IMG/VR virus record: IMGVR_UViG_3300031608_001091
Location: 1 to 50,241 of that record
Length of the DNA: 50,241 bases
DNA from: a virus
Reading direction: 5' to 3' (one strand)
The notes beneath the pieces were generated by a model that did not search any database, had not been told where the DNA came from, and saw only the letters and a list, made by a program, of their open reading frames with translations. The translations under genes were made by a program, and so were the position numbers. Shown here in pieces: positions 1-50,241 of this stretch (within the stretch, counting starts at the first letter, position 1; every line of letters starts with the position of its first letter).

Positions 1-135
1 CAGGTATTGGTTCAGTTAGAATTGATGAGTATGATTACAGCACAACATTCACCATTCACTCTCATGGGTGGCGGATTATTTCACTTGGCTTTTGGTGCAA
101 TACTTACAGGTAGTGCATACGGAATGAGTAAATAG
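1..135 (+). CDS. C-terminal end of a small membrane-associated protein (5' truncated by window)
   Basis: The frame is open from base 1 and ends at TAG 133-135, leaving 44 residues. The visible part has a glycine- and alanine-rich hydrophobic stretch (LMGGGLFHLAFGAILTGSAYG) that could form one membrane segment, then a short polar tail ending GMSK. Its start lies outside the window, so true length and function are unknown. It is followed after 17 bases by another tiny membrane ORF on the same strand, so the two probably share a transcript. No family is recognised. Confidence 0.45.
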   Translation, partial: QVLVQLELMSMITAQHSPFTLMGGGLFHLAFGAILTGSAYGMSK

Positions 136-152
136 AATTAACAGGAAATATT

Positions 153-254
153 ATGAACAACATAGAACGTTTAAATAGAAAATGGATTAATGTAATTCTT
201 TTCATGGCATCATTTTGGATTGCGTGGGAAATCGGTCTAGCCTTTATGAGTTAA
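153..254 (+). CDS. 33-residue single-pass membrane peptide, function unknown
   Basis: An ATG at 153 preceded by AGGAAAT (a plausible ribosome binding site) opens a 33-codon frame ending in TAA at 252-254. The product starts with a polar, basic segment (MNNIERLNRKW) followed by a hydrophobic helix of about 20 residues (INVILFMASFWIAWEIGLAF), so an N-in, single-pass inner-membrane peptide is likely. Small membrane peptides of this type are common among phage early genes. No specific function can be assigned. Confidence 0.45.
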   Translation: MNNIERLNRKWINVILFMASFWIAWEIGLAFMS

Positions 255-325
255 GAATACACCACTCAATATACATCCGACTTTAATAAATAGTACTAAC
301 AATTAGATATCAAAGGAGGAGATAG

Positions 326-703
326 ATGAGCATGGACTTAGTACACAAACATATCATATTGAGAATAGAAGCCAACAAGCCACCAGAAGAAGATGAATTA
401 AAAGAGTGGATGGTGGAACTAGTAGACAAAATAGGAATGAAAATCCTATCAGGTCCCATATCAGCAAATATAGATTATATGCCAGGTAACAACGGACCAA
501 CCTGTGTTGTTATTATTGAAACATCACACTTCGCATGTCATGTATGGAATGACACAGACCCAGCCCTAATACAATTAGATGTTTATACTTGCGGTCCTTT
601 TGACCCACAAAAAGTAATGGAACATATTCAAGTTTGGGACCCAGTTAAAGTAGAATATAAATACTTAGATAGAGAATTTGGATTAAATGAAATAGAAATC
701 TAA
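326..703 (+). CDS. speD: SpeD-like pyruvoyl-dependent decarboxylase (S-adenosylmethionine decarboxylase family)
   Basis: 125 residues, the usual length of the short bacterial SpeD class, which self-cleaves before a serine to make a pyruvoyl cofactor. The fold signature runs from the N-terminal strand (residues 7-14) through the cleavage motif ETSHFACHVW (65-74) to LDVYTCG (84-90). By motif alignment Ser67 would become the pyruvoyl group, and His72 and Cys89 match the processing and catalytic His and Cys. The residue just before the serine is Thr66 where Glu is usual. The start has a near-perfect Shine-Dalgarno site (AAAGGAGG, 8-9 bases upstream). The family makes decarboxylated SAM for spermidine synthesis, but some homologues, including viral ones, have switched to ornithine or arginine, so the substrate is open. 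No spermidine synthase is visible in the window. Confidence 0.85.
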   Translation: MSMDLVHKHIILRIEANKPPEEDELKEWMVELVDKIGMKILSGPISANIDYMPGNNGPTCVVIIETSHFACHVWNDTDPALIQLDVYTCGPFDPQKVMEHIQVWDPVKVEYKYLDREFGLNEIEI

Positions 704-765
704 TGGGACTGTTTATAGTATTTTTACTTTACTGTTGCTTTATAGCATTCATTCTTAGAAAATAA
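703..765 (+). CDS. Possible 20-residue hydrophobic peptide coupled to speD
   Basis: The ATG overlaps the last base of the speD stop codon (TAATG), an arrangement used for translational coupling. The frame gives 20 residues, almost entirely hydrophobic (GLFIVFLLYCCFIAFIL) with a basic RK tail, and ends with TAA at 763-765. It could be a tiny membrane peptide. At this length it could also be chance; the stop-start overlap and composition are the only support. Confidence 0.3.
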   Translation: MGLFIVFLLYCCFIAFILRK

Positions 766-774
766 TAGTTAGTC

Positions 775-2184
775 TTATTCGATTACTTTGTCCATATCAA
801 GATAAACTATTGAGCCACTTAAATCTATATCAAACCTTCTTGGCTTGGGATTAAACCCTGTTACTAGCAATGGTAGTTTGGGTTTATTACTGTACCCTTT
901 AGCGATAATAGTATTAAAATTGTGTATTATATCTGGTAACATTTCTTTTAACATGATGCTCCACTCTTCTGGTGATATAGCGTATAGTCTTTTTATTTCT
1001 TCTGTTAATGCTGTAAATCTAGTTGCAGAATTATCGCACGAATCGTAATCATGATTAATCCATCTATCGAATGTATTATATCCCATTTTCTGTAACGTTT
1101 CTACCGAACCTTTTGTGCCCCACATAACAAACGGCATGCCACACAAAAATGGTTTAAATGCCTTCTCAGACAAGAATACATGTGGGTCGGTATGCAGTGC
1201 AAAAGTTTCAGATACTATTTGAAAATAACAATCTTTAACATGGTCAAAATTTATACTGTCTGCTTTGTTTATGTTCAAGTCTTCGTTGGGAAATGACTTC
1301 TTTGGGTGGTGCAATGCCCAGTTCAATCCTTCCCAATCCTTATTGCCCTTAAGGAAGTCACCACGTTCAGCCGCGAGTTGCCATGCCTTGTCAACGTTTG
1401 TGCTCCACTCTGAATAATGGTCTAGAGTTAAACCTTCATTAATAAATCCACCCCAACTATACGATGTTTGTTCTATCAAATTTAGAGACTGCAACTTTGA
1501 AAGTAAATAAACTCGGTGTGTGTGAGGTCTTCGATTATAGTTTAATCCGTGATATTTTCTTATTTTTAAATTGTCAATATCTTGAAGTTGTTGCTTTATT
1601 CGTTTTTGAAATAATTTTTGTTCCGTATCTGTTGAATAAAAAGGTAGTTGCGCCACAAATTGTTCCCAGTGATTGTGATATAATACAGTAACTTCACTTT
1701 CAGCATTTAGCAATTCTGCATTGACTATAGATGTTAGCAAAATTATTTTGTCTTTCTTAATACCAAATAGGTCACTAATATAGTCCCAGTCTAGTTCGTG
1801 GAATCCTTCCAGGGAATAGTCCATTATTACTTTCTCGCATTTACCAGATTTTAAATCTTCATGTAGAAAGTTGGGTACAATTCCATCTCTGTATTTTGTT
1901 TGACCTTTTGTGAACCATTCAGGATCATTTTCTAAGAAGCCTTCTCGGTTATTATGTTTTGGACGTAAGTTTGGCTGACTGAGATATTCCATACCGGCAT
2001 TGAAACGGATATAAGCCAGATATGAAAACCCAACTTCAGTTGTAGTTGGTTGTAGTATTGGAAGATACCTAAAGATGCCAGGGTCTTGGCAGACATGTCC
2101 GGGCACATTAGCATTATTCCATCCTTGCATCTGAGTTATTGTTATCAAATCATCGATTGTTAGTTTGTTATTATTCTCTGTCAT
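775..2184 (-). CDS. Glycosyltransferase with fucosyltransferase-like C-terminal region
   Basis: 469 residues. The C-terminal third carries a segment typical of GT10/fucosyltransferase-like and related phage glycosyltransferases: LSEKAFKPFLCGMPFVMWG starting at residue 338, then a helix and the phrase LQKMGYNTFDRW, the expected sugar-nucleotide binding half. The N-terminal 300 residues are divergent. The gene at 12004-13224 shares this C-terminal pattern (ISEVIFKAIVFMHPFMIIG), so the window has two members. It would transfer an activated sugar to a glycan or protein in the cytoplasm; donor and acceptor are unknown. It is transcribed alone, divergently from the sugar-nucleotide dehydrogenase at 2238. 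No Shine-Dalgarno site is visible before the ATG, and a late-promoter-like octamer lies only 5 bases upstream. Confidence 0.7.
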   Translation of the reverse strand: MTENNNKLTIDDLITITQMQGWNNANVPGHVCQDPGIFRYLPILQPTTTEVGFSYLAYIRFNAGMEYLSQPNLRPKHNNREGFLENDPEWFTKGQTKYRDGIVPNFLHEDLKSGKCEKVIMDYSLEGFHELDWDYISDLFGIKKDKIILLTSIVNAELLNAESEVTVLYHNHWEQFVAQLPFYSTDTEQKLFQKRIKQQLQDIDNLKIRKYHGLNYNRRPHTHRVYLLSKLQSLNLIEQTSYSWGGFINEGLTLDHYSEWSTNVDKAWQLAAERGDFLKGNKDWEGLNWALHHPKKSFPNEDLNINKADSINFDHVKDCYFQIVSETFALHTDPHVFLSEKAFKPFLCGMPFVMWGTKGSVETLQKMGYNTFDRWINHDYDSCDNSATRFTALTEEIKRLYAISPEEWSIMLKEMLPDIIHNFNTIIAKGYSNKPKLPLLVTGFNPKPRRFDIDLSGSIVYLDMDKVIE

Positions 2185-2189
2185 GCAAT

Positions 2190-2208
2190 TATTTATCTAA
2201 GATAAATA
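2190..2208. promoter_or_regulatory. Palindromic, back-to-back late-promoter octamers
   Basis: The 19 bases form a perfect inverted repeat: 9-base arms around a single A. Each arm contains GATAAATA, a close match to the T4-type late promoter TATAAATA, one facing each way. The plus-strand copy (2201-2208) is about 30 bases before the ATG at 2238 and well placed to drive it. The minus-strand copy (2197-2190) is only 5 bases from the ATG at 2184, so a transcript from it would be leaderless or start inside the gene. Confidence 0.55.
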
Positions 2209-2237
2209 CGTGTATAATTATCTCACAAGGAATAAAG

Positions 2238-3470
2238 ATGAAGATTGGTTTTATAGGTGTCGGAAAATTAGGAATGCCATGTGCTGAAGCAATTGCACAG
2301 AAAGGACATGACGTATCTGGGTATGATATAGAAATACAAGATACTAAACATATTACTATGTTCACTACCATCTCGTCAGCAGTACAAGACAGAGACATAG
2401 TGTTCATCGCAGTTCCTACTCCTCATGATATGTCGTATGATGGGAGTGCGCCAACTGCCCATTTGTCACCAAAAGATTTTGGATATGATGCGGTAATCGA
2501 AGTCATACAAAAAGCGAATGCAGTTATGAACAAGAATCAATTACTTGTTCTTATCTCTACTGTTCTTCCGGGAACAGTACGCAGAGAGTTTATTAAGCAT
2601 GTGACTAACACACGATTTATATATAATCCATATTTAATCGCAATGGGTTCTGTTGCATGGGATATGGTTAATCCTGAGATGGTCATGATTGGAACGGAAG
2701 ACGGAAGTGAGACTGGTGATGCAAAAGAACTAGTTGACTTCTATAAGACTATAATGGAAAATGATCCACGATATGAAATAGGCACATGGGACGAATGTGA
2801 ATGTATAAAAGTTTTCTACAATACATTCATCAGTGCTAAGATAGGTCTGGTGAATATGATACAAGATGTAGCAGAGAAGCAAGGCAACATTAATGTTGAC
2901 GTGGTAACAACTGCTCTTGCTCATTCTACGATGCGTATTATGGGACCACAATATATGACTGCTGGAATGGGTGATGGTGGTGGTTGTCATCCACGTGATA
3001 ACATTGCACTACGCTACATGGCTGAAGAGTTAAATTTAGGATATGATTTGTTTGATGCTATTATGAATGCACGTGAGATACAGGCAGATAATATAGCAAA
3101 ACGATTAGAGTATTATGCTAACGAAAGAGACTTGCCCATAGTTATTCATGGCAAATCATATAAGCCAGGAGTTCATTACTTAGATGGAAGTTACAGTATG
3201 TTGATTGCCCACTTTTTAAATAAGAGAGGTCATGAAGTTACATATGTTGACCCACTCACAGGAGATGATAATCAACCTGATGGTCCTTGTGTACTCTTGC
3301 TGGCTCATAGTGCAAGTACTACATACAAGTATATGCAAGAAGAGGGTGATGATACTGACCAATTATATTGTGAAATCCCATCGGGCTCAGTTGTAGTTGA
3401 CCCATGGCGAAAATTTATAGGTGATGATGACATTGAAGTTAATCATTATGGAAACACTAGACAACAATGA
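2238..3470 (+). CDS. UDP-glucose/GDP-mannose dehydrogenase family protein (three-domain form)
   Basis: 410 residues from the ATG at 2238, chosen because it follows CAAGG and begins the NAD-binding motif MKIGFIGVGKLG (residues 1-12); an in-frame ATG at 2139 would add 33 residues overlapping the divergent gene. The family oxidises the C6 alcohol of a nucleotide sugar to the uronic acid using two NAD. The central domain carries Lys191 and Asn195 in CIKVFYNTF and the catalytic Cys250 in GDGGGCHPRD. The C-terminal domain is present (GKSYKPG about 305-311, VVDPWR about 386-391). Substrate specificity cannot be read from motifs. Its stop overlaps the next ATG by four bases (ATGA), so it is co-translated with the APS-kinase-like gene. 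A late-type promoter lies upstream. Confidence 0.85.
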   Translation: MKIGFIGVGKLGMPCAEAIAQKGHDVSGYDIEIQDTKHITMFTTISSAVQDRDIVFIAVPTPHDMSYDGSAPTAHLSPKDFGYDAVIEVIQKANAVMNKNQLLVLISTVLPGTVRREFIKHVTNTRFIYNPYLIAMGSVAWDMVNPEMVMIGTEDGSETGDAKELVDFYKTIMENDPRYEIGTWDECECIKVFYNTFISAKIGLVNMIQDVAEKQGNINVDVVTTALAHSTMRIMGPQYMTAGMGDGGGCHPRDNIALRYMAEELNLGYDLFDAIMNAREIQADNIAKRLEYYANERDLPIVIHGKSYKPGVHYLDGSYSMLIAHFLNKRGHEVTYVDPLTGDDNQPDGPCVLLLAHSASTTYKYMQEEGDDTDQLYCEIPSGSVVVDPWRKFIGDDDIEVNHYGNTRQQ

Positions 3471-3868
3471 AGATATTGATTTTTGGATTACCAGGAAGTG
3501 GTAAAACAACATTAGCAAATGAGTTGGTAAAATCACTAGATGCTAAATCATTAAATGCTGATGAGGTGCGAAAAGAATATAATGACTGGGACTTTAGTTC
3601 TGAAGGTAGAACACGACAAGCAAAGAGAATGAGACAGTTAGCAGATGAAATTGTTTCTATGGGAGGAATAGTCGTGGTTGATTTTGTTTGTCCTACTAGA
3701 GAAACAAGAAAAATATTTGATGGTGACTTTGTTATATATTTAAATACTATCAAAGAGAGTAGATTCGAAGACACAAATAAGATGTTTGAAGAGCCAAATG
3801 CTGATGAATACGACTTTATGAGCGTTATATCACTTGAAAACTTGACAGAACCGAGGAATGTGCTATAA
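3467..3868 (+). CDS. Small P-loop kinase resembling adenylylsulfate (APS) kinase
   Basis: 133 residues, shorter than cellular CysC (about 200). Walker A is GLPGSGKT (7-14); ADEVR (31-35) matches the substrate-binding LDGDxVR region; WDFSSEGR (41-48) resembles the DxGFSxxDR motif; and GGIVVVDFVCPTRETR (66-81) fits the following strand. APS kinase makes PAPS, the sulfate donor for sulfotransferases. That role gains some support from a sulfotransferase-like gene at 18879-19502, but another small-molecule kinase function is possible because the C-terminal substrate lid is short. The ATG overlaps the upstream stop (ATGA). Its last bases contain the -35 box of the promoter serving the next gene. 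Confidence 0.6.
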   Translation: MKILIFGLPGSGKTTLANELVKSLDAKSLNADEVRKEYNDWDFSSEGRTRQAKRMRQLADEIVSMGGIVVVDFVCPTRETRKIFDGDFVIYLNTIKESRFEDTNKMFEEPNADEYDFMSVISLENLTEPRNVL

Positions 3869-3869
3869 T
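3842..3869 (+). promoter_or_regulatory. Consensus sigma70-type promoter for the lipoprotein gene
   Basis: TTGACA at 3842-3847 and TATAAT at 3864-3869, spaced by 16 bases, match both hexamers of the bacterial housekeeping promoter exactly. Initiation would fall near 3876, about 30 bases before the ATG at 3906, with AGAGG as the ribosome binding site. It allows transcription by unmodified host polymerase. Confidence 0.75.
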
Positions 3870-3905
3870 ATACTTATATTAATTAAAAAGATAGAGGTAT
3901 AAAGT

Positions 3906-5294
3906 ATGAGAAATATAATTGCACTGTTTTCTTTCGTAGTATTACTTGTCGGTTGTACAGGGGTTACTAAAGCCGCTGGATGTCCCGATGGTAGCGAGCC
4001 CGTTCAAAGCATTTCTGCTGATGGTTCTTATTTTGTGTATGCATGTAACGGTTCATCTAATAGCAGTTCAGTCTCCAGTGGTCCAGTAGGATTAGCGGGC
4101 ATTGATATTGAAAACGACCCCAATGTTGACTTCTTCATGGCGCCATTTGGAGGTTATTACCCAGCATTTCAAATTAAAGAAGCATGGCAGATGGGTGATT
4201 TTAATAATGATGGATATGTTGATGTCATTTATGTCGGGTCTATGAAGTATGATGCTCAGAATATGGTTGGAGATAATACTGGTGGACTTTGTGGTGGTGG
4301 TGAATGTAAAGGGAATAAACCTTTACCACAGTTATTCTTAGGTGATGAAAATCGCAAACTCACTAAGGCAAAAGGGCTTCTTATTGATAACCGTGAAGAC
4401 CCAGGATTGTCACTAGGAAAAGGAAGTCTTGTTGCTGATTATAATAATGATGGAGTTTTTGACTTTTATGTTTATGACCATGGAGTTGGTACTCATGATG
4501 GCTTTAGAGACAGTTACTTTTTAAGCCAACCGAACGGTACTTGGTTAGAATCATCAGATACACACCTAAGTCATCCTAATTTTGCTAATTTCGACCATGG
4601 CGGTGCTGTTGGTGATATTGACAATGACGGCGATATGGATGTTGTTATCACGGAATCTGACTGGAGAACAGGAACATTTTTATGGTGTTTAATGAATGAT
4701 GGCACAGGCTTTCTAAAGAAACGTAAGTGTGGTGGTATATTTTCTTTTGCCCTAGAACTTGCTGATATGGATGGTGATGGTGATTTAGACGTACTAGTGG
4801 GTTCAATGGAATTTGATTCTTCAAAAGATTCACATATGTCTCCCGCTGTTGTTTGGAATGATGGCAGAGGTAATTTTCACAAAAACAACAGAACCAACTT
4901 AAAGAGGCACAGGAAATTAGGTAACACTCCTGAAGTTTCAGCAGCCGATTTAGACGGTGATGGTGACCTAGATATTGTCTACAGTAGAGCAGGACATCGT
5001 TATGTTGGTACTGCGGTCAGTATTATTGAAAACTTAGGTAACAAGAAGTTTAAAGACCACGGGCTATTTCATTTACTTGAGGCGCCTGCTGACTATGTGC
5101 CTGACCACGAAGCAAATCCATGGAACGCCTTTATCAGTATGATTAAATTTAGAGACCTAGATAAAGATGGAGACATGGATATATATTTGGGAGGTTCAGC
5201 ACACAAAACTAATGGTATGGTGTTGCTAAATGAAGGTGATTTTAATTTTGACTTACTGAAGCCAAACGAAGCAAAGTATCTAACTGCAAAGTAA
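3906..5294 (+). CDS. Surface lipoprotein with FG-GAP/VCBS calcium-binding repeats
   Basis: 462 residues. The N-terminus is a lipoprotein signal peptide: MRN, hydrophobic core IIALFSFVVLL, then lipobox LVGC with the lipidated Cys17. Residue 18 is Thr, not Asp, which fits outer-membrane sorting in Gram-negatives. The mature part has six DxDxDG-type loops beginning near Asp98, Asp178, Asp237, Asp287, Asp348 and Asp417 (for example DIDNDGDMD, DLDGDGDLD), the FG-GAP/VCBS repeat pattern that forms integrin-like beta-propellers with bound calcium. It is flanked by oppositely oriented genes on its 3' side (stop codons abut at 5294/5295) and has its own sigma70-type promoter, so it looks like a moron. 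Roles could be superinfection exclusion, adhesion or host surface change; none is shown. Confidence 0.75.
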   Translation: MRNIIALFSFVVLLVGCTGVTKAAGCPDGSEPVQSISADGSYFVYACNGSSNSSSVSSGPVGLAGIDIENDPNVDFFMAPFGGYYPAFQIKEAWQMGDFNNDGYVDVIYVGSMKYDAQNMVGDNTGGLCGGGECKGNKPLPQLFLGDENRKLTKAKGLLIDNREDPGLSLGKGSLVADYNNDGVFDFYVYDHGVGTHDGFRDSYFLSQPNGTWLESSDTHLSHPNFANFDHGGAVGDIDNDGDMDVVITESDWRTGTFLWCLMNDGTGFLKKRKCGGIFSFALELADMDGDGDLDVLVGSMEFDSSKDSHMSPAVVWNDGRGNFHKNNRTNLKRHRKLGNTPEVSAADLDGDGDLDIVYSRAGHRYVGTAVSIIENLGNKKFKDHGLFHLLEAPADYVPDHEANPWNAFISMIKFRDLDKDGDMDIYLGGSAHKTNGMVLLNEGDFNFDLLKPNEAKYLTAK

Positions 5295-6188
5295 TTAGGT
5301 CAAAGTCTTAATTAACCCGTCTTTGAGACTTGTGAATTCATAATCACCAACCAAAGACAGTAACTTAGAAACATCGGCGCATCTTCTGGAAACACTTCCA
5401 GCGGGTGCGTTTTTGTATGTGGGTTCTCTATCAACCTCTACAATCTCTCTTATAATCTTAGCAACATCTCCGATTGAGGATTCTATTGGATTGCCAATGT
5501 GAATTGTGTCATTCACTAATTTTTCACCAACTTTAAGAGTTAGTTCAGCGGCGTCATCAATATATATAAACGCACGAGTTTCATCGTGACCATATAACAC
5601 ATTGTCACCTTCTCTTAATCGGTCAGCGTATTCTGGAATAAAATGATTCTTCTGTTCTTTACCATATGCATTATGATACCTAATGATTACATAATCTAAA
5701 TTATATTCTTCGTGTGCGGCATGTACCGCAATCTCTCCCATGAGTTTACTACCGGCATAACTCCATCGTGTGTTATCTATCTCGTTGATTATACCTATAT
5801 TGATTTCTGGTGTTGGTATTTCTGTAATACCTAGTTGTACCCCACCTGCGTATATCTCACTACTACTCGCATATACAAACTTTGTTTTTGAATACTTATA
5901 TCTATGAATTAGATTGATAGTTGGAGTCATAGTGCTATCTATAACAGACAATGGTTTTGTATAGAAGTGTGCAGTATTATTATACGCACACAAATGATAT
6001 ACTATATCTGCTTCTGGTAAAAACGTAACTGATTCTGTGTTTGTTAAATCACATGTGTCAAACGTGTGTCCGTATGTGTTAGCAGGCTCACGTATATCAG
6101 TCAACCGAACATCATGCTCACTGTTCTCTAGTTGTTTTGCTAATGCTTGGCCAATAAATCCAGCGGCACCAGTGATTAGTATTTTCAT
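5295..6188 (-). CDS. NAD-dependent sugar-nucleotide epimerase/dehydratase (extended SDR)
   Basis: 297 residues, the usual size for this family. The Rossmann motif is GAAGFIG (7-13); the catalytic set is Ser109/Ser110 in ASSSEIY and the YxxxK pair Tyr144 and Lys148 in YAGSK. It acts on nucleotide-activated sugars by transient oxidation at C4, giving epimerisation, dehydration or decarboxylation; which one cannot be decided from the motifs. It is the last gene of the 24-gene minus-strand run, and its ATG overlaps the stop of the upstream dehydrogenase (ATGA). A dehydrogenase plus SDR pair is typical of uronic acid or pentose nucleotide synthesis, as in UDP-glucuronate to UDP-xylose. Confidence 0.85.
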   Translation of the reverse strand: MKILITGAAGFIGQALAKQLENSEHDVRLTDIREPANTYGHTFDTCDLTNTESVTFLPEADIVYHLCAYNNTAHFYTKPLSVIDSTMTPTINLIHRYKYSKTKFVYASSSEIYAGGVQLGITEIPTPEINIGIINEIDNTRWSYAGSKLMGEIAVHAAHEEYNLDYVIIRYHNAYGKEQKNHFIPEYADRLREGDNVLYGHDETRAFIYIDDAAELTLKVGEKLVNDTIHIGNPIESSIGDVAKIIREIVEVDREPTYKNAPAGSVSRRCADVSKLLSLVGDYEFTSLKDGLIKTLT

Positions 6189-6976
6189 TTTCTCATACCT
6201 TTGAATACTGTTTTCTTAAACAGTTTGTTTTCTTTATCAATATACTCAAATAATTTATTTGGTATTCCTAATTTCTTACATGCATGGTTCATTGCTAATA
6301 CATCTTTAGGTAAACACGCACCGCCGTAGCCTCGCAGTTCTGGCTTGACATCTAAGTACTCGTCTGGTAAATCAGTATTGCGTAAGAACGCCTCTTTAAT
6401 TTTGTCATAATCAGCATCCATTTTGTCGCTTATCTCAAACATCACATTAGAGAATACTACACGCAACGCATTGAACGTGTTATGATAGTACTTCATTAGT
6501 TCTGCTTCTGTTGGTGAGACTCTCATAATATCTTCTGGAAGTTTACCATGTGAACGCTGTACTAGATAATAATAGTTTACATTGTCTGTTCCAACTAGTA
6601 ACAACTTGTGGTCAAATATAAAGTCATACTCTGCACTACGTTCTTTTAAAAATTCAGGCACAAATACAATTCTATCATCGTATTGCTTAATCAATCTTTC
6701 AGTTGTTCCTGGTTCTACAGTTGACTTGATACCTATAACGCCCTCGTAGTCTGCTTGTCGTAGTTCGGCAATGACACTTTCTACGATGCTTGTGTCACAT
6801 TCACCTTTGTTATTTGTGGGAGTTGGCACACATAGATAAACAATCTCTGCGTCCAGTAAGTCTTCTATTTTTGTGTCAAGTGTAATGTCATGTGGTATAA
6901 CTGTATACCCACAATGCTCAAAGCCAGTCTTACATGCTTTGCCTACTACGCCTAATCCTATTAATCCTATTTTCAT
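6185..6976 (-). CDS. UDP-glucose/GDP-mannose dehydrogenase family protein lacking the C-terminal domain
   Basis: 263 residues from the ATG at 6976. That start overlaps the upstream stop as ATGA and follows AGGAT at a good distance; an ATG three codons earlier is badly placed. NAD motif GLIGLGVVG (4-12); PTP turn at 51-53; ELMKYYHNTF (159-168) with Lys162 and Asn166; catalytic Cys221 in GYGGACLPKD. The protein ends about 40 residues after the catalytic motif, so the third (sugar-nucleotide binding) domain of normal 400-residue enzymes is missing. The three-domain paralogue at 2238-3470 is complete. The enzyme may be active as a minimal form or use another protein for that domain. It sits in the sugar operon next to the epimerase. 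Confidence 0.8.
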   Translation of the reverse strand: MKIGLIGLGVVGKACKTGFEHCGYTVIPHDITLDTKIEDLLDAEIVYLCVPTPTNNKGECDTSIVESVIAELRQADYEGVIGIKSTVEPGTTERLIKQYDDRIVFVPEFLKERSAEYDFIFDHKLLLVGTDNVNYYYLVQRSHGKLPEDIMRVSPTEAELMKYYHNTFNALRVVFSNVMFEISDKMDADYDKIKEAFLRNTDLPDEYLDVKPELRGYGGACLPKDVLAMNHACKKLGIPNKLFEYIDKENKLFKKTVFKGMRK

Positions 6977-7707
6977 TCTATCCATCCTAGTTCTTGTAAT
7001 TTAGGCATAAGTTTTTTACGAGTGAATCCGAGATAGCCTTCATCTGTGGGGTGATTGGTATCATTGATATCATGTCCATTTATTATAGACCATTCACACA
7101 TAGAATCTTCAATGTAATCTATATCTTTGTTCTTTAAAAACTTCATCACATTTTGTTTTTCAATATCTGACTCAAAAATTCCATTCCATCCAAACAACAC
7201 AAGTAGTTTGGTATTTTCTCTCTTAATTCCATTAAGTTGCCATAATACCTGATATACGTTGATTCTTGATTCTTTGATATTCGAAGATGGCATTTGACGA
7301 AGATGGGACTTTACTGACAACTCACATCCTTCAATTCTTATCTCTGGATTAAAAACATGGTCAACATCAAGATATCCATCATCCCGGCTTAAACGTCCAT
7401 CACTGTCTGTTGGAAGATTGATGGTATCATATATATTTCTGGTACTAACTATTCTTCTCTCTGGATTAGTTATTTGCCAGATTATGATATCATCTTTAAC
7501 TATGTGATTATAGTGGACTTCATTGGCATATTGAATTAGTTGCATATCATTTGACCCACTAGTGACGGCATAACTCTGTAACTCTACCTCATCATTTACA
7601 TGTATTCTATCTCGTGAACTCATAGTGTCCGGTCTATCATCAGTAAACATATATCTCCAATGATGTCCTGCCGTTAAACTACAACCAAATGCGTGTATTT
7701 TTTTCAT
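6973..7707 (-). CDS. SGNH-type hydrolase-like protein
   Basis: 244 residues from the ATG at 7707, which overlaps the upstream stop (ATGA). Block I of the SGNH fold is FGCSLTAG with nucleophile Ser10; SGSND (about 50-54) matches the oxyanion-loop region with Asn; and near the C-terminus DTNHPTDEGY supplies the Asp216-x-x-His219 pair. SGNH proteins remove or transfer acyl groups on sugars and peptides. It is one of three in the run (also 13218 and 15374), which differ strongly from one another. No signal peptide is seen, so action is cytoplasmic. Substrate unknown. Confidence 0.65.
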   Translation of the reverse strand: MKKIHAFGCSLTAGHHWRYMFTDDRPDTMSSRDRIHVNDEVELQSYAVTSGSNDMQLIQYANEVHYNHIVKDDIIIWQITNPERRIVSTRNIYDTINLPTDSDGRLSRDDGYLDVDHVFNPEIRIEGCELSVKSHLRQMPSSNIKESRINVYQVLWQLNGIKRENTKLLVLFGWNGIFESDIEKQNVMKFLKNKDIDYIEDSMCEWSIINGHDINDTNHPTDEGYLGFTRKKLMPKLQELGWIE

Positions 7708-8225
7708 TCTGTTTTCCATTTAACACTGCAACCAAATGATGGGTTTGGTTCCCAATTAATTGACTTGCCTGCTAATGTTAAATCTAATGCATGACGTAGA
7801 CTGCTACCAGTTGGCATCAAATCATTACTTGTATGACTTGGGTCTAGTTCACCATGATATACAATAGTATCATCTTCATCAATAACATAAAACTCTGGAG
7901 TACAAACTGCGCCATATGCCTTTGCTATGCTTTGGTCTTCATCAAATATATAACCACATGCTAATCCATACTTGTTCACAAACTCTTCCATGAATTCTGG
8001 TGCATCTTCTGGACTACTATCGTCTGTTGTTGGACTTGCATCGTTGCTGTTCACTGCGACACAATGTACTCTTTTATTATATTCTTTTATTATCTTTGAT
8101 ATTGCTGGCATCCTAAACAAGACATAAGGACAATGATTACAAATAATCATTACTAGTCTTACTCCCTTAACATCGTCAATTGGATGTGCCTTCTTCCCTA
8201 TCATATTCTCACTTGTCATTAACAT
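7704..8225 (-). CDS. Thioredoxin-fold redox protein (peroxiredoxin-like, CNHCPYV family)
   Basis: 173 residues from the ATG at 8225, which overlaps the previous stop as TAATG and has GAGG eight bases upstream; an upstream in-frame ATG at 8255 lies inside the previous gene. The active-site motif CNHCPYV (Cys29, Cys32), VAVNSND (57-62), DEDQSIAKAYGAVCTPEFYVID (95-116) and the terminal GCSVKWK (165-171) are the full signature of a bacterial thioredoxin-family/AhpC-TSA-like group. It has no signal peptide. It may keep thiols or iron-sulfur enzymes of the pathway reduced, or protect against peroxide; the context of six radical SAM enzymes makes a redox-partner role conceivable but unproven. Confidence 0.8.
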   Translation of the reverse strand: MLMTSENMIGKKAHPIDDVKGVRLVMIICNHCPYVLFRMPAISKIIKEYNKRVHCVAVNSNDASPTTDDSSPEDAPEFMEEFVNKYGLACGYIFDEDQSIAKAYGAVCTPEFYVIDEDDTIVYHGELDPSHTSNDLMPTGSSLRHALDLTLAGKSINWEPNPSFGCSVKWKTE

Positions 8226-8989
8226 TAAGATAACCTCACTATCGAAATCGCACAATCATCTATTTCTTGTGTGTATACAAATTTGTCTTCAAAGAACGCA
8301 TCTACGACTTCATGTACACCAGAAAACATATTATAATCATCTATATGTATTACTCCACCTACGGGTATCAAGTCCCATATATGTTCTAGTGTATGTTTGG
8401 TTGGTGTCGCAATATCCATATCTAATCGTATAAAAGATATTTGTTCTGGTAATATCGCAGGTATCGTATCTATAACTGAGCCTTTAACATACGTCACTTT
8501 CTCATTTACAATATCTTTTATTGTTTCATCACTGCAATGTATTAGTTCTTTAGATATTATTAAAACATTCTGTTTAACTTCGTCTAAATCACAGTAACAC
8601 CATTTATCATCGAAATATCTACTTTCTACACTCTCTCCGGGACCTTCACTATTCATTATTATGTGAGTGTCATTCTCTATTAATTCGTTTTTAGGTACAC
8701 CAGAAAATGTGTCATATGCCCAGAAAGAACGATTTATATCTAAGGCATTCATTTCAGAGACAGTTAATGCTATATTACCACCCATATATACCCCACATTC
8801 AACGAAGTCTCCTGGTATATTCTTCTTCTTAATGTATCTGATAGCCTCTAATATTGCATTCATCCGTGATGTACTCATTGTAGATATAGAAGATACCCCC
8901 ATCATCTTTTCGATATCACTTTTTGTCCAATTTGAGCGATAATTGTTTTTGATTTCGCTATATATTTCTTTGTAAACAAAGTCGTTCAT
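8225..8989 (-). CDS. TylF/MycF-type macrocin O-methyltransferase-like protein
   Basis: 254 residues. The family pattern is clear: an N-terminal helix with TMSTSRM (37-43), the SAM-binding GDFVECGVYMGG (60-71), AYDTFSGVP (91-99) and the metal-binding region IRLDMDIATPTKHTLEH (187-203) followed by GGVIHIDDY (211-219). Members use magnesium and SAM to methylate a sugar hydroxyl, classically on macrolide deoxysugars, and phage and polysaccharide clusters also carry them. The ATG overlaps the upstream stop (TGATG). It is paired with the C-methyltransferase next door, which supports synthesis of a methylated sugar. Confidence 0.85.
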   Translation of the reverse strand: MNDFVYKEIYSEIKNNYRSNWTKSDIEKMMGVSSISTMSTSRMNAILEAIRYIKKKNIPGDFVECGVYMGGNIALTVSEMNALDINRSFWAYDTFSGVPKNELIENDTHIIMNSEGPGESVESRYFDDKWCYCDLDEVKQNVLIISKELIHCSDETIKDIVNEKVTYVKGSVIDTIPAILPEQISFIRLDMDIATPTKHTLEHIWDLIPVGGVIHIDDYNMFSGVHEVVDAFFEDKFVYTQEIDDCAISIVRLS

Positions 8990-10182
8990 CAGCCTATCAC
9001 CTCAAATTCTGGTGTACAGAATACAAGTTTACCGCCATCTGCAATCCAGTCTTTTAAAATTCTTGTGACGAACAATTCTTTGAAGTGAAATGGAAATACT
9101 AAGAAGTAATCTGCCTTCTCTTTTGCTTCGTCTTCATGTACAATAGGAATACTACTACCAACTAGATACTTACCAATCTTATCTGGATGTATCTCTGCCG
9201 CACCACTAATCACATCATTATCTAGTCCATAGTATTGCATGATTGTATTACCCTTTGTACTAGCACCCATGATATAAACTTTCTTTCCGTCTTCTACTTC
9301 AGAACGTAAGAAGTTCATGGTCTTGTCTCTGTTCTTATCGATGTTTGTTTTCCAATCAGTGTATCGTTCTACTGAACAATTCTCTTCGTACTCACAACTG
9401 CCTTCATTCAAGTGCTGAATATATAACTGATAACTTCCGCCGTTAATGTCGTTCTCACGCACTTGGTATATCTCAAGTCCATTGCGTTCTAATAAGTTCA
9501 CTAGTGCTTTGTATGAATAGTATTCTAAATGTTCGTGTATGACATTGCCTAGGTCGTTAGTGTCAAGCATTGGTCGAGCAGTCATTAACTGGCATACCCA
9601 TACTCCACTCTCGTCTAGTATGCGTTTGATGTCTTGTACAAATGAGTTTGGATTATCTAGGTCATAGAACATAGCAACAGTTGTTACAATCTTTGCTTTC
9701 TGCTCACCCATCTTCTCTTCCCAATTCTTCTTGTTGAAGAAGTCACCTATCATAATATCGCAATTGTCTTTTAGTTCGTTGTGTATATTCTGTGCTGGGT
9801 CTATGCCTACTCTAGTTACATTATCAGGATAAAAACTCAACAACGTGCCATCATTTGCACCAATGTCAACTACGATATCATTGTCATGTAATTCTACTTC
9901 ATACGAAGCATCTACTGTGATACTCTCTAAGTTATCAACAATCTTTTTGTTTAACCTAGACAAGTACCAGTAGTTCTTATATAAGTCTTCTTCTCTCACG
10001 GTGTGTGTTAATTGCACTAAGTCGCACTCGTTACAATGAACTAATGCAAGTGGCGCCGAACCAACATCAAGATTTGGTTCTTCGACAAACGCATTGATTT
10101 TCAAATCTCCAATATCAAACACGGTAGTGAGTTCTTTGTTCCCACAACTTCTACATTCTTCAATCTGTTTTATCTTTGCCAT
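8989..10182 (-). CDS. Zinc-binding sugar C-methyltransferase-like protein (TylCIII/NovU type)
   Basis: 397 residues, typical length. The N-terminal zinc module has Cys10, Cys13, Cys50 and Cys53 (CRSC and CNEC). The SAM domain has VVDIGANDGTLL (104-115). The C-terminal Rossmann-like domain includes YIMGASTKGNTIMQY (about 298-312), typical of Methyltransf_13/14 architecture. Well-studied relatives methylate C3 of 4-keto-6-deoxy nucleotide sugars. This fits with the adjacent aminotransferase, cupin and epimerase genes. Stop and start overlap on both sides, so it is firmly inside the operon. Confidence 0.85.
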   Translation of the reverse strand: MAKIKQIEECRSCGNKELTTVFDIGDLKINAFVEEPNLDVGSAPLALVHCNECDLVQLTHTVREEDLYKNYWYLSRLNKKIVDNLESITVDASYEVELHDNDIVVDIGANDGTLLSFYPDNVTRVGIDPAQNIHNELKDNCDIMIGDFFNKKNWEEKMGEQKAKIVTTVAMFYDLDNPNSFVQDIKRILDESGVWVCQLMTARPMLDTNDLGNVIHEHLEYYSYKALVNLLERNGLEIYQVRENDINGGSYQLYIQHLNEGSCEYEENCSVERYTDWKTNIDKNRDKTMNFLRSEVEDGKKVYIMGASTKGNTIMQYYGLDNDVISGAAEIHPDKIGKYLVGSSIPIVHEDEAKEKADYFLVFPFHFKELFVTRILKDWIADGGKLVFCTPEFEVIG

Positions 10183-10787
10183 TATAAATCCTTTATGTAA
10201 CTGATGTCGGGATACGTATATGACCCTGCAACATCTTCGTTAACTACTTTATTTTTAATAAAGTTCTCAAGTCCCATCTCAGCAGTTTCGGGTGTCATAA
10301 ACATATGATAACCTAAAACTTGCATCTTGTCTTCTTCATAAGGCACACTCATGTCTCTCCCGTCATGCACTGCAAGTTGCGCCCAATCATAGAAATCTTT
10401 ATCATCAGTTAAAATCATACCACCTTTAATAGTACTTAGTATCTTTTTGAATTGAAAACTCAGGCACTGATAAGTTCCTTCAATGTACATATCTTTTGTA
10501 AATCTAGGAGCACCATCCACAATGTTTGTAGGTTCAATAGGATAAACTCCTTTCCATTCTTTATCAATAAACTCTACATTAAATCCCGCATGTATCATTT
10601 GCATTGGCGCACTGACATATGTATTCTTTGGTACCTTAACCGTACAAGTTCCATGTATCTTCTTATAGTATATAGCACTTAAAAATATAGCATGGCTACA
10701 ACAATCAGTTGCAATGCCATATGGAGCATTAGCGTAATTAGCCACCACTCTTTCAAACTTATGTACTGTGTCGAATGGAGTTACCAT
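10182..10787 (-). CDS. Short DegT/DnrJ/EryC1/StrS-type aminotransferase-like protein
   Basis: 201 residues, against about 370 for normal sugar aminotransferases. The large-domain landmarks are present: an N-terminal helix ending YGIATDCCSHAIFLSA, KVPKNTYVSAPMQMIHAGF (51-69), the cofactor-contacting NIVDGAP (88-94) and SFQFKKILSTIKGGM (110-124), in which Lys115 aligns with the lysine that binds pyridoxal phosphate. The small C-terminal domain is largely missing. No frameshift is seen: the ORF is closed by genes on both sides. It may be a minimal active enzyme, or a binding-only relative. Full members transfer an amino group to a keto nucleotide sugar. Confidence 0.7.
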   Translation of the reverse strand: MVTPFDTVHKFERVVANYANAPYGIATDCCSHAIFLSAIYYKKIHGTCTVKVPKNTYVSAPMQMIHAGFNVEFIDKEWKGVYPIEPTNIVDGAPRFTKDMYIEGTYQCLSFQFKKILSTIKGGMILTDDKDFYDWAQLAVHDGRDMSVPYEEDKMQVLGYHMFMTPETAEMGLENFIKNKVVNEDVAGSYTYPDISYIKDL

Positions 10788-11629
10788 GTGATGTCCAATA
10801 AATTTGCCCTGTGTGTATTTTGGTATCTGCCACTAACAATGTTCGCAAATGGAATATCTGCGTATCGTTTGTCCACGCTGTCATATTTTTCTAGCCAGTT
10901 ATAAAATTCATTACTTTTGTATAGTTTCTTTCGTATTGAATTTCTAAAATTAAATAGCGGTCCAACACGGTCAACATCTTGAATGTCTAATTCGCTAGGG
11001 TCATCGTTCTGCGCCCAGGCATCTTGAAAACTTTTTCCAACTCTACATTCGTCATACAGATATACGTCTGCGTGGAGAAATTTTCTCTCTTGTAATATTG
11101 CATGTTTTTCTTCATCGGTGAGAATTATAGTATACTTTGGAGTATCGGTCCATGTGTGGTAACCGAATATCATATCACTACTAAATTTATCATCTTCTTC
11201 ATATTCCATATAATTTGGAGTAGGTAATGTGGATTCGTAGTCATGTACTCCTTGATTGATATATTGTAGGTCTTCCATGTTATATTCAGATGGTTTTTCA
11301 CCCCAGTTCATACATTCCATAGTAAACTGTCTGTGTAATATATTACAATCTTGCACTGTCAGTGTATCACTTAGTGATACATTAGGTTCAATACCAGTCA
11401 GTGCAAAGCCTTTACGTATTGATGTTAATGCTTCTAGTCTGACAGAGTGAGATATATGTTCTAGATGCTTCATCGAGCGTCCCGCTTGATGTGAAAGGAT
11501 TCGCTGAAAAAGTTCAACTTCATCTGCTTTACAGGTCTCGCATAGTTCAAGTATTTTTTTGCTTATCGATGTATCAAATACATCAAGTGTTAGTACTTCA
11601 CCATTATCAAATTTAAATTTCATTTCCAT
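10781..11629 (-). CDS. Unknown protein in the sugar-modification operon
   Basis: 282 residues, not recognised. It begins with a short beta-rich segment (MEMKFKFDNGEVLTLDVFD), then a helical region with three cysteine codons near residues 30-33 (LCETCK) and many acidic residues, and ends in a basic and aromatic stretch. No signal peptide, membrane helix, P-loop or Rossmann motif is seen. The start has GGTAG upstream and overlaps the cupin gene; the end overlaps the aminotransferase start. Position between a ketoisomerase-like cupin and an aminotransferase suggests a role in the same sugar pathway or in recognising the target, but this is only context. Confidence 0.7.
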   Translation of the reverse strand: MEMKFKFDNGEVLTLDVFDTSISKKILELCETCKADEVELFQRILSHQAGRSMKHLEHISHSVRLEALTSIRKGFALTGIEPNVSLSDTLTVQDCNILHRQFTMECMNWGEKPSEYNMEDLQYINQGVHDYESTLPTPNYMEYEEDDKFSSDMIFGYHTWTDTPKYTIILTDEEKHAILQERKFLHADVYLYDECRVGKSFQDAWAQNDDPSELDIQDVDRVGPLFNFRNSIRKKLYKSNEFYNWLEKYDSVDKRYADIPFANIVSGRYQNTHRANLLDITW

Positions 11630-12017
11630 CTTTATCTACCTTTATAATAGGAGCATTACATTTATCCCAATGTTTTGTTAACATACTAACGAAAGAGTAA
11701 TCTTCTAATGCTCGAAACTTATGTGATGTGTTGATAGGTATACGAATGCTGTCACCCACTTTCAACGTAATAGTTATGTCTTCATCGTTAGAAATAAACT
11801 CTGTGTACTCGCATCTGCCTGAGACTACCATCATGTACTCGTTAAACTCGGGATGATAATGATATCCTCTTTCATCACCTTTCTTTGTGACCATAAGATT
11901 GTATTCCGTTAAGTTATCATCAATAGGAAAACTAAAGATTGTTCCACGACTATCTTCAAATATATCAGCAGATACTATCTCTGTTTTACTATCATCTTTA
12001 ATTTTATTGTATCTCAT
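11613..12017 (-). CDS. Cupin protein, sugar 3,4-ketoisomerase/3,5-epimerase-like
   Basis: 134 residues, single cupin domain. Motif 1 is Gly51 to Gly67 with His53, His55 and Glu60 (GYHYHPEFNE), and motif 2 has Gly88, Pro94 and His99 (GDSIRIPINTSHKF); together they give a full metal-binding set. The N-terminal DSRGTIFSF resembles the FdtA/WxcM and RmlC-like sugar isomerases. Such enzymes shift a keto group on a dTDP-linked sugar before amination, which fits the following aminotransferase gene two positions downstream. A generic metal cupin cannot be excluded. Confidence 0.7.
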   Translation of the reverse strand: MRYNKIKDDSKTEIVSADIFEDSRGTIFSFPIDDNLTEYNLMVTKKGDERGYHYHPEFNEYMMVVSGRCEYTEFISNDEDITITLKVGDSIRIPINTSHKFRALEDYSFVSMLTKHWDKCNAPIIKVDKDGNEI

Positions 12018-13224
12018 TATCTAACCAATTATAAACGTCATCGAAGTACGATTTTGTTATTTCTTTGAACTCTTTACTAAAGTATCTTTTCTTATTATAC
12101 ACTAATCTGTCTTTTAATTCAAGTGTTTTTACGGCTAATTGTTCGGGCGTTAGTTTGTTAATCACTTCCATCTGTTCGATTACCATCTCTGCTCGTTTGA
12201 ACATGTCTTCTTCTAAGTCATAACTATTATCAAATACATCATCAAAAGTATCAAATCCCCATTCTCTGAGAACTTCTAAAGTTCTCGGTTGCCCTATTAT
12301 CATAAATGGATGCATAAACACAATTGCTTTAAATATAACTTCTGATATATAACATCCGGGACCAATCGCACTACTCTCGGTTAGAACACTCATAAAAGAA
12401 TTCTGATAGAAAGATGCTGAACTCCAAACTGTATCATCATAGAAGCATCCATTTTGTTGAAAGTCTTCTACGTCTAGTACTAGAGGCAACTCGTTCATGA
12501 ATTCGTTCGCTTCTGTTCTCAACTTTTCACTATCAACAAGATTATACTTATCATATATATCTTTGTGTTCTCTTTTGTCTGCGACAATCCATTCTATGTG
12601 TTCTTCAAATGTTTCGCCGTCCATCATTTTAGCACAACTAATTAGATTATTATCTAGCATTCCCAACTCACGTATACGCAACAAGAAGTACATTCTGTGT
12701 GGTTTATGTATTCTATTAAAACTCAGAAACGTATGGTCAAATGTTCTTTGGTCTATAAGTTCTTCTGGTATATCATATATCTCTTCCCAATAGAAATGAT
12801 TCCATCCAGGAACAAAGAACGTTTTAATATTAGATGTATTGTTTTCTGGTGCAAAAAAGTCACCAGATGCCCAGCATACGTTATGTGTATCAGCGCCCGC
12901 TGTTTCTAATTTATCATTGATGTTTATATTCTCGTGGTAAAAGAAGTTACCCTCGCCACATATTGGTTCCTGAACTGTGCTAATTATAACTCTAGTGTTA
13001 TTTGGAATTAGTTTAACTATGCTGCCATCTTTAACACATTCTATACCAGTGTTTCCCAATTCTTGTGAGATGTTTGGTTCATAAATTAATTTATTGCTGT
13101 CTGTAAATTTTATATCTTGGCTGAAAGAAAGATTAAAATAATCGAAGTTAAAATTGAGATGGCGCCACCACTGCGAGTCTCCTATATCTTTGAAATGCAA
13201 ATGATTTAGATTTACTTTTAACAT
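12004..13224 (-). CDS. Glycosyltransferase with fucosyltransferase-like C-terminal region (second copy)
   Basis: 406 residues. The C-terminal half shows the same pattern as the gene at 775-2184: SFMSVLTESS, then a glycine-containing segment and ISEVIFKAIVFMHPFMIIG, REWGFDTFDDVFDNSYD, and a final helical tail. The N-terminal half has FFVPGWNHFYW and SFNRIHKPHR, the latter common in phage glycosyltransferases of this class. It would transfer the sugar built by neighbouring genes. Its ATG overlaps the upstream SGNH stop by seven bases. Donor and acceptor are unknown. Confidence 0.65.
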   Translation of the reverse strand: MLKVNLNHLHFKDIGDSQWWRHLNFNFDYFNLSFSQDIKFTDSNKLIYEPNISQELGNTGIECVKDGSIVKLIPNNTRVIISTVQEPICGEGNFFYHENININDKLETAGADTHNVCWASGDFFAPENNTSNIKTFFVPGWNHFYWEEIYDIPEELIDQRTFDHTFLSFNRIHKPHRMYFLLRIRELGMLDNNLISCAKMMDGETFEEHIEWIVADKREHKDIYDKYNLVDSEKLRTEANEFMNELPLVLDVEDFQQNGCFYDDTVWSSASFYQNSFMSVLTESSAIGPGCYISEVIFKAIVFMHPFMIIGQPRTLEVLREWGFDTFDDVFDNSYDLEEDMFKRAEMVIEQMEVINKLTPEQLAVKTLELKDRLVYNKKRYFSKEFKEITKSYFDDVYNWLDNEIQ

Positions 13225-14105
13225 TCATCTATCGCTTTGATTATTCTGTCTGCAATAATAGAGTGTCCACTTTCATTCCAATGTCTGTCTTCTTTTGATA
13301 TATAATTCTGTTCATAGTCAGGAGTAGGTGGGTCGTCAAAGGGTTTACCAATATCAATATACTTGAAGTCATCGTCATCGATTCTTTCAGAATTGTTCTC
13401 AAGTCTATCGATATTTTGGTCACCATACCAAGCGTGTTCTTCTATAGACCACCAATAAGTTTTGAAGTTATGTATTTTTCCTAGACCCTTTGTAAGCAAT
13501 ACATTTCTTTCAAAATTATTGTTGTCCATCTCTTCAGTACTCAATATTAGAGTTGCGGCGTAAATATCTTGTAACCATTTGTGTTCTTCGATTGTTGAAT
13601 TCCAATTACCCGGACTAATATTTGTAACACCATCATAAACATATTTTGATTTTGATGCTTCTGTATAAAATACTCGCCTAGAGCAAAATGAAAAGCCAAT
13701 GATAACATACTCTATCTGACTAGCATACATGTTACACCACTTAGAAAGTATATTAGTAATCAAATCATTTGATGCTCCGCGAATTCCTATGTTGATTATC
13801 TTGTAGTCTTTAAAAAAATCTTTAGACTGTAATTGGCCACAAAAAGTATCTTTGTGTTTTACTCCATCACCGAACGTAAAACTATCTCCAACAAATAGTA
13901 TAATTTTATCTTCAGGTGTTATTGGCGACATGGTGCTTCTTGTCTGTAAGTCTACATTCCAATCATCAGTCATCTCATAGTATCCATCCTTAGACAAAGG
14001 CATCTGTTGGGCTTTTGGAAGAGTGCAGTCTAAAGGAGAGTGGGTTGGCCTGAACGCTAATTTTCCAGTCTTTCTTAACTCTTCGGTAATATCATTTAAT
14101 ATCAT
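13218..14105 (-). CDS. SGNH-type hydrolase/acyltransferase-like protein (AlgX-like motifs)
   Basis: 295 residues. Block I VGDSFTFGDGV has Ser75; GIRGASND (107-114) supplies the oxyanion Gly and Asn; the C-terminal motif EDRHWNESGH contains Asp273 and His275 in the DxHWN form seen in AlgX and related O-acetylation proteins. Thus all catalytic residues are visible. The N-terminal 60 residues (THSPLDCTLP, KDGYYEMTDDW) are a lead-in found on phage SGNH proteins of this size. It lies between a radical SAM gene and a glycosyltransferase, overlapping both. It may esterify or de-esterify the sugar or peptide product. Confidence 0.75.
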   Translation of the reverse strand: MILNDITEELRKTGKLAFRPTHSPLDCTLPKAQQMPLSKDGYYEMTDDWNVDLQTRSTMSPITPEDKIILFVGDSFTFGDGVKHKDTFCGQLQSKDFFKDYKIINIGIRGASNDLITNILSKWCNMYASQIEYVIIGFSFCSRRVFYTEASKSKYVYDGVTNISPGNWNSTIEEHKWLQDIYAATLILSTEEMDNNNFERNVLLTKGLGKIHNFKTYWWSIEEHAWYGDQNIDRLENNSERIDDDDFKYIDIGKPFDDPPTPDYEQNYISKEDRHWNESGHSIIADRIIKAIDEC

Positions 14106-15381
14106 CTAAGTATTCCTGAAGTTCATCGTGTAGTTCTGGAAATGTCATTCTAAAGTTTTCATTTCTGAGGCTATCCAATTCATCTGTATAGTCCATTGCC
14201 TTCTTTAATAACTTTAAATCAGTAGGCTTCTGTTCGTTACGTCTCATCTGTGCCATCTTGTTAGGATCCCAGTCTTCTGGAAAATATGGTGCCATTTTAT
14301 CATTAACTGCTTTTCTAATTTCTAGAGGTAATACATTTACAGAAAATTCTTCTGGCTGTGTTACAAAGTTATGATGAATTCTTATATCTTTGTCTTTTGC
14401 AAAGTCCATCATTTCGTCTAAGTAAAAATAATTCATCCAACTAACAGTTTGTGTTATGTTTATTGACAGTTTCTTGGAATCATAAAACGGCAATGAGTCT
14501 CTTGCTTCTATTAGCATGTCTACTGTCGCTATCACATCTTTCCACTTAGTAGGATTTCTTATGTATTCATTTCTAGCCTCAACATCATCTATACTCAATC
14601 CAACTTCCACTTCATCAAACTGTTTCCAAATATTGATAATTTCTTCAGTCATCTGGGTACAGTTTATATTATACCATAATTTCACACCAGTTCTTCCAGC
14701 GTCAATCATTCTCTGTAAAAATCTAAAGTGTTCTTTAATTAATGTAGGTTCACCGCCATTAATATAAAATACTTTTGCGTTCTTTGTCTTTTCAAACAAG
14801 TCATCCCAAAACTTCTCTTGTTCTGGCCAGTCAAATTGATTTAACTCTTTATCGAATAGGTGTAACGTAGTAAACTTTTTACGCATCTTGTTGTAATCTG
14901 AAATCCACTTACTACTGCTCCATGGATTACATGACCTACATTTAGCGTTACATATGTTGCCCAATCTTAGTTCTACGAATTCTAACTCAACTTTGTTCAA
15001 TGAGCCATCTTCGTTAGTTCTATTTTTAGCCTCTTCAATATCGAAGTGTTCATATGTTTTATTTTCTTTAATTCGTTTACTATAGACGCCTGCCTCTTCT
15101 TCTCTATAACACTTCTTACATGCCTCTGGTTCTTCGCCATTCAACATCTCTAATCGAACAGTATTATACGAGTCTCCGTTCATAACTTCTTCTATAGTAT
15201 TATTTTTTAAATCTAAGAATATGTCTCCCGAGACACTTCTTGGGTCATCGTCTGAATACTTTGTGTATTTCCTAGACCGCGAAATACCATTGTGGTGGTC
15301 AGCAACACAACACAACGTAGTTCCGCCATGAGGATGACTTGCTAAATGTATCCAAGGCAATGTACAAAATGTTTTACTCAC
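14092..15381 (-). CDS. Radical SAM protein with N-terminal SPASM/twitch-like cysteine module
   Basis: 429 residues; start codon is GTG at 15381 (GTGAGTAA overlaps the upstream stop) because no other start precedes the conserved FCTLPW. The radical SAM cluster is Cys144-x3-Cys148-x2-Cys151 (CNAKCRSC), and the SAM-binding GGEP is at 209-212. Before it lies a second cysteine set: Cys6 (FCTLPW), Cys24-Cys25 (TTLCC), Cys88 and Cys91 (CKKC), resembling the auxiliary iron-sulfur ligands of SPASM/twitch domains but at the N-terminus. Radical SAM enzymes with such clusters usually modify peptides or sugars. It is sandwiched between two SGNH genes. Confidence 0.85.
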   Translation of the reverse strand: MSKTFCTLPWIHLASHPHGGTTLCCVADHHNGISRSRKYTKYSDDDPRSVSGDIFLDLKNNTIEEVMNGDSYNTVRLEMLNGEEPEACKKCYREEEAGVYSKRIKENKTYEHFDIEEAKNRTNEDGSLNKVELEFVELRLGNICNAKCRSCNPWSSSKWISDYNKMRKKFTTLHLFDKELNQFDWPEQEKFWDDLFEKTKNAKVFYINGGEPTLIKEHFRFLQRMIDAGRTGVKLWYNINCTQMTEEIINIWKQFDEVEVGLSIDDVEARNEYIRNPTKWKDVIATVDMLIEARDSLPFYDSKKLSINITQTVSWMNYFYLDEMMDFAKDKDIRIHHNFVTQPEEFSVNVLPLEIRKAVNDKMAPYFPEDWDPNKMAQMRRNEQKPTDLKLLKKAMDYTDELDSLRNENFRMTFPELHDELQEYLDDIK

Positions 15382-16243
15382 TTGTAATTCTCCTTAACAT
15401 AGTACGTGCATAGTGATTATTAATTTCAAAACCAGCATGGGAACCGTCTCTTCCAAATCTTGATTGTGAATGCTTTAAGGACTTATATGGCTCAATATTA
15501 TTATTGAAATCATCAGACATAATTGGAAAACTACTTTCATAAAAATTTATATTCAATGTTTCACAAAAACTCTGCATCACATTTAGCGTCATGTGGTGCT
15601 TATATGTAAACCAATCCTTGGCATGTAATGACAACTGTTCGTATATCTTAATCGTTTTTCTTAGATATTTTAAATCCATACCAATAGTAAGTGGGATAGG
15701 CATATCCCATTCGTCACCAATATAAAGCATTCTGCCAACATGTGGAGTATTTGAGATTATCATTGCTGGATTAAACTTCTTAATGTATGGAATAAATCGC
15801 AACCATTCATCAACCGACCCGCCCGGTACGCCAAGATTAATTAAGTTATACTTTTTGTTCACTTCTTTCTCTATCATTTTATGTAACTGGGAACACCAAA
15901 CTTCTTCTTCTGGAATTGAATATCCAAAAGTATGACTGCATCCAAGATATATTATAGACTGCATTCTAAAGTCCATATCTTCAAAATTGTCACATCTCCA
16001 TCCTTGTTTATTCAAACTGTAAGTAAAATCTGAACTATAATTCGTCTGGTTATTTTTTATTGCTTTTTTGTATTGCTTCTCTTCATCAAACATCCATTGT
16101 GTTTCATGTGTGCGTTTGCCACCTTCGGTGTTATTTCCACTTCGAAGATTTTCCATTACATGAAAATTAATAGGCCAAGGATTATTAAAGTCCATGTCTG
16201 GATGTGTCTTTTCCATTGAATCTAATGTTCTTAGATTACTCAT
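15374..16243 (-). CDS. SGNH-type hydrolase-like protein
   Basis: 289 residues. Ser103 lies in IYLGCSHTFGYSI (98-110), a block I variant with Cys before Ser; NLGVPGGSVDEW supplies the oxyanion region, with Gly and Ser where Asn is usual; RDGSHAG gives Asp266 and His269. The segment SLNKQGWRCDNFE just before block I is a lead motif shared with other phage SGNH proteins. It overlaps both neighbouring radical SAM genes by eight bases, so the three are translated together. Substrate unknown. Confidence 0.65.
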   Translation of the reverse strand: MSNLRTLDSMEKTHPDMDFNNPWPINFHVMENLRSGNNTEGGKRTHETQWMFDEEKQYKKAIKNNQTNYSSDFTYSLNKQGWRCDNFEDMDFRMQSIIYLGCSHTFGYSIPEEEVWCSQLHKMIEKEVNKKYNLINLGVPGGSVDEWLRFIPYIKKFNPAMIISNTPHVGRMLYIGDEWDMPIPLTIGMDLKYLRKTIKIYEQLSLHAKDWFTYKHHMTLNVMQSFCETLNINFYESSFPIMSDDFNNNIEPYKSLKHSQSRFGRDGSHAGFEINNHYARTMLRRITSE

Positions 16244-17642
16244 CCCAGCACTCCATCCACCAGTCGTATAATTCAGGACAATGTTCTTGGTAAATATCTT
16301 CTATAGTGGGCATGCCCATCTCTTTGTCTTTTCTTATACGACTTAATCTTGCTTGAAATTGTCTTCCACCAACAGAGGGTTCGTGATGGTCTTCCCATTG
16401 TTCTGCAAATGTAGGGCGATTTTTCATTTCTTTTAATGTGTTAACTAATGTGTCTTGTAGTCTATCTGCGGTAGGAAGCATATATGCTAAATTGTCATCA
16501 ATGACTTTATCAAGTATTTCTCTAGGCCAAGCAAATGCGGAGAATACCATATCAGAATGAAATGCAAACATCAATTTTGTTTCGATACGTACGCCTAACT
16601 CTTTACTCAAATCAAATAACTCTTTGAGTGAAAACATTCCTGGACCAGTTATCGTCAAATCTATTATCATCTTTTCTCTGCCACCTGGCAACATACAACC
16701 TTGTTTAAAGTTTGCTAGCCATTCTTCCCAAACTAATCCAGTTCGAATAAACTCGCCAATCTTTCCTGTGCCATCTATACTTGCACACATCATCCAATCT
16801 TTAAAGTGTGGAAGATAGTCATATAAGTTCTTACCCTTGAAGTCTACACGAGACAGATTAGAATTGTATCGTAGAAAACAGTCTTTCGCAGTGCCTGCCT
16901 GTGTCATCTTCTCTAATGTTTCCCAGTGTATATCGTACATCAACGGCTCACCACCAACCCAATAAATCTCTTCAACAATGCCATCGTCTATTGCTTTTCT
17001 AAATTCAGGTTCAACAACATCAACTGTGAAGTTCTTCATTTTCTTTTTAACATCTGGTATCATAAACGGATGTTCTTCAGGAGACCATAGTTTATGTGTT
17101 TTCTTTTCTGCTTCCCAACTTGAACTCAACAACTCTCCGCACATTCTACATTTAAAGTTACAAAGATTGCTGAAACGATAATCGAATGAAATAGTAGGCA
17201 TAGAAGTTCTACCATCTTCATCTGTCTTCTCAAATGCTTCTTCAATCTTATGTTTGAATAGATGACCAGTAAACCATTTCTTATATGAACTCAAACTTAG
17301 GATGTCATCGTTACAAACATCACACTGTGGAATAGTTTCACCTGCCATAAGTTTCTTTCTTACGTCCATCATGTATGGAGAGTTCCAATGTTCGTCAAGT
17401 GATTTTGGTTGAAAATCATCTGCATCGGTTCTTATTTTTTTGTCTAGTCCGTATGTTTCTTCATCATTAGTTGCATCAATATATTGTCTCTGAAACTGAT
17501 GTTCTTCCCGTGAGGCACAACACATTCTTCTTTCGCCCTGTGGAGAAATATATGTGTGAGTCCATGGTGCCATACAGAAGGTTTTGTTTTCACTTTCTTC
17601 TGCACAACTTCCATCATCTTTCCATATTGGTACAATTTTCAT
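16236..17642 (-). CDS. Radical SAM protein with N-terminal SPASM/twitch-like cysteine module
   Basis: 468 residues from the ATG at 17642, which overlaps the upstream stop as ATGA; a longer in-frame start at 17717 would run inside the neighbouring gene. The N-terminal set is Cys23 (FCMAPW), Cys41-Cys42 and Cys107/Cys110 (CDVC); the radical SAM site is Cys161, Cys165, Cys168 (CNFKCRMC), followed by GGEP (230-233). Same architecture as the gene at 14092. The core barrel continues with CASIDGTGKIGEFIRTG, a segment shared with all paralogues here (DG or EATG, then YIRDG or FIRTG). Function likely one radical step in the same product. Confidence 0.85.
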   Translation of the reverse strand: MKIVPIWKDDGSCAEESENKTFCMAPWTHTYISPQGERRMCCASREEHQFQRQYIDATNDEETYGLDKKIRTDADDFQPKSLDEHWNSPYMMDVRKKLMAGETIPQCDVCNDDILSLSSYKKWFTGHLFKHKIEEAFEKTDEDGRTSMPTISFDYRFSNLCNFKCRMCGELLSSSWEAEKKTHKLWSPEEHPFMIPDVKKKMKNFTVDVVEPEFRKAIDDGIVEEIYWVGGEPLMYDIHWETLEKMTQAGTAKDCFLRYNSNLSRVDFKGKNLYDYLPHFKDWMMCASIDGTGKIGEFIRTGLVWEEWLANFKQGCMLPGGREKMIIDLTITGPGMFSLKELFDLSKELGVRIETKLMFAFHSDMVFSAFAWPREILDKVIDDNLAYMLPTADRLQDTLVNTLKEMKNRPTFAEQWEDHHEPSVGGRQFQARLSRIRKDKEMGMPTIEDIYQEHCPELYDWWMECWDE

Positions 17643-18886
17643 ATCAGATTGTTCTCCGTCTTTAAACTTTTTAATGTTTCGTGTACATGTGGATCCTTGC
17701 CACAAAATACAGAACATGCTTTTAATCTTTTGTTTCTTATATCTCTATCTTCGAATGTTTCAATGTACCCAGTAGTGTATATTTCACTATCTATAATATA
17801 TTTTAGTGGATTATGCTGAAGCGAAATACTTTCTTCGCCATACTTATCTATGAATGCTTTCAAAGGAACCACAGTTTCGCCCTGTGAATAGTCATCATCA
17901 TATATAGAAGCAAGATAACAACACGGAAAAACTAGACCATAACTGTTAACAAAAATCTTTTTAGTTGCAATTGCTTCACAGTTTATATCACTCTCACTAA
18001 GTTGTTTGTCATAATCACTGAGGGGCAATGTGTTATCCATTGTGCTATTTTGTGTACTTCTCTTTTGATGCCACTCTATTCTTTGTTTGGGAACAACAGA
18101 CTGAGATAATTGCCATTGAATATCTTTAAGATATCCCGACTCTGGGTCAATGGGGTCTTTCGGTGTATCGATTGTTGAATCCCATTTCTTTCTTTCAAGG
18201 TCCACATCAATGGGAGCCTGAATTGTATATTGAAATTGACCTTCCGTTCCGTGTACTCTCATACTGTGTTGTCGTTTTCCTGCTGAATCTGTAAAATCAT
18301 GAAAGCCCATTGCCTTCTTTGCGTAGAATTGCTTGAAGCCAAGTTCTTTTGACAACGAGGTTGCTTCTTCTATCTGGTGTTGATTGTGTCTGAACACAAG
18401 AAATTCCCACCTGGCATCTGCACCAGTAGAGATGTAGTTGGTCATAGCAGATATAATCTTATCCCAGTGAGTACCTTTACGATATATCCAATTAGTATCT
18501 TCAAGTCCATCAACACTGAATACTAATGTGCCTCTGTGTTTAAAAATGTTACCCAAGTCTTGCCAGAATTGTGGGTCTCTACCACTTGCATTGGTATTCA
18601 TATAGAATTGAATATCTGGGTTTACAGACCTAAAATATCTTAGAATAGGTATCAAGTCTGGATTAGTCATAGAGTCGCCATAGTTTCCACACATCGTTAG
18701 CATTTTCAATTGTTTAACAAAATCTTCTGAAAACCATTCTTTGGCTTGTGCTATAGTAACAAACGTCTCTTTCATAATAGTATTTTTTATTCCACCACTT
18801 GCTCTGCGTCCGCATGACGGACACTCTGCATTACAAAGACTACTTGCTTCTAAGTCAACTTGAACTATGTCACTGTAATCAAACAT
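17639..18886 (-). CDS. Radical SAM protein with C-terminal SPASM-like domain
   Basis: 415 residues. The radical SAM site is near the N-terminus: Cys18-x3-Cys22-x2-Cys25 (CNAECPSC). The GGEP position reads CGNYGD (66-71), an alternative seen in some radical SAM proteins. The C-terminal part has Cys303, Cys322-Cys323 (VFPCC), Cys391 and Cys395 (CSVFC), a SPASM-like auxiliary cluster set in the usual order. It thus differs in domain order from the other five in this run. SPASM proteins commonly act on peptides or sugars. It follows the sulfotransferase-like gene with an eight-base overlap. Confidence 0.85.
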   Translation of the reverse strand: MFDYSDIVQVDLEASSLCNAECPSCGRRASGGIKNTIMKETFVTIAQAKEWFSEDFVKQLKMLTMCGNYGDSMTNPDLIPILRYFRSVNPDIQFYMNTNASGRDPQFWQDLGNIFKHRGTLVFSVDGLEDTNWIYRKGTHWDKIISAMTNYISTGADARWEFLVFRHNQHQIEEATSLSKELGFKQFYAKKAMGFHDFTDSAGKRQHSMRVHGTEGQFQYTIQAPIDVDLERKKWDSTIDTPKDPIDPESGYLKDIQWQLSQSVVPKQRIEWHQKRSTQNSTMDNTLPLSDYDKQLSESDINCEAIATKKIFVNSYGLVFPCCYLASIYDDDYSQGETVVPLKAFIDKYGEESISLQHNPLKYIIDSEIYTTGYIETFEDRDIRNKRLKACSVFCGKDPHVHETLKSLKTENNLI

Positions 18887-19502
18887 ATTTTTTCCAATAA
18901 GCCATCACTTCATTAATGTTATTAACAAGTGCTATCTTCTCTTCCTTGCTATTCTGTTTTGTCATTCCATCTGAACTATTAAGATATTCAGAAGAATCTA
19001 ACCCTAGATAAATCATTTCATTCTTTATAATCTCTTCATATGAGATATTTATGACATGGAAATCTTTACTGAATTTCAACATTGTTTGGTGATAATTTCG
19101 TAGAACAGAATGAAATATTTTTACTACATTATCAACATCTTCTATTGTGTATTTTTTATACGCTAACTTTACTTTAGAGTTCCACTTGTTGTTATGATAA
19201 CTAGTCTGCCAACTTAGAAACTGGTCAAAGGTATCTTCTCTGTAACTATTGATAATCAAATCGGGCTTTATTAAGTTTATAACTTCTTCTGGATTATACC
19301 AAGTGTCAACATCATCGAAGAATAACTTACAGCACCATCCGTCATATTTTTCTAACAAAGAAATAGATTTTCTATACGCAGACTCAGTTGATGACGTTAT
19401 GATTGGTTCTCCCATATTCTCAAGACGCAGTTTTATTGAAACCAAGTCTTGTAACATAGTTGTTCCCGTTCTTCCTTCAGCGGATGTAATTAACACCTTC
19501 AT
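18879..19502 (-). CDS. Sulfotransferase-like P-loop protein
   Basis: 207 residues, close to small sulfotransferases. The N-terminal ITSAEGRTGTTML (5-17) resembles the PAPS 5'-phosphosulfate loop (RSGTT type); a middle strand-loop SYREDTFDQFLSWQ matches the 3'-phosphate binding R...D..Q.LS pattern; INISYEEI and KQNSKEEKIALVNN near the end fit the last helices of the fold. Together with the APS-kinase-like gene at 3467 it could provide and use PAPS to sulfate a sugar or tyrosine, although no ATP sulfurylase is in the window. The assignment rests on pattern resemblance, so a different nucleotide-binding role is possible. Confidence 0.55.
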   Translation of the reverse strand: MKVLITSAEGRTGTTMLQDLVSIKLRLENMGEPIITSSTESAYRKSISLLEKYDGWCCKLFFDDVDTWYNPEEVINLIKPDLIINSYREDTFDQFLSWQTSYHNNKWNSKVKLAYKKYTIEDVDNVVKIFHSVLRNYHQTMLKFSKDFHVINISYEEIIKNEMIYLGLDSSEYLNSSDGMTKQNSKEEKIALVNNINEVMAYWKKYV

Positions 19503-19506
19503 TTCT

Positions 19507-21042
19507 TTAACTTCCTAAGTTATCGGTTTCTGTGTTCCAACCAGGCACTGTTTTCTCATGCAAGTCGTCACCACCATCATACCCTTTTGTTGTAGCAGGG
19601 TCGTCAATAACTTGGTCTACTGTATTCGTAGAATTATTTCCAAATAATATATCCTGTGATAATGGGACTTCTGCTTCGAGTGAACTAAACCAGTCTGCTA
19701 GTGGACCAGGAAAAGTAGATACGAAATCTTTCTCTCTGCGTATATCATATTGTGCAAAGAAAGACTTGAAGTCATTATACAACTTTGGTGTTTCTGCTGT
19801 GTTCTTATGTGGGGTCTTTACGATGTCTAAGTAATCAACTAATCTGCGAACACTTTCTTTCTCGCCATCACTCATCATCTCCTGTGGGCGCTCAGACTGG
19901 TACCAATTATCCAACTTCTCTTTATAGAAAGTTTTAATATCTTCTGGTAGTATTGCCGCGGCTTGAAATGATGGGAATCTTAAGATATTCAGAGTCATAG
20001 TTGGTGCTTTGTGGCCATATGTCTCTCTTAAATCAAGCATCTCATCCATAAACTCTGTAATAGAATTCAAGCAAAGAGAGTTAATAGTCATCATCATATG
20101 AAGTTTTTCTACGTTACTTTCATTTAAAACTCTATGAATATTACTCATCCATGCGTTGTAGTCTAATCCATCTCTAATGTACTCACCTTGTACTCCTGTC
20201 GCTTCCATGCTTGTATATATTTCAAGATGAGGAACATGCCAAGATTCTTTTACAAGTCTATCTAGTACTTTAGGAGTATCAGGACATAGATTTGAGTTAA
20301 TGGCAAAACGCATATCACGTCCTCTATCTGGGTTATCTTTGAACCAGTCGAATAACTTCCACGTACCTTTATGCATAATAGGTTCACCACCGGTGATTCT
20401 AATTTCTTCTAAACAATCTGCTAGGTCACTTTCCCACCACTTATGGAATGCTTGAATGTATGGGTTGTCCTCTTGTCGTTTTGTTTTAGGTTCGGCATAT
20501 GGTGCTGTGTCTTGAAAGTGTCCGCGTCCATCAGATTGTATATTCTGATAGCCACCATAATCATTGATGTCTTTCACCCATGCTGTACTAAACGCTGGGT
20601 TACAATAAGAACACTTAAAGTTACATGCTCTATCAAATGATATCTCAAGAGTTTTTAAGTTTACATTATCGTCCCAAGGCATATCAACTGACTTCTGGAT
20701 ATCTTCATCTTTAAAGATTTCAGTTTTGAATACTCTATCTGAGATATGATTTTTGCCCATATCTTCAACCTTCCAGCAATATTCACATTCTGCTGGACGT
20801 TCGCCCTCTTGCATCATCTTACGCATTTTCTTCTTATGTGGCGTATTATGAATAGCCGAAGGATTTGCTTCTAGTTCTTCAAGAGGAATCCAATGTCCCG
20901 GCGGGTGATGACAACTCGTAGTTTGTCCATGTCCTAGCCAGATAGTTGCATTGTACCATTTTGCGGCGCAGTATGACTTACTGATAGGGTCAATGATACG
21001 TTCTTTATATTGATGAAGTGTTTCTTGTTGTTTTCTAGCCAT
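19507..21042 (-). CDS. Twitch-type radical SAM protein, tandem paralogue 3 of 3
   Basis: 511 residues. N-terminal ligands: Cys25 (SYCAAKWYNATIWLGHG), Cys44 (TTSCHHPPGH), Cys86 and Cys89 (CEYCW). Radical SAM site: Cys140, Cys144, Cys147 (CNFKCSYC); GGEP starts at 218. Barrel motifs include INSNLCPD and EYIRDGLDY. The two genes upstream (21035 and 22438) share all of these, including the phrase LEANPSAIHNT, showing tandem duplication. The C-terminal 70 residues beyond the shared end are acidic and lack motifs. The start ATG overlaps the upstream stop by eight bases. The substrate is unknown; the absence of a nearby precursor peptide argues for a sugar, or for a virion or host protein target. 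Confidence 0.85.
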   Translation of the reverse strand: MARKQQETLHQYKERIIDPISKSYCAAKWYNATIWLGHGQTTSCHHPPGHWIPLEELEANPSAIHNTPHKKKMRKMMQEGERPAECEYCWKVEDMGKNHISDRVFKTEIFKDEDIQKSVDMPWDDNVNLKTLEISFDRACNFKCSYCNPAFSTAWVKDINDYGGYQNIQSDGRGHFQDTAPYAEPKTKRQEDNPYIQAFHKWWESDLADCLEEIRITGGEPIMHKGTWKLFDWFKDNPDRGRDMRFAINSNLCPDTPKVLDRLVKESWHVPHLEIYTSMEATGVQGEYIRDGLDYNAWMSNIHRVLNESNVEKLHMMMTINSLCLNSITEFMDEMLDLRETYGHKAPTMTLNILRFPSFQAAAILPEDIKTFYKEKLDNWYQSERPQEMMSDGEKESVRRLVDYLDIVKTPHKNTAETPKLYNDFKSFFAQYDIRREKDFVSTFPGPLADWFSSLEAEVPLSQDILFGNNSTNTVDQVIDDPATTKGYDGGDDLHEKTVPGWNTETDNLGS

Positions 21043-22441
21043 TGCCTGCCTCTATTTTAAATACCCTAGTTGGAGCCAAACCATTATACCAATCTACCAT
21101 AATTGGGTCAAATGTTGACATAAAATCTTTGCCACGTCTCTTATCATACTGTGTATAGAATGACTTGAAATCTCCTTGGCGCTTTTTTAATAATTCTTCT
21201 GAGTGTGGATTATTTATTGTTTTCTGTAAAAGAGAGATAAGACGTGTTACATGAACGTCTTCTACATCTACCAATTCATTGCCTCTTCTATCATACCATG
21301 CTTGTAATTTTTCATGGTAGTGTTCTAGTATATATGTAGGCAATGTAGAGATACTTTGAAACTCAGGATTATATACAGGGTTCAACGACAGAAATGGTCC
21401 AACATCATCTGAAACTCTTAGGTCTAACATATCATCCATAAACTCTGTTATCGAACAAAGACACAATGCATTGATAGTCATCATTATGTACATCCTACTC
21501 AACTTTGGTTGTGCTAATAGTCTTTGACAATTGTGTAACCACTTGTCATAATCAATTCCATCTCGAATATATTCTGCTTGAAGTCCCGTTGCTTCACAAC
21601 TTGTGAACATTTCAAAGCCAGGAACATAGTCAATCACATCCAATAATCGTTGAAAAGTCTTTTCTTTCTCTGGAACAAGATTTGAGTTGATAGCGAATCT
21701 CATATTTTTTCCACGTTCTGGATTTTCTTTAAACCAATCGAACAATTTCCAAACACTAGGATGCATGATGGGTTCGCCACCAGTTATTCGAATGCCCTCT
21801 AGTGTATCTGCTAATCCCCCATCTGCTTCCCACCATTCCCAAAATGCAGAAATATATGGATTGTCTTCATCTGTTTTACCTGCACTTATTGTCCAGTCAG
21901 CAGTGTTAGAAAAGTGTTCTCTTTCATCTGAAATAATATGCTCGTATGGTCCACTTTCTTTAATATCTTTGACCCATGTAGAACTAAATGATGGATTACA
22001 ATACGAACATGCAAAGTTACAGGCCTTATCAAAAGATATTTCAAGTGTTCGTAGAAACGTGTCATCATCCCACTTCTTTAGTGGTATGTCTTCTAAGTCT
22101 TCATCAGTGTACATACGTGTCTTTAGTACTCTGTCAGAAATCTTTTCTGGTCCCTCATCTTCAACTGCCCAGCACTTATAACACTCTGATGGTCTCTCAC
22201 CCTCAAGCATCATCTTACGCATCTTCTTCTTATGCAAAGTATTATGAATAGCAGTAGGATTGTCTTTGAGTTCTTCTGTAGGAATTTTATGTGAAGCGGG
22301 CAGATGACAACTAACTGTCTCTCCGTGACCTAACCAAATAGTTGCGTTATGCCATTTTGCACCACAAAAGGAAGAACTCTTCGGATCCATCACTCTTGTC
22401 TTGTAATCTAAAAATGATTCTGATGCTAGTTTTCTACTCAT
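21035..22441 (-). CDS. Twitch-type radical SAM protein, tandem paralogue 2 of 3
   Basis: 468 residues and the closest match to the gene at 19507. Cys26, Cys45, Cys87 and Cys90 form the N-terminal module; Cys141, Cys145 and Cys148 (CNFACSYC) bind the radical SAM cluster; ITGGEP follows around 219-224. The stretch HNATIWLGHGET and the basic HKKKMRKMM (about 70-78) are nearly identical in the two proteins. The conserved C-terminal phrase FYTQYDKRRGKDFMSTF closes the shared region. It overlaps the next start by eight bases and the previous stop by four (ATGA). Divergence despite conserved ligands suggests related but separate targets. Confidence 0.85.
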   Translation of the reverse strand: MSRKLASESFLDYKTRVMDPKSSSFCGAKWHNATIWLGHGETVSCHLPASHKIPTEELKDNPTAIHNTLHKKKMRKMMLEGERPSECYKCWAVEDEGPEKISDRVLKTRMYTDEDLEDIPLKKWDDDTFLRTLEISFDKACNFACSYCNPSFSSTWVKDIKESGPYEHIISDEREHFSNTADWTISAGKTDEDNPYISAFWEWWEADGGLADTLEGIRITGGEPIMHPSVWKLFDWFKENPERGKNMRFAINSNLVPEKEKTFQRLLDVIDYVPGFEMFTSCEATGLQAEYIRDGIDYDKWLHNCQRLLAQPKLSRMYIMMTINALCLCSITEFMDDMLDLRVSDDVGPFLSLNPVYNPEFQSISTLPTYILEHYHEKLQAWYDRRGNELVDVEDVHVTRLISLLQKTINNPHSEELLKKRQGDFKSFYTQYDKRRGKDFMSTFDPIMVDWYNGLAPTRVFKIEAGNG

Positions 22442-24249
22442 GGCGCATATTTTTCTTCATATTCTTCTTTTGCTTCTCGCATAAAGTCTACTAACTCAGG
22501 AAATGTTTCTGTAAAATTAAATCCACGTCTTTTATCATATTGGTTAAAGTAATCGTAGAAGCGAACCAATCTATTACTGAGTTCTTCCTCATACATTTCT
22601 CCACCTTCTTTAGCCCATGCTAGGTCTCTTTCTAACTTTAGTACTTCATAATTCTTAAAGCCGTGATATGATTTTCCATATTCTTCATCTGGCAAGACTT
22701 TTGATTTCATATATTCAATATTTTCTTGAATTACATCCAACATATCTTCGTCTGCTAACTGTATGTTAAACCAATTCGGATCCCTCATATAAGGAACATC
22801 GAACCATATTTTTTGTGCTAACACTTTATGTTTTTGTTCTACTTGATAGTCATATCCAAACTTTTCTCTTAGTGTCAGAATATAATCTAAGAATCCACCT
22901 AGACTAGGAATACTCAATAGATTAAATGTATTAATAAATGTTACACTAACTCGTGTAGTTTCTGTTAGAAGGCGGTCAACGTTAGTCATCAGTTTCTCCC
23001 AATCTAATCCATCACGAATATATTCTGCTTGTGGTCCAATGCCATCAACACTAATGAATACACTAATGTGTTTACACGTAACATTTTCAAATAGATGATT
23101 CCACTTATTCCATTCTGGGTCTTTTACATAGTTGTTCAAGTATAAAAAAGAGTTGTCTTGGTCGTCAATGCAAGGTCCTAGACCTTCGAATTTTTGTGGA
23201 ATATCTTCTGATTTGATTATATCTATATTTGGCTGAATCAACCAAGCATCAACTCCATGTAGTGTCTCTTCTACTATGTATTGTTTCCAAGTATCGAATT
23301 TACTACCGTCCTTTGGGTCCACCGCATAGAATAACACACTTCTTTTATTATCTTCTGGCTTATTGAATAACAAATCTTTGAAGTCTACTTCTTTGACTGT
23401 TGGGTCATTTTCATCAATTAATGGTTTTTCTAATCCTTGTATCTTTTCAATAAATTTGTCGAACAATGCATCGTCAGGTGGACACATATTTGTTGTCAAT
23501 GAAACTTCTAAATTCGGATTTGGATTATCTCTAATATAGTCTAATACTTTAAATGTATTTTTATCCATGAGAGGTTCGCCACCTGTCATACGAAAAATCT
23601 TTAGATTAGAGTAGATGTTTGGAAACCATTCCCAGAATGCAGTTATATATGGATTATCTTTTCGAGCAACTTCTAATGGCATCAAGCCAATTGTTTTCAA
23701 TTCTTGTATGTTATTGTGTCCACCGCCATCAGAAAAATTAAACGAACCATGTTGTTTAATATCATCTTCCCATGCAGTAGATAGATGAGGAGAACAGTAA
23801 GCACACTTGAGATTACATGCTTGATTAAAGTTAACTTCGACATATCGAGGAGCAATATCATGGTCCCATGCATTTTCTACTACTTCGTCCCATGCATCTT
23901 TAACCCACCATTCACTTGAACGATAGTGTCTATCACTCAGTTGTTCTCCAACTTCGCCCGATGAGTTTGGTGCATCTTCTACATTCCAACAGTACTGACA
24001 CCCTTTTGGTCTCTTACCACTCATCATCTGTCTACGTTCTTCTAGTTTGAATTTCGTATTATGAAGTGCGTTAGGGTTTGCTTTAAGTTCATCTAATGGA
24101 ATAGGATGCGTTGGAGGATGATAGCAACTATGTGTTCGTCCTTGTGGTAAATGCAAACTCACTTGTAACCATTTTGCCATACACATTGATGGCGATATTT
24201 TGTTTAGTTTGAGTTTGGCTACCGTTGCATCATCATCGTAGTTTGCCAT
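22438..24249 (-). CDS. Twitch-type radical SAM protein, tandem paralogue 1 of 3, with insertion
   Basis: 603 residues, longest of the three. N-terminal Cys23, Cys42, Cys84 and Cys87 (CQYCW); radical SAM Cys145, Cys149, Cys152 (CNLKCAYC); GGEP at 223-226. Compared with its paralogues it has an insertion of roughly 115 residues after LTTNMCPPDD, before FISVDGIGPQAEYIRDGLDW, including the segment SVLFYAVDPKDGSKFDTWKQ. The insertion falls inside the core barrel region and could build a substrate lid. The C-terminal FYDYFNQYDKRRGFNFTETF matches the family end. It follows the GT-A-like gene with a TAATG overlap. Confidence 0.85.
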   Translation of the reverse strand: MANYDDDATVAKLKLNKISPSMCMAKWLQVSLHLPQGRTHSCYHPPTHPIPLDELKANPNALHNTKFKLEERRQMMSGKRPKGCQYCWNVEDAPNSSGEVGEQLSDRHYRSSEWWVKDAWDEVVENAWDHDIAPRYVEVNFNQACNLKCAYCSPHLSTAWEDDIKQHGSFNFSDGGGHNNIQELKTIGLMPLEVARKDNPYITAFWEWFPNIYSNLKIFRMTGGEPLMDKNTFKVLDYIRDNPNPNLEVSLTTNMCPPDDALFDKFIEKIQGLEKPLIDENDPTVKEVDFKDLLFNKPEDNKRSVLFYAVDPKDGSKFDTWKQYIVEETLHGVDAWLIQPNIDIIKSEDIPQKFEGLGPCIDDQDNSFLYLNNYVKDPEWNKWNHLFENVTCKHISVFISVDGIGPQAEYIRDGLDWEKLMTNVDRLLTETTRVSVTFINTFNLLSIPSLGGFLDYILTLREKFGYDYQVEQKHKVLAQKIWFDVPYMRDPNWFNIQLADEDMLDVIQENIEYMKSKVLPDEEYGKSYHGFKNYEVLKLERDLAWAKEGGEMYEEELSNRLVRFYDYFNQYDKRRGFNFTETFPELVDFMREAKEEYEEKYAP

Positions 24250-25232
24250 TATCTATCCCAGCCAGTTTGCTTCTCTGTTGCAAGTGGATTATTCACTCTT
24301 GGTGGATTATTATAAGTTCTTTTCCAGTATCTTGCTAGTTCTGGCGTAGGGTCCACTATTTCCATTCCTATCTTATCAGTAAGAATATCACCAACACGTA
24401 AGCATTCATCAAACAATTTATCATAGTCCCATTCTACCCCAGTCCTAGAACACTTCTCATCGCCACCTTCGCATAATGGCAATACTTCTTCTTCGAAGTA
24501 AGTCTTGAACCAATCAAAAGAAGAGATGTTTTCTAGTTTGTAGTCTTCTACAAAGTTGACATCATAACACCCTAGTCTTGCGCCAAAGCAAGCCCATATG
24601 CCATTCTCTACATCAGCACCAATATTACACCAGGTTAATAGTCTTTCATAGTTCTTCGGCCATATTCTTTTTTGAAAGTCTTCGACTGGTACTTTATTCC
24701 CCTCGTCTAGTGCCATCTTTACACCTTCACGATATCCTGCACGAAACGCCTGAAAAGGTGAACCTGCGTTGAGTACTTGAGAGTAAATATTGTTCATTTG
24801 GATATAGTTTAGGTCCCAACAAAAGTCTACTTTCTTTGTTTCGTCTTCTGCGTTCTCATGTGTTCTCATTTCTAACACTAAGTCTACCGGCCAACATTTA
24901 ATACCGCCATTGCCGTATACTAATCCATTGACCATATTCTTAGCACTCCAACTAACAATAGAGTTTTCTAAGTCTGTGTTTGCTGGAAAAGTAATCTCTA
25001 AGTCAAAAAACTTTTCGTCAACGATGTTATCACCATCAATGGTAATAAATCTACTAGTTTCACTTTGTCTTGCACACTCTTTGTGTGCGTTATCAAATCC
25101 TTTTACTCCATCTACTCTTTTAGCAAATGGGAACTTCATTATTAGATTTGACCAATGTTCTTCTTTTGCAGGTTCATCGTAACTAATATAGAATACATCT
25201 AAGTCACCAAGAACTACTTTTGTTTCTTTCAT
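24249..25232 (-). CDS. GT-A-fold glycosyltransferase-like protein
   Basis: 327 residues from the ATG at 25232, which overlaps the upstream stop as ATGA; an ATG four codons earlier is less well placed. The N-terminal half has a nucleotide-sugar pattern: DVFYISYDEP (11-21), then FITIDGDNIVD (62-72) with the metal-binding DxD as Asp66-Gly-Asp68, and later YGNGGIKCWP, a phrase typical of GT2-like acceptor/donor loops. No membrane helix is seen. It precedes the three radical SAM paralogues and follows two GT8-like genes, so glycosyl transfer and radical chemistry are physically linked. Confidence 0.65.
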   Translation of the reverse strand: MKETKVVLGDLDVFYISYDEPAKEEHWSNLIMKFPFAKRVDGVKGFDNAHKECARQSETSRFITIDGDNIVDEKFFDLEITFPANTDLENSIVSWSAKNMVNGLVYGNGGIKCWPVDLVLEMRTHENAEDETKKVDFCWDLNYIQMNNIYSQVLNAGSPFQAFRAGYREGVKMALDEGNKVPVEDFQKRIWPKNYERLLTWCNIGADVENGIWACFGARLGCYDVNFVEDYKLENISSFDWFKTYFEEEVLPLCEGGDEKCSRTGVEWDYDKLFDECLRVGDILTDKIGMEIVDPTPELARYWKRTYNNPPRVNNPLATEKQTGWDR

Positions 25233-25801
25233 ACTTTTCTCCACGAATACTTGTCAAAATACTTCTGTGTATACACACTTATACTGTATTTATTATATAA
25301 CAAGTTAACGTGTTTTCCAGTAGATAACAATTCAGAAAATGGTATCAGTACTGTCTTAATTAGAAACTCTGGTCTATCTTTGTGTGTTATAAAGAATACG
25401 TGTTCTGATTTCCCAGCAACACTTACTAGTTGGTTAGGGTCAACCCCTATACTTTTCTTTAGTTTATCATTTGCCTCAAATAGTATTCCGTCATCTGTTA
25501 ATGAAAGAGTAATATCTGCATCATCTGATGACACTACCTTATGTAATTGATTGTCTTTGTTTCTTCGTTTGATATCAACTCTTGTTTTTATAATCTCATA
25601 CACTAATGGATTATCAGTTCTACTTACTATATAATCAGAGAATTTAAGACTGCCATCGAGGAATGGTGTAATATCTTCAATCTCAAACCATGCAAATAAA
25701 TCTTTAGTGTCTAGTATTTGGTTTGTTATCTGTGATATATTACTGAACCCATCGAAATAAACAGCACGACAAGTATCAGTTTTATGTATAAGACTTATCA
25801 T
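25229..25801 (-). CDS. Unknown protein between glycosyltransferase genes
   Basis: 190 residues, not recognised. Composition is mixed alpha/beta with hydrophobic strands, no cysteine cluster, no signal peptide. The middle region, VVSSDDADITLSLTDDGILF, reads like a beta-strand pair, and the C-terminus (NLLYNKYSISVYTQKYFDKYSW) is aromatic-rich. It overlaps both neighbours by four bases (ATGA). It resembles in size and style the small phage proteins near tail genes, so it could be an assembly or target-recognition factor. Confidence 0.65.
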   Translation of the reverse strand: MISLIHKTDTCRAVYFDGFSNISQITNQILDTKDLFAWFEIEDITPFLDGSLKFSDYIVSRTDNPLVYEIIKTRVDIKRRNKDNQLHKVVSSDDADITLSLTDDGILFEANDKLKKSIGVDPNQLVSVAGKSEHVFFITHKDRPEFLIKTVLIPFSELLSTGKHVNLLYNKYSISVYTQKYFDKYSWRKV

Positions 25802-26655
25802 AATACTGCATCCTCAAGTTGTTTAATCTTGTTACTGTCCATCCAATTCTTTTCTACATAATGGACAGGCAATGTTTGAGTGAAATTACCAATCTTAACT
25901 GATAAGTCATCACTTAATTCGCTAGTTATACTCCGTGTCCAGTTACTCTCTATTTGATTTGTTGGTACATTTTGAATCATACTTTTCATATGAACGAAAG
26001 TAGGAACATCTTTGATATCATAATCACATGTTTGTTCTTCGATATCTAATAATTGAATTGCTAACGCATATGCTACGTCCGCACTCATCCAATTCTGTCC
26101 AATTCCTTTAAGAAACTTATCAAAGTATACGTTCCAATGAACCATAATTAACTCTACCATTCTAAAGAATTCAAAAGTTAATTCTGATTTCTTAAAGTAA
26201 GTAAAGTTACTATAGATGTTTGGTAGATTTAATTGAGTGAACTTCTTTCGGTAGTAGTCACTAGTCACATCTTCGTTACGAAATGTTTTTACATTCGTGC
26301 AACACCAAACATCTTTCTTAGAAAGATAATCCCACCAGTGGTCAACGCTGTTTGTAAATATCATATCACTGTCAAGTATAATAGTTTCATCATAAGGAGT
26401 CATATGTGGATATTTCCACTTATTATGTATCTTCCACTTATCTCCTTTAGCATCGTCATTCCAAGGAATATCAACTATAGCATCAAATACTTTTTTATGC
26501 TTGGCAGTTATTAACTTCTTTGTTTCTTCGTCTACACAGACACATAAATTACTGTTCTCTTGGGTCGCTTTCAAACTAAGAGCAAGAGCATAAGACATTT
26601 CTAAGTAATCAATGTCTTCGCTGTTCTGTGCGATAGTTATATATCCTTTACTCAT
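25798..26655 (-). CDS. Glycosyltransferase family 8-like protein
   Basis: 285 residues. The N-terminal strand ITIAQNSEDIDYLEMSYALALSL and the metal-binding ILDSDMIF (93-100, Asp95-x-Asp97) fit the GT-A fold of GT8-type enzymes, which use UDP-sugars with retention. A later conserved segment, SNFTYFKKSELTFEFF, matches the paralogue at 26648 (WATVFYFKKSELAENLF). It overlaps its neighbours by eight and four bases. Target and donor unknown; the location just downstream of tail-fibre genes fits modification of fibres. Confidence 0.65.
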   Translation of the reverse strand: MSKGYITIAQNSEDIDYLEMSYALALSLKATQENSNLCVCVDEETKKLITAKHKKVFDAIVDIPWNDDAKGDKWKIHNKWKYPHMTPYDETIILDSDMIFTNSVDHWWDYLSKKDVWCCTNVKTFRNEDVTSDYYRKKFTQLNLPNIYSNFTYFKKSELTFEFFRMVELIMVHWNVYFDKFLKGIGQNWMSADVAYALAIQLLDIEEQTCDYDIKDVPTFVHMKSMIQNVPTNQIESNWTRSITSELSDDLSVKIGNFTQTLPVHYVEKNWMDSNKIKQLEDAVL

Positions 26656-27553
26656 CTATTTTCTCCAAATGAGAATGACTCGCATTAACCTTTTCTCCGT
26701 TTGATAAAAAGTCATCAATGAATCTTCCTACTGCTTTCTTATTCATAATATGTAAGTCTGTGTTAGTAAACTTCGATAAGATATGTTCTGTAATTCTTTC
26801 AGCATCTGCACAGTACATTATAATATCACCATGTGAATTTATTCTGTAAATGTCATCAAGGTCGAAACTATTGTTGAGATATTCTATTGGCAACGATGGC
26901 ACGTCAAACGCAACGCTACCATTCAGTATATGTAACGCCATTGAAAATGCAAAGTCATTTCTATATAGACTACCGCTACAGTTATATAGGTAATAATAAT
27001 ACTTATAATTATGTTTTATGTGGTTTATAATAGTGAATAAGTTTTCAGCAAGTTCTGATTTTTTAAAATAGAATACAGTTGCCCAATACATCGGAATACT
27101 AAAGTTATCAAGGTATTCTATGTTCTCTTTATGACGTTCTGATACATCTCGGTATTTACAGTTAATCATTACATCATTATCACTGTCCCATACCTGGTCT
27201 AAAACATTGTTCATAATGAAATAATCACTGTCTATTACCAGAGTTTCGTCATAGGGTGATAGAGCATACACGTCACTTCTGCCCATGTTTTTAAATGATG
27301 CGTATTCTGTTTCACGTGTTGTGTCTTTAAACAATCTTATATTGTCTGGTTGGAATACGTCTGTTACTATAACTTTATCAAAGTAACTATTAATCAAGCC
27401 TTCACTTGCTTCTAGTGTCTCTGTATTAGTTATTAGACATATTTCGTCAAATAAAGACAGACTCTTTCTGGCATAACCAGCACAGGCACATGCCTGTTGA
27501 GCGTAGTCAATGTACCCATTATTCTGGGCAAATATTATAATGCCTCGACTCAT
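26648..27553 (-). CDS. Glycosyltransferase family 8-like protein, paralogue
   Basis: 301 residues. The start GIIIFAQNNGYIDYAQQACACAGYARKSLSLFDEICLI parallels the paralogue at 25798, and the DxD is Asp108-x-Asp110 in LVIDSDYFI. The acceptor side differs clearly (region 180-250), which suggests different sugars or acceptor sites. The ATG lies one base after the stop of the preceding gene. No signal peptide or membrane segment is visible. Confidence 0.65.
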   Translation of the reverse strand: MSRGIIIFAQNNGYIDYAQQACACAGYARKSLSLFDEICLITNTETLEASEGLINSYFDKVIVTDVFQPDNIRLFKDTTRETEYASFKNMGRSDVYALSPYDETLVIDSDYFIMNNVLDQVWDSDNDVMINCKYRDVSERHKENIEYLDNFSIPMYWATVFYFKKSELAENLFTIINHIKHNYKYYYYLYNCSGSLYRNDFAFSMALHILNGSVAFDVPSLPIEYLNNSFDLDDIYRINSHGDIIMYCADAERITEHILSKFTNTDLHIMNKKAVGRFIDDFLSNGEKVNASHSHLEKIDE

Positions 27554-27554
27554 A

Positions 27555-27941
27555 TTAAATCTCTAGTACTTTTTCTATTTTACGTGAACTTCTTAATTTC
27601 TGATAGTCGTGATAGTAATCGTTCACAACTTCGAAATATAGACTTGATACTTCGTCTAGGAATTTTGATGTGTCTTCTATATGAATTGGAATTTCATTCT
27701 TATCAAGTAGAGTTATTTCTGTTTTACCACTAGAAACAACAAAGTTCATAAAAGATATGAGTGATTGGTCAACAGAGAATGAACCACCAGCAGTACTAAA
27801 ACTTAATAAGTTTTGTGTTTTAACTTTTAGATTGTTTTTGTTTAGATTGAAAGTCTTCATTGTATTAGAAAAGTTTAATGCTTTCTCTAACCGCTGTTGT
27901 GCTTCTTGTTCCTGTGATACTTCAGTTGTGTTATCGGCCAT
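27555..27941 (-). CDS. Small acidic protein of unknown function at the tail-gene/sugar-gene border
   Basis: 128 residues, not recognised. The first 20 residues are polar and acidic (TTEVSQEQEAQQRLEKAL), followed by a predicted beta region around residues 40-90 and a C-terminal helix rich in Tyr and charged residues. It has a strong ribosome binding site (AGGAGATAAATTATG) directly preceded by an 8-bp stem-loop. It is the first gene of the unbroken 24-gene run. It may be a small structural or chaperone protein; nothing in the sequence decides. Confidence 0.65.
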   Translation of the reverse strand: MADNTTEVSQEQEAQQRLEKALNFSNTMKTFNLNKNNLKVKTQNLLSFSTAGGSFSVDQSLISFMNFVVSSGKTEITLLDKNEIPIHIEDTSKFLDEVSSLYFEVVNDYYHDYQKLRSSRKIEKVLEI

Positions 27942-27951
27942 AATTTATCTC

Positions 27952-27974
27952 CTGTATTAGTGTTAATAATACAG
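27952..27974 (-). terminator. Stem-loop between tail-fibre-like gene and the 24-gene run
   Basis: CTGTATTA and TAATACAG form a perfect 8-bp stem around a 7-base loop. It lies just after the stop of the gene ending at 27997 and just before the ribosome binding site at 27941. No run of T follows on the minus strand, so it is more likely a weak attenuator or an mRNA processing/stability element than a full terminator. Confidence 0.4.
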
Positions 27975-27996
27975 TAAAATGCCCTAAAAGTCAAGT

Positions 27997-28974
27997 CTAA
28001 AGTTCAGAAATATGAGAATAATTTGGAGAAGAAAGGTTTACCCCATCTGGTGTGTCTGTTGGTATGAATTCGTCAAAAGTAACAGCCAAATTACCAGCAA
28101 CATAGTCAGTTCCTGTCCAACTTCCAGAATACGGTGGAGTATTCCATACACCTGAATCTGCCGCGTGGGAATCATCGAATGCTAGTTTAATCTCTATATC
28201 AGCAGTTCCTGATAGTTTTGCAGATACATTTAATTGGTTTCCAGAATAATCTCCTGTACCACCTTTTGAATATACAACTTGATATGATGTACTAAACATA
28301 CTAAAGCCATAACCTTCTGTGCCTGCACCCGTAGATGCTTCTGTTATAGAATGCTTTATCTTAACGATAGCAATATTGTCTAGCATTGTTTTCCAATCAA
28401 GGCTTTGTGCGTGAGAGGCATCATGGCCAGTGATTATAGAATCAATTCTAATTTCACCACCAGAATTAAAAAAGTGCCTACGTGCGTCAGCATCAGAGAA
28501 TTGAACTTTCGATTCATAATATATTTGGTTTGCACTAGTCCAGATAGGTGTACCAGGACTACCATTTGGGTCTACGTATGCTTTTGCTGATGATATCTTA
28601 TTTGCCTGTAAGGACATGTAACCCAATGCACTGTTTAGTTTGTTTCCTACTATATTTGCGATATCTGTTGTTATCGTAGGAACTGCTTGGTATGGGTCGT
28701 CTGTTGGCCAGCCAACACTTGACGTGCTGACTGGTGAAAATAGTGGGGTACCTTGATGTCTTCCTGCATATAACATTGAGGTCAAAAGTTCATTCCACAA
28801 TGATGTTGTCACTTCTTTCGTAGCCTTAGCGACAACGAGATGATTTTGACCATATCCCGAATCTGATGTTCCGATACCAACTATGTCGTTGATATCGTCT
28901 GCAAAAGAGTTAAAAATTTTAACTAAATCCTGCTTTGCTGATAAACCTGTTAAATAATAACTCTGTGGTGCCAT
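27997..28974 (-). CDS. Virion structural (tail-fibre-like) protein
   Basis: 325 residues, rich in Gly, Ser, Thr and Asn, with beta-strand style segments and no enzyme motif. It shares architecture with the next gene upstream (28999): an N-terminal helical part with NKLNSALGYMSLQ, then HFFNSGGEIRIDS matching WFAAGGELRVSAS there, then strand-rich ends with SGSWTGTDYVAGNLAV matching GAWSWTGADTVPG. The two look like diverged duplicates. Size and position after baseplate genes suit a short fibre or receptor-binding protein, but no known fibre domain is recognised. RBS GGGAAG precedes the ATG. Confidence 0.65.
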   Translation of the reverse strand: MAPQSYYLTGLSAKQDLVKIFNSFADDINDIVGIGTSDSGYGQNHLVVAKATKEVTTSLWNELLTSMLYAGRHQGTPLFSPVSTSSVGWPTDDPYQAVPTITTDIANIVGNKLNSALGYMSLQANKISSAKAYVDPNGSPGTPIWTSANQIYYESKVQFSDADARRHFFNSGGEIRIDSIITGHDASHAQSLDWKTMLDNIAIVKIKHSITEASTGAGTEGYGFSMFSTSYQVVYSKGGTGDYSGNQLNVSAKLSGTADIEIKLAFDDSHAADSGVWNTPPYSGSWTGTDYVAGNLAVTFDEFIPTDTPDGVNLSSPNYSHISEL

Positions 28975-28998
28975 CTAAATCTTCCCACAATTTTTAAA

Positions 28999-29910
28999 TT
29001 ATAATGCGTCAGTAACAGTGCTAGTTGGATTAGTTAAAGTAACTGAACCACTTGCGTTTGTTAACTTCTTTGATGCAATCGTAACAGTTGATGTTCCAGG
29101 TACAGTATCAGCACCAGTCCAAGACCATGCTCCACCATAACCAGAGCCACTGCCACCACGGGCAACGTGAGCATCTGCTAATTCTGTTTTAATATATAAG
29201 TCACCGCCAGAAACATTAGCAGAAACTTGGATATAGTTTGCACTATAGTCAGAATCGTCTGCAATTTCTTTCTTATGAACTACATAAGAACCAGTTAAGT
29301 CAGTGTACTTGTAACGTGTACGTGCATCTACTGAACTTGAATCTTGTGGTCTTACTGAGTAAGTAAAAGTACCTAATTCACCAGTTAGTTGTTCCCAAGA
29401 TGTTCCTTGTTGGTTTGATGATGAATCACTATGTGATGCTGAAACTCTAAGTTCCCCACCTGCGGCGAACCAAGCATTCATGTTAGCCGTTGAACCAAAC
29501 TCGAATTTAACGATTTGAGTTCTAGTACCGTTCCAGTTTGCCGCTGTTTGTGATGATTCATTTTGAACACTTGTGTCCCAGTCTGAATAGTTCCAAGGAT
29601 TATCGAAACGTGTGTCGATTGCTGTTACGAAAGCACCAGCAACTGCACCATATTGGTCCCAGTCGACTACATCGCCTGCATTAACAGCCGTTAATGTGTT
29701 TGTTATGTTGTAAAAATTCGATAATTTTGCTGCCGCACTATAGATTGAATCAAAAAATGCATCATCTATGACATCACCTGCTGAAGGATTTGCCGAGATT
29801 GAATGTGATTGATTATAACCGCCATGTACCCCAGTTCCATTTAGAATTTCATTTAATTTACTACGCAGATTGTCTAGGTCTGCTTGATTGATTGTTGAGC
29901 CTGAAGCCAT
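28999..29910 (-). CDS. Virion structural (tail-fibre-like) protein, paralogue
   Basis: 303 residues with many Ser, Thr, Asn and Ala and few Cys. The N-terminal region (ADLDNLRSKLNEILNGTG) is helical and the rest beta-rich. GGELRVSASHSDSSSNQQ (about 155-172) and SANYIQVSANVSGGDLYIK echo the paralogue at 27997. A strong ribosome binding site (TTAGGAG) stands before the ATG. Likely a component of the distal tail or fibre; direct evidence is only composition, duplication and gene order. Confidence 0.65.
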   Translation of the reverse strand: MASGSTINQADLDNLRSKLNEILNGTGVHGGYNQSHSISANPSAGDVIDDAFFDSIYSAAAKLSNFYNITNTLTAVNAGDVVDWDQYGAVAGAFVTAIDTRFDNPWNYSDWDTSVQNESSQTAANWNGTRTQIVKFEFGSTANMNAWFAAGGELRVSASHSDSSSNQQGTSWEQLTGELGTFTYSVRPQDSSSVDARTRYKYTDLTGSYVVHKKEIADDSDYSANYIQVSANVSGGDLYIKTELADAHVARGGSGSGYGGAWSWTGADTVPGTSTVTIASKKLTNASGSVTLTNPTSTVTDAL

Positions 29911-29927
29911 TGTTATACTCCTAAATT

Positions 29928-30587
29928 TTAACTAATTTGTATTGTAACTGTGTAATCAATTACAATAGTTCTGTTTGCCGCAAGTAACACGGGATGGAAA
30001 GTTACGTGCGTCATCATTAATGTTTTTGTTTTATCTAAAGCACCACTATTGGTTACTCCAGATAGAAGTCCTATTTCATCAAATGTAAAAGATTCGGCTT
30101 GTGTTGCTGTTGCCGAACTATCACTTGTTGGAATCGTCACTCCCACAGCCGTTGCATATTTTGTGTGACTTACATCAACACTAAATTTTACTTTTGCCGT
30201 GTTATTTGGTACTATTTCCCCAGCCCCCATATCCTCTCCTGGAAAATATACAGTATTCGTTGTTGTCTGTTCGTACGTCGGAACATATAATGAAGCGTTA
30301 CTTGCCGTTATTGCTAGTTGGTCATACGTCGGATAGACTCTAGGAGAACGATAAGATAAAGTAGTAGTTGAGGTGCTACCGCCCTTGCCAAATTGCATCC
30401 AATTAATATGAGGTGATGAGCCAGACGAGTTTACACTCGTTGCTTTACCTGCCATAGCCGAAGCCAAGACATATGCCATATTTCCTGGATGAATCGCATT
30501 TTTCTTTTGTACAAGTACTTCTCCACTCTCTTTATCATAGATTTTGAGTGTACCTACTACTTGTGATTTTATTACGTCTTTAAACAT
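29928..30587 (-). CDS. Probable tail structural protein
   Basis: 219 residues, beta-rich and Thr/Ser-heavy. The N-terminus GTLKIYDKESGEVLVQKKNAIHPGNMAYVLASAMAG followed by INWMQFGKGG is a pattern I associate with virion proteins of marine T4-like phages (a strand pair then GNMA..LA..). It stands directly after the giant tail protein gene, with tandem late promoters in the gap, so it begins a late transcription unit that continues into the fibre and biosynthesis genes. No enzymatic motif. Confidence 0.6.
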   Translation of the reverse strand: MFKDVIKSQVVGTLKIYDKESGEVLVQKKNAIHPGNMAYVLASAMAGKATSVNSSGSSPHINWMQFGKGGSTSTTTLSYRSPRVYPTYDQLAITASNASLYVPTYEQTTTNTVYFPGEDMGAGEIVPNNTAKVKFSVDVSHTKYATAVGVTIPTSDSSATATQAESFTFDEIGLLSGVTNSGALDKTKTLMMTHVTFHPVLLAANRTIVIDYTVTIQIS

Positions 30588-30618
30588 GTTTTATATCCGT
30601 CTCTTAGATTATATCTTA

Positions 30619-30642
30619 TATTTATCATCTATTGTATTTATA
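30619..30642 (-). promoter_or_regulatory. Tandem T4-type late promoters
   Basis: On the minus strand TATAAATA (30642-30635, exact match to the T4 late consensus) and GATAAATA (30626-30619) lie 16 bases apart, 32 to 55 bases upstream of the ATG at 30587. They would drive the structural genes and, with no obvious strong terminator after them, the biosynthetic run down to 5295. Confidence 0.65.
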
Positions 30643-30657
30643 CGTTCCTATCAATAC

Positions 30658-30673
30658 TTCTATTCTAATAGAA
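30658..30673 (-). terminator. AT-rich hairpin after the giant tail gene
   Basis: TTCTATT and AATAGAA form a 7-bp stem with a 2-base loop immediately after the stop codon at 30674-30676. Pairing is AT-rich and no T-run follows, so termination is doubtful; it may mark the end of the upstream unit just before the late promoters. Confidence 0.25.
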
Positions 30674-33600
30674 TTATTTCTGGTCTTGTAACACTAATGC
30701 TAATGGAGTATCTAGTACAAATATTCTATCATTTTGTGAGAAATTATGTCCCAATGTAGTATATAATGCTCTTTCTACGATATTTAGCGTACCGCTAGTA
30801 TTTTTGTCATACATCATGAACTCTACGTTATCTGGATTACTAATACTTTGTACTGCAATCAATTTCTTATTATTTTTCGAAGCACTTAATTCTTGTGCTG
30901 TCGCTGTGCCTGTCAGTGCAGTCAATATGAATGGACCCCTGGCAGTACCAGTGCCAGCGCCAATACCAGTTGCTGTGAACACTGTACCTACCTTACTATC
31001 AGCCGCACCTACTAATGTAAAGTCTGTTGTTCCTGTTTTAGTCACAGTGTATTCTCTACCGATTACAAATGAACCCGCCGTAATTGTCCAGTTTTCTGAT
31101 AACGTGCCCCAATCTTTAATAGGAACATTATAACCTCTACCATACACATCATACACGTAAAACTCTGTTTTGTCAAGAGTAAATCCTGCTAAGTTTCCGT
31201 CTGATGCATGAATGTCAGCATCTGCTCCACCATTTTTATAATTCTGTATTATGACTACTGAAGACTCTACTGTTCTAGCACTTACTTCGCCAGTATCAAA
31301 TCCACCGGCTACATTTGTAGATGTAGTTCGATATCTTAGTAATTCTCCTTGTTCGTAATCTCCGTCAGCAATGTCTGTATCAGATATACCATCATATACC
31401 ATTTCGGCATATCTACTGGCTTTACCAAAGTCTAAAGTAAGTTTTAGTTTTTCGTCAATAGTTGTGGTTAGTATTGCTTTATCACTGGCTTTGTTTATTC
31501 GTTTAATTTCTCTTATCTTTGCATGATATGGTTTTGTTTCTCTGACGTATTCTAAAATGTCTGCTTCACTATCTCTCTGGTATATTGCATGTTGCTTAAG
31601 TGGTCGGCTATGCAAGTCTAGGTCAAAATAACTTGTCTTAAACAACCAAGAAGGATATGATTTCTCTGTGTATAGATAATCAATCATGCTATAGAAAATA
31701 TTATTAACAAACGAAGTATCGGAATGAGTTCTAATCATATTCATCAATTCTTGTATTTGAATTCCCACAGCATTGTTGTAGTAGTTGTCAAATGCTGTTC
31801 CTGTTCCACTACCTACGCCCGTTGCTGTAAACCTACTACCTGATGAGTTAGAACCTGCGCCAACTAACGTGAAGTCTGTTGTGCCAGTTGTTAGTATTTC
31901 ATACTGTTTACCAATTACAAATGTGCCAGCAGTTTTGGTCTCTGGATATACTAGAGAATCTAATCTAAGACTTATGTTCAGTGAACTCTTGGTTCTATTA
32001 ACTAATTGTAGTTTGCCGTTGTGTTCAAAGTAATATTCATCATGTGTTGGTAACTTTATTTTAAATGACTTTATACCTTTTTCATATTGTTCAATCATAT
32101 CGAACTCTCTAGTATTAGAGAGATACGAGAAGGAAGTAATTTTTTTAAAACTATCATTTAAGTACCAATCACCTAGACTAAAAATAATGTCGTCTGTATC
32201 TATGTACTGCGTATAATTGGAGTACGAAGATAGTAATAGTTTATTACTCATTGCTGAATTTATAACCGCAACAAAGTTATCTCTTGCCGTGTATTTACGT
32301 GTGAACCAATTATCAGTTGTCTCTATTACTTTATAAACTCGTAGTACATCTCCCACAGTCATTGTATGGTCTTGGTTAATTTTTAAAGTATTGCTTTCAA
32401 TAGTCAAATACTGTGCTTCCACCGTCATTCCATTCGTAGTTACTACGATATCATCTACTGTTAGTCCAGTAATAAATTGAATATTATTACTATCAACTGG
32501 CGTGACTATCGCAAAGTTAACATTACTCAATTGCGGTGCTGTAAGTTTTGTAGCATACGTTGTTGATATAGTGATTCCAGAGATAGAGTTTGTTAAGTCA
32601 TCTATGAACTCCTTTGGTATTGGAGTTGACGTGTCTTGTGGTAACATTTTCCAATCAGTATGTTCTTTTTCGATTCCGTCTTCTATTTGATATTCTGTTG
32701 ATGCTGTAATTGTATCACTGTTATATGATTTAGAATTATTACTAATGACTACACTTCTTTTTCCAACTGGTAAGAATTTATTCTTAGGTCCGTCTGCCGC
32801 TAGTAATATTGAGATATCTTTTGCATCTGCGTCTGTTGATGACCAGAAGAAGTACTCTGTTATTTCTTTACCGGCATCTGTGTCGTAATATGTTTTTGAA
32901 TTATATGAAGTTGTAGCCAATGGTAATGTTCTAGATTTTGTCCATTTCTTTACTAGTATCGTAGAACTATCTACTGTTTTGCCCCAATACTTTCTTACAA
33001 AATCAATATTCAAATTACCAGATGCATCGCCATAATCATTATAACGATAATAACGTGCTAGTTCTGTATCCCACCACATTGTGTTTAACTTCTCATCTAA
33101 CCACAAATCATTACTTGTTGTAGTATCATACTTCGCTGGGTCAGTCCACATAACGTAATCTAGTTTAGACATTATTGAGCCTGATATTTTTAAGTTAAGA
33201 GGGTCATATATATGATGTATTGTGAACTCTTCGCCATCTTTTACTATTAATCGTTTCGTTAAATTACTATTAATAACAGTCGCCTGTTTGGCATGAACCG
33301 ATGTACCACTAACTGGATTATAACTTAGTACTCCCCACCCATTCGTATCGTAATTATCTATCCATAACTTACTTGCACTATTCAGTCCAAGGTCAGTTTC
33401 AAATTCAGTTCTAGTACTTCCATTAAATCCAGGAGTATATCTTATAGATTTCCAAAGCATTGCTTTGAAATTCGCACTTGATGTAACATTTGAGTATGTT
33501 AACACTAGTCCTATCTTAGTTAATATTGATGTAGTTGTTCCAGAGAACGACATTTGCACAGTATTATTAGTGAATATCATTCTACCATCACTTGAAATTC

Positions 33601-36600
33601 CCACTACTATATCTGATGCAGAAGTAATTTGGCTAGCAAATTCCAATGCACTTGGACTTGATGATGACGAATTACTATACGTACCCGCTGTTATGCCCAT
33701 GTCAGAAAGAGAGTTTCCAATAATATTACTTGCAACTATGCTCTTCTCTGAACTTGTTATTTTTACTTGTCTGTCTGACTTAACTGCGGTAACTGTTGCG
33801 CCTGAGAATACTTGAGTATTTAAGTCAGATACTATTCTATCAGTGGCATCAATTGCAATCGTAGTGGTTGCAAATCCTAATCTACTCATTGCTCCCGAAG
33901 TTACTTCAACTATATCTAAGTTATGATTTATACTTGTTATCTTAACTGTACCTGTTACTACTGTGGCAGTAACACCAGAAACAGATAACGCATTAATTTG
34001 TGCGACTATGCTATCTGCCGTTGGAGCAGAACTTGTTAGATATGTACCTGCTGTGATTCCTAACTCAGTTAATGCTGTTCCAGAAATAATCATCTGAGTT
34101 CCTGAACTTACTACAGTCATGCGATTATTAGCACTTACTGTCGCCGTGATATTAGTTATAGTAGTCAGGTCTGTTGCTAAATTATCTAGTTTAGAGTCTG
34201 TGTATGCGTTTGTCGTAGATAGTCCCAAGTCAATTAGTGAACCGCCAGTCATAGTTAGTTGTGACACTGATGTTGTCAGTACTAAATTACTTCCAGAAGT
34301 CGAGGCTACAACGCTACTAGTTCCTGAATTAATCGCAATAACAATTGCGGCTAAGTTTGCTCCACTACTTAATGTAATCGTGTCGCCATTAATCGTCAGT
34401 GGCTTAGTAGAAGGCATAACTGGAGAAGCAACTGTGCCAGTGAGACTCAAGTCTGTAATTGTCTTTGTTATTCCATCAATAATAACAGTATTTCCTGTAG
34501 TTAATGTTGAACTTCTTGTTGCTGTTGTAGTATTTGATATAGTGTCTGTTGCACTATATCCCACCGTTACTGTTGTCCCATCGATTGTTACTTGGTCACC
34601 TTGTGTTGAACTAAATGCACCTGTTGTCGTTGCTACTGTTCCAGAGAATGTAACAGTTGTATTAGTGCCATTCTCGACTAATCCAGCATCGTTGTACACA
34701 ACAAAACTTGCTTGTTCGCCCTCTGCCACTATTGAATTTGCAACTGTTCCAAGAATTGATATTCCGGTACTAGTTCCACCTGATGGAGTATAAGTGAAAT
34801 TTGTCCCATCAATCGCAATGATATCACCAGAACTAAACACTGGATTACTGACTGAACCAATTGCTTCTACACCAGAGTTTGTATTAGTAGGAACAAATAC
34901 ACTATTCGTAGTCGTTGAATCTATCTCAACAGTTAGTGGCTCGAAATCTTCTTCAAACACCAAATATTCATGCACTGTGCTTCCACTTACAGTTTTAGAT
35001 CCGTTAGTAGATAACAAATAATATCCTGCAATAATTGGATTTATTTCATCGGCAGATATCTTTAGATAAATTGGTTTAGCAATAGAAGAGGTGCTAATAG
35101 GAGAAGCAGTTCCGATATATAGTTGGTTATCTGATGTTTCACCTACATAACTTATTTCGGCTACTTCGCTGAGTCTTACCACGTCCCATTCTCTTTCTGC
35201 ATCTGATTGTACCCATGCAGTATCTCCTTCATACAAAGATGTTGCTGTCAAAGATGTTAATGAATCATATGTACTTGTTATATAACTTACATCAGATTCG
35301 TTTACATATCCAGTTGTTTTAATTGCTATGTTACTTTTATTGACAACTGGTGTGAACTCTTTAGATATGTCTGTGTATTCTATTAAAAATGGGTCTTGAA
35401 TCATATCACTTACTGTGACATCTTTTGTCATTGTGAATTTTGAGGACTTATGTCCATACTCACTTAGTTTGATTGCCCAAATATCAGAATGAGTTATATT
35501 TTCAAAATCGCCATTGTTGTTTACAATCTTATTAATGCTAGAAACAGTTGATTTGTGTGCCAAGAATCCTTTATAAAATTCCAATTGAGACTCACGTTCA
35601 ATTCCATGATTTGTTAGATACGCTTTTGTAGTATATCCGTAATGATTTGATTTTAACTTATTAATAATAGATAGACCTTGGTCGACTAGGGTGTCTCTGT
35701 AGTGTTGAGTTTCAGCAATCATCGTATCAAAGTTTGGTATTAACTCATCGTTGTGTACGATGTAACCATCAACCGTCATAGTTCCATCCCAATCTATTGT
35801 TCGGTTGCAATCAATTTGCATTCTAAGATTTCTAGTATGTGAATGTGGGTCATATATGACATCTTCATAACTGTCAATTCTGTCAACTACGAATGCGTGT
35901 TCGACATCTCTTATGTCCATCTTCATTCCATAGATAGGAACATTACTTGTAAATGTTAAGGTGGAACCATCTGTGTGAAAGTTAACTTCAGAATTTGGTA
36001 TAAGTCTACCAGACGAATCTACCATACGATAGTAGTTCTTAAAAGTTTCAGTTGCTACACTCGCCACACCGTAATCTGTCTTAAATCTACCACCTGTAAG
36101 TAACGGAGTAAGAGTAATGAAATCTCCAACTTTATTATTTTCTGATTGCCATTCTAAGAATTTGTATAATAAATTTTCCCAATCTACTTGCTCTCCAAAT
36201 TCACTTGAATCTGTAAATTCCCAGCCCACTAAGTTAAGATAATGTTCATAGCCCATAATTAAATGTGCAACATCATCTACCGTATCTAATATATCTCCGT
36301 AATTATAATTCTTTAAAGTGTCATTTACTAATTCGTTATAACCAATTGCTTGAACTTTGTTCGTTGTTGGCCATTCTGATACTGGTTTCCATTCTTTAAG
36401 ATTATCATCGAAGTTTGTAGATGTGTGATTATTAAGACATACATACGGAGCGTTATTCCATAATGTATATGAGTCCATTCTATAGTATTCACCAGATTGC
36501 CAAGGTGTTACTGTAAGTCTGTCGCCCTCAGTTGAGAATGCTTTTTCACCACTTGCTTTGTCCCATCCCATTGCATAAAATGTAGGATTAATTTCATCAT

Positions 36601-39600
36601 AACCGTGAATTCTAAAACCAAACTTATCAACTTTTGGCTGAGATATAAGTGTCCAACTTGCATAATCAAAAGTAATTGCAGCCGCAGTTTCTTTTGCTGA
36701 CACGCCATCTATTTTTCTTTTATAATATTTCCCATCACTAGTGTTTAGGACAACTAGTCCTTTGTAGTAAGTAGATGTATCAGCAAGAGCATAAACTGGA
36801 TGGGCAGCCGCAGTTGACACCTTTTCAACAACAATCGCACTGAAGAATTCGCTTCTATTTGGTACTCCATCATGGACAAATAAGTCAAAATTATCTTCTG
36901 GTAATTCAGTAAATCTACTATTTGATAATGAGTTGTTTTCTGTTTGTAATTTAAAGTTGTTAACAAATCCGCCTAACTTTGAACCCAACTTAAATGAATA
37001 GTTTAGTTTATCTGCGATTACTACTGTATTATTAATTCCTTCATTCTTGTTAGAGTATGATATAATATCTGCTATCTGAGTTTTATATGTGTTCATAATC
37101 TCAAATGGATTCGACAATAACATTAGTAAGAATTCTGCGAAAGCAAATTCACTACTACGAGTCCACGCAAGTTCAACAGGAGAGTTATCTCCGAACTCCC
37201 ATGCCTGGTCTGCCAATGCAATATCACTTGCAGTAAATACACCTCCAAAAAATAAGTTTGCTGGCGTTTTTAAGTTTCCTGAGGCATCGACTGGAACTGG
37301 ACAAGTTAAAGAATTATTTGATATAAGATTATTCCAAAACGCTACAGTTGTGTATGTTGCACCCCAAACCGAATCGAAGTTTGCTGGCTTTTGTGACAAT
37401 TTCATTGCTTTCCAGGGTTCTATTAAAGGTCTATCTGTTCCATAAGCATGTATTAATTGTCCTCTCCAATTGCCACTAAATGTTTCGTTTTTTACTCTAT
37501 AGTTCCATGTTTTGTAATCAGTTACATCATATGATTCATTAGTCAAATTATCTATACTATTTCTCATCATCCACTTCTTAAAGAAAGGATACATGATATA
37601 TTTCTTTTCGGCACTTGAGTAGTCGTTAGTTGCAGAACTATACATTGCATAGTTCATACTATCAATAGTGCTATTTGTGTTGTCTGTTAGATTATTAAAT
37701 ATCAGAGTTTCAAATGCGAGTAATATTGTATCTATTCTATTTGTTCCACCATCCACTAATGGATAAGCAGGAACTAATGAGCCATCATGACCTTTAATAA
37801 ATTTAACTGGAGTGCTATATCCCGAGTCAGTAATAATCTCTGGAACATACGCTGGTCTTATGTTTAATGATGTTGCACTTGGCGGTATGTAAGTTTCTTT
37901 TATATTAGTATAATGTCTGACCGTTATTATATCACTAGATGACCTTGCGGTAGTAAAGTTTATTTCTGTAGCGCCAGAAGATAATGTATAATCTACGTTG
38001 AAACGCTGGATTACATTGTTTAATATCACAACTATATTCTTGTCATATAGAATTGCGTCTGTGAAACTAGGCATTACTTGTTCAGTTGCATTATCAATAA
38101 CTGTTACGTCAAGTTGCTGATAGTGTGCGTGTTTTTCACCAAAGTTTAACATAGTACTATCTCTGAAAATACTCACACTTGTATGTTTTCCGAGAGATAT
38201 AGCACTGATGGCTTCTTCTACGATTTGTAAGTCCGTTTTAGTTGTACTAGAACCGTCCGCTAGAGCCTCAATGACTGTAGTTAAAAATTTATTCTTGTAA
38301 CTGTTGTATGAATTCGATAAAAACTCTGTTCCTTTAATAGGATTATAGTCTTCTCTTGTTAGTGCAAAATATGCCTCTTTAATATCTATCAAGTTAGTAA
38401 CTAGAATACTACCTTTATCTGCGTGTCTTAACTTGTCTGTGTCATCGCCAATATTTCTATAATTGTTTATAGCATCAGCATCACCAGTTAATGTTGGCGT
38501 TGATTCTATTATACGAACAAAGTGTTCATAAACCAGAGAGAATGTCATATCTGAATTTACGTAAGACTTGTTGTCGACATTATACTCAAGTGCAGGATTA
38601 ATCCTCTGAAATACTGTTTTGCCCTCGTAAATAACTGGCGTACTTGTGCAATAATCAACGTATATGTTTCCTGATACCGCTGTTTCTATAGTTATTTTCT
38701 TAGTAGCCTCAGAGTACGTATAGTTTCCTAATTGTTTCTGTCCATTTACATATAAGTCTATTGAATCATAATCTTTAGGAGATTGTAGTAGTTCTATTTC
38801 TGAAATTGTAAGATGGTCACCCACTTCTTGTCTTAAATTTCTATAATCAAACGTAGTAGACATTGTTAGCGACTTGTAACTATTAGTACTCGCATCTGCT
38901 TTCCAATTATATCGTAATGAATCTAGTAAATCTATATTGAATACGTATTCACTTTGAAAATCGCCGGCTTTTAACTTAGGTTTAAATCCCAACTCTGCGT
39001 CTGTTACATAACTTTCACCGATAACATAGTGAAATATTTTTATATCACGTTGATATGTACCAGTAGAATTGTAAGATTTAAATGTTGGCAGTTCCCAATT
39101 TGTGTCACTTAAAGATTTAGAAGTACTCTCTGCACTTAGTTCGATATGTTGGTCAAATTCTATGATTGGTCTTTTTGCCTGTGATATCTCATCAAAGTTC
39201 GCATCTTGTATCAAATCTTTGATATCATCATAGTGATACCAATAATTATTTGTTGACCACCAAGAGCCCGTTCCGTACGTCTTTGTTTTGTCTGTATTGA
39301 TTGTGACGTAATGTTTATTCTCTGAACCAGTTATTGAGGCATGGAATGAAGTTGAAACCCAATAGTACATACTGTAGTTGATAAACTTATCTAAGTCTAT
39401 AGGTAAAGCAACAGTGCGTAATGAACTTTTACTATTGAATAATCTTCTATGGTCATTTGTTAACGCACCTTTATTGTATAGTGCATTAAGTAAATCATCA
39501 TAAAAAACATTATCACTTGCATCTGCATTTGTGAATACGGGTTCTAATCCATAATTATCTCTCGCATATGATTGTTCTGGAAATGAAAGATAGATGTCAC

Positions 39601-39757
39601 TAGTCTTAAATATTCCCTTTTCTTTTCTACCGACAAATGCTTTTGTCTTCTCCATCTCACCGACTGAAAAGGCACGGTCAAGTGTCGTTTCAAATATTGA
39701 TTCTAACTCGCGGTTTTTTAGATGTCCTGGTAAAAAGTCATAAATCTTCTTTGCCAT
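30674..39757 (-). CDS. Giant baseplate/tail structural protein (3027 residues)
   Basis: The largest gene in the window. The N-terminus (IYDFLPGHLKNRELESIFETTLDRAF) starts a mainly helical/beta module typical of giant structural proteins in T4-like marine phages; its position just after the gp6-like gene equals that of gp7 in T4, but homology to gp7 is not visible. Two copies of a phage structural repeat (TGTTDFTLVGA..., FTATGxGxGTGTA) lie at about residues 2609-2660 and 2890-2935. Residues 1650-2100 form a Ser/Thr-rich region with repeats such as LGITAGTY and INxGTSSV-type units resembling flagellin-hook IN motifs. Other strands (VNGQKQLGNYTYSEATKKITI, 330-355) look like immunoglobulin-like folds. 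No enzymatic domain was seen. Likely baseplate periphery and fibre-attachment protein. Confidence 0.75.
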   Translation of the reverse strand: MAKKIYDFLPGHLKNRELESIFETTLDRAFSVGEMEKTKAFVGRKEKGIFKTSDIYLSFPEQSYARDNYGLEPVFTNADASDNVFYDDLLNALYNKGALTNDHRRLFNSKSSLRTVALPIDLDKFINYSMYYWVSTSFHASITGSENKHYVTINTDKTKTYGTGSWWSTNNYWYHYDDIKDLIQDANFDEISQAKRPIIEFDQHIELSAESTSKSLSDTNWELPTFKSYNSTGTYQRDIKIFHYVIGESYVTDAELGFKPKLKAGDFQSEYVFNIDLLDSLRYNWKADASTNSYKSLTMSTTFDYRNLRQEVGDHLTISEIELLQSPKDYDSIDLYVNGQKQLGNYTYSEATKKITIETAVSGNIYVDYCTSTPVIYEGKTVFQRINPALEYNVDNKSYVNSDMTFSLVYEHFVRIIESTPTLTGDADAINNYRNIGDDTDKLRHADKGSILVTNLIDIKEAYFALTREDYNPIKGTEFLSNSYNSYKNKFLTTVIEALADGSSTTKTDLQIVEEAISAISLGKHTSVSIFRDSTMLNFGEKHAHYQQLDVTVIDNATEQVMPSFTDAILYDKNIVVILNNVIQRFNVDYTLSSGATEINFTTARSSSDIITVRHYTNIKETYIPPSATSLNIRPAYVPEIITDSGYSTPVKFIKGHDGSLVPAYPLVDGGTNRIDTILLAFETLIFNNLTDNTNSTIDSMNYAMYSSATNDYSSAEKKYIMYPFFKKWMMRNSIDNLTNESYDVTDYKTWNYRVKNETFSGNWRGQLIHAYGTDRPLIEPWKAMKLSQKPANFDSVWGATYTTVAFWNNLISNNSLTCPVPVDASGNLKTPANLFFGGVFTASDIALADQAWEFGDNSPVELAWTRSSEFAFAEFLLMLLSNPFEIMNTYKTQIADIISYSNKNEGINNTVVIADKLNYSFKLGSKLGGFVNNFKLQTENNSLSNSRFTELPEDNFDLFVHDGVPNRSEFFSAIVVEKVSTAAAHPVYALADTSTYYKGLVVLNTSDGKYYKRKIDGVSAKETAAAITFDYASWTLISQPKVDKFGFRIHGYDEINPTFYAMGWDKASGEKAFSTEGDRLTVTPWQSGEYYRMDSYTLWNNAPYVCLNNHTSTNFDDNLKEWKPVSEWPTTNKVQAIGYNELVNDTLKNYNYGDILDTVDDVAHLIMGYEHYLNLVGWEFTDSSEFGEQVDWENLLYKFLEWQSENNKVGDFITLTPLLTGGRFKTDYGVASVATETFKNYYRMVDSSGRLIPNSEVNFHTDGSTLTFTSNVPIYGMKMDIRDVEHAFVVDRIDSYEDVIYDPHSHTRNLRMQIDCNRTIDWDGTMTVDGYIVHNDELIPNFDTMIAETQHYRDTLVDQGLSIINKLKSNHYGYTTKAYLTNHGIERESQLEFYKGFLAHKSTVSSINKIVNNNGDFENITHSDIWAIKLSEYGHKSSKFTMTKDVTVSDMIQDPFLIEYTDISKEFTPVVNKSNIAIKTTGYVNESDVSYITSTYDSLTSLTATSLYEGDTAWVQSDAEREWDVVRLSEVAEISYVGETSDNQLYIGTASPISTSSIAKPIYLKISADEINPIIAGYYLLSTNGSKTVSGSTVHEYLVFEEDFEPLTVEIDSTTTNSVFVPTNTNSGVEAIGSVSNPVFSSGDIIAIDGTNFTYTPSGGTSTGISILGTVANSIVAEGEQASFVVYNDAGLVENGTNTTVTFSGTVATTTGAFSSTQGDQVTIDGTTVTVGYSATDTISNTTTATRSSTLTTGNTVIIDGITKTITDLSLTGTVASPVMPSTKPLTINGDTITLSSGANLAAIVIAINSGTSSVVASTSGSNLVLTTSVSQLTMTGGSLIDLGLSTTNAYTDSKLDNLATDLTTITNITATVSANNRMTVVSSGTQMIISGTALTELGITAGTYLTSSAPTADSIVAQINALSVSGVTATVVTGTVKITSINHNLDIVEVTSGAMSRLGFATTTIAIDATDRIVSDLNTQVFSGATVTAVKSDRQVKITSSEKSIVASNIIGNSLSDMGITAGTYSNSSSSSPSALEFASQITSASDIVVGISSDGRMIFTNNTVQMSFSGTTTSILTKIGLVLTYSNVTSSANFKAMLWKSIRYTPGFNGSTRTEFETDLGLNSASKLWIDNYDTNGWGVLSYNPVSGTSVHAKQATVINSNLTKRLIVKDGEEFTIHHIYDPLNLKISGSIMSKLDYVMWTDPAKYDTTTSNDLWLDEKLNTMWWDTELARYYRYNDYGDASGNLNIDFVRKYWGKTVDSSTILVKKWTKSRTLPLATTSYNSKTYYDTDAGKEITEYFFWSSTDADAKDISILLAADGPKNKFLPVGKRSVVISNNSKSYNSDTITASTEYQIEDGIEKEHTDWKMLPQDTSTPIPKEFIDDLTNSISGITISTTYATKLTAPQLSNVNFAIVTPVDSNNIQFITGLTVDDIVVTTNGMTVEAQYLTIESNTLKINQDHTMTVGDVLRVYKVIETTDNWFTRKYTARDNFVAVINSAMSNKLLLSSYSNYTQYIDTDDIIFSLGDWYLNDSFKKITSFSYLSNTREFDMIEQYEKGIKSFKIKLPTHDEYYFEHNGKLQLVNRTKSSLNISLRLDSLVYPETKTAGTFVIGKQYEILTTGTTDFTLVGAGSNSSGSRFTATGVGSGTGTAFDNYYNNAVGIQIQELMNMIRTHSDTSFVNNIFYSMIDYLYTEKSYPSWLFKTSYFDLDLHSRPLKQHAIYQRDSEADILEYVRETKPYHAKIREIKRINKASDKAILTTTIDEKLKLTLDFGKASRYAEMVYDGISDTDIADGDYEQGELLRYRTTSTNVAGGFDTGEVSARTVESSVVIIQNYKNGGADADIHASDGNLAGFTLDKTEFYVYDVYGRGYNVPIKDWGTLSENWTITAGSFVIGREYTVTKTGTTDFTLVGAADSKVGTVFTATGIGAGTGTARGPFILTALTGTATAQELSASKNNKKLIAVQSISNPDNVEFMMYDKNTSGTLNIVERALYTTLGHNFSQNDRIFVLDTPLALVLQDQK

Positions 39758-39758
39758 G

Positions 39759-42700
39759 TTATTCGCCTACTAATTCAGATTGTGATAATTGTGTGATTAT
39801 TTTTACATCACTCGAAGTGGTTACTGCCATAAATATTTCATTCAAAGCACAAGAGATACTAAGTAACTTAGTAAACTCATTTGTAGAATATTTAGGAGTA
39901 ATTACTACACTCGAAATATAGTCTCCCAATTCTTTATGTAGGTACGCCGCTAGTTCTGAGAAGTAGAATGTCGCTCCGAAGTCCCAGTTATCAATCGCAA
40001 AATATTCATTTACTTTGGTAGACACTGCGGTTTTTATTTCACTATCGCTGTATCCAACTCCCAATTTCTTAATCACCTTGAACATTGCTTGGTTTTCATT
40101 TTTTGCATACGAACCAAACAAGTATTTAAATTCTACTGGTATATAAGCGATGTGGTCAGATATTGCTGCCTTTGGCTCAATAGTGTCCATTATTTTTGAT
40201 AACTCGTAATTATTTGGAGCAATTGGAGTTGCTGTTGTGAATTTCTTTCCTACCCATTTTTCTACGTTTCTTACGTAATCTGAGCCCAACACATACATGT
40301 CTATGATATTACTTGTGCTTGGGTCTATTCTTTTATTTAAGTCTGCATAATGGTCCCATCTAAAACTTGTGAACTTGTCTTCGACAAAAGTTATTCCTTC
40401 TTTTGGCACGTACGCCACTGTTTGATATAATATCCCGTTGTCTCCTAATGCAGTAAATGTAAAACTTGTATTCCATGCACCTGCTATGCGTTTATACCAC
40501 ACACTAGTTGTTGTGTTAAACCACAATGTAGCAGTCGCTGGAACGCTTGAATCTGGCACTCCTGCACTTGCTTGTGCAGCCGCAACTGCAAACTTTGATG
40601 CTCTATCATATGTTATATTGTCTTTAGTATAACTTTCCATTATTATCTGGTTACCAGAAGTAACAGAAAGCATGGAGTATGGATGGTCGTCTGTATCGCC
40701 TGCGAATAGTTTTACTTTCGAATTATCTTTATATCCAGCACCAGTCAAGTAGTCGTCATATACATATGAAGATATTGACTTGTATGTTGTATTCGTTGAA
40801 TTGGCAACTGTTGCTAACTCGAATGAGGCTTTAACTCTAACTGAGAAGTTGGCAATGTCAGACAGTGTTGTTGCTGTTCCGACAAACACGTCAATGAGGT
40901 CGTTTACAGAGATTGCGTATGTCCAGAAAACAATTTTATAAGTTGTACCCACTGTGTTTGTAACAGTTACGTGGGCGGCATCGATAAACGCTCCAGTGTC
41001 AGTTCTAAGAAGTATGTTACTTGTGGTAAGTGCAGTTGCACTTACTATTGAGAATTCTCCATAAGCATACTGCTTAAATTTAATATCGGTGTCTAGTATG
41101 TTAATATTTAACTGGTTCTGATTTCCAGGTGTACTTGCATCTGTATCTACATGTTGAAATGGCAATACAAATTTATATAATGATGTGCCAGTATCATATG
41201 TCGTTGTAATTTCATTTTGTTCTACAACATCACCCTCATCGATGAAAACAAATTTACTACCCGTTGCTGCCGCACTAAAATACGATGTCGATGGTTTTCC
41301 TTTAAAGCCAAACGTAGTCAAATCAGAAGTACTAATACTTGCAAAACTACTATCTGCGTTAGAAGAGTCTTCGGCACCATCATAATTTATAGTGATATTC
41401 ACATTTGATAAATTTGTGGCAGCAGATGCTGTTACTGTACTATCTAGTCCTATCGTTGATGATAAAGATGTTATAGTACTTAAGTCATCAATTCTCAGAG
41501 TAAGAGTATCAATTCCGTCGCCATCGGCTAAGTCTGTTGCATTTCCAATAATCTTTCCAGCCGCAATGGTTGGCGAATGTATATGTGCTGGTAATAATGG
41601 ATATTCTAATCCATCTGGTGATATAAGAGAGTGCGTATAAGTCGGTGTTGTTACCGCGGTATTTGTATCGATAAATGTGTACGTCTGTCTAGCACCAGTA
41701 TATTGATATATTGCTTTAAACTCAGCGCCTGTTGAATTATATGTAACCGCACTTGTTACTGGAGCCTGTCCTATAGATACTGTTGGCGTGTTTGTAGTTG
41801 ACGAGTAAGAACTATCTGTAGTTCCATCTTTATAGTTTAAGAATATAGCATCTCTCATTGATAAATTAGTTTCGTTATCAACCACATCAGTAGTGTTTCC
41901 ATAGAAGAATTTAACTTGGTCTCGACTTTCAAATGCTATCTTTTTGCCAATAAGTTCAGCAATATATTCTGATTCATTGTCTCTAATTCCAGAACTATAG
42001 TTAAACACGACATGCACTTGTGACGGAGTGGAACCTGTATGTAGTTGCCATTCCCAGACATTTGCTTGTCCAGTTTTTAATGCATATTTTATAGTAAACG
42101 TTGTCTCTGTCACACTATCAATTTTAGTTTTAATTGAAGTTACTTCTGCTTCAGTGAACTTTGTTCTTAGTCCACGCACTACATTAGCGATAGTGCCATT
42201 ATCTGGTATTACTTTATTCAGTGTATAATCTTTTGAACCATCTGCCTTGACTGCTCCTACTTTTTGAACTTTTGCCCAAGTTACTATATCATTCGCACTT
42301 AACTTAAATGTATCGCCTTCGAATATTGTGGTTACGTTTACATCTATGTTAGAATTAATAACCATCTTGTTAGTCGTAGTCACCGTGTACGGTCTAGCAA
42401 CCGATACATTTACACTAACGTTACTACTATACTTGTAGAAAAAATTATTTAAAAGACTTGGATGTTTTATTGCTTTAGTAAGTTCATTTCTTATAAAGTT
42501 ATCGCTCTTACCCTGTGCTTTGTTGTATCTTAGTGGAATTTTTACTGTCTCACTTTCAACAAATAGGCTCCCATCAGAACCTGTCACACTTAAATTAGAA
42601 TGATGACCTAGTACATCGTCAGTTTCAAAGAAACGAGAGTTGCCTGCAAAAGAAGTGTTCACTGCTTTTACTTTTTTAACAATGTTACTGCCAAGAGTTA

Positions 42701-44027
42701 ATGGATATACATTATAGTCCTGTGCATTGACCATTCTGTCCTGAGTATAGTAACTTCTTGGAGCAATTCTACGTACACTTGCGTATGTTTCGCCTGCATA
42801 GTTCTCAGTAAAATCTCTAGTACTTGATAATGTAAATGTTAGTTGATATACTCTATTATCATTGCCTACATATGGAATTGTGATTATTGCATTTGCAATA
42901 TCATCTGCGTTTACAGAGAAGTTATCATTATCTACTCGTCTGTACCATGTTCTGTATCCACCACTTGCGGCATTGCCAAATATTCCATCTGGATAATTTA
43001 ATTCAATTGCATTATTGTCTGCTGTAGAAATACTCACTATGTCACCATTACCAGTTCGTAGGGCGTTATAGATTGCAGTTTCACGTGTATTATTATCTAC
43101 CTTACTAACACTTGATACATATCCTCTATTTGAATCTATTCTTTGTACCCAAACATCACTATTGGAGACGTTAACATCATTTATTTTTTCTCTTCTATTT
43201 GAAATAGTTGTGGTATAGTTTGCATCACTAAACTGTAATTCGCCCGAAACTGCATAGACAAAGAAACCAGTTCTGTCACTAGCAGAACCCAAGTTATCAT
43301 TTCTGTTTATAAGTGTAAAGTTTTTAGATATATTTGGCTCATCTTCGTATACTTTTGTTGTTTTCTTATCCATTAATACACGAACTGCTTCGAAGTTTCT
43401 GTTTGCGCCTGCTATGGAAGTAGTGAATGTGTAGTTTACATTTTTAGAGGCAGTGTCTTCGTTTATTTCGTACAAAGAGTGTTCTACATCTGCAATTGTC
43501 AATTCAGAAGATGGATTTTGAATTTTAGTATTTCCAGCAAATGATGAATTTAAAACAGTGATAAAGTTTTCATACCAATCTGCATTATTGCTGTCGTTCC
43601 AGTTGATAGTTTTTCCTGCAAGAGATACGCCCTCATTATCTAGTACCGCTTCAGTAGTAGATAAACTTGAGATTTTCATAAATCCCTTTGCATTGACTGG
43701 TCTAGTCTTATTATATCCGAGTGATTTGGCCATCTGTAGAACACTAACTCTGCGTTCAGCAGTATCCATGAAATTCTCTCTAGTGTTCATGTCTAGTCTG
43801 AACGACAAACTGTGTCCTAAGTATGCAACTAAGTCTAAGATTGCAATGAATTCAGAACTTGCTACGAAATCATTAAATTTCTCAGGATACGTCTTTGCTG
43901 TATAATCTAAAAGTGCTGTTCTAATTGTGTCAAAATCATATGCTTTAAGGCTAATATTGGAAAATGCTGTATATACTGCTGTCCAACTTTCACTTGCGAA
44001 TAGATTGTCTGTACGTTCTTGGCTCAT
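39759..44027 (-). CDS. Baseplate wedge protein, gp6-like
   Basis: 1422 residues, about twice T4 gp6 (660). The N-terminal hallmark is clear at residues 25-105: YDFDTIRTALLDYTAKTYPEKFND, then EFIAILDLVAYLGHSLSFRLDMN and a helix with SVLQMAKSLGYNKTRPVNAKG. The C-terminal wedge segment (KLGVGYSDSEIKTAVSTKVNEYF and DFGATFYFSELAAYLHKELGD) is also typical. The extra length is in the middle, in beta-rich, Thr/Ser/Asp-rich sequence (around residues 500-1150), suggesting inserted decoration domains. gp6-type proteins form the ring that joins baseplate wedges. A single C separates its stop from the giant protein gene. Confidence 0.85.
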   Translation of the reverse strand: MSQERTDNLFASESWTAVYTAFSNISLKAYDFDTIRTALLDYTAKTYPEKFNDFVASSEFIAILDLVAYLGHSLSFRLDMNTRENFMDTAERRVSVLQMAKSLGYNKTRPVNAKGFMKISSLSTTEAVLDNEGVSLAGKTINWNDSNNADWYENFITVLNSSFAGNTKIQNPSSELTIADVEHSLYEINEDTASKNVNYTFTTSIAGANRNFEAVRVLMDKKTTKVYEDEPNISKNFTLINRNDNLGSASDRTGFFVYAVSGELQFSDANYTTTISNRREKINDVNVSNSDVWVQRIDSNRGYVSSVSKVDNNTRETAIYNALRTGNGDIVSISTADNNAIELNYPDGIFGNAASGGYRTWYRRVDNDNFSVNADDIANAIITIPYVGNDNRVYQLTFTLSSTRDFTENYAGETYASVRRIAPRSYYTQDRMVNAQDYNVYPLTLGSNIVKKVKAVNTSFAGNSRFFETDDVLGHHSNLSVTGSDGSLFVESETVKIPLRYNKAQGKSDNFIRNELTKAIKHPSLLNNFFYKYSSNVSVNVSVARPYTVTTTNKMVINSNIDVNVTTIFEGDTFKLSANDIVTWAKVQKVGAVKADGSKDYTLNKVIPDNGTIANVVRGLRTKFTEAEVTSIKTKIDSVTETTFTIKYALKTGQANVWEWQLHTGSTPSQVHVVFNYSSGIRDNESEYIAELIGKKIAFESRDQVKFFYGNTTDVVDNETNLSMRDAIFLNYKDGTTDSSYSSTTNTPTVSIGQAPVTSAVTYNSTGAEFKAIYQYTGARQTYTFIDTNTAVTTPTYTHSLISPDGLEYPLLPAHIHSPTIAAGKIIGNATDLADGDGIDTLTLRIDDLSTITSLSSTIGLDSTVTASAATNLSNVNITINYDGAEDSSNADSSFASISTSDLTTFGFKGKPSTSYFSAAATGSKFVFIDEGDVVEQNEITTTYDTGTSLYKFVLPFQHVDTDASTPGNQNQLNINILDTDIKFKQYAYGEFSIVSATALTTSNILLRTDTGAFIDAAHVTVTNTVGTTYKIVFWTYAISVNDLIDVFVGTATTLSDIANFSVRVKASFELATVANSTNTTYKSISSYVYDDYLTGAGYKDNSKVKLFAGDTDDHPYSMLSVTSGNQIIMESYTKDNITYDRASKFAVAAAQASAGVPDSSVPATATLWFNTTTSVWYKRIAGAWNTSFTFTALGDNGILYQTVAYVPKEGITFVEDKFTSFRWDHYADLNKRIDPSTSNIIDMYVLGSDYVRNVEKWVGKKFTTATPIAPNNYELSKIMDTIEPKAAISDHIAYIPVEFKYLFGSYAKNENQAMFKVIKKLGVGYSDSEIKTAVSTKVNEYFAIDNWDFGATFYFSELAAYLHKELGDYISSVVITPKYSTNEFTKLLSISCALNEIFMAVTTSSDVKIITQLSQSELVGE

Positions 44028-44040
44028 AATGGTCTCTCTA

Positions 44041-44397
44041 TTATTCTCTGTCTAAATCGATACTTAATTCTACTGGCTCATTTGTAGGCAGAATTGCAAG
44101 TCTCAACATAGCGTTTATTGTATGGTCCGAGTCTGTAACTTCTACACTAACAAAGGTACATCTTGGGTCATCGTTTATAATATTCGTTAAATCTTCTTTA
44201 ATTAACTCAGTAGTTTCAGCAGTTAGTGGCTCAAACATCATTTCGTGTATAATTGACCCATAAGTAGGCAACATCACACGTTCACCCCTACGAGTCATGA
44301 TATGATTCATAAGGTCTTCAATCACCAAGTCTTTATCATGTAACTCGTGATTTATTGCTTTTAAATTTTTGGTACTGAACCCTGCGAATGTTGGCAT
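44041..44397 (-). CDS. Baseplate wedge protein, gp25-like
   Basis: 118 residues, typical for gp25/lysozyme-like baseplate proteins. DLVIEDLMNHIMTRRGERVMLPTYGSIIHEMMFEP (23-57) is the signature segment; the remainder alternates helix (ELIKEDLTNIINDDPRC) and beta strands (VSVEVTDSDHTINAMLRLAIL). It joins the sheath-baseplate interface with gp6. A late-promoter-type octamer lies upstream at 44431-44438. The gene is the first of the gp25-gp6-giant gene unit. Confidence 0.85.
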   Translation of the reverse strand: MPTFAGFSTKNLKAINHELHDKDLVIEDLMNHIMTRRGERVMLPTYGSIIHEMMFEPLTAETTELIKEDLTNIINDDPRCTFVSVEVTDSDHTINAMLRLAILPTNEPVELSIDLDRE

Positions 44398-44415
44398 ATC
44401 TATTATTTTCTCTGT

Positions 44416-44450
44416 AGTTTATGTTACATGTATTTATCTCTACATAAACT
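44416..44450 (-). promoter_or_regulatory. Late promoter within an inverted repeat upstream of the gp25-like gene
   Basis: AGTTTATGT (44416-44424) and ACATAAACT (44442-44450) are perfect 9-base inverted repeats. Between them the minus-strand octamer GATAAATA (44438-44431) is a late-promoter match, and TACATGTA (44425-44432) is an 8-base palindrome. Such symmetry could bind a dimeric regulator or form an mRNA hairpin. Confidence 0.45.
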
Positions 44451-44463
44451 TCGCAGTTTTTGA

Positions 44464-44492
44464 TTGACAAATGGATGCAATTCTGTTATTAT
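44464..44492 (+). promoter_or_regulatory. Sigma70-type promoter for the ClpP-like gene
   Basis: TTGACA at 44464-44469 and TATTAT at 44487-44492 are 17 bases apart (one mismatch to consensus). Initiation near 44499 leaves about a 35-base leader with AAGGA before the ATG at 44535. It points away from the gp25 late promoter, so the two units diverge. Confidence 0.65.
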
Positions 44493-44534
44493 AGTACTAA
44501 ATAATAGTAATAATCACAACAAGGATAACAAATT

Positions 44535-45125
44535 ATGCCAAATTTAGTACCAATGGTCGTTGACCAGTCAGCAAATGGAGAACGCAGTTACGATATTTTC
44601 TCTCGTTTATTAAAAGAAAGAGTTATATTTCTGACTAGTGAAGTGAATGATTACCAAGCAGATTTGATTTGTGCCCAGTTATTGTTCTTAGAAGCAGAGA
44701 ATTCAGACAAAGATATACATTTTTATATCAATTCTCCTGGTGGTGCTGTTACATCTGGAATGGCAATATATGATACCATGCAGTTTATAAGTTCGCCTGT
44801 TGCTACTACAGTAATGGGACAAGCATGTAGCATGGGTTCATTACTTGCACAAGCGGGCGCTGAAGGTAAGAGGCATGTACTACCAAATGCTCGTACAATG
44901 ATACATCAACCTAGTGGTGGTGCTGGCGGACAGGCTACTGATATGAAGATTCAAGTTGATGAAATAATGAAACTGAAAGAAAGATTGACTCAAATCTATG
45001 TGAATCATAATTCTGCTGGAAAAACATTCGATGAGTTGACTGAGGCAATGGAGCGAGATAACTTCATGTCAGCAGAAGAAACTGTTGCGTATGGGTTAGC
45101 AGATAAAGTTATAGATAAGCGTTAG
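44535..45125 (+). CDS. clpP: ClpP-like ATP-dependent protease proteolytic subunit
   Basis: 196 residues, the full length of bacterial ClpP. The catalytic triad is Ser99 ([11 protein letters not shown]), His124 (TMIHQPSGG) and Asp175 ([11 protein letters not shown]). The oligomer-forming region [21 protein letters not shown] (64-84) and the C-terminal YGLADKVI are conserved. No propeptide is obvious. It works only with a hexameric unfoldase in cells, and none is in the window, so host ClpX or ClpA would be needed. It is inserted opposite to the surrounding baseplate genes and its stop overlaps the lysozyme-like gene's stop by four bases. Possible roles: host protein turnover in infection or structural protein processing. 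Confidence 0.9.
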
Positions 45126-45754
45126 AATCCAGGTACATAACTGAACATCTTGGCAGTTTTGATTTTTTGTTGGGCCAACATAGAATCAACTTTGCCATTT
45201 TTCTTTATATTACTTTGAATTTCGTCTGTTACTGAGTACCAGTCTTTTGCATTTATAAGTTTTGTGATTGGACTCTTTTCTATAGTACTAACACCTTCGG
45301 CAAAAAAGTGGTACAATAACGCATCATAATGTGGTTGTGAAATCTTCACTGTGATAAACTTCTCTAGTACGTTTCCAATGTTTCTTAATTGCTTCTCTAA
45401 GATAAATACTGCCGCACCTTTTGTTATTTTTTTCGATGATATATCTATTCGGGTAGATGCAACAGTAATATATCCATAGTCTATCTCAGTGTCTGAAATT
45501 TTATAGTTATAACCAACGACATTATCAACAATCGTAAGCATCGGCTTATTATCCAATATGATGGCGTCTTTGCTCACTGACGAAAATGTTAAATTTTTCA
45601 CATCATTCAGGTCAACTCTCGTGTGACAAAGAAGATAATTTGGATTACCATTTTCATGGTATCCTGTTCCTAAAAACGTGCCATGGTCTGTTATAACATT
45701 TAATGGCATTTGAATATAATTTAGTAATGAGCCTGGTCGTTTATCATATATCAT
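45122..45754 (-). CDS. GH24 lysozyme-like protein without clear catalytic residues
   Basis: 210 residues. Residues about 70-205 align by pattern to T4-type/lambdoid lysozymes: the turn [14 protein letters not shown] (92-105) corresponds to the IGYGH-turn, [14 protein letters not shown] (110-123) to the IT..xAxxLL helix, [13 protein letters not shown] (138-150) to SQxQFDALVSF, and [15 protein letters not shown] to the following helices. The catalytic Glu region (FEGLRLKAY) reads DNVVGYNY, so the Glu appears replaced. It directly follows the spike gene, which in T4 is one protein (gp5) with an internal lysozyme domain. It may act as a structural cap or inactive plug; activity looks unlikely. 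Confidence 0.6.
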
Positions 45755-45756
45755 AA

Positions 45757-46983
45757 TTATGTACCCTTTGCTTTTGACTGAGCAAAAACACTCGTTGTTA
45801 GTTTTGTAGAATGTGGTCTAATGAATGGCTCATGTGTTGGTAGTTCAGACACAATTGTTTTTTTAAGTGTTGTACATTCTAATTCTTCTATATCTGGCAT
45901 ATCACTAGTTAGAATAAGTTCTGATATTGGTGCTAATGGTCCATTTAAATGCAATAGACTACCAGTCGTTACTATACAATTTACCCCAACGTTAATATTC
46001 ATTCCAGACTCACTCTGCAAGAATTGGTTACCTTGACTTCTGAAATGTAATTCTTGGTCGGTATTAATTTTTGTGGTGCCGAAACTATGTATGTTTATAT
46101 TTTCGCCCGCTTCTAAATTAATATTTTTATCTGCACGTAAGTTAAAGTCTTTCTGAGTTCTCATATTTAGTGACCCCTCTGCGTAGACCATGACTTCGCC
46201 ACTTGCTCCAACCTCTATCCATCCAGTGCCACTACTATTAATAATATGAATAAAATCATTACCACCATCTAACATAATACTAGCACCCGAAGATGTTGTT
46301 ATTCTTATTTGCTCAGGATGAAGTTCGCCTGTATCATCAACACTGCCATCATCAATTGATATCGATGAGCCAGCCGATGTTTTCAGTCCAGTAACTTTGC
46401 TATGTTGTGGAGTTGCGTATGCCGCATCTCTTCGAGGGCTCGCAGATGTTGGACCTCGTAAATCGTCACTAAACGTTCCTTGGTCTCCTAGTACTTTATT
46501 ATTTGGTGAGTTTGGCAGTTCTTCTCCATTCTTTTCTGCATCTTCTGGACCTAAAACAACTTTCTGCACAGCAACACCTTCAAATGCACCTTCACCTATT
46601 CCACTGCCATCAATATGTGGGTTTCCTTTAACGCCACCAGCAACTATATCTACTGACTCTGATGATGTTGCAAACCAAAAGGCATCAACTGTTGAGGCGT
46701 GGTCTGCAAAGAATACAAGAATTACAATGCCAGTTTCATCTGGAACATTAAACATAGACCCCGTTTTTGCATGTTTGAAATATGTTGGTTTCTCCGGACT
46801 CTGATTTAATGCTGGAATATACGCGGCAATCCTTCCTTGTCCAGTTGGGTCAATATGTGGAATACCCTTTGAACTTTTAGTAATCGTTATCGCTTTGTAT
46901 ATATTATTTAACTTAGCAATAAGAGGACTGGCTTCATGGGCATATTGTGCATCAACCGTCTTTTTTATTTTATTGTCAGCCAT
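45757..46983 (-). CDS. Baseplate central spike, gp5-like (OB fold and beta-helix)
   Basis: 408 residues. The N-terminal OB-fold region (about 35-110) includes GQGRIAAYIPAL and IVILVFFADHAST. The linker ATPQHSKVTGLKTSAGSSISIDDG (190-213) is the conserved lead into the needle of T4-like spike proteins, and residues 225-345 show the strand-repeat pattern of a triple-stranded beta-helix (GSLNMRTQKDFNLRADKNINLEAGENINI). It lacks the internal lysozyme domain of T4 gp5. The ATG follows GGAG in the end of the hub gene, two bases from the neighbouring stop on the other side. Confidence 0.8.
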   Translation of the reverse strand: MADNKIKKTVDAQYAHEASPLIAKLNNIYKAITITKSSKGIPHIDPTGQGRIAAYIPALNQSPEKPTYFKHAKTGSMFNVPDETGIVILVFFADHASTVDAFWFATSSESVDIVAGGVKGNPHIDGSGIGEGAFEGVAVQKVVLGPEDAEKNGEELPNSPNNKVLGDQGTFSDDLRGPTSASPRRDAAYATPQHSKVTGLKTSAGSSISIDDGSVDDTGELHPEQIRITTSSGASIMLDGGNDFIHIINSSGTGWIEVGASGEVMVYAEGSLNMRTQKDFNLRADKNINLEAGENINIHSFGTTKINTDQELHFRSQGNQFLQSESGMNINVGVNCIVTTGSLLHLNGPLAPISELILTSDMPDIEELECTTLKKTIVSELPTHEPFIRPHSTKLTTSVFAQSKAKGT

Positions 46984-46985
46984 AA

Positions 46986-49900
46986 TTAAATTTCTCCGCT
47001 ACTTGATTTATCTATATAAAATACGTCATGATTAATTTTTATCATTCTTGTAATACCGGTGGTCTTCCAAATCGCACCCTGTTTTGACTGCGGACCAACT
47101 TCGATAGCAGGGAAAAACTTTGCAATTTTTTCTCTCAAATAGGTATAGTCATCACCACCTCCGGGATTTGAATCGTCATATGTGTTTGTGTATAAACCAA
47201 AGAAAGCACTAGGGTCTCCAATTTTTTGTGTAGTTCCATTAACATCTGTGTATGTTATCGGTCCAATCTTATTAAAATCTTTTACCAATATATTTGCGTT
47301 AGAATAATCATCTTTCACTTCTATCATTTGTCCATAATCTGTACTTACAATTAATCTATATATTTTTTGTGCTTCATCGTACTGTTGCGCCTCTGATGTC
47401 GTAACATTTAAAGTTGGTAAGTCACTTGCTCTACGAGAGGGAAGAATAACGTTAAGTGTATTAAGTGCCGCGGTTTTAACTATAACTGGTTGACTTGCTA
47501 CTGCAATCTGTGAAACTGGAATTTTGGCTTGAACAAGTTCTTGTTTCGAACCCGTAGTTATCGTCCTCACTGCGGATATCACTTCATCTGGCAAACCAAG
47601 AGATACCTCTGCTATTTGTAGTTCGACTTCTTGTAATTTTGCTTTATCAGATGTTATTACTGTAGAATCAGGATAATAACCGTCAAGTTTTGTTTTTAGT
47701 GTATCAGCATCTGTTACTAATATGTCTAACTTTTTTGAATTCTTCTTTACTATAACTGCCTTTTTTAACTGATTTCTACTAACTGAGTCACTACTGATAA
47801 CATTGATTGCGTTTGCGTAACCTTCAACAGTTGTAAATTCTGATGCTGAGAGATTTTCTACTTGGTGTGCCTTACTAATCTTTTCTGAAATTGCTTCTAA
47901 CATTTCGGTTCTTTCTGCTTCGGTTACGGTAACGCCCGCTTCTTTAAGTCTTTTGTCTAAATTCTTTGCACTATTATCAAACCATTCTTGTTGTTTGCTT
48001 TTTAATACTGCTCCAGTTCTATCCATAGGCCACGTTGTCGGGAACGAATCTACAGTGCCTTTAATAATGCCATCAATTCCTTGACTTAAGATTTCAATAT
48101 CAGCCGCTTCTGATACTGTTAACGTATCTGCTGGAATTTTTACAATTTCTAGTCTTCTTGTTTCAGGATTAAATACTCTTTCTTCGGTTACTATTTCGTC
48201 AACTTGTGCCTTAAACCAATGAGTATTCTTCCAATCATTATTTGAATTTGGATAGTTAATTTGGTCCTTATACATTTGTTCTTCCCAAGTATATTCCGGT
48301 ACATTTATTCTTTCTTCTACTATGACTTCATTAAGTAATGGCGTAGTTTCTGCTAGTATACTATTTTCAACTATTGCGCCTGCTAGTATAGCCCCCTTGC
48401 TGTAATATGTTCCAGCCTCAATCTGGTCTACGATAATATTTGCAGAATTACTTCCAGTCGCTTTTTTTACTATCTTATTGATATCAGCAGGATCATGTCC
48501 TGTAATGTTTAATTCTCCACCTACAGCAATTTGATATGCCGCCACTTCTTGTTCTGACAAAACAAAGTCAGTCTCAGTGGCAGGGTTAGCAATAACACCG
48601 TTGAAATAATCATTGACTGCTGTCACGGTAGATGCTTTGCCTTTGTCATCTGGACTGAGTCCAAGAGTTGCAAGTAGACTGTTTTCTGATTCTATTACTT
48701 GGGCGCAACTACTTGGCGATTTGCCAGTAGCACATGCATCTCGCAATTCTTTTGTGTTTTCAAGGTAAAAAAGAGCATTGTTTCTTCGAACCATGTTATC
48801 TAGTAGAGGCGCCTGATGTTTACCCAAATCGCCAGTTGGATTTAATGCACTCACGGCAAGAGTGTCTTTTGTATCTTGGTCTATATTTTCAGAGTGCGTG
48901 ATTGCTCCTTCCATTTTCTCATCAAGTGTGCTGTTAAGCGGCGATAAAAGAAAATCTACTACTTGCTCGCCTAACGCCATGAATGGTTGATTAGTGCCAT
49001 TAGGGCCATAAACACTTTCATCATCATCTCTAGTTCCGTCATCAGGACCAGATGATGTTGTATAAGTGCTGTCATTGCCACCCGTATCTTCGTTAGGATT
49101 TATTGTATGTTCTTGTGTTGTTTCCATCACCTCATCATCAGGAAAGAACTCTGCTGATGGGTTTTTTACCATAGATAATGTCTGTGTAAATAATCCATTT
49201 TGAAAATTACTTGTTATTGATTTTACTGCGTACAGACTCAGTATCATATTTGCTGTTATAATATTATCATTGATATCTGTCCCTGTTGCTTTTCCAGATT
49301 CTAATATTAGATGTGGAAATCCATTTATTTTAGTCATAGTGTTTAGTGCTATTCTATCACTTCCTTTGTTTCCGAATTTGGCTTTTTTAGCGGATGGCGG
49401 TTCGTGGCCTTCAATCCAATATGGGTCACCCTTAATAGTCATAGATGCAAGAATCATACTCAATTTTCCAGCCTTTGCTTCGTAGTATTTTTCTTTGGCG
49501 GTGGCGAGGTCTTTAACTGTTTGTGAACTCTGTGTGCTAATTCCACCTTTATCTACTTTTGTTACTAATCGTTGGAATGTAATAGGATTTTGTTGTTGTG
49601 CCCGTAGTATAGTTGCAAAGTCACTATTAGATAGCGAACTCATAAAGTCGCTTCCCAGTTCTTCTGCCAATATTATATTTTTATTTTTCTCAGGATTGTT
49701 TTTTCGTAAGTTTTCAAATACTGGAGTTGCAAAATCTTGATATTTGAACTCTGGACTATTAATGATTCCTGCGGCAATTATATCGCTGTAGAGCGTAGCG
49801 TTATCACTAACTAAATCATCTAGCGATGTTTGGGACTTATCGAGAGTTTTTTGTGCGGTTGCAATGCCTTTATCTAACTTCTGAACATTCTTCCAAGCAT

Positions 49901-50241
49901 TATATACATTATATCCATTTACTTTTCTGCCTATCTTTTTAGAGAATATGCCATGCTTTGGATCCGGTTCAGTAATTGCCAGGTCATCCATTATCTCTTG
50001 CCATGATGAGTTGTTGATTATCTCTTTTAGATTTTCTACATTCTTATATTCATCCATTTCACCTAATTCGGCTAATATCTTTTGCTTATACTCATCTACA
50101 ACTACTTTTCGTTCGGCTACTAAGTCTTTAACTACATCCTCTTGTTTAGTAACTACGGCAGATGCCACTTCGAAATCTGCTCTTGCTAAGTCAATTAGCG
50201 CCTGATGTTCTACTGTTACTTTCGCTCCCAATTCTGTTTTT
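46986..50241 (-). CDS. Baseplate hub-related structural protein (5' truncated by window)
   Basis: At least 1084 residues; the frame stays open through base 50241, and the first visible Met-like codon is a TTG at 50231, so the true start lies outside. The visible N-part is helical and coiled-coil-like (DFEVASAVVTKQEDVVKDLV). Around residues 300-365, FPHLILESGKATGTDINDNIITANMILSLYAVKSITSNF followed by GLFTQTLSMVKNP resembles the C-terminal domain of tail hub proteins (gp27 type). An acidic linker (375-420) and some 650 further residues without a recognised domain follow. The gene precedes the spike gene directly, as hub genes often do. Hub assignment rests on this motif and order. Confidence 0.65.
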   Translation of the reverse strand, partial: KTELGAKVTVEHQALIDLARADFEVASAVVTKQEDVVKDLVAERKVVVDEYKQKILAELGEMDEYKNVENLKEIINNSSWQEIMDDLAITEPDPKHGIFSKKIGRKVNGYNVYNAWKNVQKLDKGIATAQKTLDKSQTSLDDLVSDNATLYSDIIAAGIINSPEFKYQDFATPVFENLRKNNPEKNKNIILAEELGSDFMSSLSNSDFATILRAQQQNPITFQRLVTKVDKGGISTQSSQTVKDLATAKEKYYEAKAGKLSMILASMTIKGDPYWIEGHEPPSAKKAKFGNKGSDRIALNTMTKINGFPHLILESGKATGTDINDNIITANMILSLYAVKSITSNFQNGLFTQTLSMVKNPSAEFFPDDEVMETTQEHTINPNEDTGGNDSTYTTSSGPDDGTRDDDESVYGPNGTNQPFMALGEQVVDFLLSPLNSTLDEKMEGAITHSENIDQDTKDTLAVSALNPTGDLGKHQAPLLDNMVRRNNALFYLENTKELRDACATGKSPSSCAQVIESENSLLATLGLSPDDKGKASTVTAVNDYFNGVIANPATETDFVLSEQEVAAYQIAVGGELNITGHDPADINKIVKKATGSNSANIIVDQIEAGTYYSKGAILAGAIVENSILAETTPLLNEVIVEERINVPEYTWEEQMYKDQINYPNSNNDWKNTHWFKAQVDEIVTEERVFNPETRRLEIVKIPADTLTVSEAADIEILSQGIDGIIKGTVDSFPTTWPMDRTGAVLKSKQQEWFDNSAKNLDKRLKEAGVTVTEAERTEMLEAISEKISKAHQVENLSASEFTTVEGYANAINVISSDSVSRNQLKKAVIVKKNSKKLDILVTDADTLKTKLDGYYPDSTVITSDKAKLQEVELQIAEVSLGLPDEVISAVRTITTGSKQELVQAKIPVSQIAVASQPVIVKTAALNTLNVILPSRRASDLPTLNVTTSEAQQYDEAQKIYRLIVSTDYGQMIEVKDDYSNANILVKDFNKIGPITYTDVNGTTQKIGDPSAFFGLYTNTYDDSNPGGGDDYTYLREKIAKFFPAIEVGPQSKQGAIWKTTGITRMIKINHDVFYIDKSSSGEI

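Follow-up and report, generated by a model that had tools for sequence, protein, structure and literature searches.

A tail-linked glycosyltransferase cassette and a radical SAM array in one predicted operon of an uncultured jumbo phage

The stretch of DNA analysed here, referred to as the window, comprises 50,241 nucleotides of IMG/VR record IMGVR_UViG_3300031608_001091 and is a fragment of an uncultured jumbo myovirus with a bacterial host. That the DNA belongs to a phage, as claimed earlier, is borne out by tail genes which are collinear with virion genes of phage PA5oct. ORF calls reproduce the run of 24 consecutive minus-strand genes (g24 to g1) described in the original prediction, from 27941 down to 5295, and once two starts had been corrected neighbouring genes either overlapped by 1-17 nt or lay 1 or 4 nt apart. 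The over-long start of g14 was shifted from 17717 to the ATG at 17642, while that of g4 is probably the ATG near 8225, with the ORF extending to a TTG at 8255. The shortest gene in the run encodes 128 aa, and the next gap beyond the run, between g25 and g24, is 55 nt (27942-27996). Most of the run genes are under purifying selection relative to the nearest contig, L009 (pN/pS 0.07-0.25), with values of 0.38-0.49 for g8, g11 and g16. None of the 24 proteins has a clear membrane segment, g10 being borderline, and searches for terminators and Rfam families yielded nothing convincing above chance or threshold. When gene order was compared with related viral contigs, the order of the run was found again in many of them.

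Directly upstream of the run lie the tail genes:

27997..28974, minus strand: g25, tail/virion protein, proposed acceptor (PA5oct gp360 homologue, 26%, E 2e-14)
28999..29910, minus strand: g26, tail protein alignable with g25
29928..30587, minus strand: g27, tail protein (phrog_11259; homologous to PA5oct gp357, 32%, E 5e-30)
30674..39757, minus strand: g28, giant virion structural protein (phrog_10938, E 2e-177; PA5oct gp355)
39759..44027, minus strand: g29, baseplate wedge protein (phrog_10646, E 5e-218; PA5oct gp354)
44041..44397, minus strand: g30, gp25-like baseplate wedge (phrog_43; PA5oct gp353)
30618..30642, minus strand: candidate region for a late promoter of the tail genes, upstream of g27 (TATAAATACAAT and GATAAATAT)
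27966..27994, minus strand: predicted sigma-70-type promoter of the enzyme run in the g25/g24 gap, conserved in relatives (TTGACT-17-TATTAT)

The PA5oct homologues of g30, g29, g28, g27 and g25 occur in the same order and are annotated with ESI-MS/MS notes. The run had been described as fused to the tail transcription unit, with no visible room for internal promoters and with expression probably driven by late promoters that precede the tail genes. A real tail unit does directly precede the run, but the proposed dependence on its promoters did not hold up, as the 55-nt gap before g24 contains a sigma-70-type match. Among dereplicated relatives, such a promoter with at least 10 of 12 matches is present in 36 of 63 g25/g24 gaps, mostly with a 17-nt spacer, compared with a mean of 2.7 and a maximum of 8 in shuffled gaps (200 shuffles). 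Based on this conserved match, the enzyme genes probably have a promoter for the host RNA polymerase, and late read-through would be optional. In nearly all close relatives the element GATAAATAT precedes g27 by 34-39 nt (18 nt in one), and it hardly occurs elsewhere. A late promoter for the run was tested and ranked below the gap promoter, and internal copies of TATAAATA in relatives are not proposed as promoters since they fall mostly within coding sequence. Conservation of the gap promoter makes the timing of expression directly testable.

The genes nearest the tail unit form a cassette:

27555..27941, minus strand: g24, conserved small protein encoded by the run's first gene, also in the bacterial cassette
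26648..27553, minus strand: g23, GT8-like glycosyltransferase, member of profile A4
25798..26655, minus strand: g22, GT8-like glycosyltransferase (profile A4 versus glycogenin, E 1e-6)
25229..25801, minus strand: g21, protein of unknown function encoded between the GT8-like genes and g20
24249..25244, minus strand: g20, glycosyltransferase-like protein with a putative GT-A fold (predicted structure; DGD motif)

Four glycosyltransferase-like proteins had been predicted for the run, of which g22 and g23 are supported by profile and g20 tentatively by predicted fold, the fourth (g10) having been recognised by eye only. Profile A4, which represents g22 and g23, matches glycogenin-1 at an E of about 1e-6 over profile positions 5-110; neither protein matches a Pfam family at E 0.01, and since a curated glycosyltransferase match is lacking they are termed GT8-like. 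The predicted structure of g20 (pLDDT 85.5) aligns mostly with GT-A-fold enzymes (VIA-align best Z 9.8 over 137 residues, rmsd 3.1; Foldseek E 2e-3), and D70 and D72 of its DGD motif are invariant in the alignment. We can only guess that g24 is an adaptor or chaperone; the slot of g21 is usually occupied in relatives by an unannotated ORF. At least 596 relatives of g20 are present in IMG/VR, and 80 of these viral loci were examined for gene neighbourhood. Close to g20 were GT8 genes (76/80), g24 (70/80) and g25 (65/80), and the exact order g25-g24-GT8-GT8-x-g20 was seen in 45. In a set of 18 loci, g24, g23, g22 and g20 have pairwise identities that track those of g25 (r 0.95-0.98). Searches by tblastn of 50,697 cultured-phage records gave no match to g18, g20 (two queries) or GT8 (two queries), and a plasmid search gave no match.

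Farther along the run is an array of six radical SAM proteins, in agreement with the original prediction:

22438..24249, minus strand: g19, radical SAM with internal insertion (NF033640, 308.9 bits; 16/18 loci)
21035..22441, minus strand: g18, radical SAM paralogue of g17 (NF033640, 295.1 bits; 55% identity to g17)
19507..21042, minus strand: g17, radical SAM with N-terminal twitch (NF033640, 312 bits; 18/18 loci)
17639..18886, minus strand: g15, radical SAM without N-terminal twitch (NF033640, 55.5 bits; CxxxCxxC)
16236..17642, minus strand: g14, radical SAM with N-terminal twitch (NF033640, 300.5 bits; 16/18 loci)
14092..15381, minus strand: g12, radical SAM with N-terminal twitch (NF033640, 356.7 bits)

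The closest known family is the twitch radical SAM family NF033640, whose chemistry is to our knowledge uncharacterised. Its curated cut-off of 170 bits is exceeded by five of the proteins (295-357 bits), whereas g15 falls below it. Cysteines C6, C25, C88 and C91 of the twitch, and C144, C148 and C151 of the CxxxCxxC motif, are invariant in 35 sequences. The radical SAM proteins follow g25 far less closely than the cassette does, with r only 0.27-0.62 in the same 18 loci, which were collected through g18 so that radical SAM identity is biased upward. Around g12 in viruses, g20 lies within reach in only 7 of 80 loci and GT8 in 3 of 80, and in bacteria many radical SAM arrays lack a neighbouring glycosyltransferase gene. 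A role of the radical SAM enzymes in the service of the cassette is thus not obligatory. In the cultured-phage records, g12 found only weak radical SAM matches by tblastn, mainly in KVP40-like phages.

The same parts occur in bacteria. A Bacteriovoracia-type chromosome (G059) carries g25-g24-GT8-GT8-163 aa-g20-radical SAM adjoining pheT, in a single assembly in which the element reaches the contig end. A baseplate search of bacteria with a window protein is uninformative alone and was therefore repeated with phage G131 as positive control; baseplate (phrog_10646) and terminase (phrog_2) genes were detected in the phage and not in G059. All nine g20-positive bacterial genomes encode a twitch radical SAM protein, compared with 63 of 129 overall (hypergeometric 0.0012), and the two genes are within about 5 kb of each other in seven of the nine. 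The array is common to phages and Bacteriovoracia-type chromosomes, a sharing that implies no direction of donation.

The remaining genes of the run are accessory:

18879..19502, minus strand: g16, sulfotransferase-like by motif (GRTGTTML P-loop)
15374..16243, minus strand: g13, SGNH-like, motif only
13218..14105, minus strand: g11, SGNH/GDSL hydrolase-like (PF00657, 24.3 vs 23.6 bits)
12004..13224, minus strand: g10, glycosyltransferase-like by eye (orthologues in 7/18 loci)
11613..12017, minus strand: g9, cupin (PF07883, E 1.7e-9)
10781..11629, minus strand: g8, fast-evolving, no family match (pN/pS 0.48-0.66)
10182..10787, minus strand: g7, short DegT/DnrJ aminotransferase (PF01041 in two pieces)
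8989..10182, minus strand: g6, C-methyltransferase, Methyltransf_13/14 (PF08484, E 1.3e-26; PF08421)
8225..8989, minus strand: g5, TylF-type O-methyltransferase (PF05711, E 9e-28)
7704..8225, minus strand: g4, thioredoxin/AhpC-TSA fold, start uncertain (PF08534, PF00578)
6973..7719, minus strand: g3, SGNH-like, motif only, no Pfam match
6185..6985, minus strand: g2, short UDP-sugar 6-dehydrogenase without the C-terminal UDP-binding domain (PF00984/PF03721)
5295..6188, minus strand: g1, NAD-dependent sugar-nucleotide epimerase/dehydratase (PF01370, E 1.4e-40; same position in G131)

The predicted sugar-nucleotide genes (g1, g2, g7 and g9), the two methyltransferases, the thioredoxin-fold protein and the three proteins of unknown function (g8, g21 and g24) were all recovered, with g2 scoring 142.7 bits against a cut-off of 189.8 for TIGR03026. 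Support for other calls is partial. Of the three SGNH-like proteins, g11 matches by Pfam, and g3 and g13 by motif only (GCSxTxG and a late D..H); g16 has the sulfotransferase motif but no sulfotransferase model match in Pfam, NCBIfam, PHROGs or PDB, and family and PDB searches with g10 returned nothing significant. The cluster is extended in G131, where carbamoyltransferase, aminotransferase and nucleotidyltransferase genes are also present.

The run is best explained as one operon of two modules, the tail-linked cassette and the radical SAM array with its accessory genes. Rather than the single new system first proposed, it would combine a widespread glycosyltransferase cassette with a mobile array, and the best explanation of the array and sugar-tailoring genes is that they evolve independently of the cassette and are exchanged between phages. 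Glycogenin is an enzyme that glycosylates protein, and the resemblance of g22 and g23 to it suggests that the cassette does likewise. The PA5oct homologue of g25 was detected in the virion by mass spectrometry, and g25 is proposed as the acceptor because of its linkage to the cassette. The reading we favour, with slightly less than even confidence, is that the cassette glycosylates the g25-type tail protein encoded next to it, with the second module elaborating the glycan or the protein. The two GT8-like enzymes and g20, aided by g24 and g21, would link a sugar to the tail protein and then lengthen the glycan, all in the cytoplasm and prior to tail assembly. The radical SAM proteins, together with the products of the sugar-nucleotide, methyltransferase, SGNH and probable sulfotransferase genes, may then act on the glycan or the protein. 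Transcription of the run from its own host-type promoter before g24 would allow the enzymes to precede synthesis of the tail protein. Ser/Thr content of g25 and g26 shows no excess over the PA5oct homologues, and amino-acid composition is therefore no pointer to glycosylation. The tail linkage and the glycan and radical SAM content of the run agree with the original description. Virion decoration, as originally suggested, remains plausible and is the leading hypothesis, although no modified virion has been seen.

The main rival, possible yet distinctly less probable, is remodelling of the host envelope, in which early sigma-70-type expression alters LPS or capsule sugars to block superinfection or change a receptor, and the linkage to g25 marks a host-recognition island. 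The conserved and possibly early host-type promoter fits this at least as well, GT8-type enzymes build LPS cores too without membrane segments, and GT2, PMT-like and flavin genes adjoin g20 and radical SAM genes on some bacterial chromosomes. The authors of the pelagimyophage study propose the same role for GT8 genes of the host recognition cluster (PMC7029224). Against this, no flippase, polymerase, ligase, lipid-carrier transferase or clear membrane protein was recognised in the run, and the cassette co-diverges tightly, in fixed order, with a virion gene.

It is improbable that the array mainly modifies peptides or proteins, by RiPP-like reactions or by altering virion side chains, and that glycosyl transfer plays a subordinate part. 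The predicted structure of g12 (pLDDT 89) has both peptide- and sugar-acting neighbours: anSMEcpe (Z 13.5), SkfB (12.4) and a sactipeptide maturase (12.3) are among the best, and the best PDB sequence match is 8vpo, named TigE, but the sugar-acting BlsE (12.5) and DesII (12.0) score within 1.5 of the top. No small precursor gene fits beside the radical SAM genes, where junctions overlap or leave at most 4 nt, and g25, g26 and g27 contain no cysteines, so that these proteins cannot undergo cysteine thioether chemistry. Decoration of phage DNA by the radical SAM and glycosyltransferase genes is very improbable, for while phage glycosyltransferases can act on DNA, as mentioned in PMC12619734, and a thymidylate-synthase-family gene adjoins the extended cluster in G131 and G132 (so that a lack of such genes failed as a counterargument), the tail linkage is fixed, the enzymes are glycogenin-type and no DNA-binding or base-activating gene was recognised in the run.

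PA5oct-like jumbo phages (Wroclawvirus) have tail genes collinear with those of the window, but their minus-strand unit stops at the g25 homologue, with neither cassette nor array behind it. We know of no radical SAM enzymes in mycobacteriophage virion glycosylation. Mycobacteriophages, which are different phages likened here by citation and not by sequence, carry sugars on capsid and tail subunits (Freeman 2023, as cited in PMC12619734). The pelagimyophage host recognition cluster of T4-like SAR11 phages is a variable island beside tail genes, between VrlC and gp14, with GT8 and radical SAM cassettes, and is described as non-syntenic (PMC7029224). The jumbo phage island follows the giant virion protein g28; unlike the pelagimyophage cluster, it has a fixed g25-g24-GT8-GT8-x-g20 order, a predicted promoter of its own and many more radical SAM genes. 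Twelve radical SAM genes in the T4-like environmental marine genome TARA_ERS488813_N000010 were read as Fe-S metabolism (PMC5332604), in a passage that links no glycosyltransferase cassette to them; phage records G131-G133 have 17-19 radical SAM matches each. GT8/radical-SAM islands beside phage tail genes are already known, whereas the conserved g25-g24-GT8-GT8-x-g20 architecture appears to be undescribed.

The gene order of tail protein, g24, two GT8-like enzymes and g20 provides a rule for finding such phages, and the array gives genetic access to a large family of radical SAM proteins of uncharacterised chemistry. A broader and rather doubtful proposal is that dedicated tail-protein glycosylation is widespread, with the sugar rebuilt by a large radical SAM battery that is exchanged with Bacteriovoracia-type (Bdellovibrio-like) bacteria using the same parts. 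If true, many uncultured phages would encode a built-in factory for the decoration of a tail protein in possible contact with the host, with consequences for adsorption, for host range and for how phages evade the loss of a receptor.

The 24 adjoining minus-strand genes of the original prediction were reproduced by ORF calling in the window, a complete IMG/VR record (50,241 bases; GC 36%), each overlapping the next by 1-17 nt or separated from it by no more than 4 nt once the starts of g4 and g14 had been shortened. Most of the gene labels proposed earlier were borne out by family scans, with motifs as the sole support for the sulfotransferase, two of the three SGNH proteins and g10. NF033640, an N-terminal twitch radical SAM family, accounts for five of the six radical SAM proteins; the sixth, g15, falls below its cut-off. 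The run and other features of the window are:

27941-5295, minus strand: the run, g24 down to g1, behind tail genes g30-g25
326-3868: AdoMet decarboxylase, second UDP-sugar dehydrogenase and small APS-kinase-like P-loop kinase, the last with relatives near radical SAM genes in contigs L036, L037 and L043
775-2184, minus strand: protein without assigned function, whose relatives sit within radical SAM clusters on other contigs and whose C-terminus resembles g10 in pattern
3906-5294, plus strand: FG-GAP repeat protein that bears a lipoprotein-like signal; its gene converges on g1
44535-45125, plus strand: clpP-like protease gene (PF00574, E 2e-77), opposite in strand to the surrounding tail unit

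The run is built of two modules, a cassette of fixed gene order (g24-g20) and a radical SAM array with variable sugar-tailoring genes. Pelagimyophages are already known to carry GT8 and radical SAM genes close to their tail genes (PMC7029224), and one T4-like genome to contain many radical SAM genes (PMC5332604). No published description of the fixed cassette, its promoter, spread or bacterial counterpart was found among the searchable papers, all of them open-licence. Gene order is largely common to 40 contigs found through g18. In a subset of 18 loci, the GT8-like g22 and g23, the putative GT-A-fold g20 and the radical SAM gene g17 are always present and g24 is present in 17, while g6-g11, g13 and g16 occur in 2-7, some counts being depressed by short contigs. 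A separate, g20-anchored search yielded no fewer than 596 relatives, the best 80 of which have as neighbours GT8 (76), g24 (70), g25 (65) and a twitch radical SAM gene (53), with the exact order g25-g24-GT8-GT8-x-g20 in 45. Anchoring the scan on g12 instead turns this around: its 80 loci have a mean of 4.8 radical SAM genes, and only seven contain g20. Pairwise identities of g24, g23, g22 and g20 across the 18 loci track those of g25 and g27 (r 0.95-0.98) and those of g12, g14, g17 and g19 do not (r 0.09-0.62), the pairs being non-independent and the loci chosen via g18, with g14, g19 and g12 themselves not selected for. In some phages (L176, L180, L184, L166, L163) g20 is present as two or three tandem paralogues, without a twitch radical SAM gene nearby. 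Open frames fusing two radical SAM proteins occur at L046:12783-15260 (825 aa) and G133:C1:103882-106740 (1037 aa).

Family scans identify g30 as a gp25-like wedge, g29 as a gp6-like baseplate wedge, g28 as a giant virion protein and g33 as a hub protein. The nearest cultured relatives of g29 are from the jumbo phages Munch, CBB, SCTP-2 and PA5oct (33-42% identity); related contigs reach 342 kb, and phage genomes G131-G133 have 17-19 radical SAM family matches, of which some twelve or more per genome exceed the cut-off. PA5oct has homologues of g30, g29, g28, g27 and g25 in the same order, all annotated with ESI-MS/MS, and since its tail unit stops after the g25 homologue, the enzyme genes have been added after the final tail gene. 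In one lineage (L025, L027, L030, L032), g25 homologues bear a Gly-Tyr repeat insertion, e.g. YGYGYGYGYGYG, which is possibly a modification target.

It had been proposed that expression of the run depends on late promoters of the tail genes. Close relatives have a candidate late motif, GATAAATAT, upstream of g27, accompanied in the nearest ones by TATAAATACAAT; the motif is nearly missing elsewhere. Between g25 and g24, a gap of 55 nt contains TTGACT-17-TATTAT, and 36 of 63 dereplicated upstream regions have promoter matches of at least 10/12 (200 shuffles: mean 2.7, maximum 8 regions), the spacer being 17 nt in nearly all cases and the match usually sitting 19-41 nt ahead of g24. Because this predicted promoter is conserved, dependence on the tail promoters is not supported; read-through from the tail genes may still occur.

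MAGs of Bacteriovoracaceae and Bdellovibrionales contain three chromosomal loci, each with 2-8 genes of the same subfamilies, mostly at 34-54% identity, and no tail genes. Twitch radical SAM genes occur in 63 of 129 genomes of that bacterial class, at up to 12 copies each; g20 relatives occur in nine, all of which have twitch radical SAM genes. In Bacteriovoracia-type genomes (L064-L081) the paralogues are often arrayed in alternating orientations, and no recurrent neighbour was seen. One genome, G059, has the order g25-g24-GT8-GT8-163 aa-g20-radical SAM adjoining pheT (named by eye from sequence). Baseplate and terminase profiles that match in phage G131 have no match in G059, and its locus looks acquired, since its GC drops over its length from roughly 0.47 to 0.37. 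A 168-sequence tree, built by a quick method and with some long branches, requires at least 12 supported changes between virus and bacterium; in it, g14 and g12 cluster with genes that neighbour each other in a single bacterial locus.

Similarity of the g20 model (pLDDT 85.5) to GT-A domains reaches Z 9.8 and is confined to residues 9-167. The N-terminal part of g12 matches the BtrN twitch domain by sequence. Radical SAM enzymes for proteins, peptides and sugars score close together against the g12 model (pLDDT 89), so its substrate could belong to any of these classes. Modification of the host envelope is the main alternative role for the enzymes of the run, somewhat less likely than modification of g25. 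Linkage, co-divergence, the soluble enzymes and the bacterial cassette point tentatively, at a little under even chances, to glycosylation and tailoring of g25, in which the cassette would glycosylate this tail protein and further tailoring would then follow.

Follow-up and report, generated by a model that had tools for sequence, protein, structure and literature searches.

The window analysed here, a 50,241-nucleotide stretch of viral DNA, encodes a giant baseplate protein and comes from a marine phage; its features are as follows:

45757 to 46983, minus strand: gp5-like baseplate hub protein
44041 to 44397, minus strand: gp25-like baseplate wedge protein
39759 to 44027, minus strand: gp6-like baseplate wedge protein, 1422 aa; its homologues in relatives L018 and L034 contain GTTDFT modules
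30674 to 39757, minus strand: giant baseplate protein gene, 3027 aa, in the place that gp7 takes in the wedge operon (match to phrog_10938, a virion structural protein family, at E = 1.9e-177)
35318 to 39757, minus strand: conserved framework of the giant protein, residues 1-1480
36338 to 36805, minus strand: CBM5/12-like stretch, residues 985-1140, with a weak profile match to the chitinase A1 ChBD (1ed7)
33458 to 34540, minus strand: flagellin-IN/FliD-D2-like array of about five units, residues 1740-2100
31790 to 31933, minus strand: GTTDFT module 1, residues 2609-2656
30938 to 31081, minus strand: GTTDFT module 2, residues 2893-2940
29928 to 30587, minus strand: conserved 219-aa protein of unassigned function, encoded immediately downstream of the giant protein
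22438 to 27941, minus strand: downstream block with two GT-like genes (identified by reading) and a radical SAM gene (22438 to 24249), retained by relatives whether or not they have GTTDFT modules

The giant gene is located directly downstream of the gp25- and gp6-like wedge genes, the position of gp7 in T4, and the order hub-gp25-gp6-giant is the same in PA5oct, where the orthologous gp355 has been detected as a virion protein by mass spectrometry. The initial annotation of a 3027-residue tail protein is thus upheld, with the open reading frame confirmed and the minus strand, which had been omitted, added. A profile of 8 sequences yielded no PDB match to T4 gp7, searching PDB with a profile of the N-terminal framework brought up nothing convincing beyond a weak chitin-binding match, and megablast with the region produced no match among cultured phages. 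The giant virion proteins adjoining gp6 in the jumbo phages PA5oct (gp355) and Atu_ph07 (gp180), 3857 and 4449 aa long, occupy the same gene position and share with the window protein the orthologous framework (26-28% identity) and parts of the C-terminus but, unlike the window protein, have no detectable counterpart of either the IN array or the GTTDFT modules. Within the framework, Pfam CBM_5_12 was matched by 12 of the 12 relatives (best E = 2.6e-4), whereas the window sequence itself reached only E = 0.98 and 9.9 bits, below the 26.2-bit cut-off.

The flagellin-hook-like IN repeats reported in the initial annotation draw support from the sequences of relatives as well as from fold prediction. 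The repeats form five units of ~60 residues (residues 1786-2095), and profile-profile comparison of units u1-u2, u1-u4, u2-u4 and u2-u5 resulted in probabilities of 89-95% with E values of 3e-6 or better; the window sequence alone also scores above shuffles (z of 9.4 for u2-u4, 6.2 for u2-u5 and 5.6 for u3-u4). Of the region's 19 relatives, 6 match Pfam Flagellin_IN (PF07196; best E = 1.5e-6), with no match in the window sequence itself, and the PDB profile search with the array detected no convincing homologue. An AlphaFold2 model, with pLDDT 83-95 at residues ~1740-1910, gave structural matches of the segment to flagellin D2 and FliD: the Foldseek E to FliD is 1.2e-4, and the VIA Z scores are 11.4 for FlaA and 9.3 for E. 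coli FliD, with an rmsd of 1.9 across 83 residues in the best case. The array combines the motif of the Flagellin_IN and FliD D2-D3/flagellin D2 domains, seen in relatives, with their predicted fold; it is located within a phage baseplate scaffold rather than in a flagellar protein. It was found in every member of the clade. The description of this stretch as Ser/Thr-rich is likewise accurate, with 26-42% Ser+Thr per 100 residues in 1601-2100 compared with roughly 11-26% elsewhere in the giant protein.

It had further been proposed that this giant Ser/Thr-rich protein is the substrate of the downstream glycosylation run; the acceptor sites would then lie in the IN array or in the GTTDFT modules. 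The block lies directly 3' of the tail genes in every examined relative with enough downstream sequence, the clade possesses both the block and the IN array, neither of which was detected in PA5oct or Atu_ph07, and glycosylation occurs in those flagellins of Campylobacter and Helicobacter that have similar domains. However, the co-occurrence of the array and the block amounts to one evolutionary contrast, the two GT-like genes have no Pfam match, and the block, which is roughly 70-95% conserved in homologues without a GTTDFT module, is equally conserved in L010, L012 and L023, all without the module, and in L006, which has just a divergent one. Because relatives that lack the modules have the block just as well, the substrate proposal is not supported and we consider it improbable, although the Ser/Thr-rich IN array may still be a candidate; dependence of the modules on the block was rejected on the same grounds. 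The block is not part of the GTTDFT module system.

The two GTTDFT modules, which are distinct from the Flagellin_IN and FliD domains, are clearly related to each other, with 29 of 45 residues identical and a local score of 170 compared with a maximum of 58 in 1000 shuffles, and both are recognized by the module HMM (E = 5e-26 and 1e-25). Same-site copies from different viruses are more similar (mean identity 0.72) than different-site copies (0.59), which rules out recent duplication of the two modules. The earlier term "duplicated" thus holds as a description but not as an account of origin: these are two separate insertions, each common to one clade, of a widespread promiscuous module.

This module is a unit of ~46 residues without a Pfam family. 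Viral contigs contain no fewer than 562 confirmed copies of it, and 16 loci were found among 84,980 species genomes. Altogether, 299 copies (204 unique) were collected from 196 ORFs, every one at least 161 aa long, which fall into 52 unrelated host clusters when clustered with the module masked. PHROGs annotation of 50 representatives left 19 without a functional label; 30 of the 31 labelled hosts are virion proteins, namely major capsid, head-tail adaptor, head closure, sheath, gp8-like wedge and lambda-J-like tip proteins, fibres and spikes, and the remaining one (L178:4791) matches solely an amidase family. Among labelled hosts, the module thus occurs almost exclusively in virion proteins. 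Among 141 and 215 loci from protein-pattern searches, with 19 hosts unlabelled, no copy could be clearly assigned to a non-virion gene or to intergenic DNA; copies are also present in apparent bacterial surface proteins (L128, L136, L138). A weak PHROG match to a DNA polymerase family (E = 0.075) was dismissed as chance. In tblastn searches of cultured phages, single module sequences produced three partial matches and a synthetic consensus none, probably owing to masking of the Gly/Thr tail by the low-complexity filter, so that absence should not be read from this result. Searching the literature for the motif strings yielded nothing.

Comparison of 26 aligned homologues of the giant protein revealed modules at ten distinct sites, each limited to a single clade in the framework tree and empty in the remaining clades, and many homologues are free of any module; the ten insertion sites are independent, and the insertion events are in frame. 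Some events separate close relatives: L016 and L006, at 89.5% DNA identity, differ by a 312-bp in-frame insertion, and L018 and L008 by in-frame insertions of 171 and 156 bp. Such events, the many sites within one gene, the 52 host clusters and the tandem copies in L016, with a codon identity of 0.88, would fit a selfish in-frame mobile coding element, akin to the Rickettsia palindromic elements, that inserts at random and is seen where tolerated. With the exception of the L016 tandem pair, however, different-site copies lack the DNA-level likeness expected of such an element: codon identity at identical residues is 0.48, barely exceeding the 0.42 expected by chance, so the module is conserved as protein rather than as DNA. 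In addition, same-site dN/dS is about 0.1-0.5 (anchored alignment; pairs with finite dS), pointing to purifying selection at the sites where it is estimable, nearly all labelled hosts are virion proteins, and a non-systematic look identified no associated recombinase. Taken together, these data make a selfish element very unlikely. We also consider it improbable that the modules are coding elements of phages that move within genes, either autonomously or with the help of a recombinase, inserting in frame into loops of particle proteins and then being retained as an adhesion or stabilising patch.

The near-invariant positions of the module are mainly Gly, aromatic and Thr residues, as fits a fold with a variable surface. 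Both copies in the window show the same order of secondary structure elements in the model, which is of moderate confidence (pLDDT about 55-87) and has no PDB match over the module range; Foldseek and VIA matches of the C-terminal model cover mainly residues 2396-2478, a phage beta-domain, rather than the modules. The PDB profile search with the module found no convincing homologue either, and because none of 20 modules matched an Ig-like Pfam family, we did not classify it as an Ig-like domain. The module is probably a compact, beta-rich mini-domain that would be exposed on the surface.

Most likely, GTTDFT is a promiscuous surface module. We put at roughly 0.6 the probability that the giant protein is a wedge scaffold, at the gene position of T4 gp7, with surface modules grafted into its loops, and that GTTDFT is an accessory surface patch spread through phages. 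Grafting would have occurred at three evolutionary depths, represented by the CBM5/12-like stretch (present in jumbo phages too), the IN array (fixed in the marine clade) and the sporadic GTTDFT modules, the latter capable of being spliced in frame into a loop such that the host protein stays undisturbed. Recombination among particle proteins is the route of spread that we infer, and the module would most likely adhere weakly to glycans on cell surfaces or to other material, or stabilise the virion, as phage Ig-like domains might. A purely structural role, in which the modules are loop fillers that stabilise neighbouring baseplate or capsid subunits and have no outside ligand, would agree with the insertions in connectors, sheath and capsid besides adhesion proteins, and with the proposal that additional sheath domains stabilise the virion (PMC9230969). 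Nevertheless, the module is absent sporadically among close homologues and therefore is not needed for assembly, and the copies in apparent bacterial surface proteins fit an external role, so we regard a solely structural function as rather unlikely.

A mini-domain present in hundreds of environmental phage contigs and in most kinds of particle proteins, and belonging to no Pfam family, would add a new common currency to virion evolution. Its sites also map permissive loops where virion proteins accept insertions, and the clean empty/filled pairs make its function testable by deletion or grafting in laboratory phages. Binding, if it occurs, would indicate a general adhesion strategy of aquatic phages.

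Among known systems, the Rickettsia palindromic elements are likewise short in-frame insertions in many coding genes; GTTDFT differs from them in its conservation at the protein rather than the DNA level and in its near restriction to virion proteins among labelled hosts. Tail and baseplate proteins have been described as domain-shuffling hot spots in a study of protein-fragment mosaicism in phages that treats already catalogued ECOD domains and that, in the portion available, does not mention the module (PMC10684548). A close parallel is with the Ig-like domains that occur in tailed phages (Fraser et al. 2006, cited by PMC10684548 and PMC9230969), which are likewise promiscuous accessory modules of unrelated virion proteins, sporadic between close relatives and dispensable for assembly, and for which weak binding of surface carbohydrates has been proposed. 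Unlike the Ig-like domains, which span roughly 80-100 residues, GTTDFT is about half that length at some 46, has a Gly/Thr-rich signature with no sequence match to Ig families, and lies within loops, at ten places of one protein.

A single 3027-residue open reading frame fills the interval 30674-39757, and its product matches a family of virion structural proteins (phrog_10938, E 1.9e-177, in six stretches). Pfam and PDB searches with this giant protein gave no match; relatives are encoded at 44 loci of the viral contig collection. The features discussed here are:

44535-45125, plus strand: ClpP-like protease ORF, by reading
upstream of the giant gene, same direction: gp5-like hub protein
upstream of the giant gene, same direction: gp25-like wedge protein
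upstream of the giant gene, same direction: gp6-like wedge protein (phrog_10646, E 4.6e-218)
30674-39757, minus strand: giant gene
33458-34540, minus strand: flagellin-IN array of the giant gene
25798-27553, minus strand: two glycosyltransferase (GT)-like genes, by reading
14092-24249, minus strand: six adjacent proteins with radical-SAM-type cysteine motifs, by eye (14092, 16236, 17639, 19507, 21035, 22438)

The ClpP-like ORF lies mid baseplate operon, between hub and gp25, on the opposite strand. The N-terminal half of the giant protein matches jumbo phages at about 25% identity; in one of these, PA5oct, the gene order hub-gp25-gp6-giant is that of the window, and the giant protein has been detected by mass spectrometry. 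We read the protein as the wedge scaffold occupying the T4 gp7 position, a positional assignment because homology to T4 gp7 itself was sought and not detected. The giant protein also has a CBM5/12-like stretch, for which all 12 of the 12 relatives give a match (best E 2.6e-4) and which would fit a baseplate that faces glycans. The window, a fragment of an uncultured virus, is inferred from its gene content and its relatives to come from a marine, T4-like myovirus; the whole account rests on computational evidence.

The initial annotation had likened part of this protein to the IN repeats of flagellin and hook-associated proteins, and the resemblance was borne out. Residues 1740-2100 comprise about five units, each ~60 residues long. 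Units 1, 2, 4 and 5 are connected by profile-profile comparison, and in the single window sequence the pairs 2-4, 2-5 and 3-4 beat every shuffle. Of 19 relatives, 6 match Pfam Flagellin_IN (best E 1.5e-6); the window copy does not. The AlphaFold2 model (pLDDT 83-95, residues ~1740-1910) has Helicobacter FliD as its top Foldseek match (E 1.2e-4), and in VIA it aligned with Vibrio FlaA (Z 11.4) and Escherichia coli FliD (Z 9.3) over 81-83 residues, exceeding unrelated rows. The model also aligns with tail sheath domains of phages PhiTE and cyanophage A-1(L) (Z 7-8); folds of the flagellin-D2 type may thus be recurrent in virion proteins. Since the array is essentially without gaps in 26 aligned homologues and undetectable in PA5oct gp355 and Atu_ph07 gp180, the most likely reading is that it was inserted long ago and became fixed in the window's clade.

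The GTTDFT modules, ~46 residues each (AGxFVIGxxYxIxxxGTTDFTLIGAxxNxVGTxFTATGVGTGTGTA), occupy ten positions in the same 26 homologues, near window residues 219, 358, 667, 1025, 2454, 2609, 2790 (a tandem pair), 2808, 2892 and 2974. Each site is empty in the remaining homologues, whose sequence runs straight across. In a framework tree built from the 2860 columns left after module removal, every site is confined to one clade, and the module is missing altogether from several clades; the simplest account would therefore be about ten gains within the giant gene. Loci L016 and L006, at 89.5% DNA identity, are told apart by an in-frame insertion of 312 bp that holds the tandem pair, and two in-frame insertions, 171 and 156 bp long, distinguish L018 from L008. 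At site 219, L006 carries a divergent unit (L006:8600-8850, GTTTNNEWNSIAGT...YAVGDTFTAV...GTGTA), which suggests a second module subfamily. The C-terminal model of the giant protein is modest (mean pLDDT 58.8).

The proposal that this protein is the substrate of a downstream glycosylation run did not hold for the modules: they are not a dedicated substrate, because relatives with and without them retain the block (27941 to 22438) equally, at roughly 70-95% identity. The window's clade has both the block and the IN array, and neither was detected in PA5oct or Atu_ph07, a single contrast. Moreover, 'glycosylation run' names only part of the block, since a Pfam search gave no convincing match for its GT-like genes and another of its products belongs to the radical SAM enzymes. 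In all relatives with sufficient sequence, the two GT-like genes come after the tail genes (roughly 73-93% identity). Of three proteins tested from the 14092-24249 cluster, two are supported by Pfam Radical_SAM (E 2.5e-7 and 1.1e-4), and the 22438-24249 protein, which the clade conserves, was detected in neither PA5oct nor Atu_ph07; a peptide- or sugar-modification cluster linked to the tail genes is possible.

Beyond the giant gene, a pattern scan confirmed by tblastn found at least 562 module copies in viral contigs, and only 16 loci among 84,980 prokaryotic species, mostly in metagenome-assembled genomes; because the scan favours copies with a GTTDFT or FTATG core, module diversity is underestimated. 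At 215 loci, 299 copies (204 unique) lie in frame within 196 ORFs, all long, which after masking of the modules fall into 52 clusters of undetectable mutual similarity. PHROGs gave a functional label to 31 of 50 host proteins, and 30 of these are particle proteins: major capsid protein, head-tail adaptor, head closure, internal virion protein, tail sheath, gp8-like wedge, lambda-J-like tip, fibres, spikes and unspecified virion structural proteins. The remaining one matches an amidase family only. One major capsid protein (L193:2088-3497; phrog_283, E 1.1e-39) carries its module at residues 259-306. In L018 and L034, gp6 has modules as well, and searches across the whole records of four ~90-99 kb relatives found them only in the giant gene, plus gp6 in that of L034. 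A 554-aa ORF 3' of the giant gene (L040:18932-20593), in the position of the window 27997-28974 homologue, has four tandem GTTDFT-type modules. Some of the bacterial hosts (L128, L136, L138) resemble secreted surface proteins. By reading, the L128 module seems to interrupt a fibronectin-III-like domain; in a Limnohabitans radicicola isolate contig (L136:1-12144) a module lies within a giant repetitive ORF, longer than 4000 aa, with the look of a bacterial adhesin.

No Pfam model matches the module. Where modules from different sites have the same residue, they use the same codon at a frequency of 0.48, just above the 0.42 expected by chance; it is the protein that is conserved. Same-site dN/dS is about 0.1-0.5 in comparisons with estimable dS, and the positions that hardly vary are mainly Gly, aromatic or Thr residues, with variable positions interspersed. 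Together, protein-level conservation, dN/dS and the pattern of conserved positions favour a mini-domain kept by selection and spread through recombination rather than a selfish element. The latter should also turn up in enzymes and intergenic DNA, a point that rests on a protein-biased search. The nearest analogy to such a mini-domain is offered by the Ig-like domains of tailed phages, likewise promiscuous, sporadic and dispensable for assembly, which are proposed to bind surface carbohydrates weakly (PMC9230969). We propose that GTTDFT units would either bind surface carbohydrates weakly, as Ig-like domains may, or stabilise neighbouring subunits.
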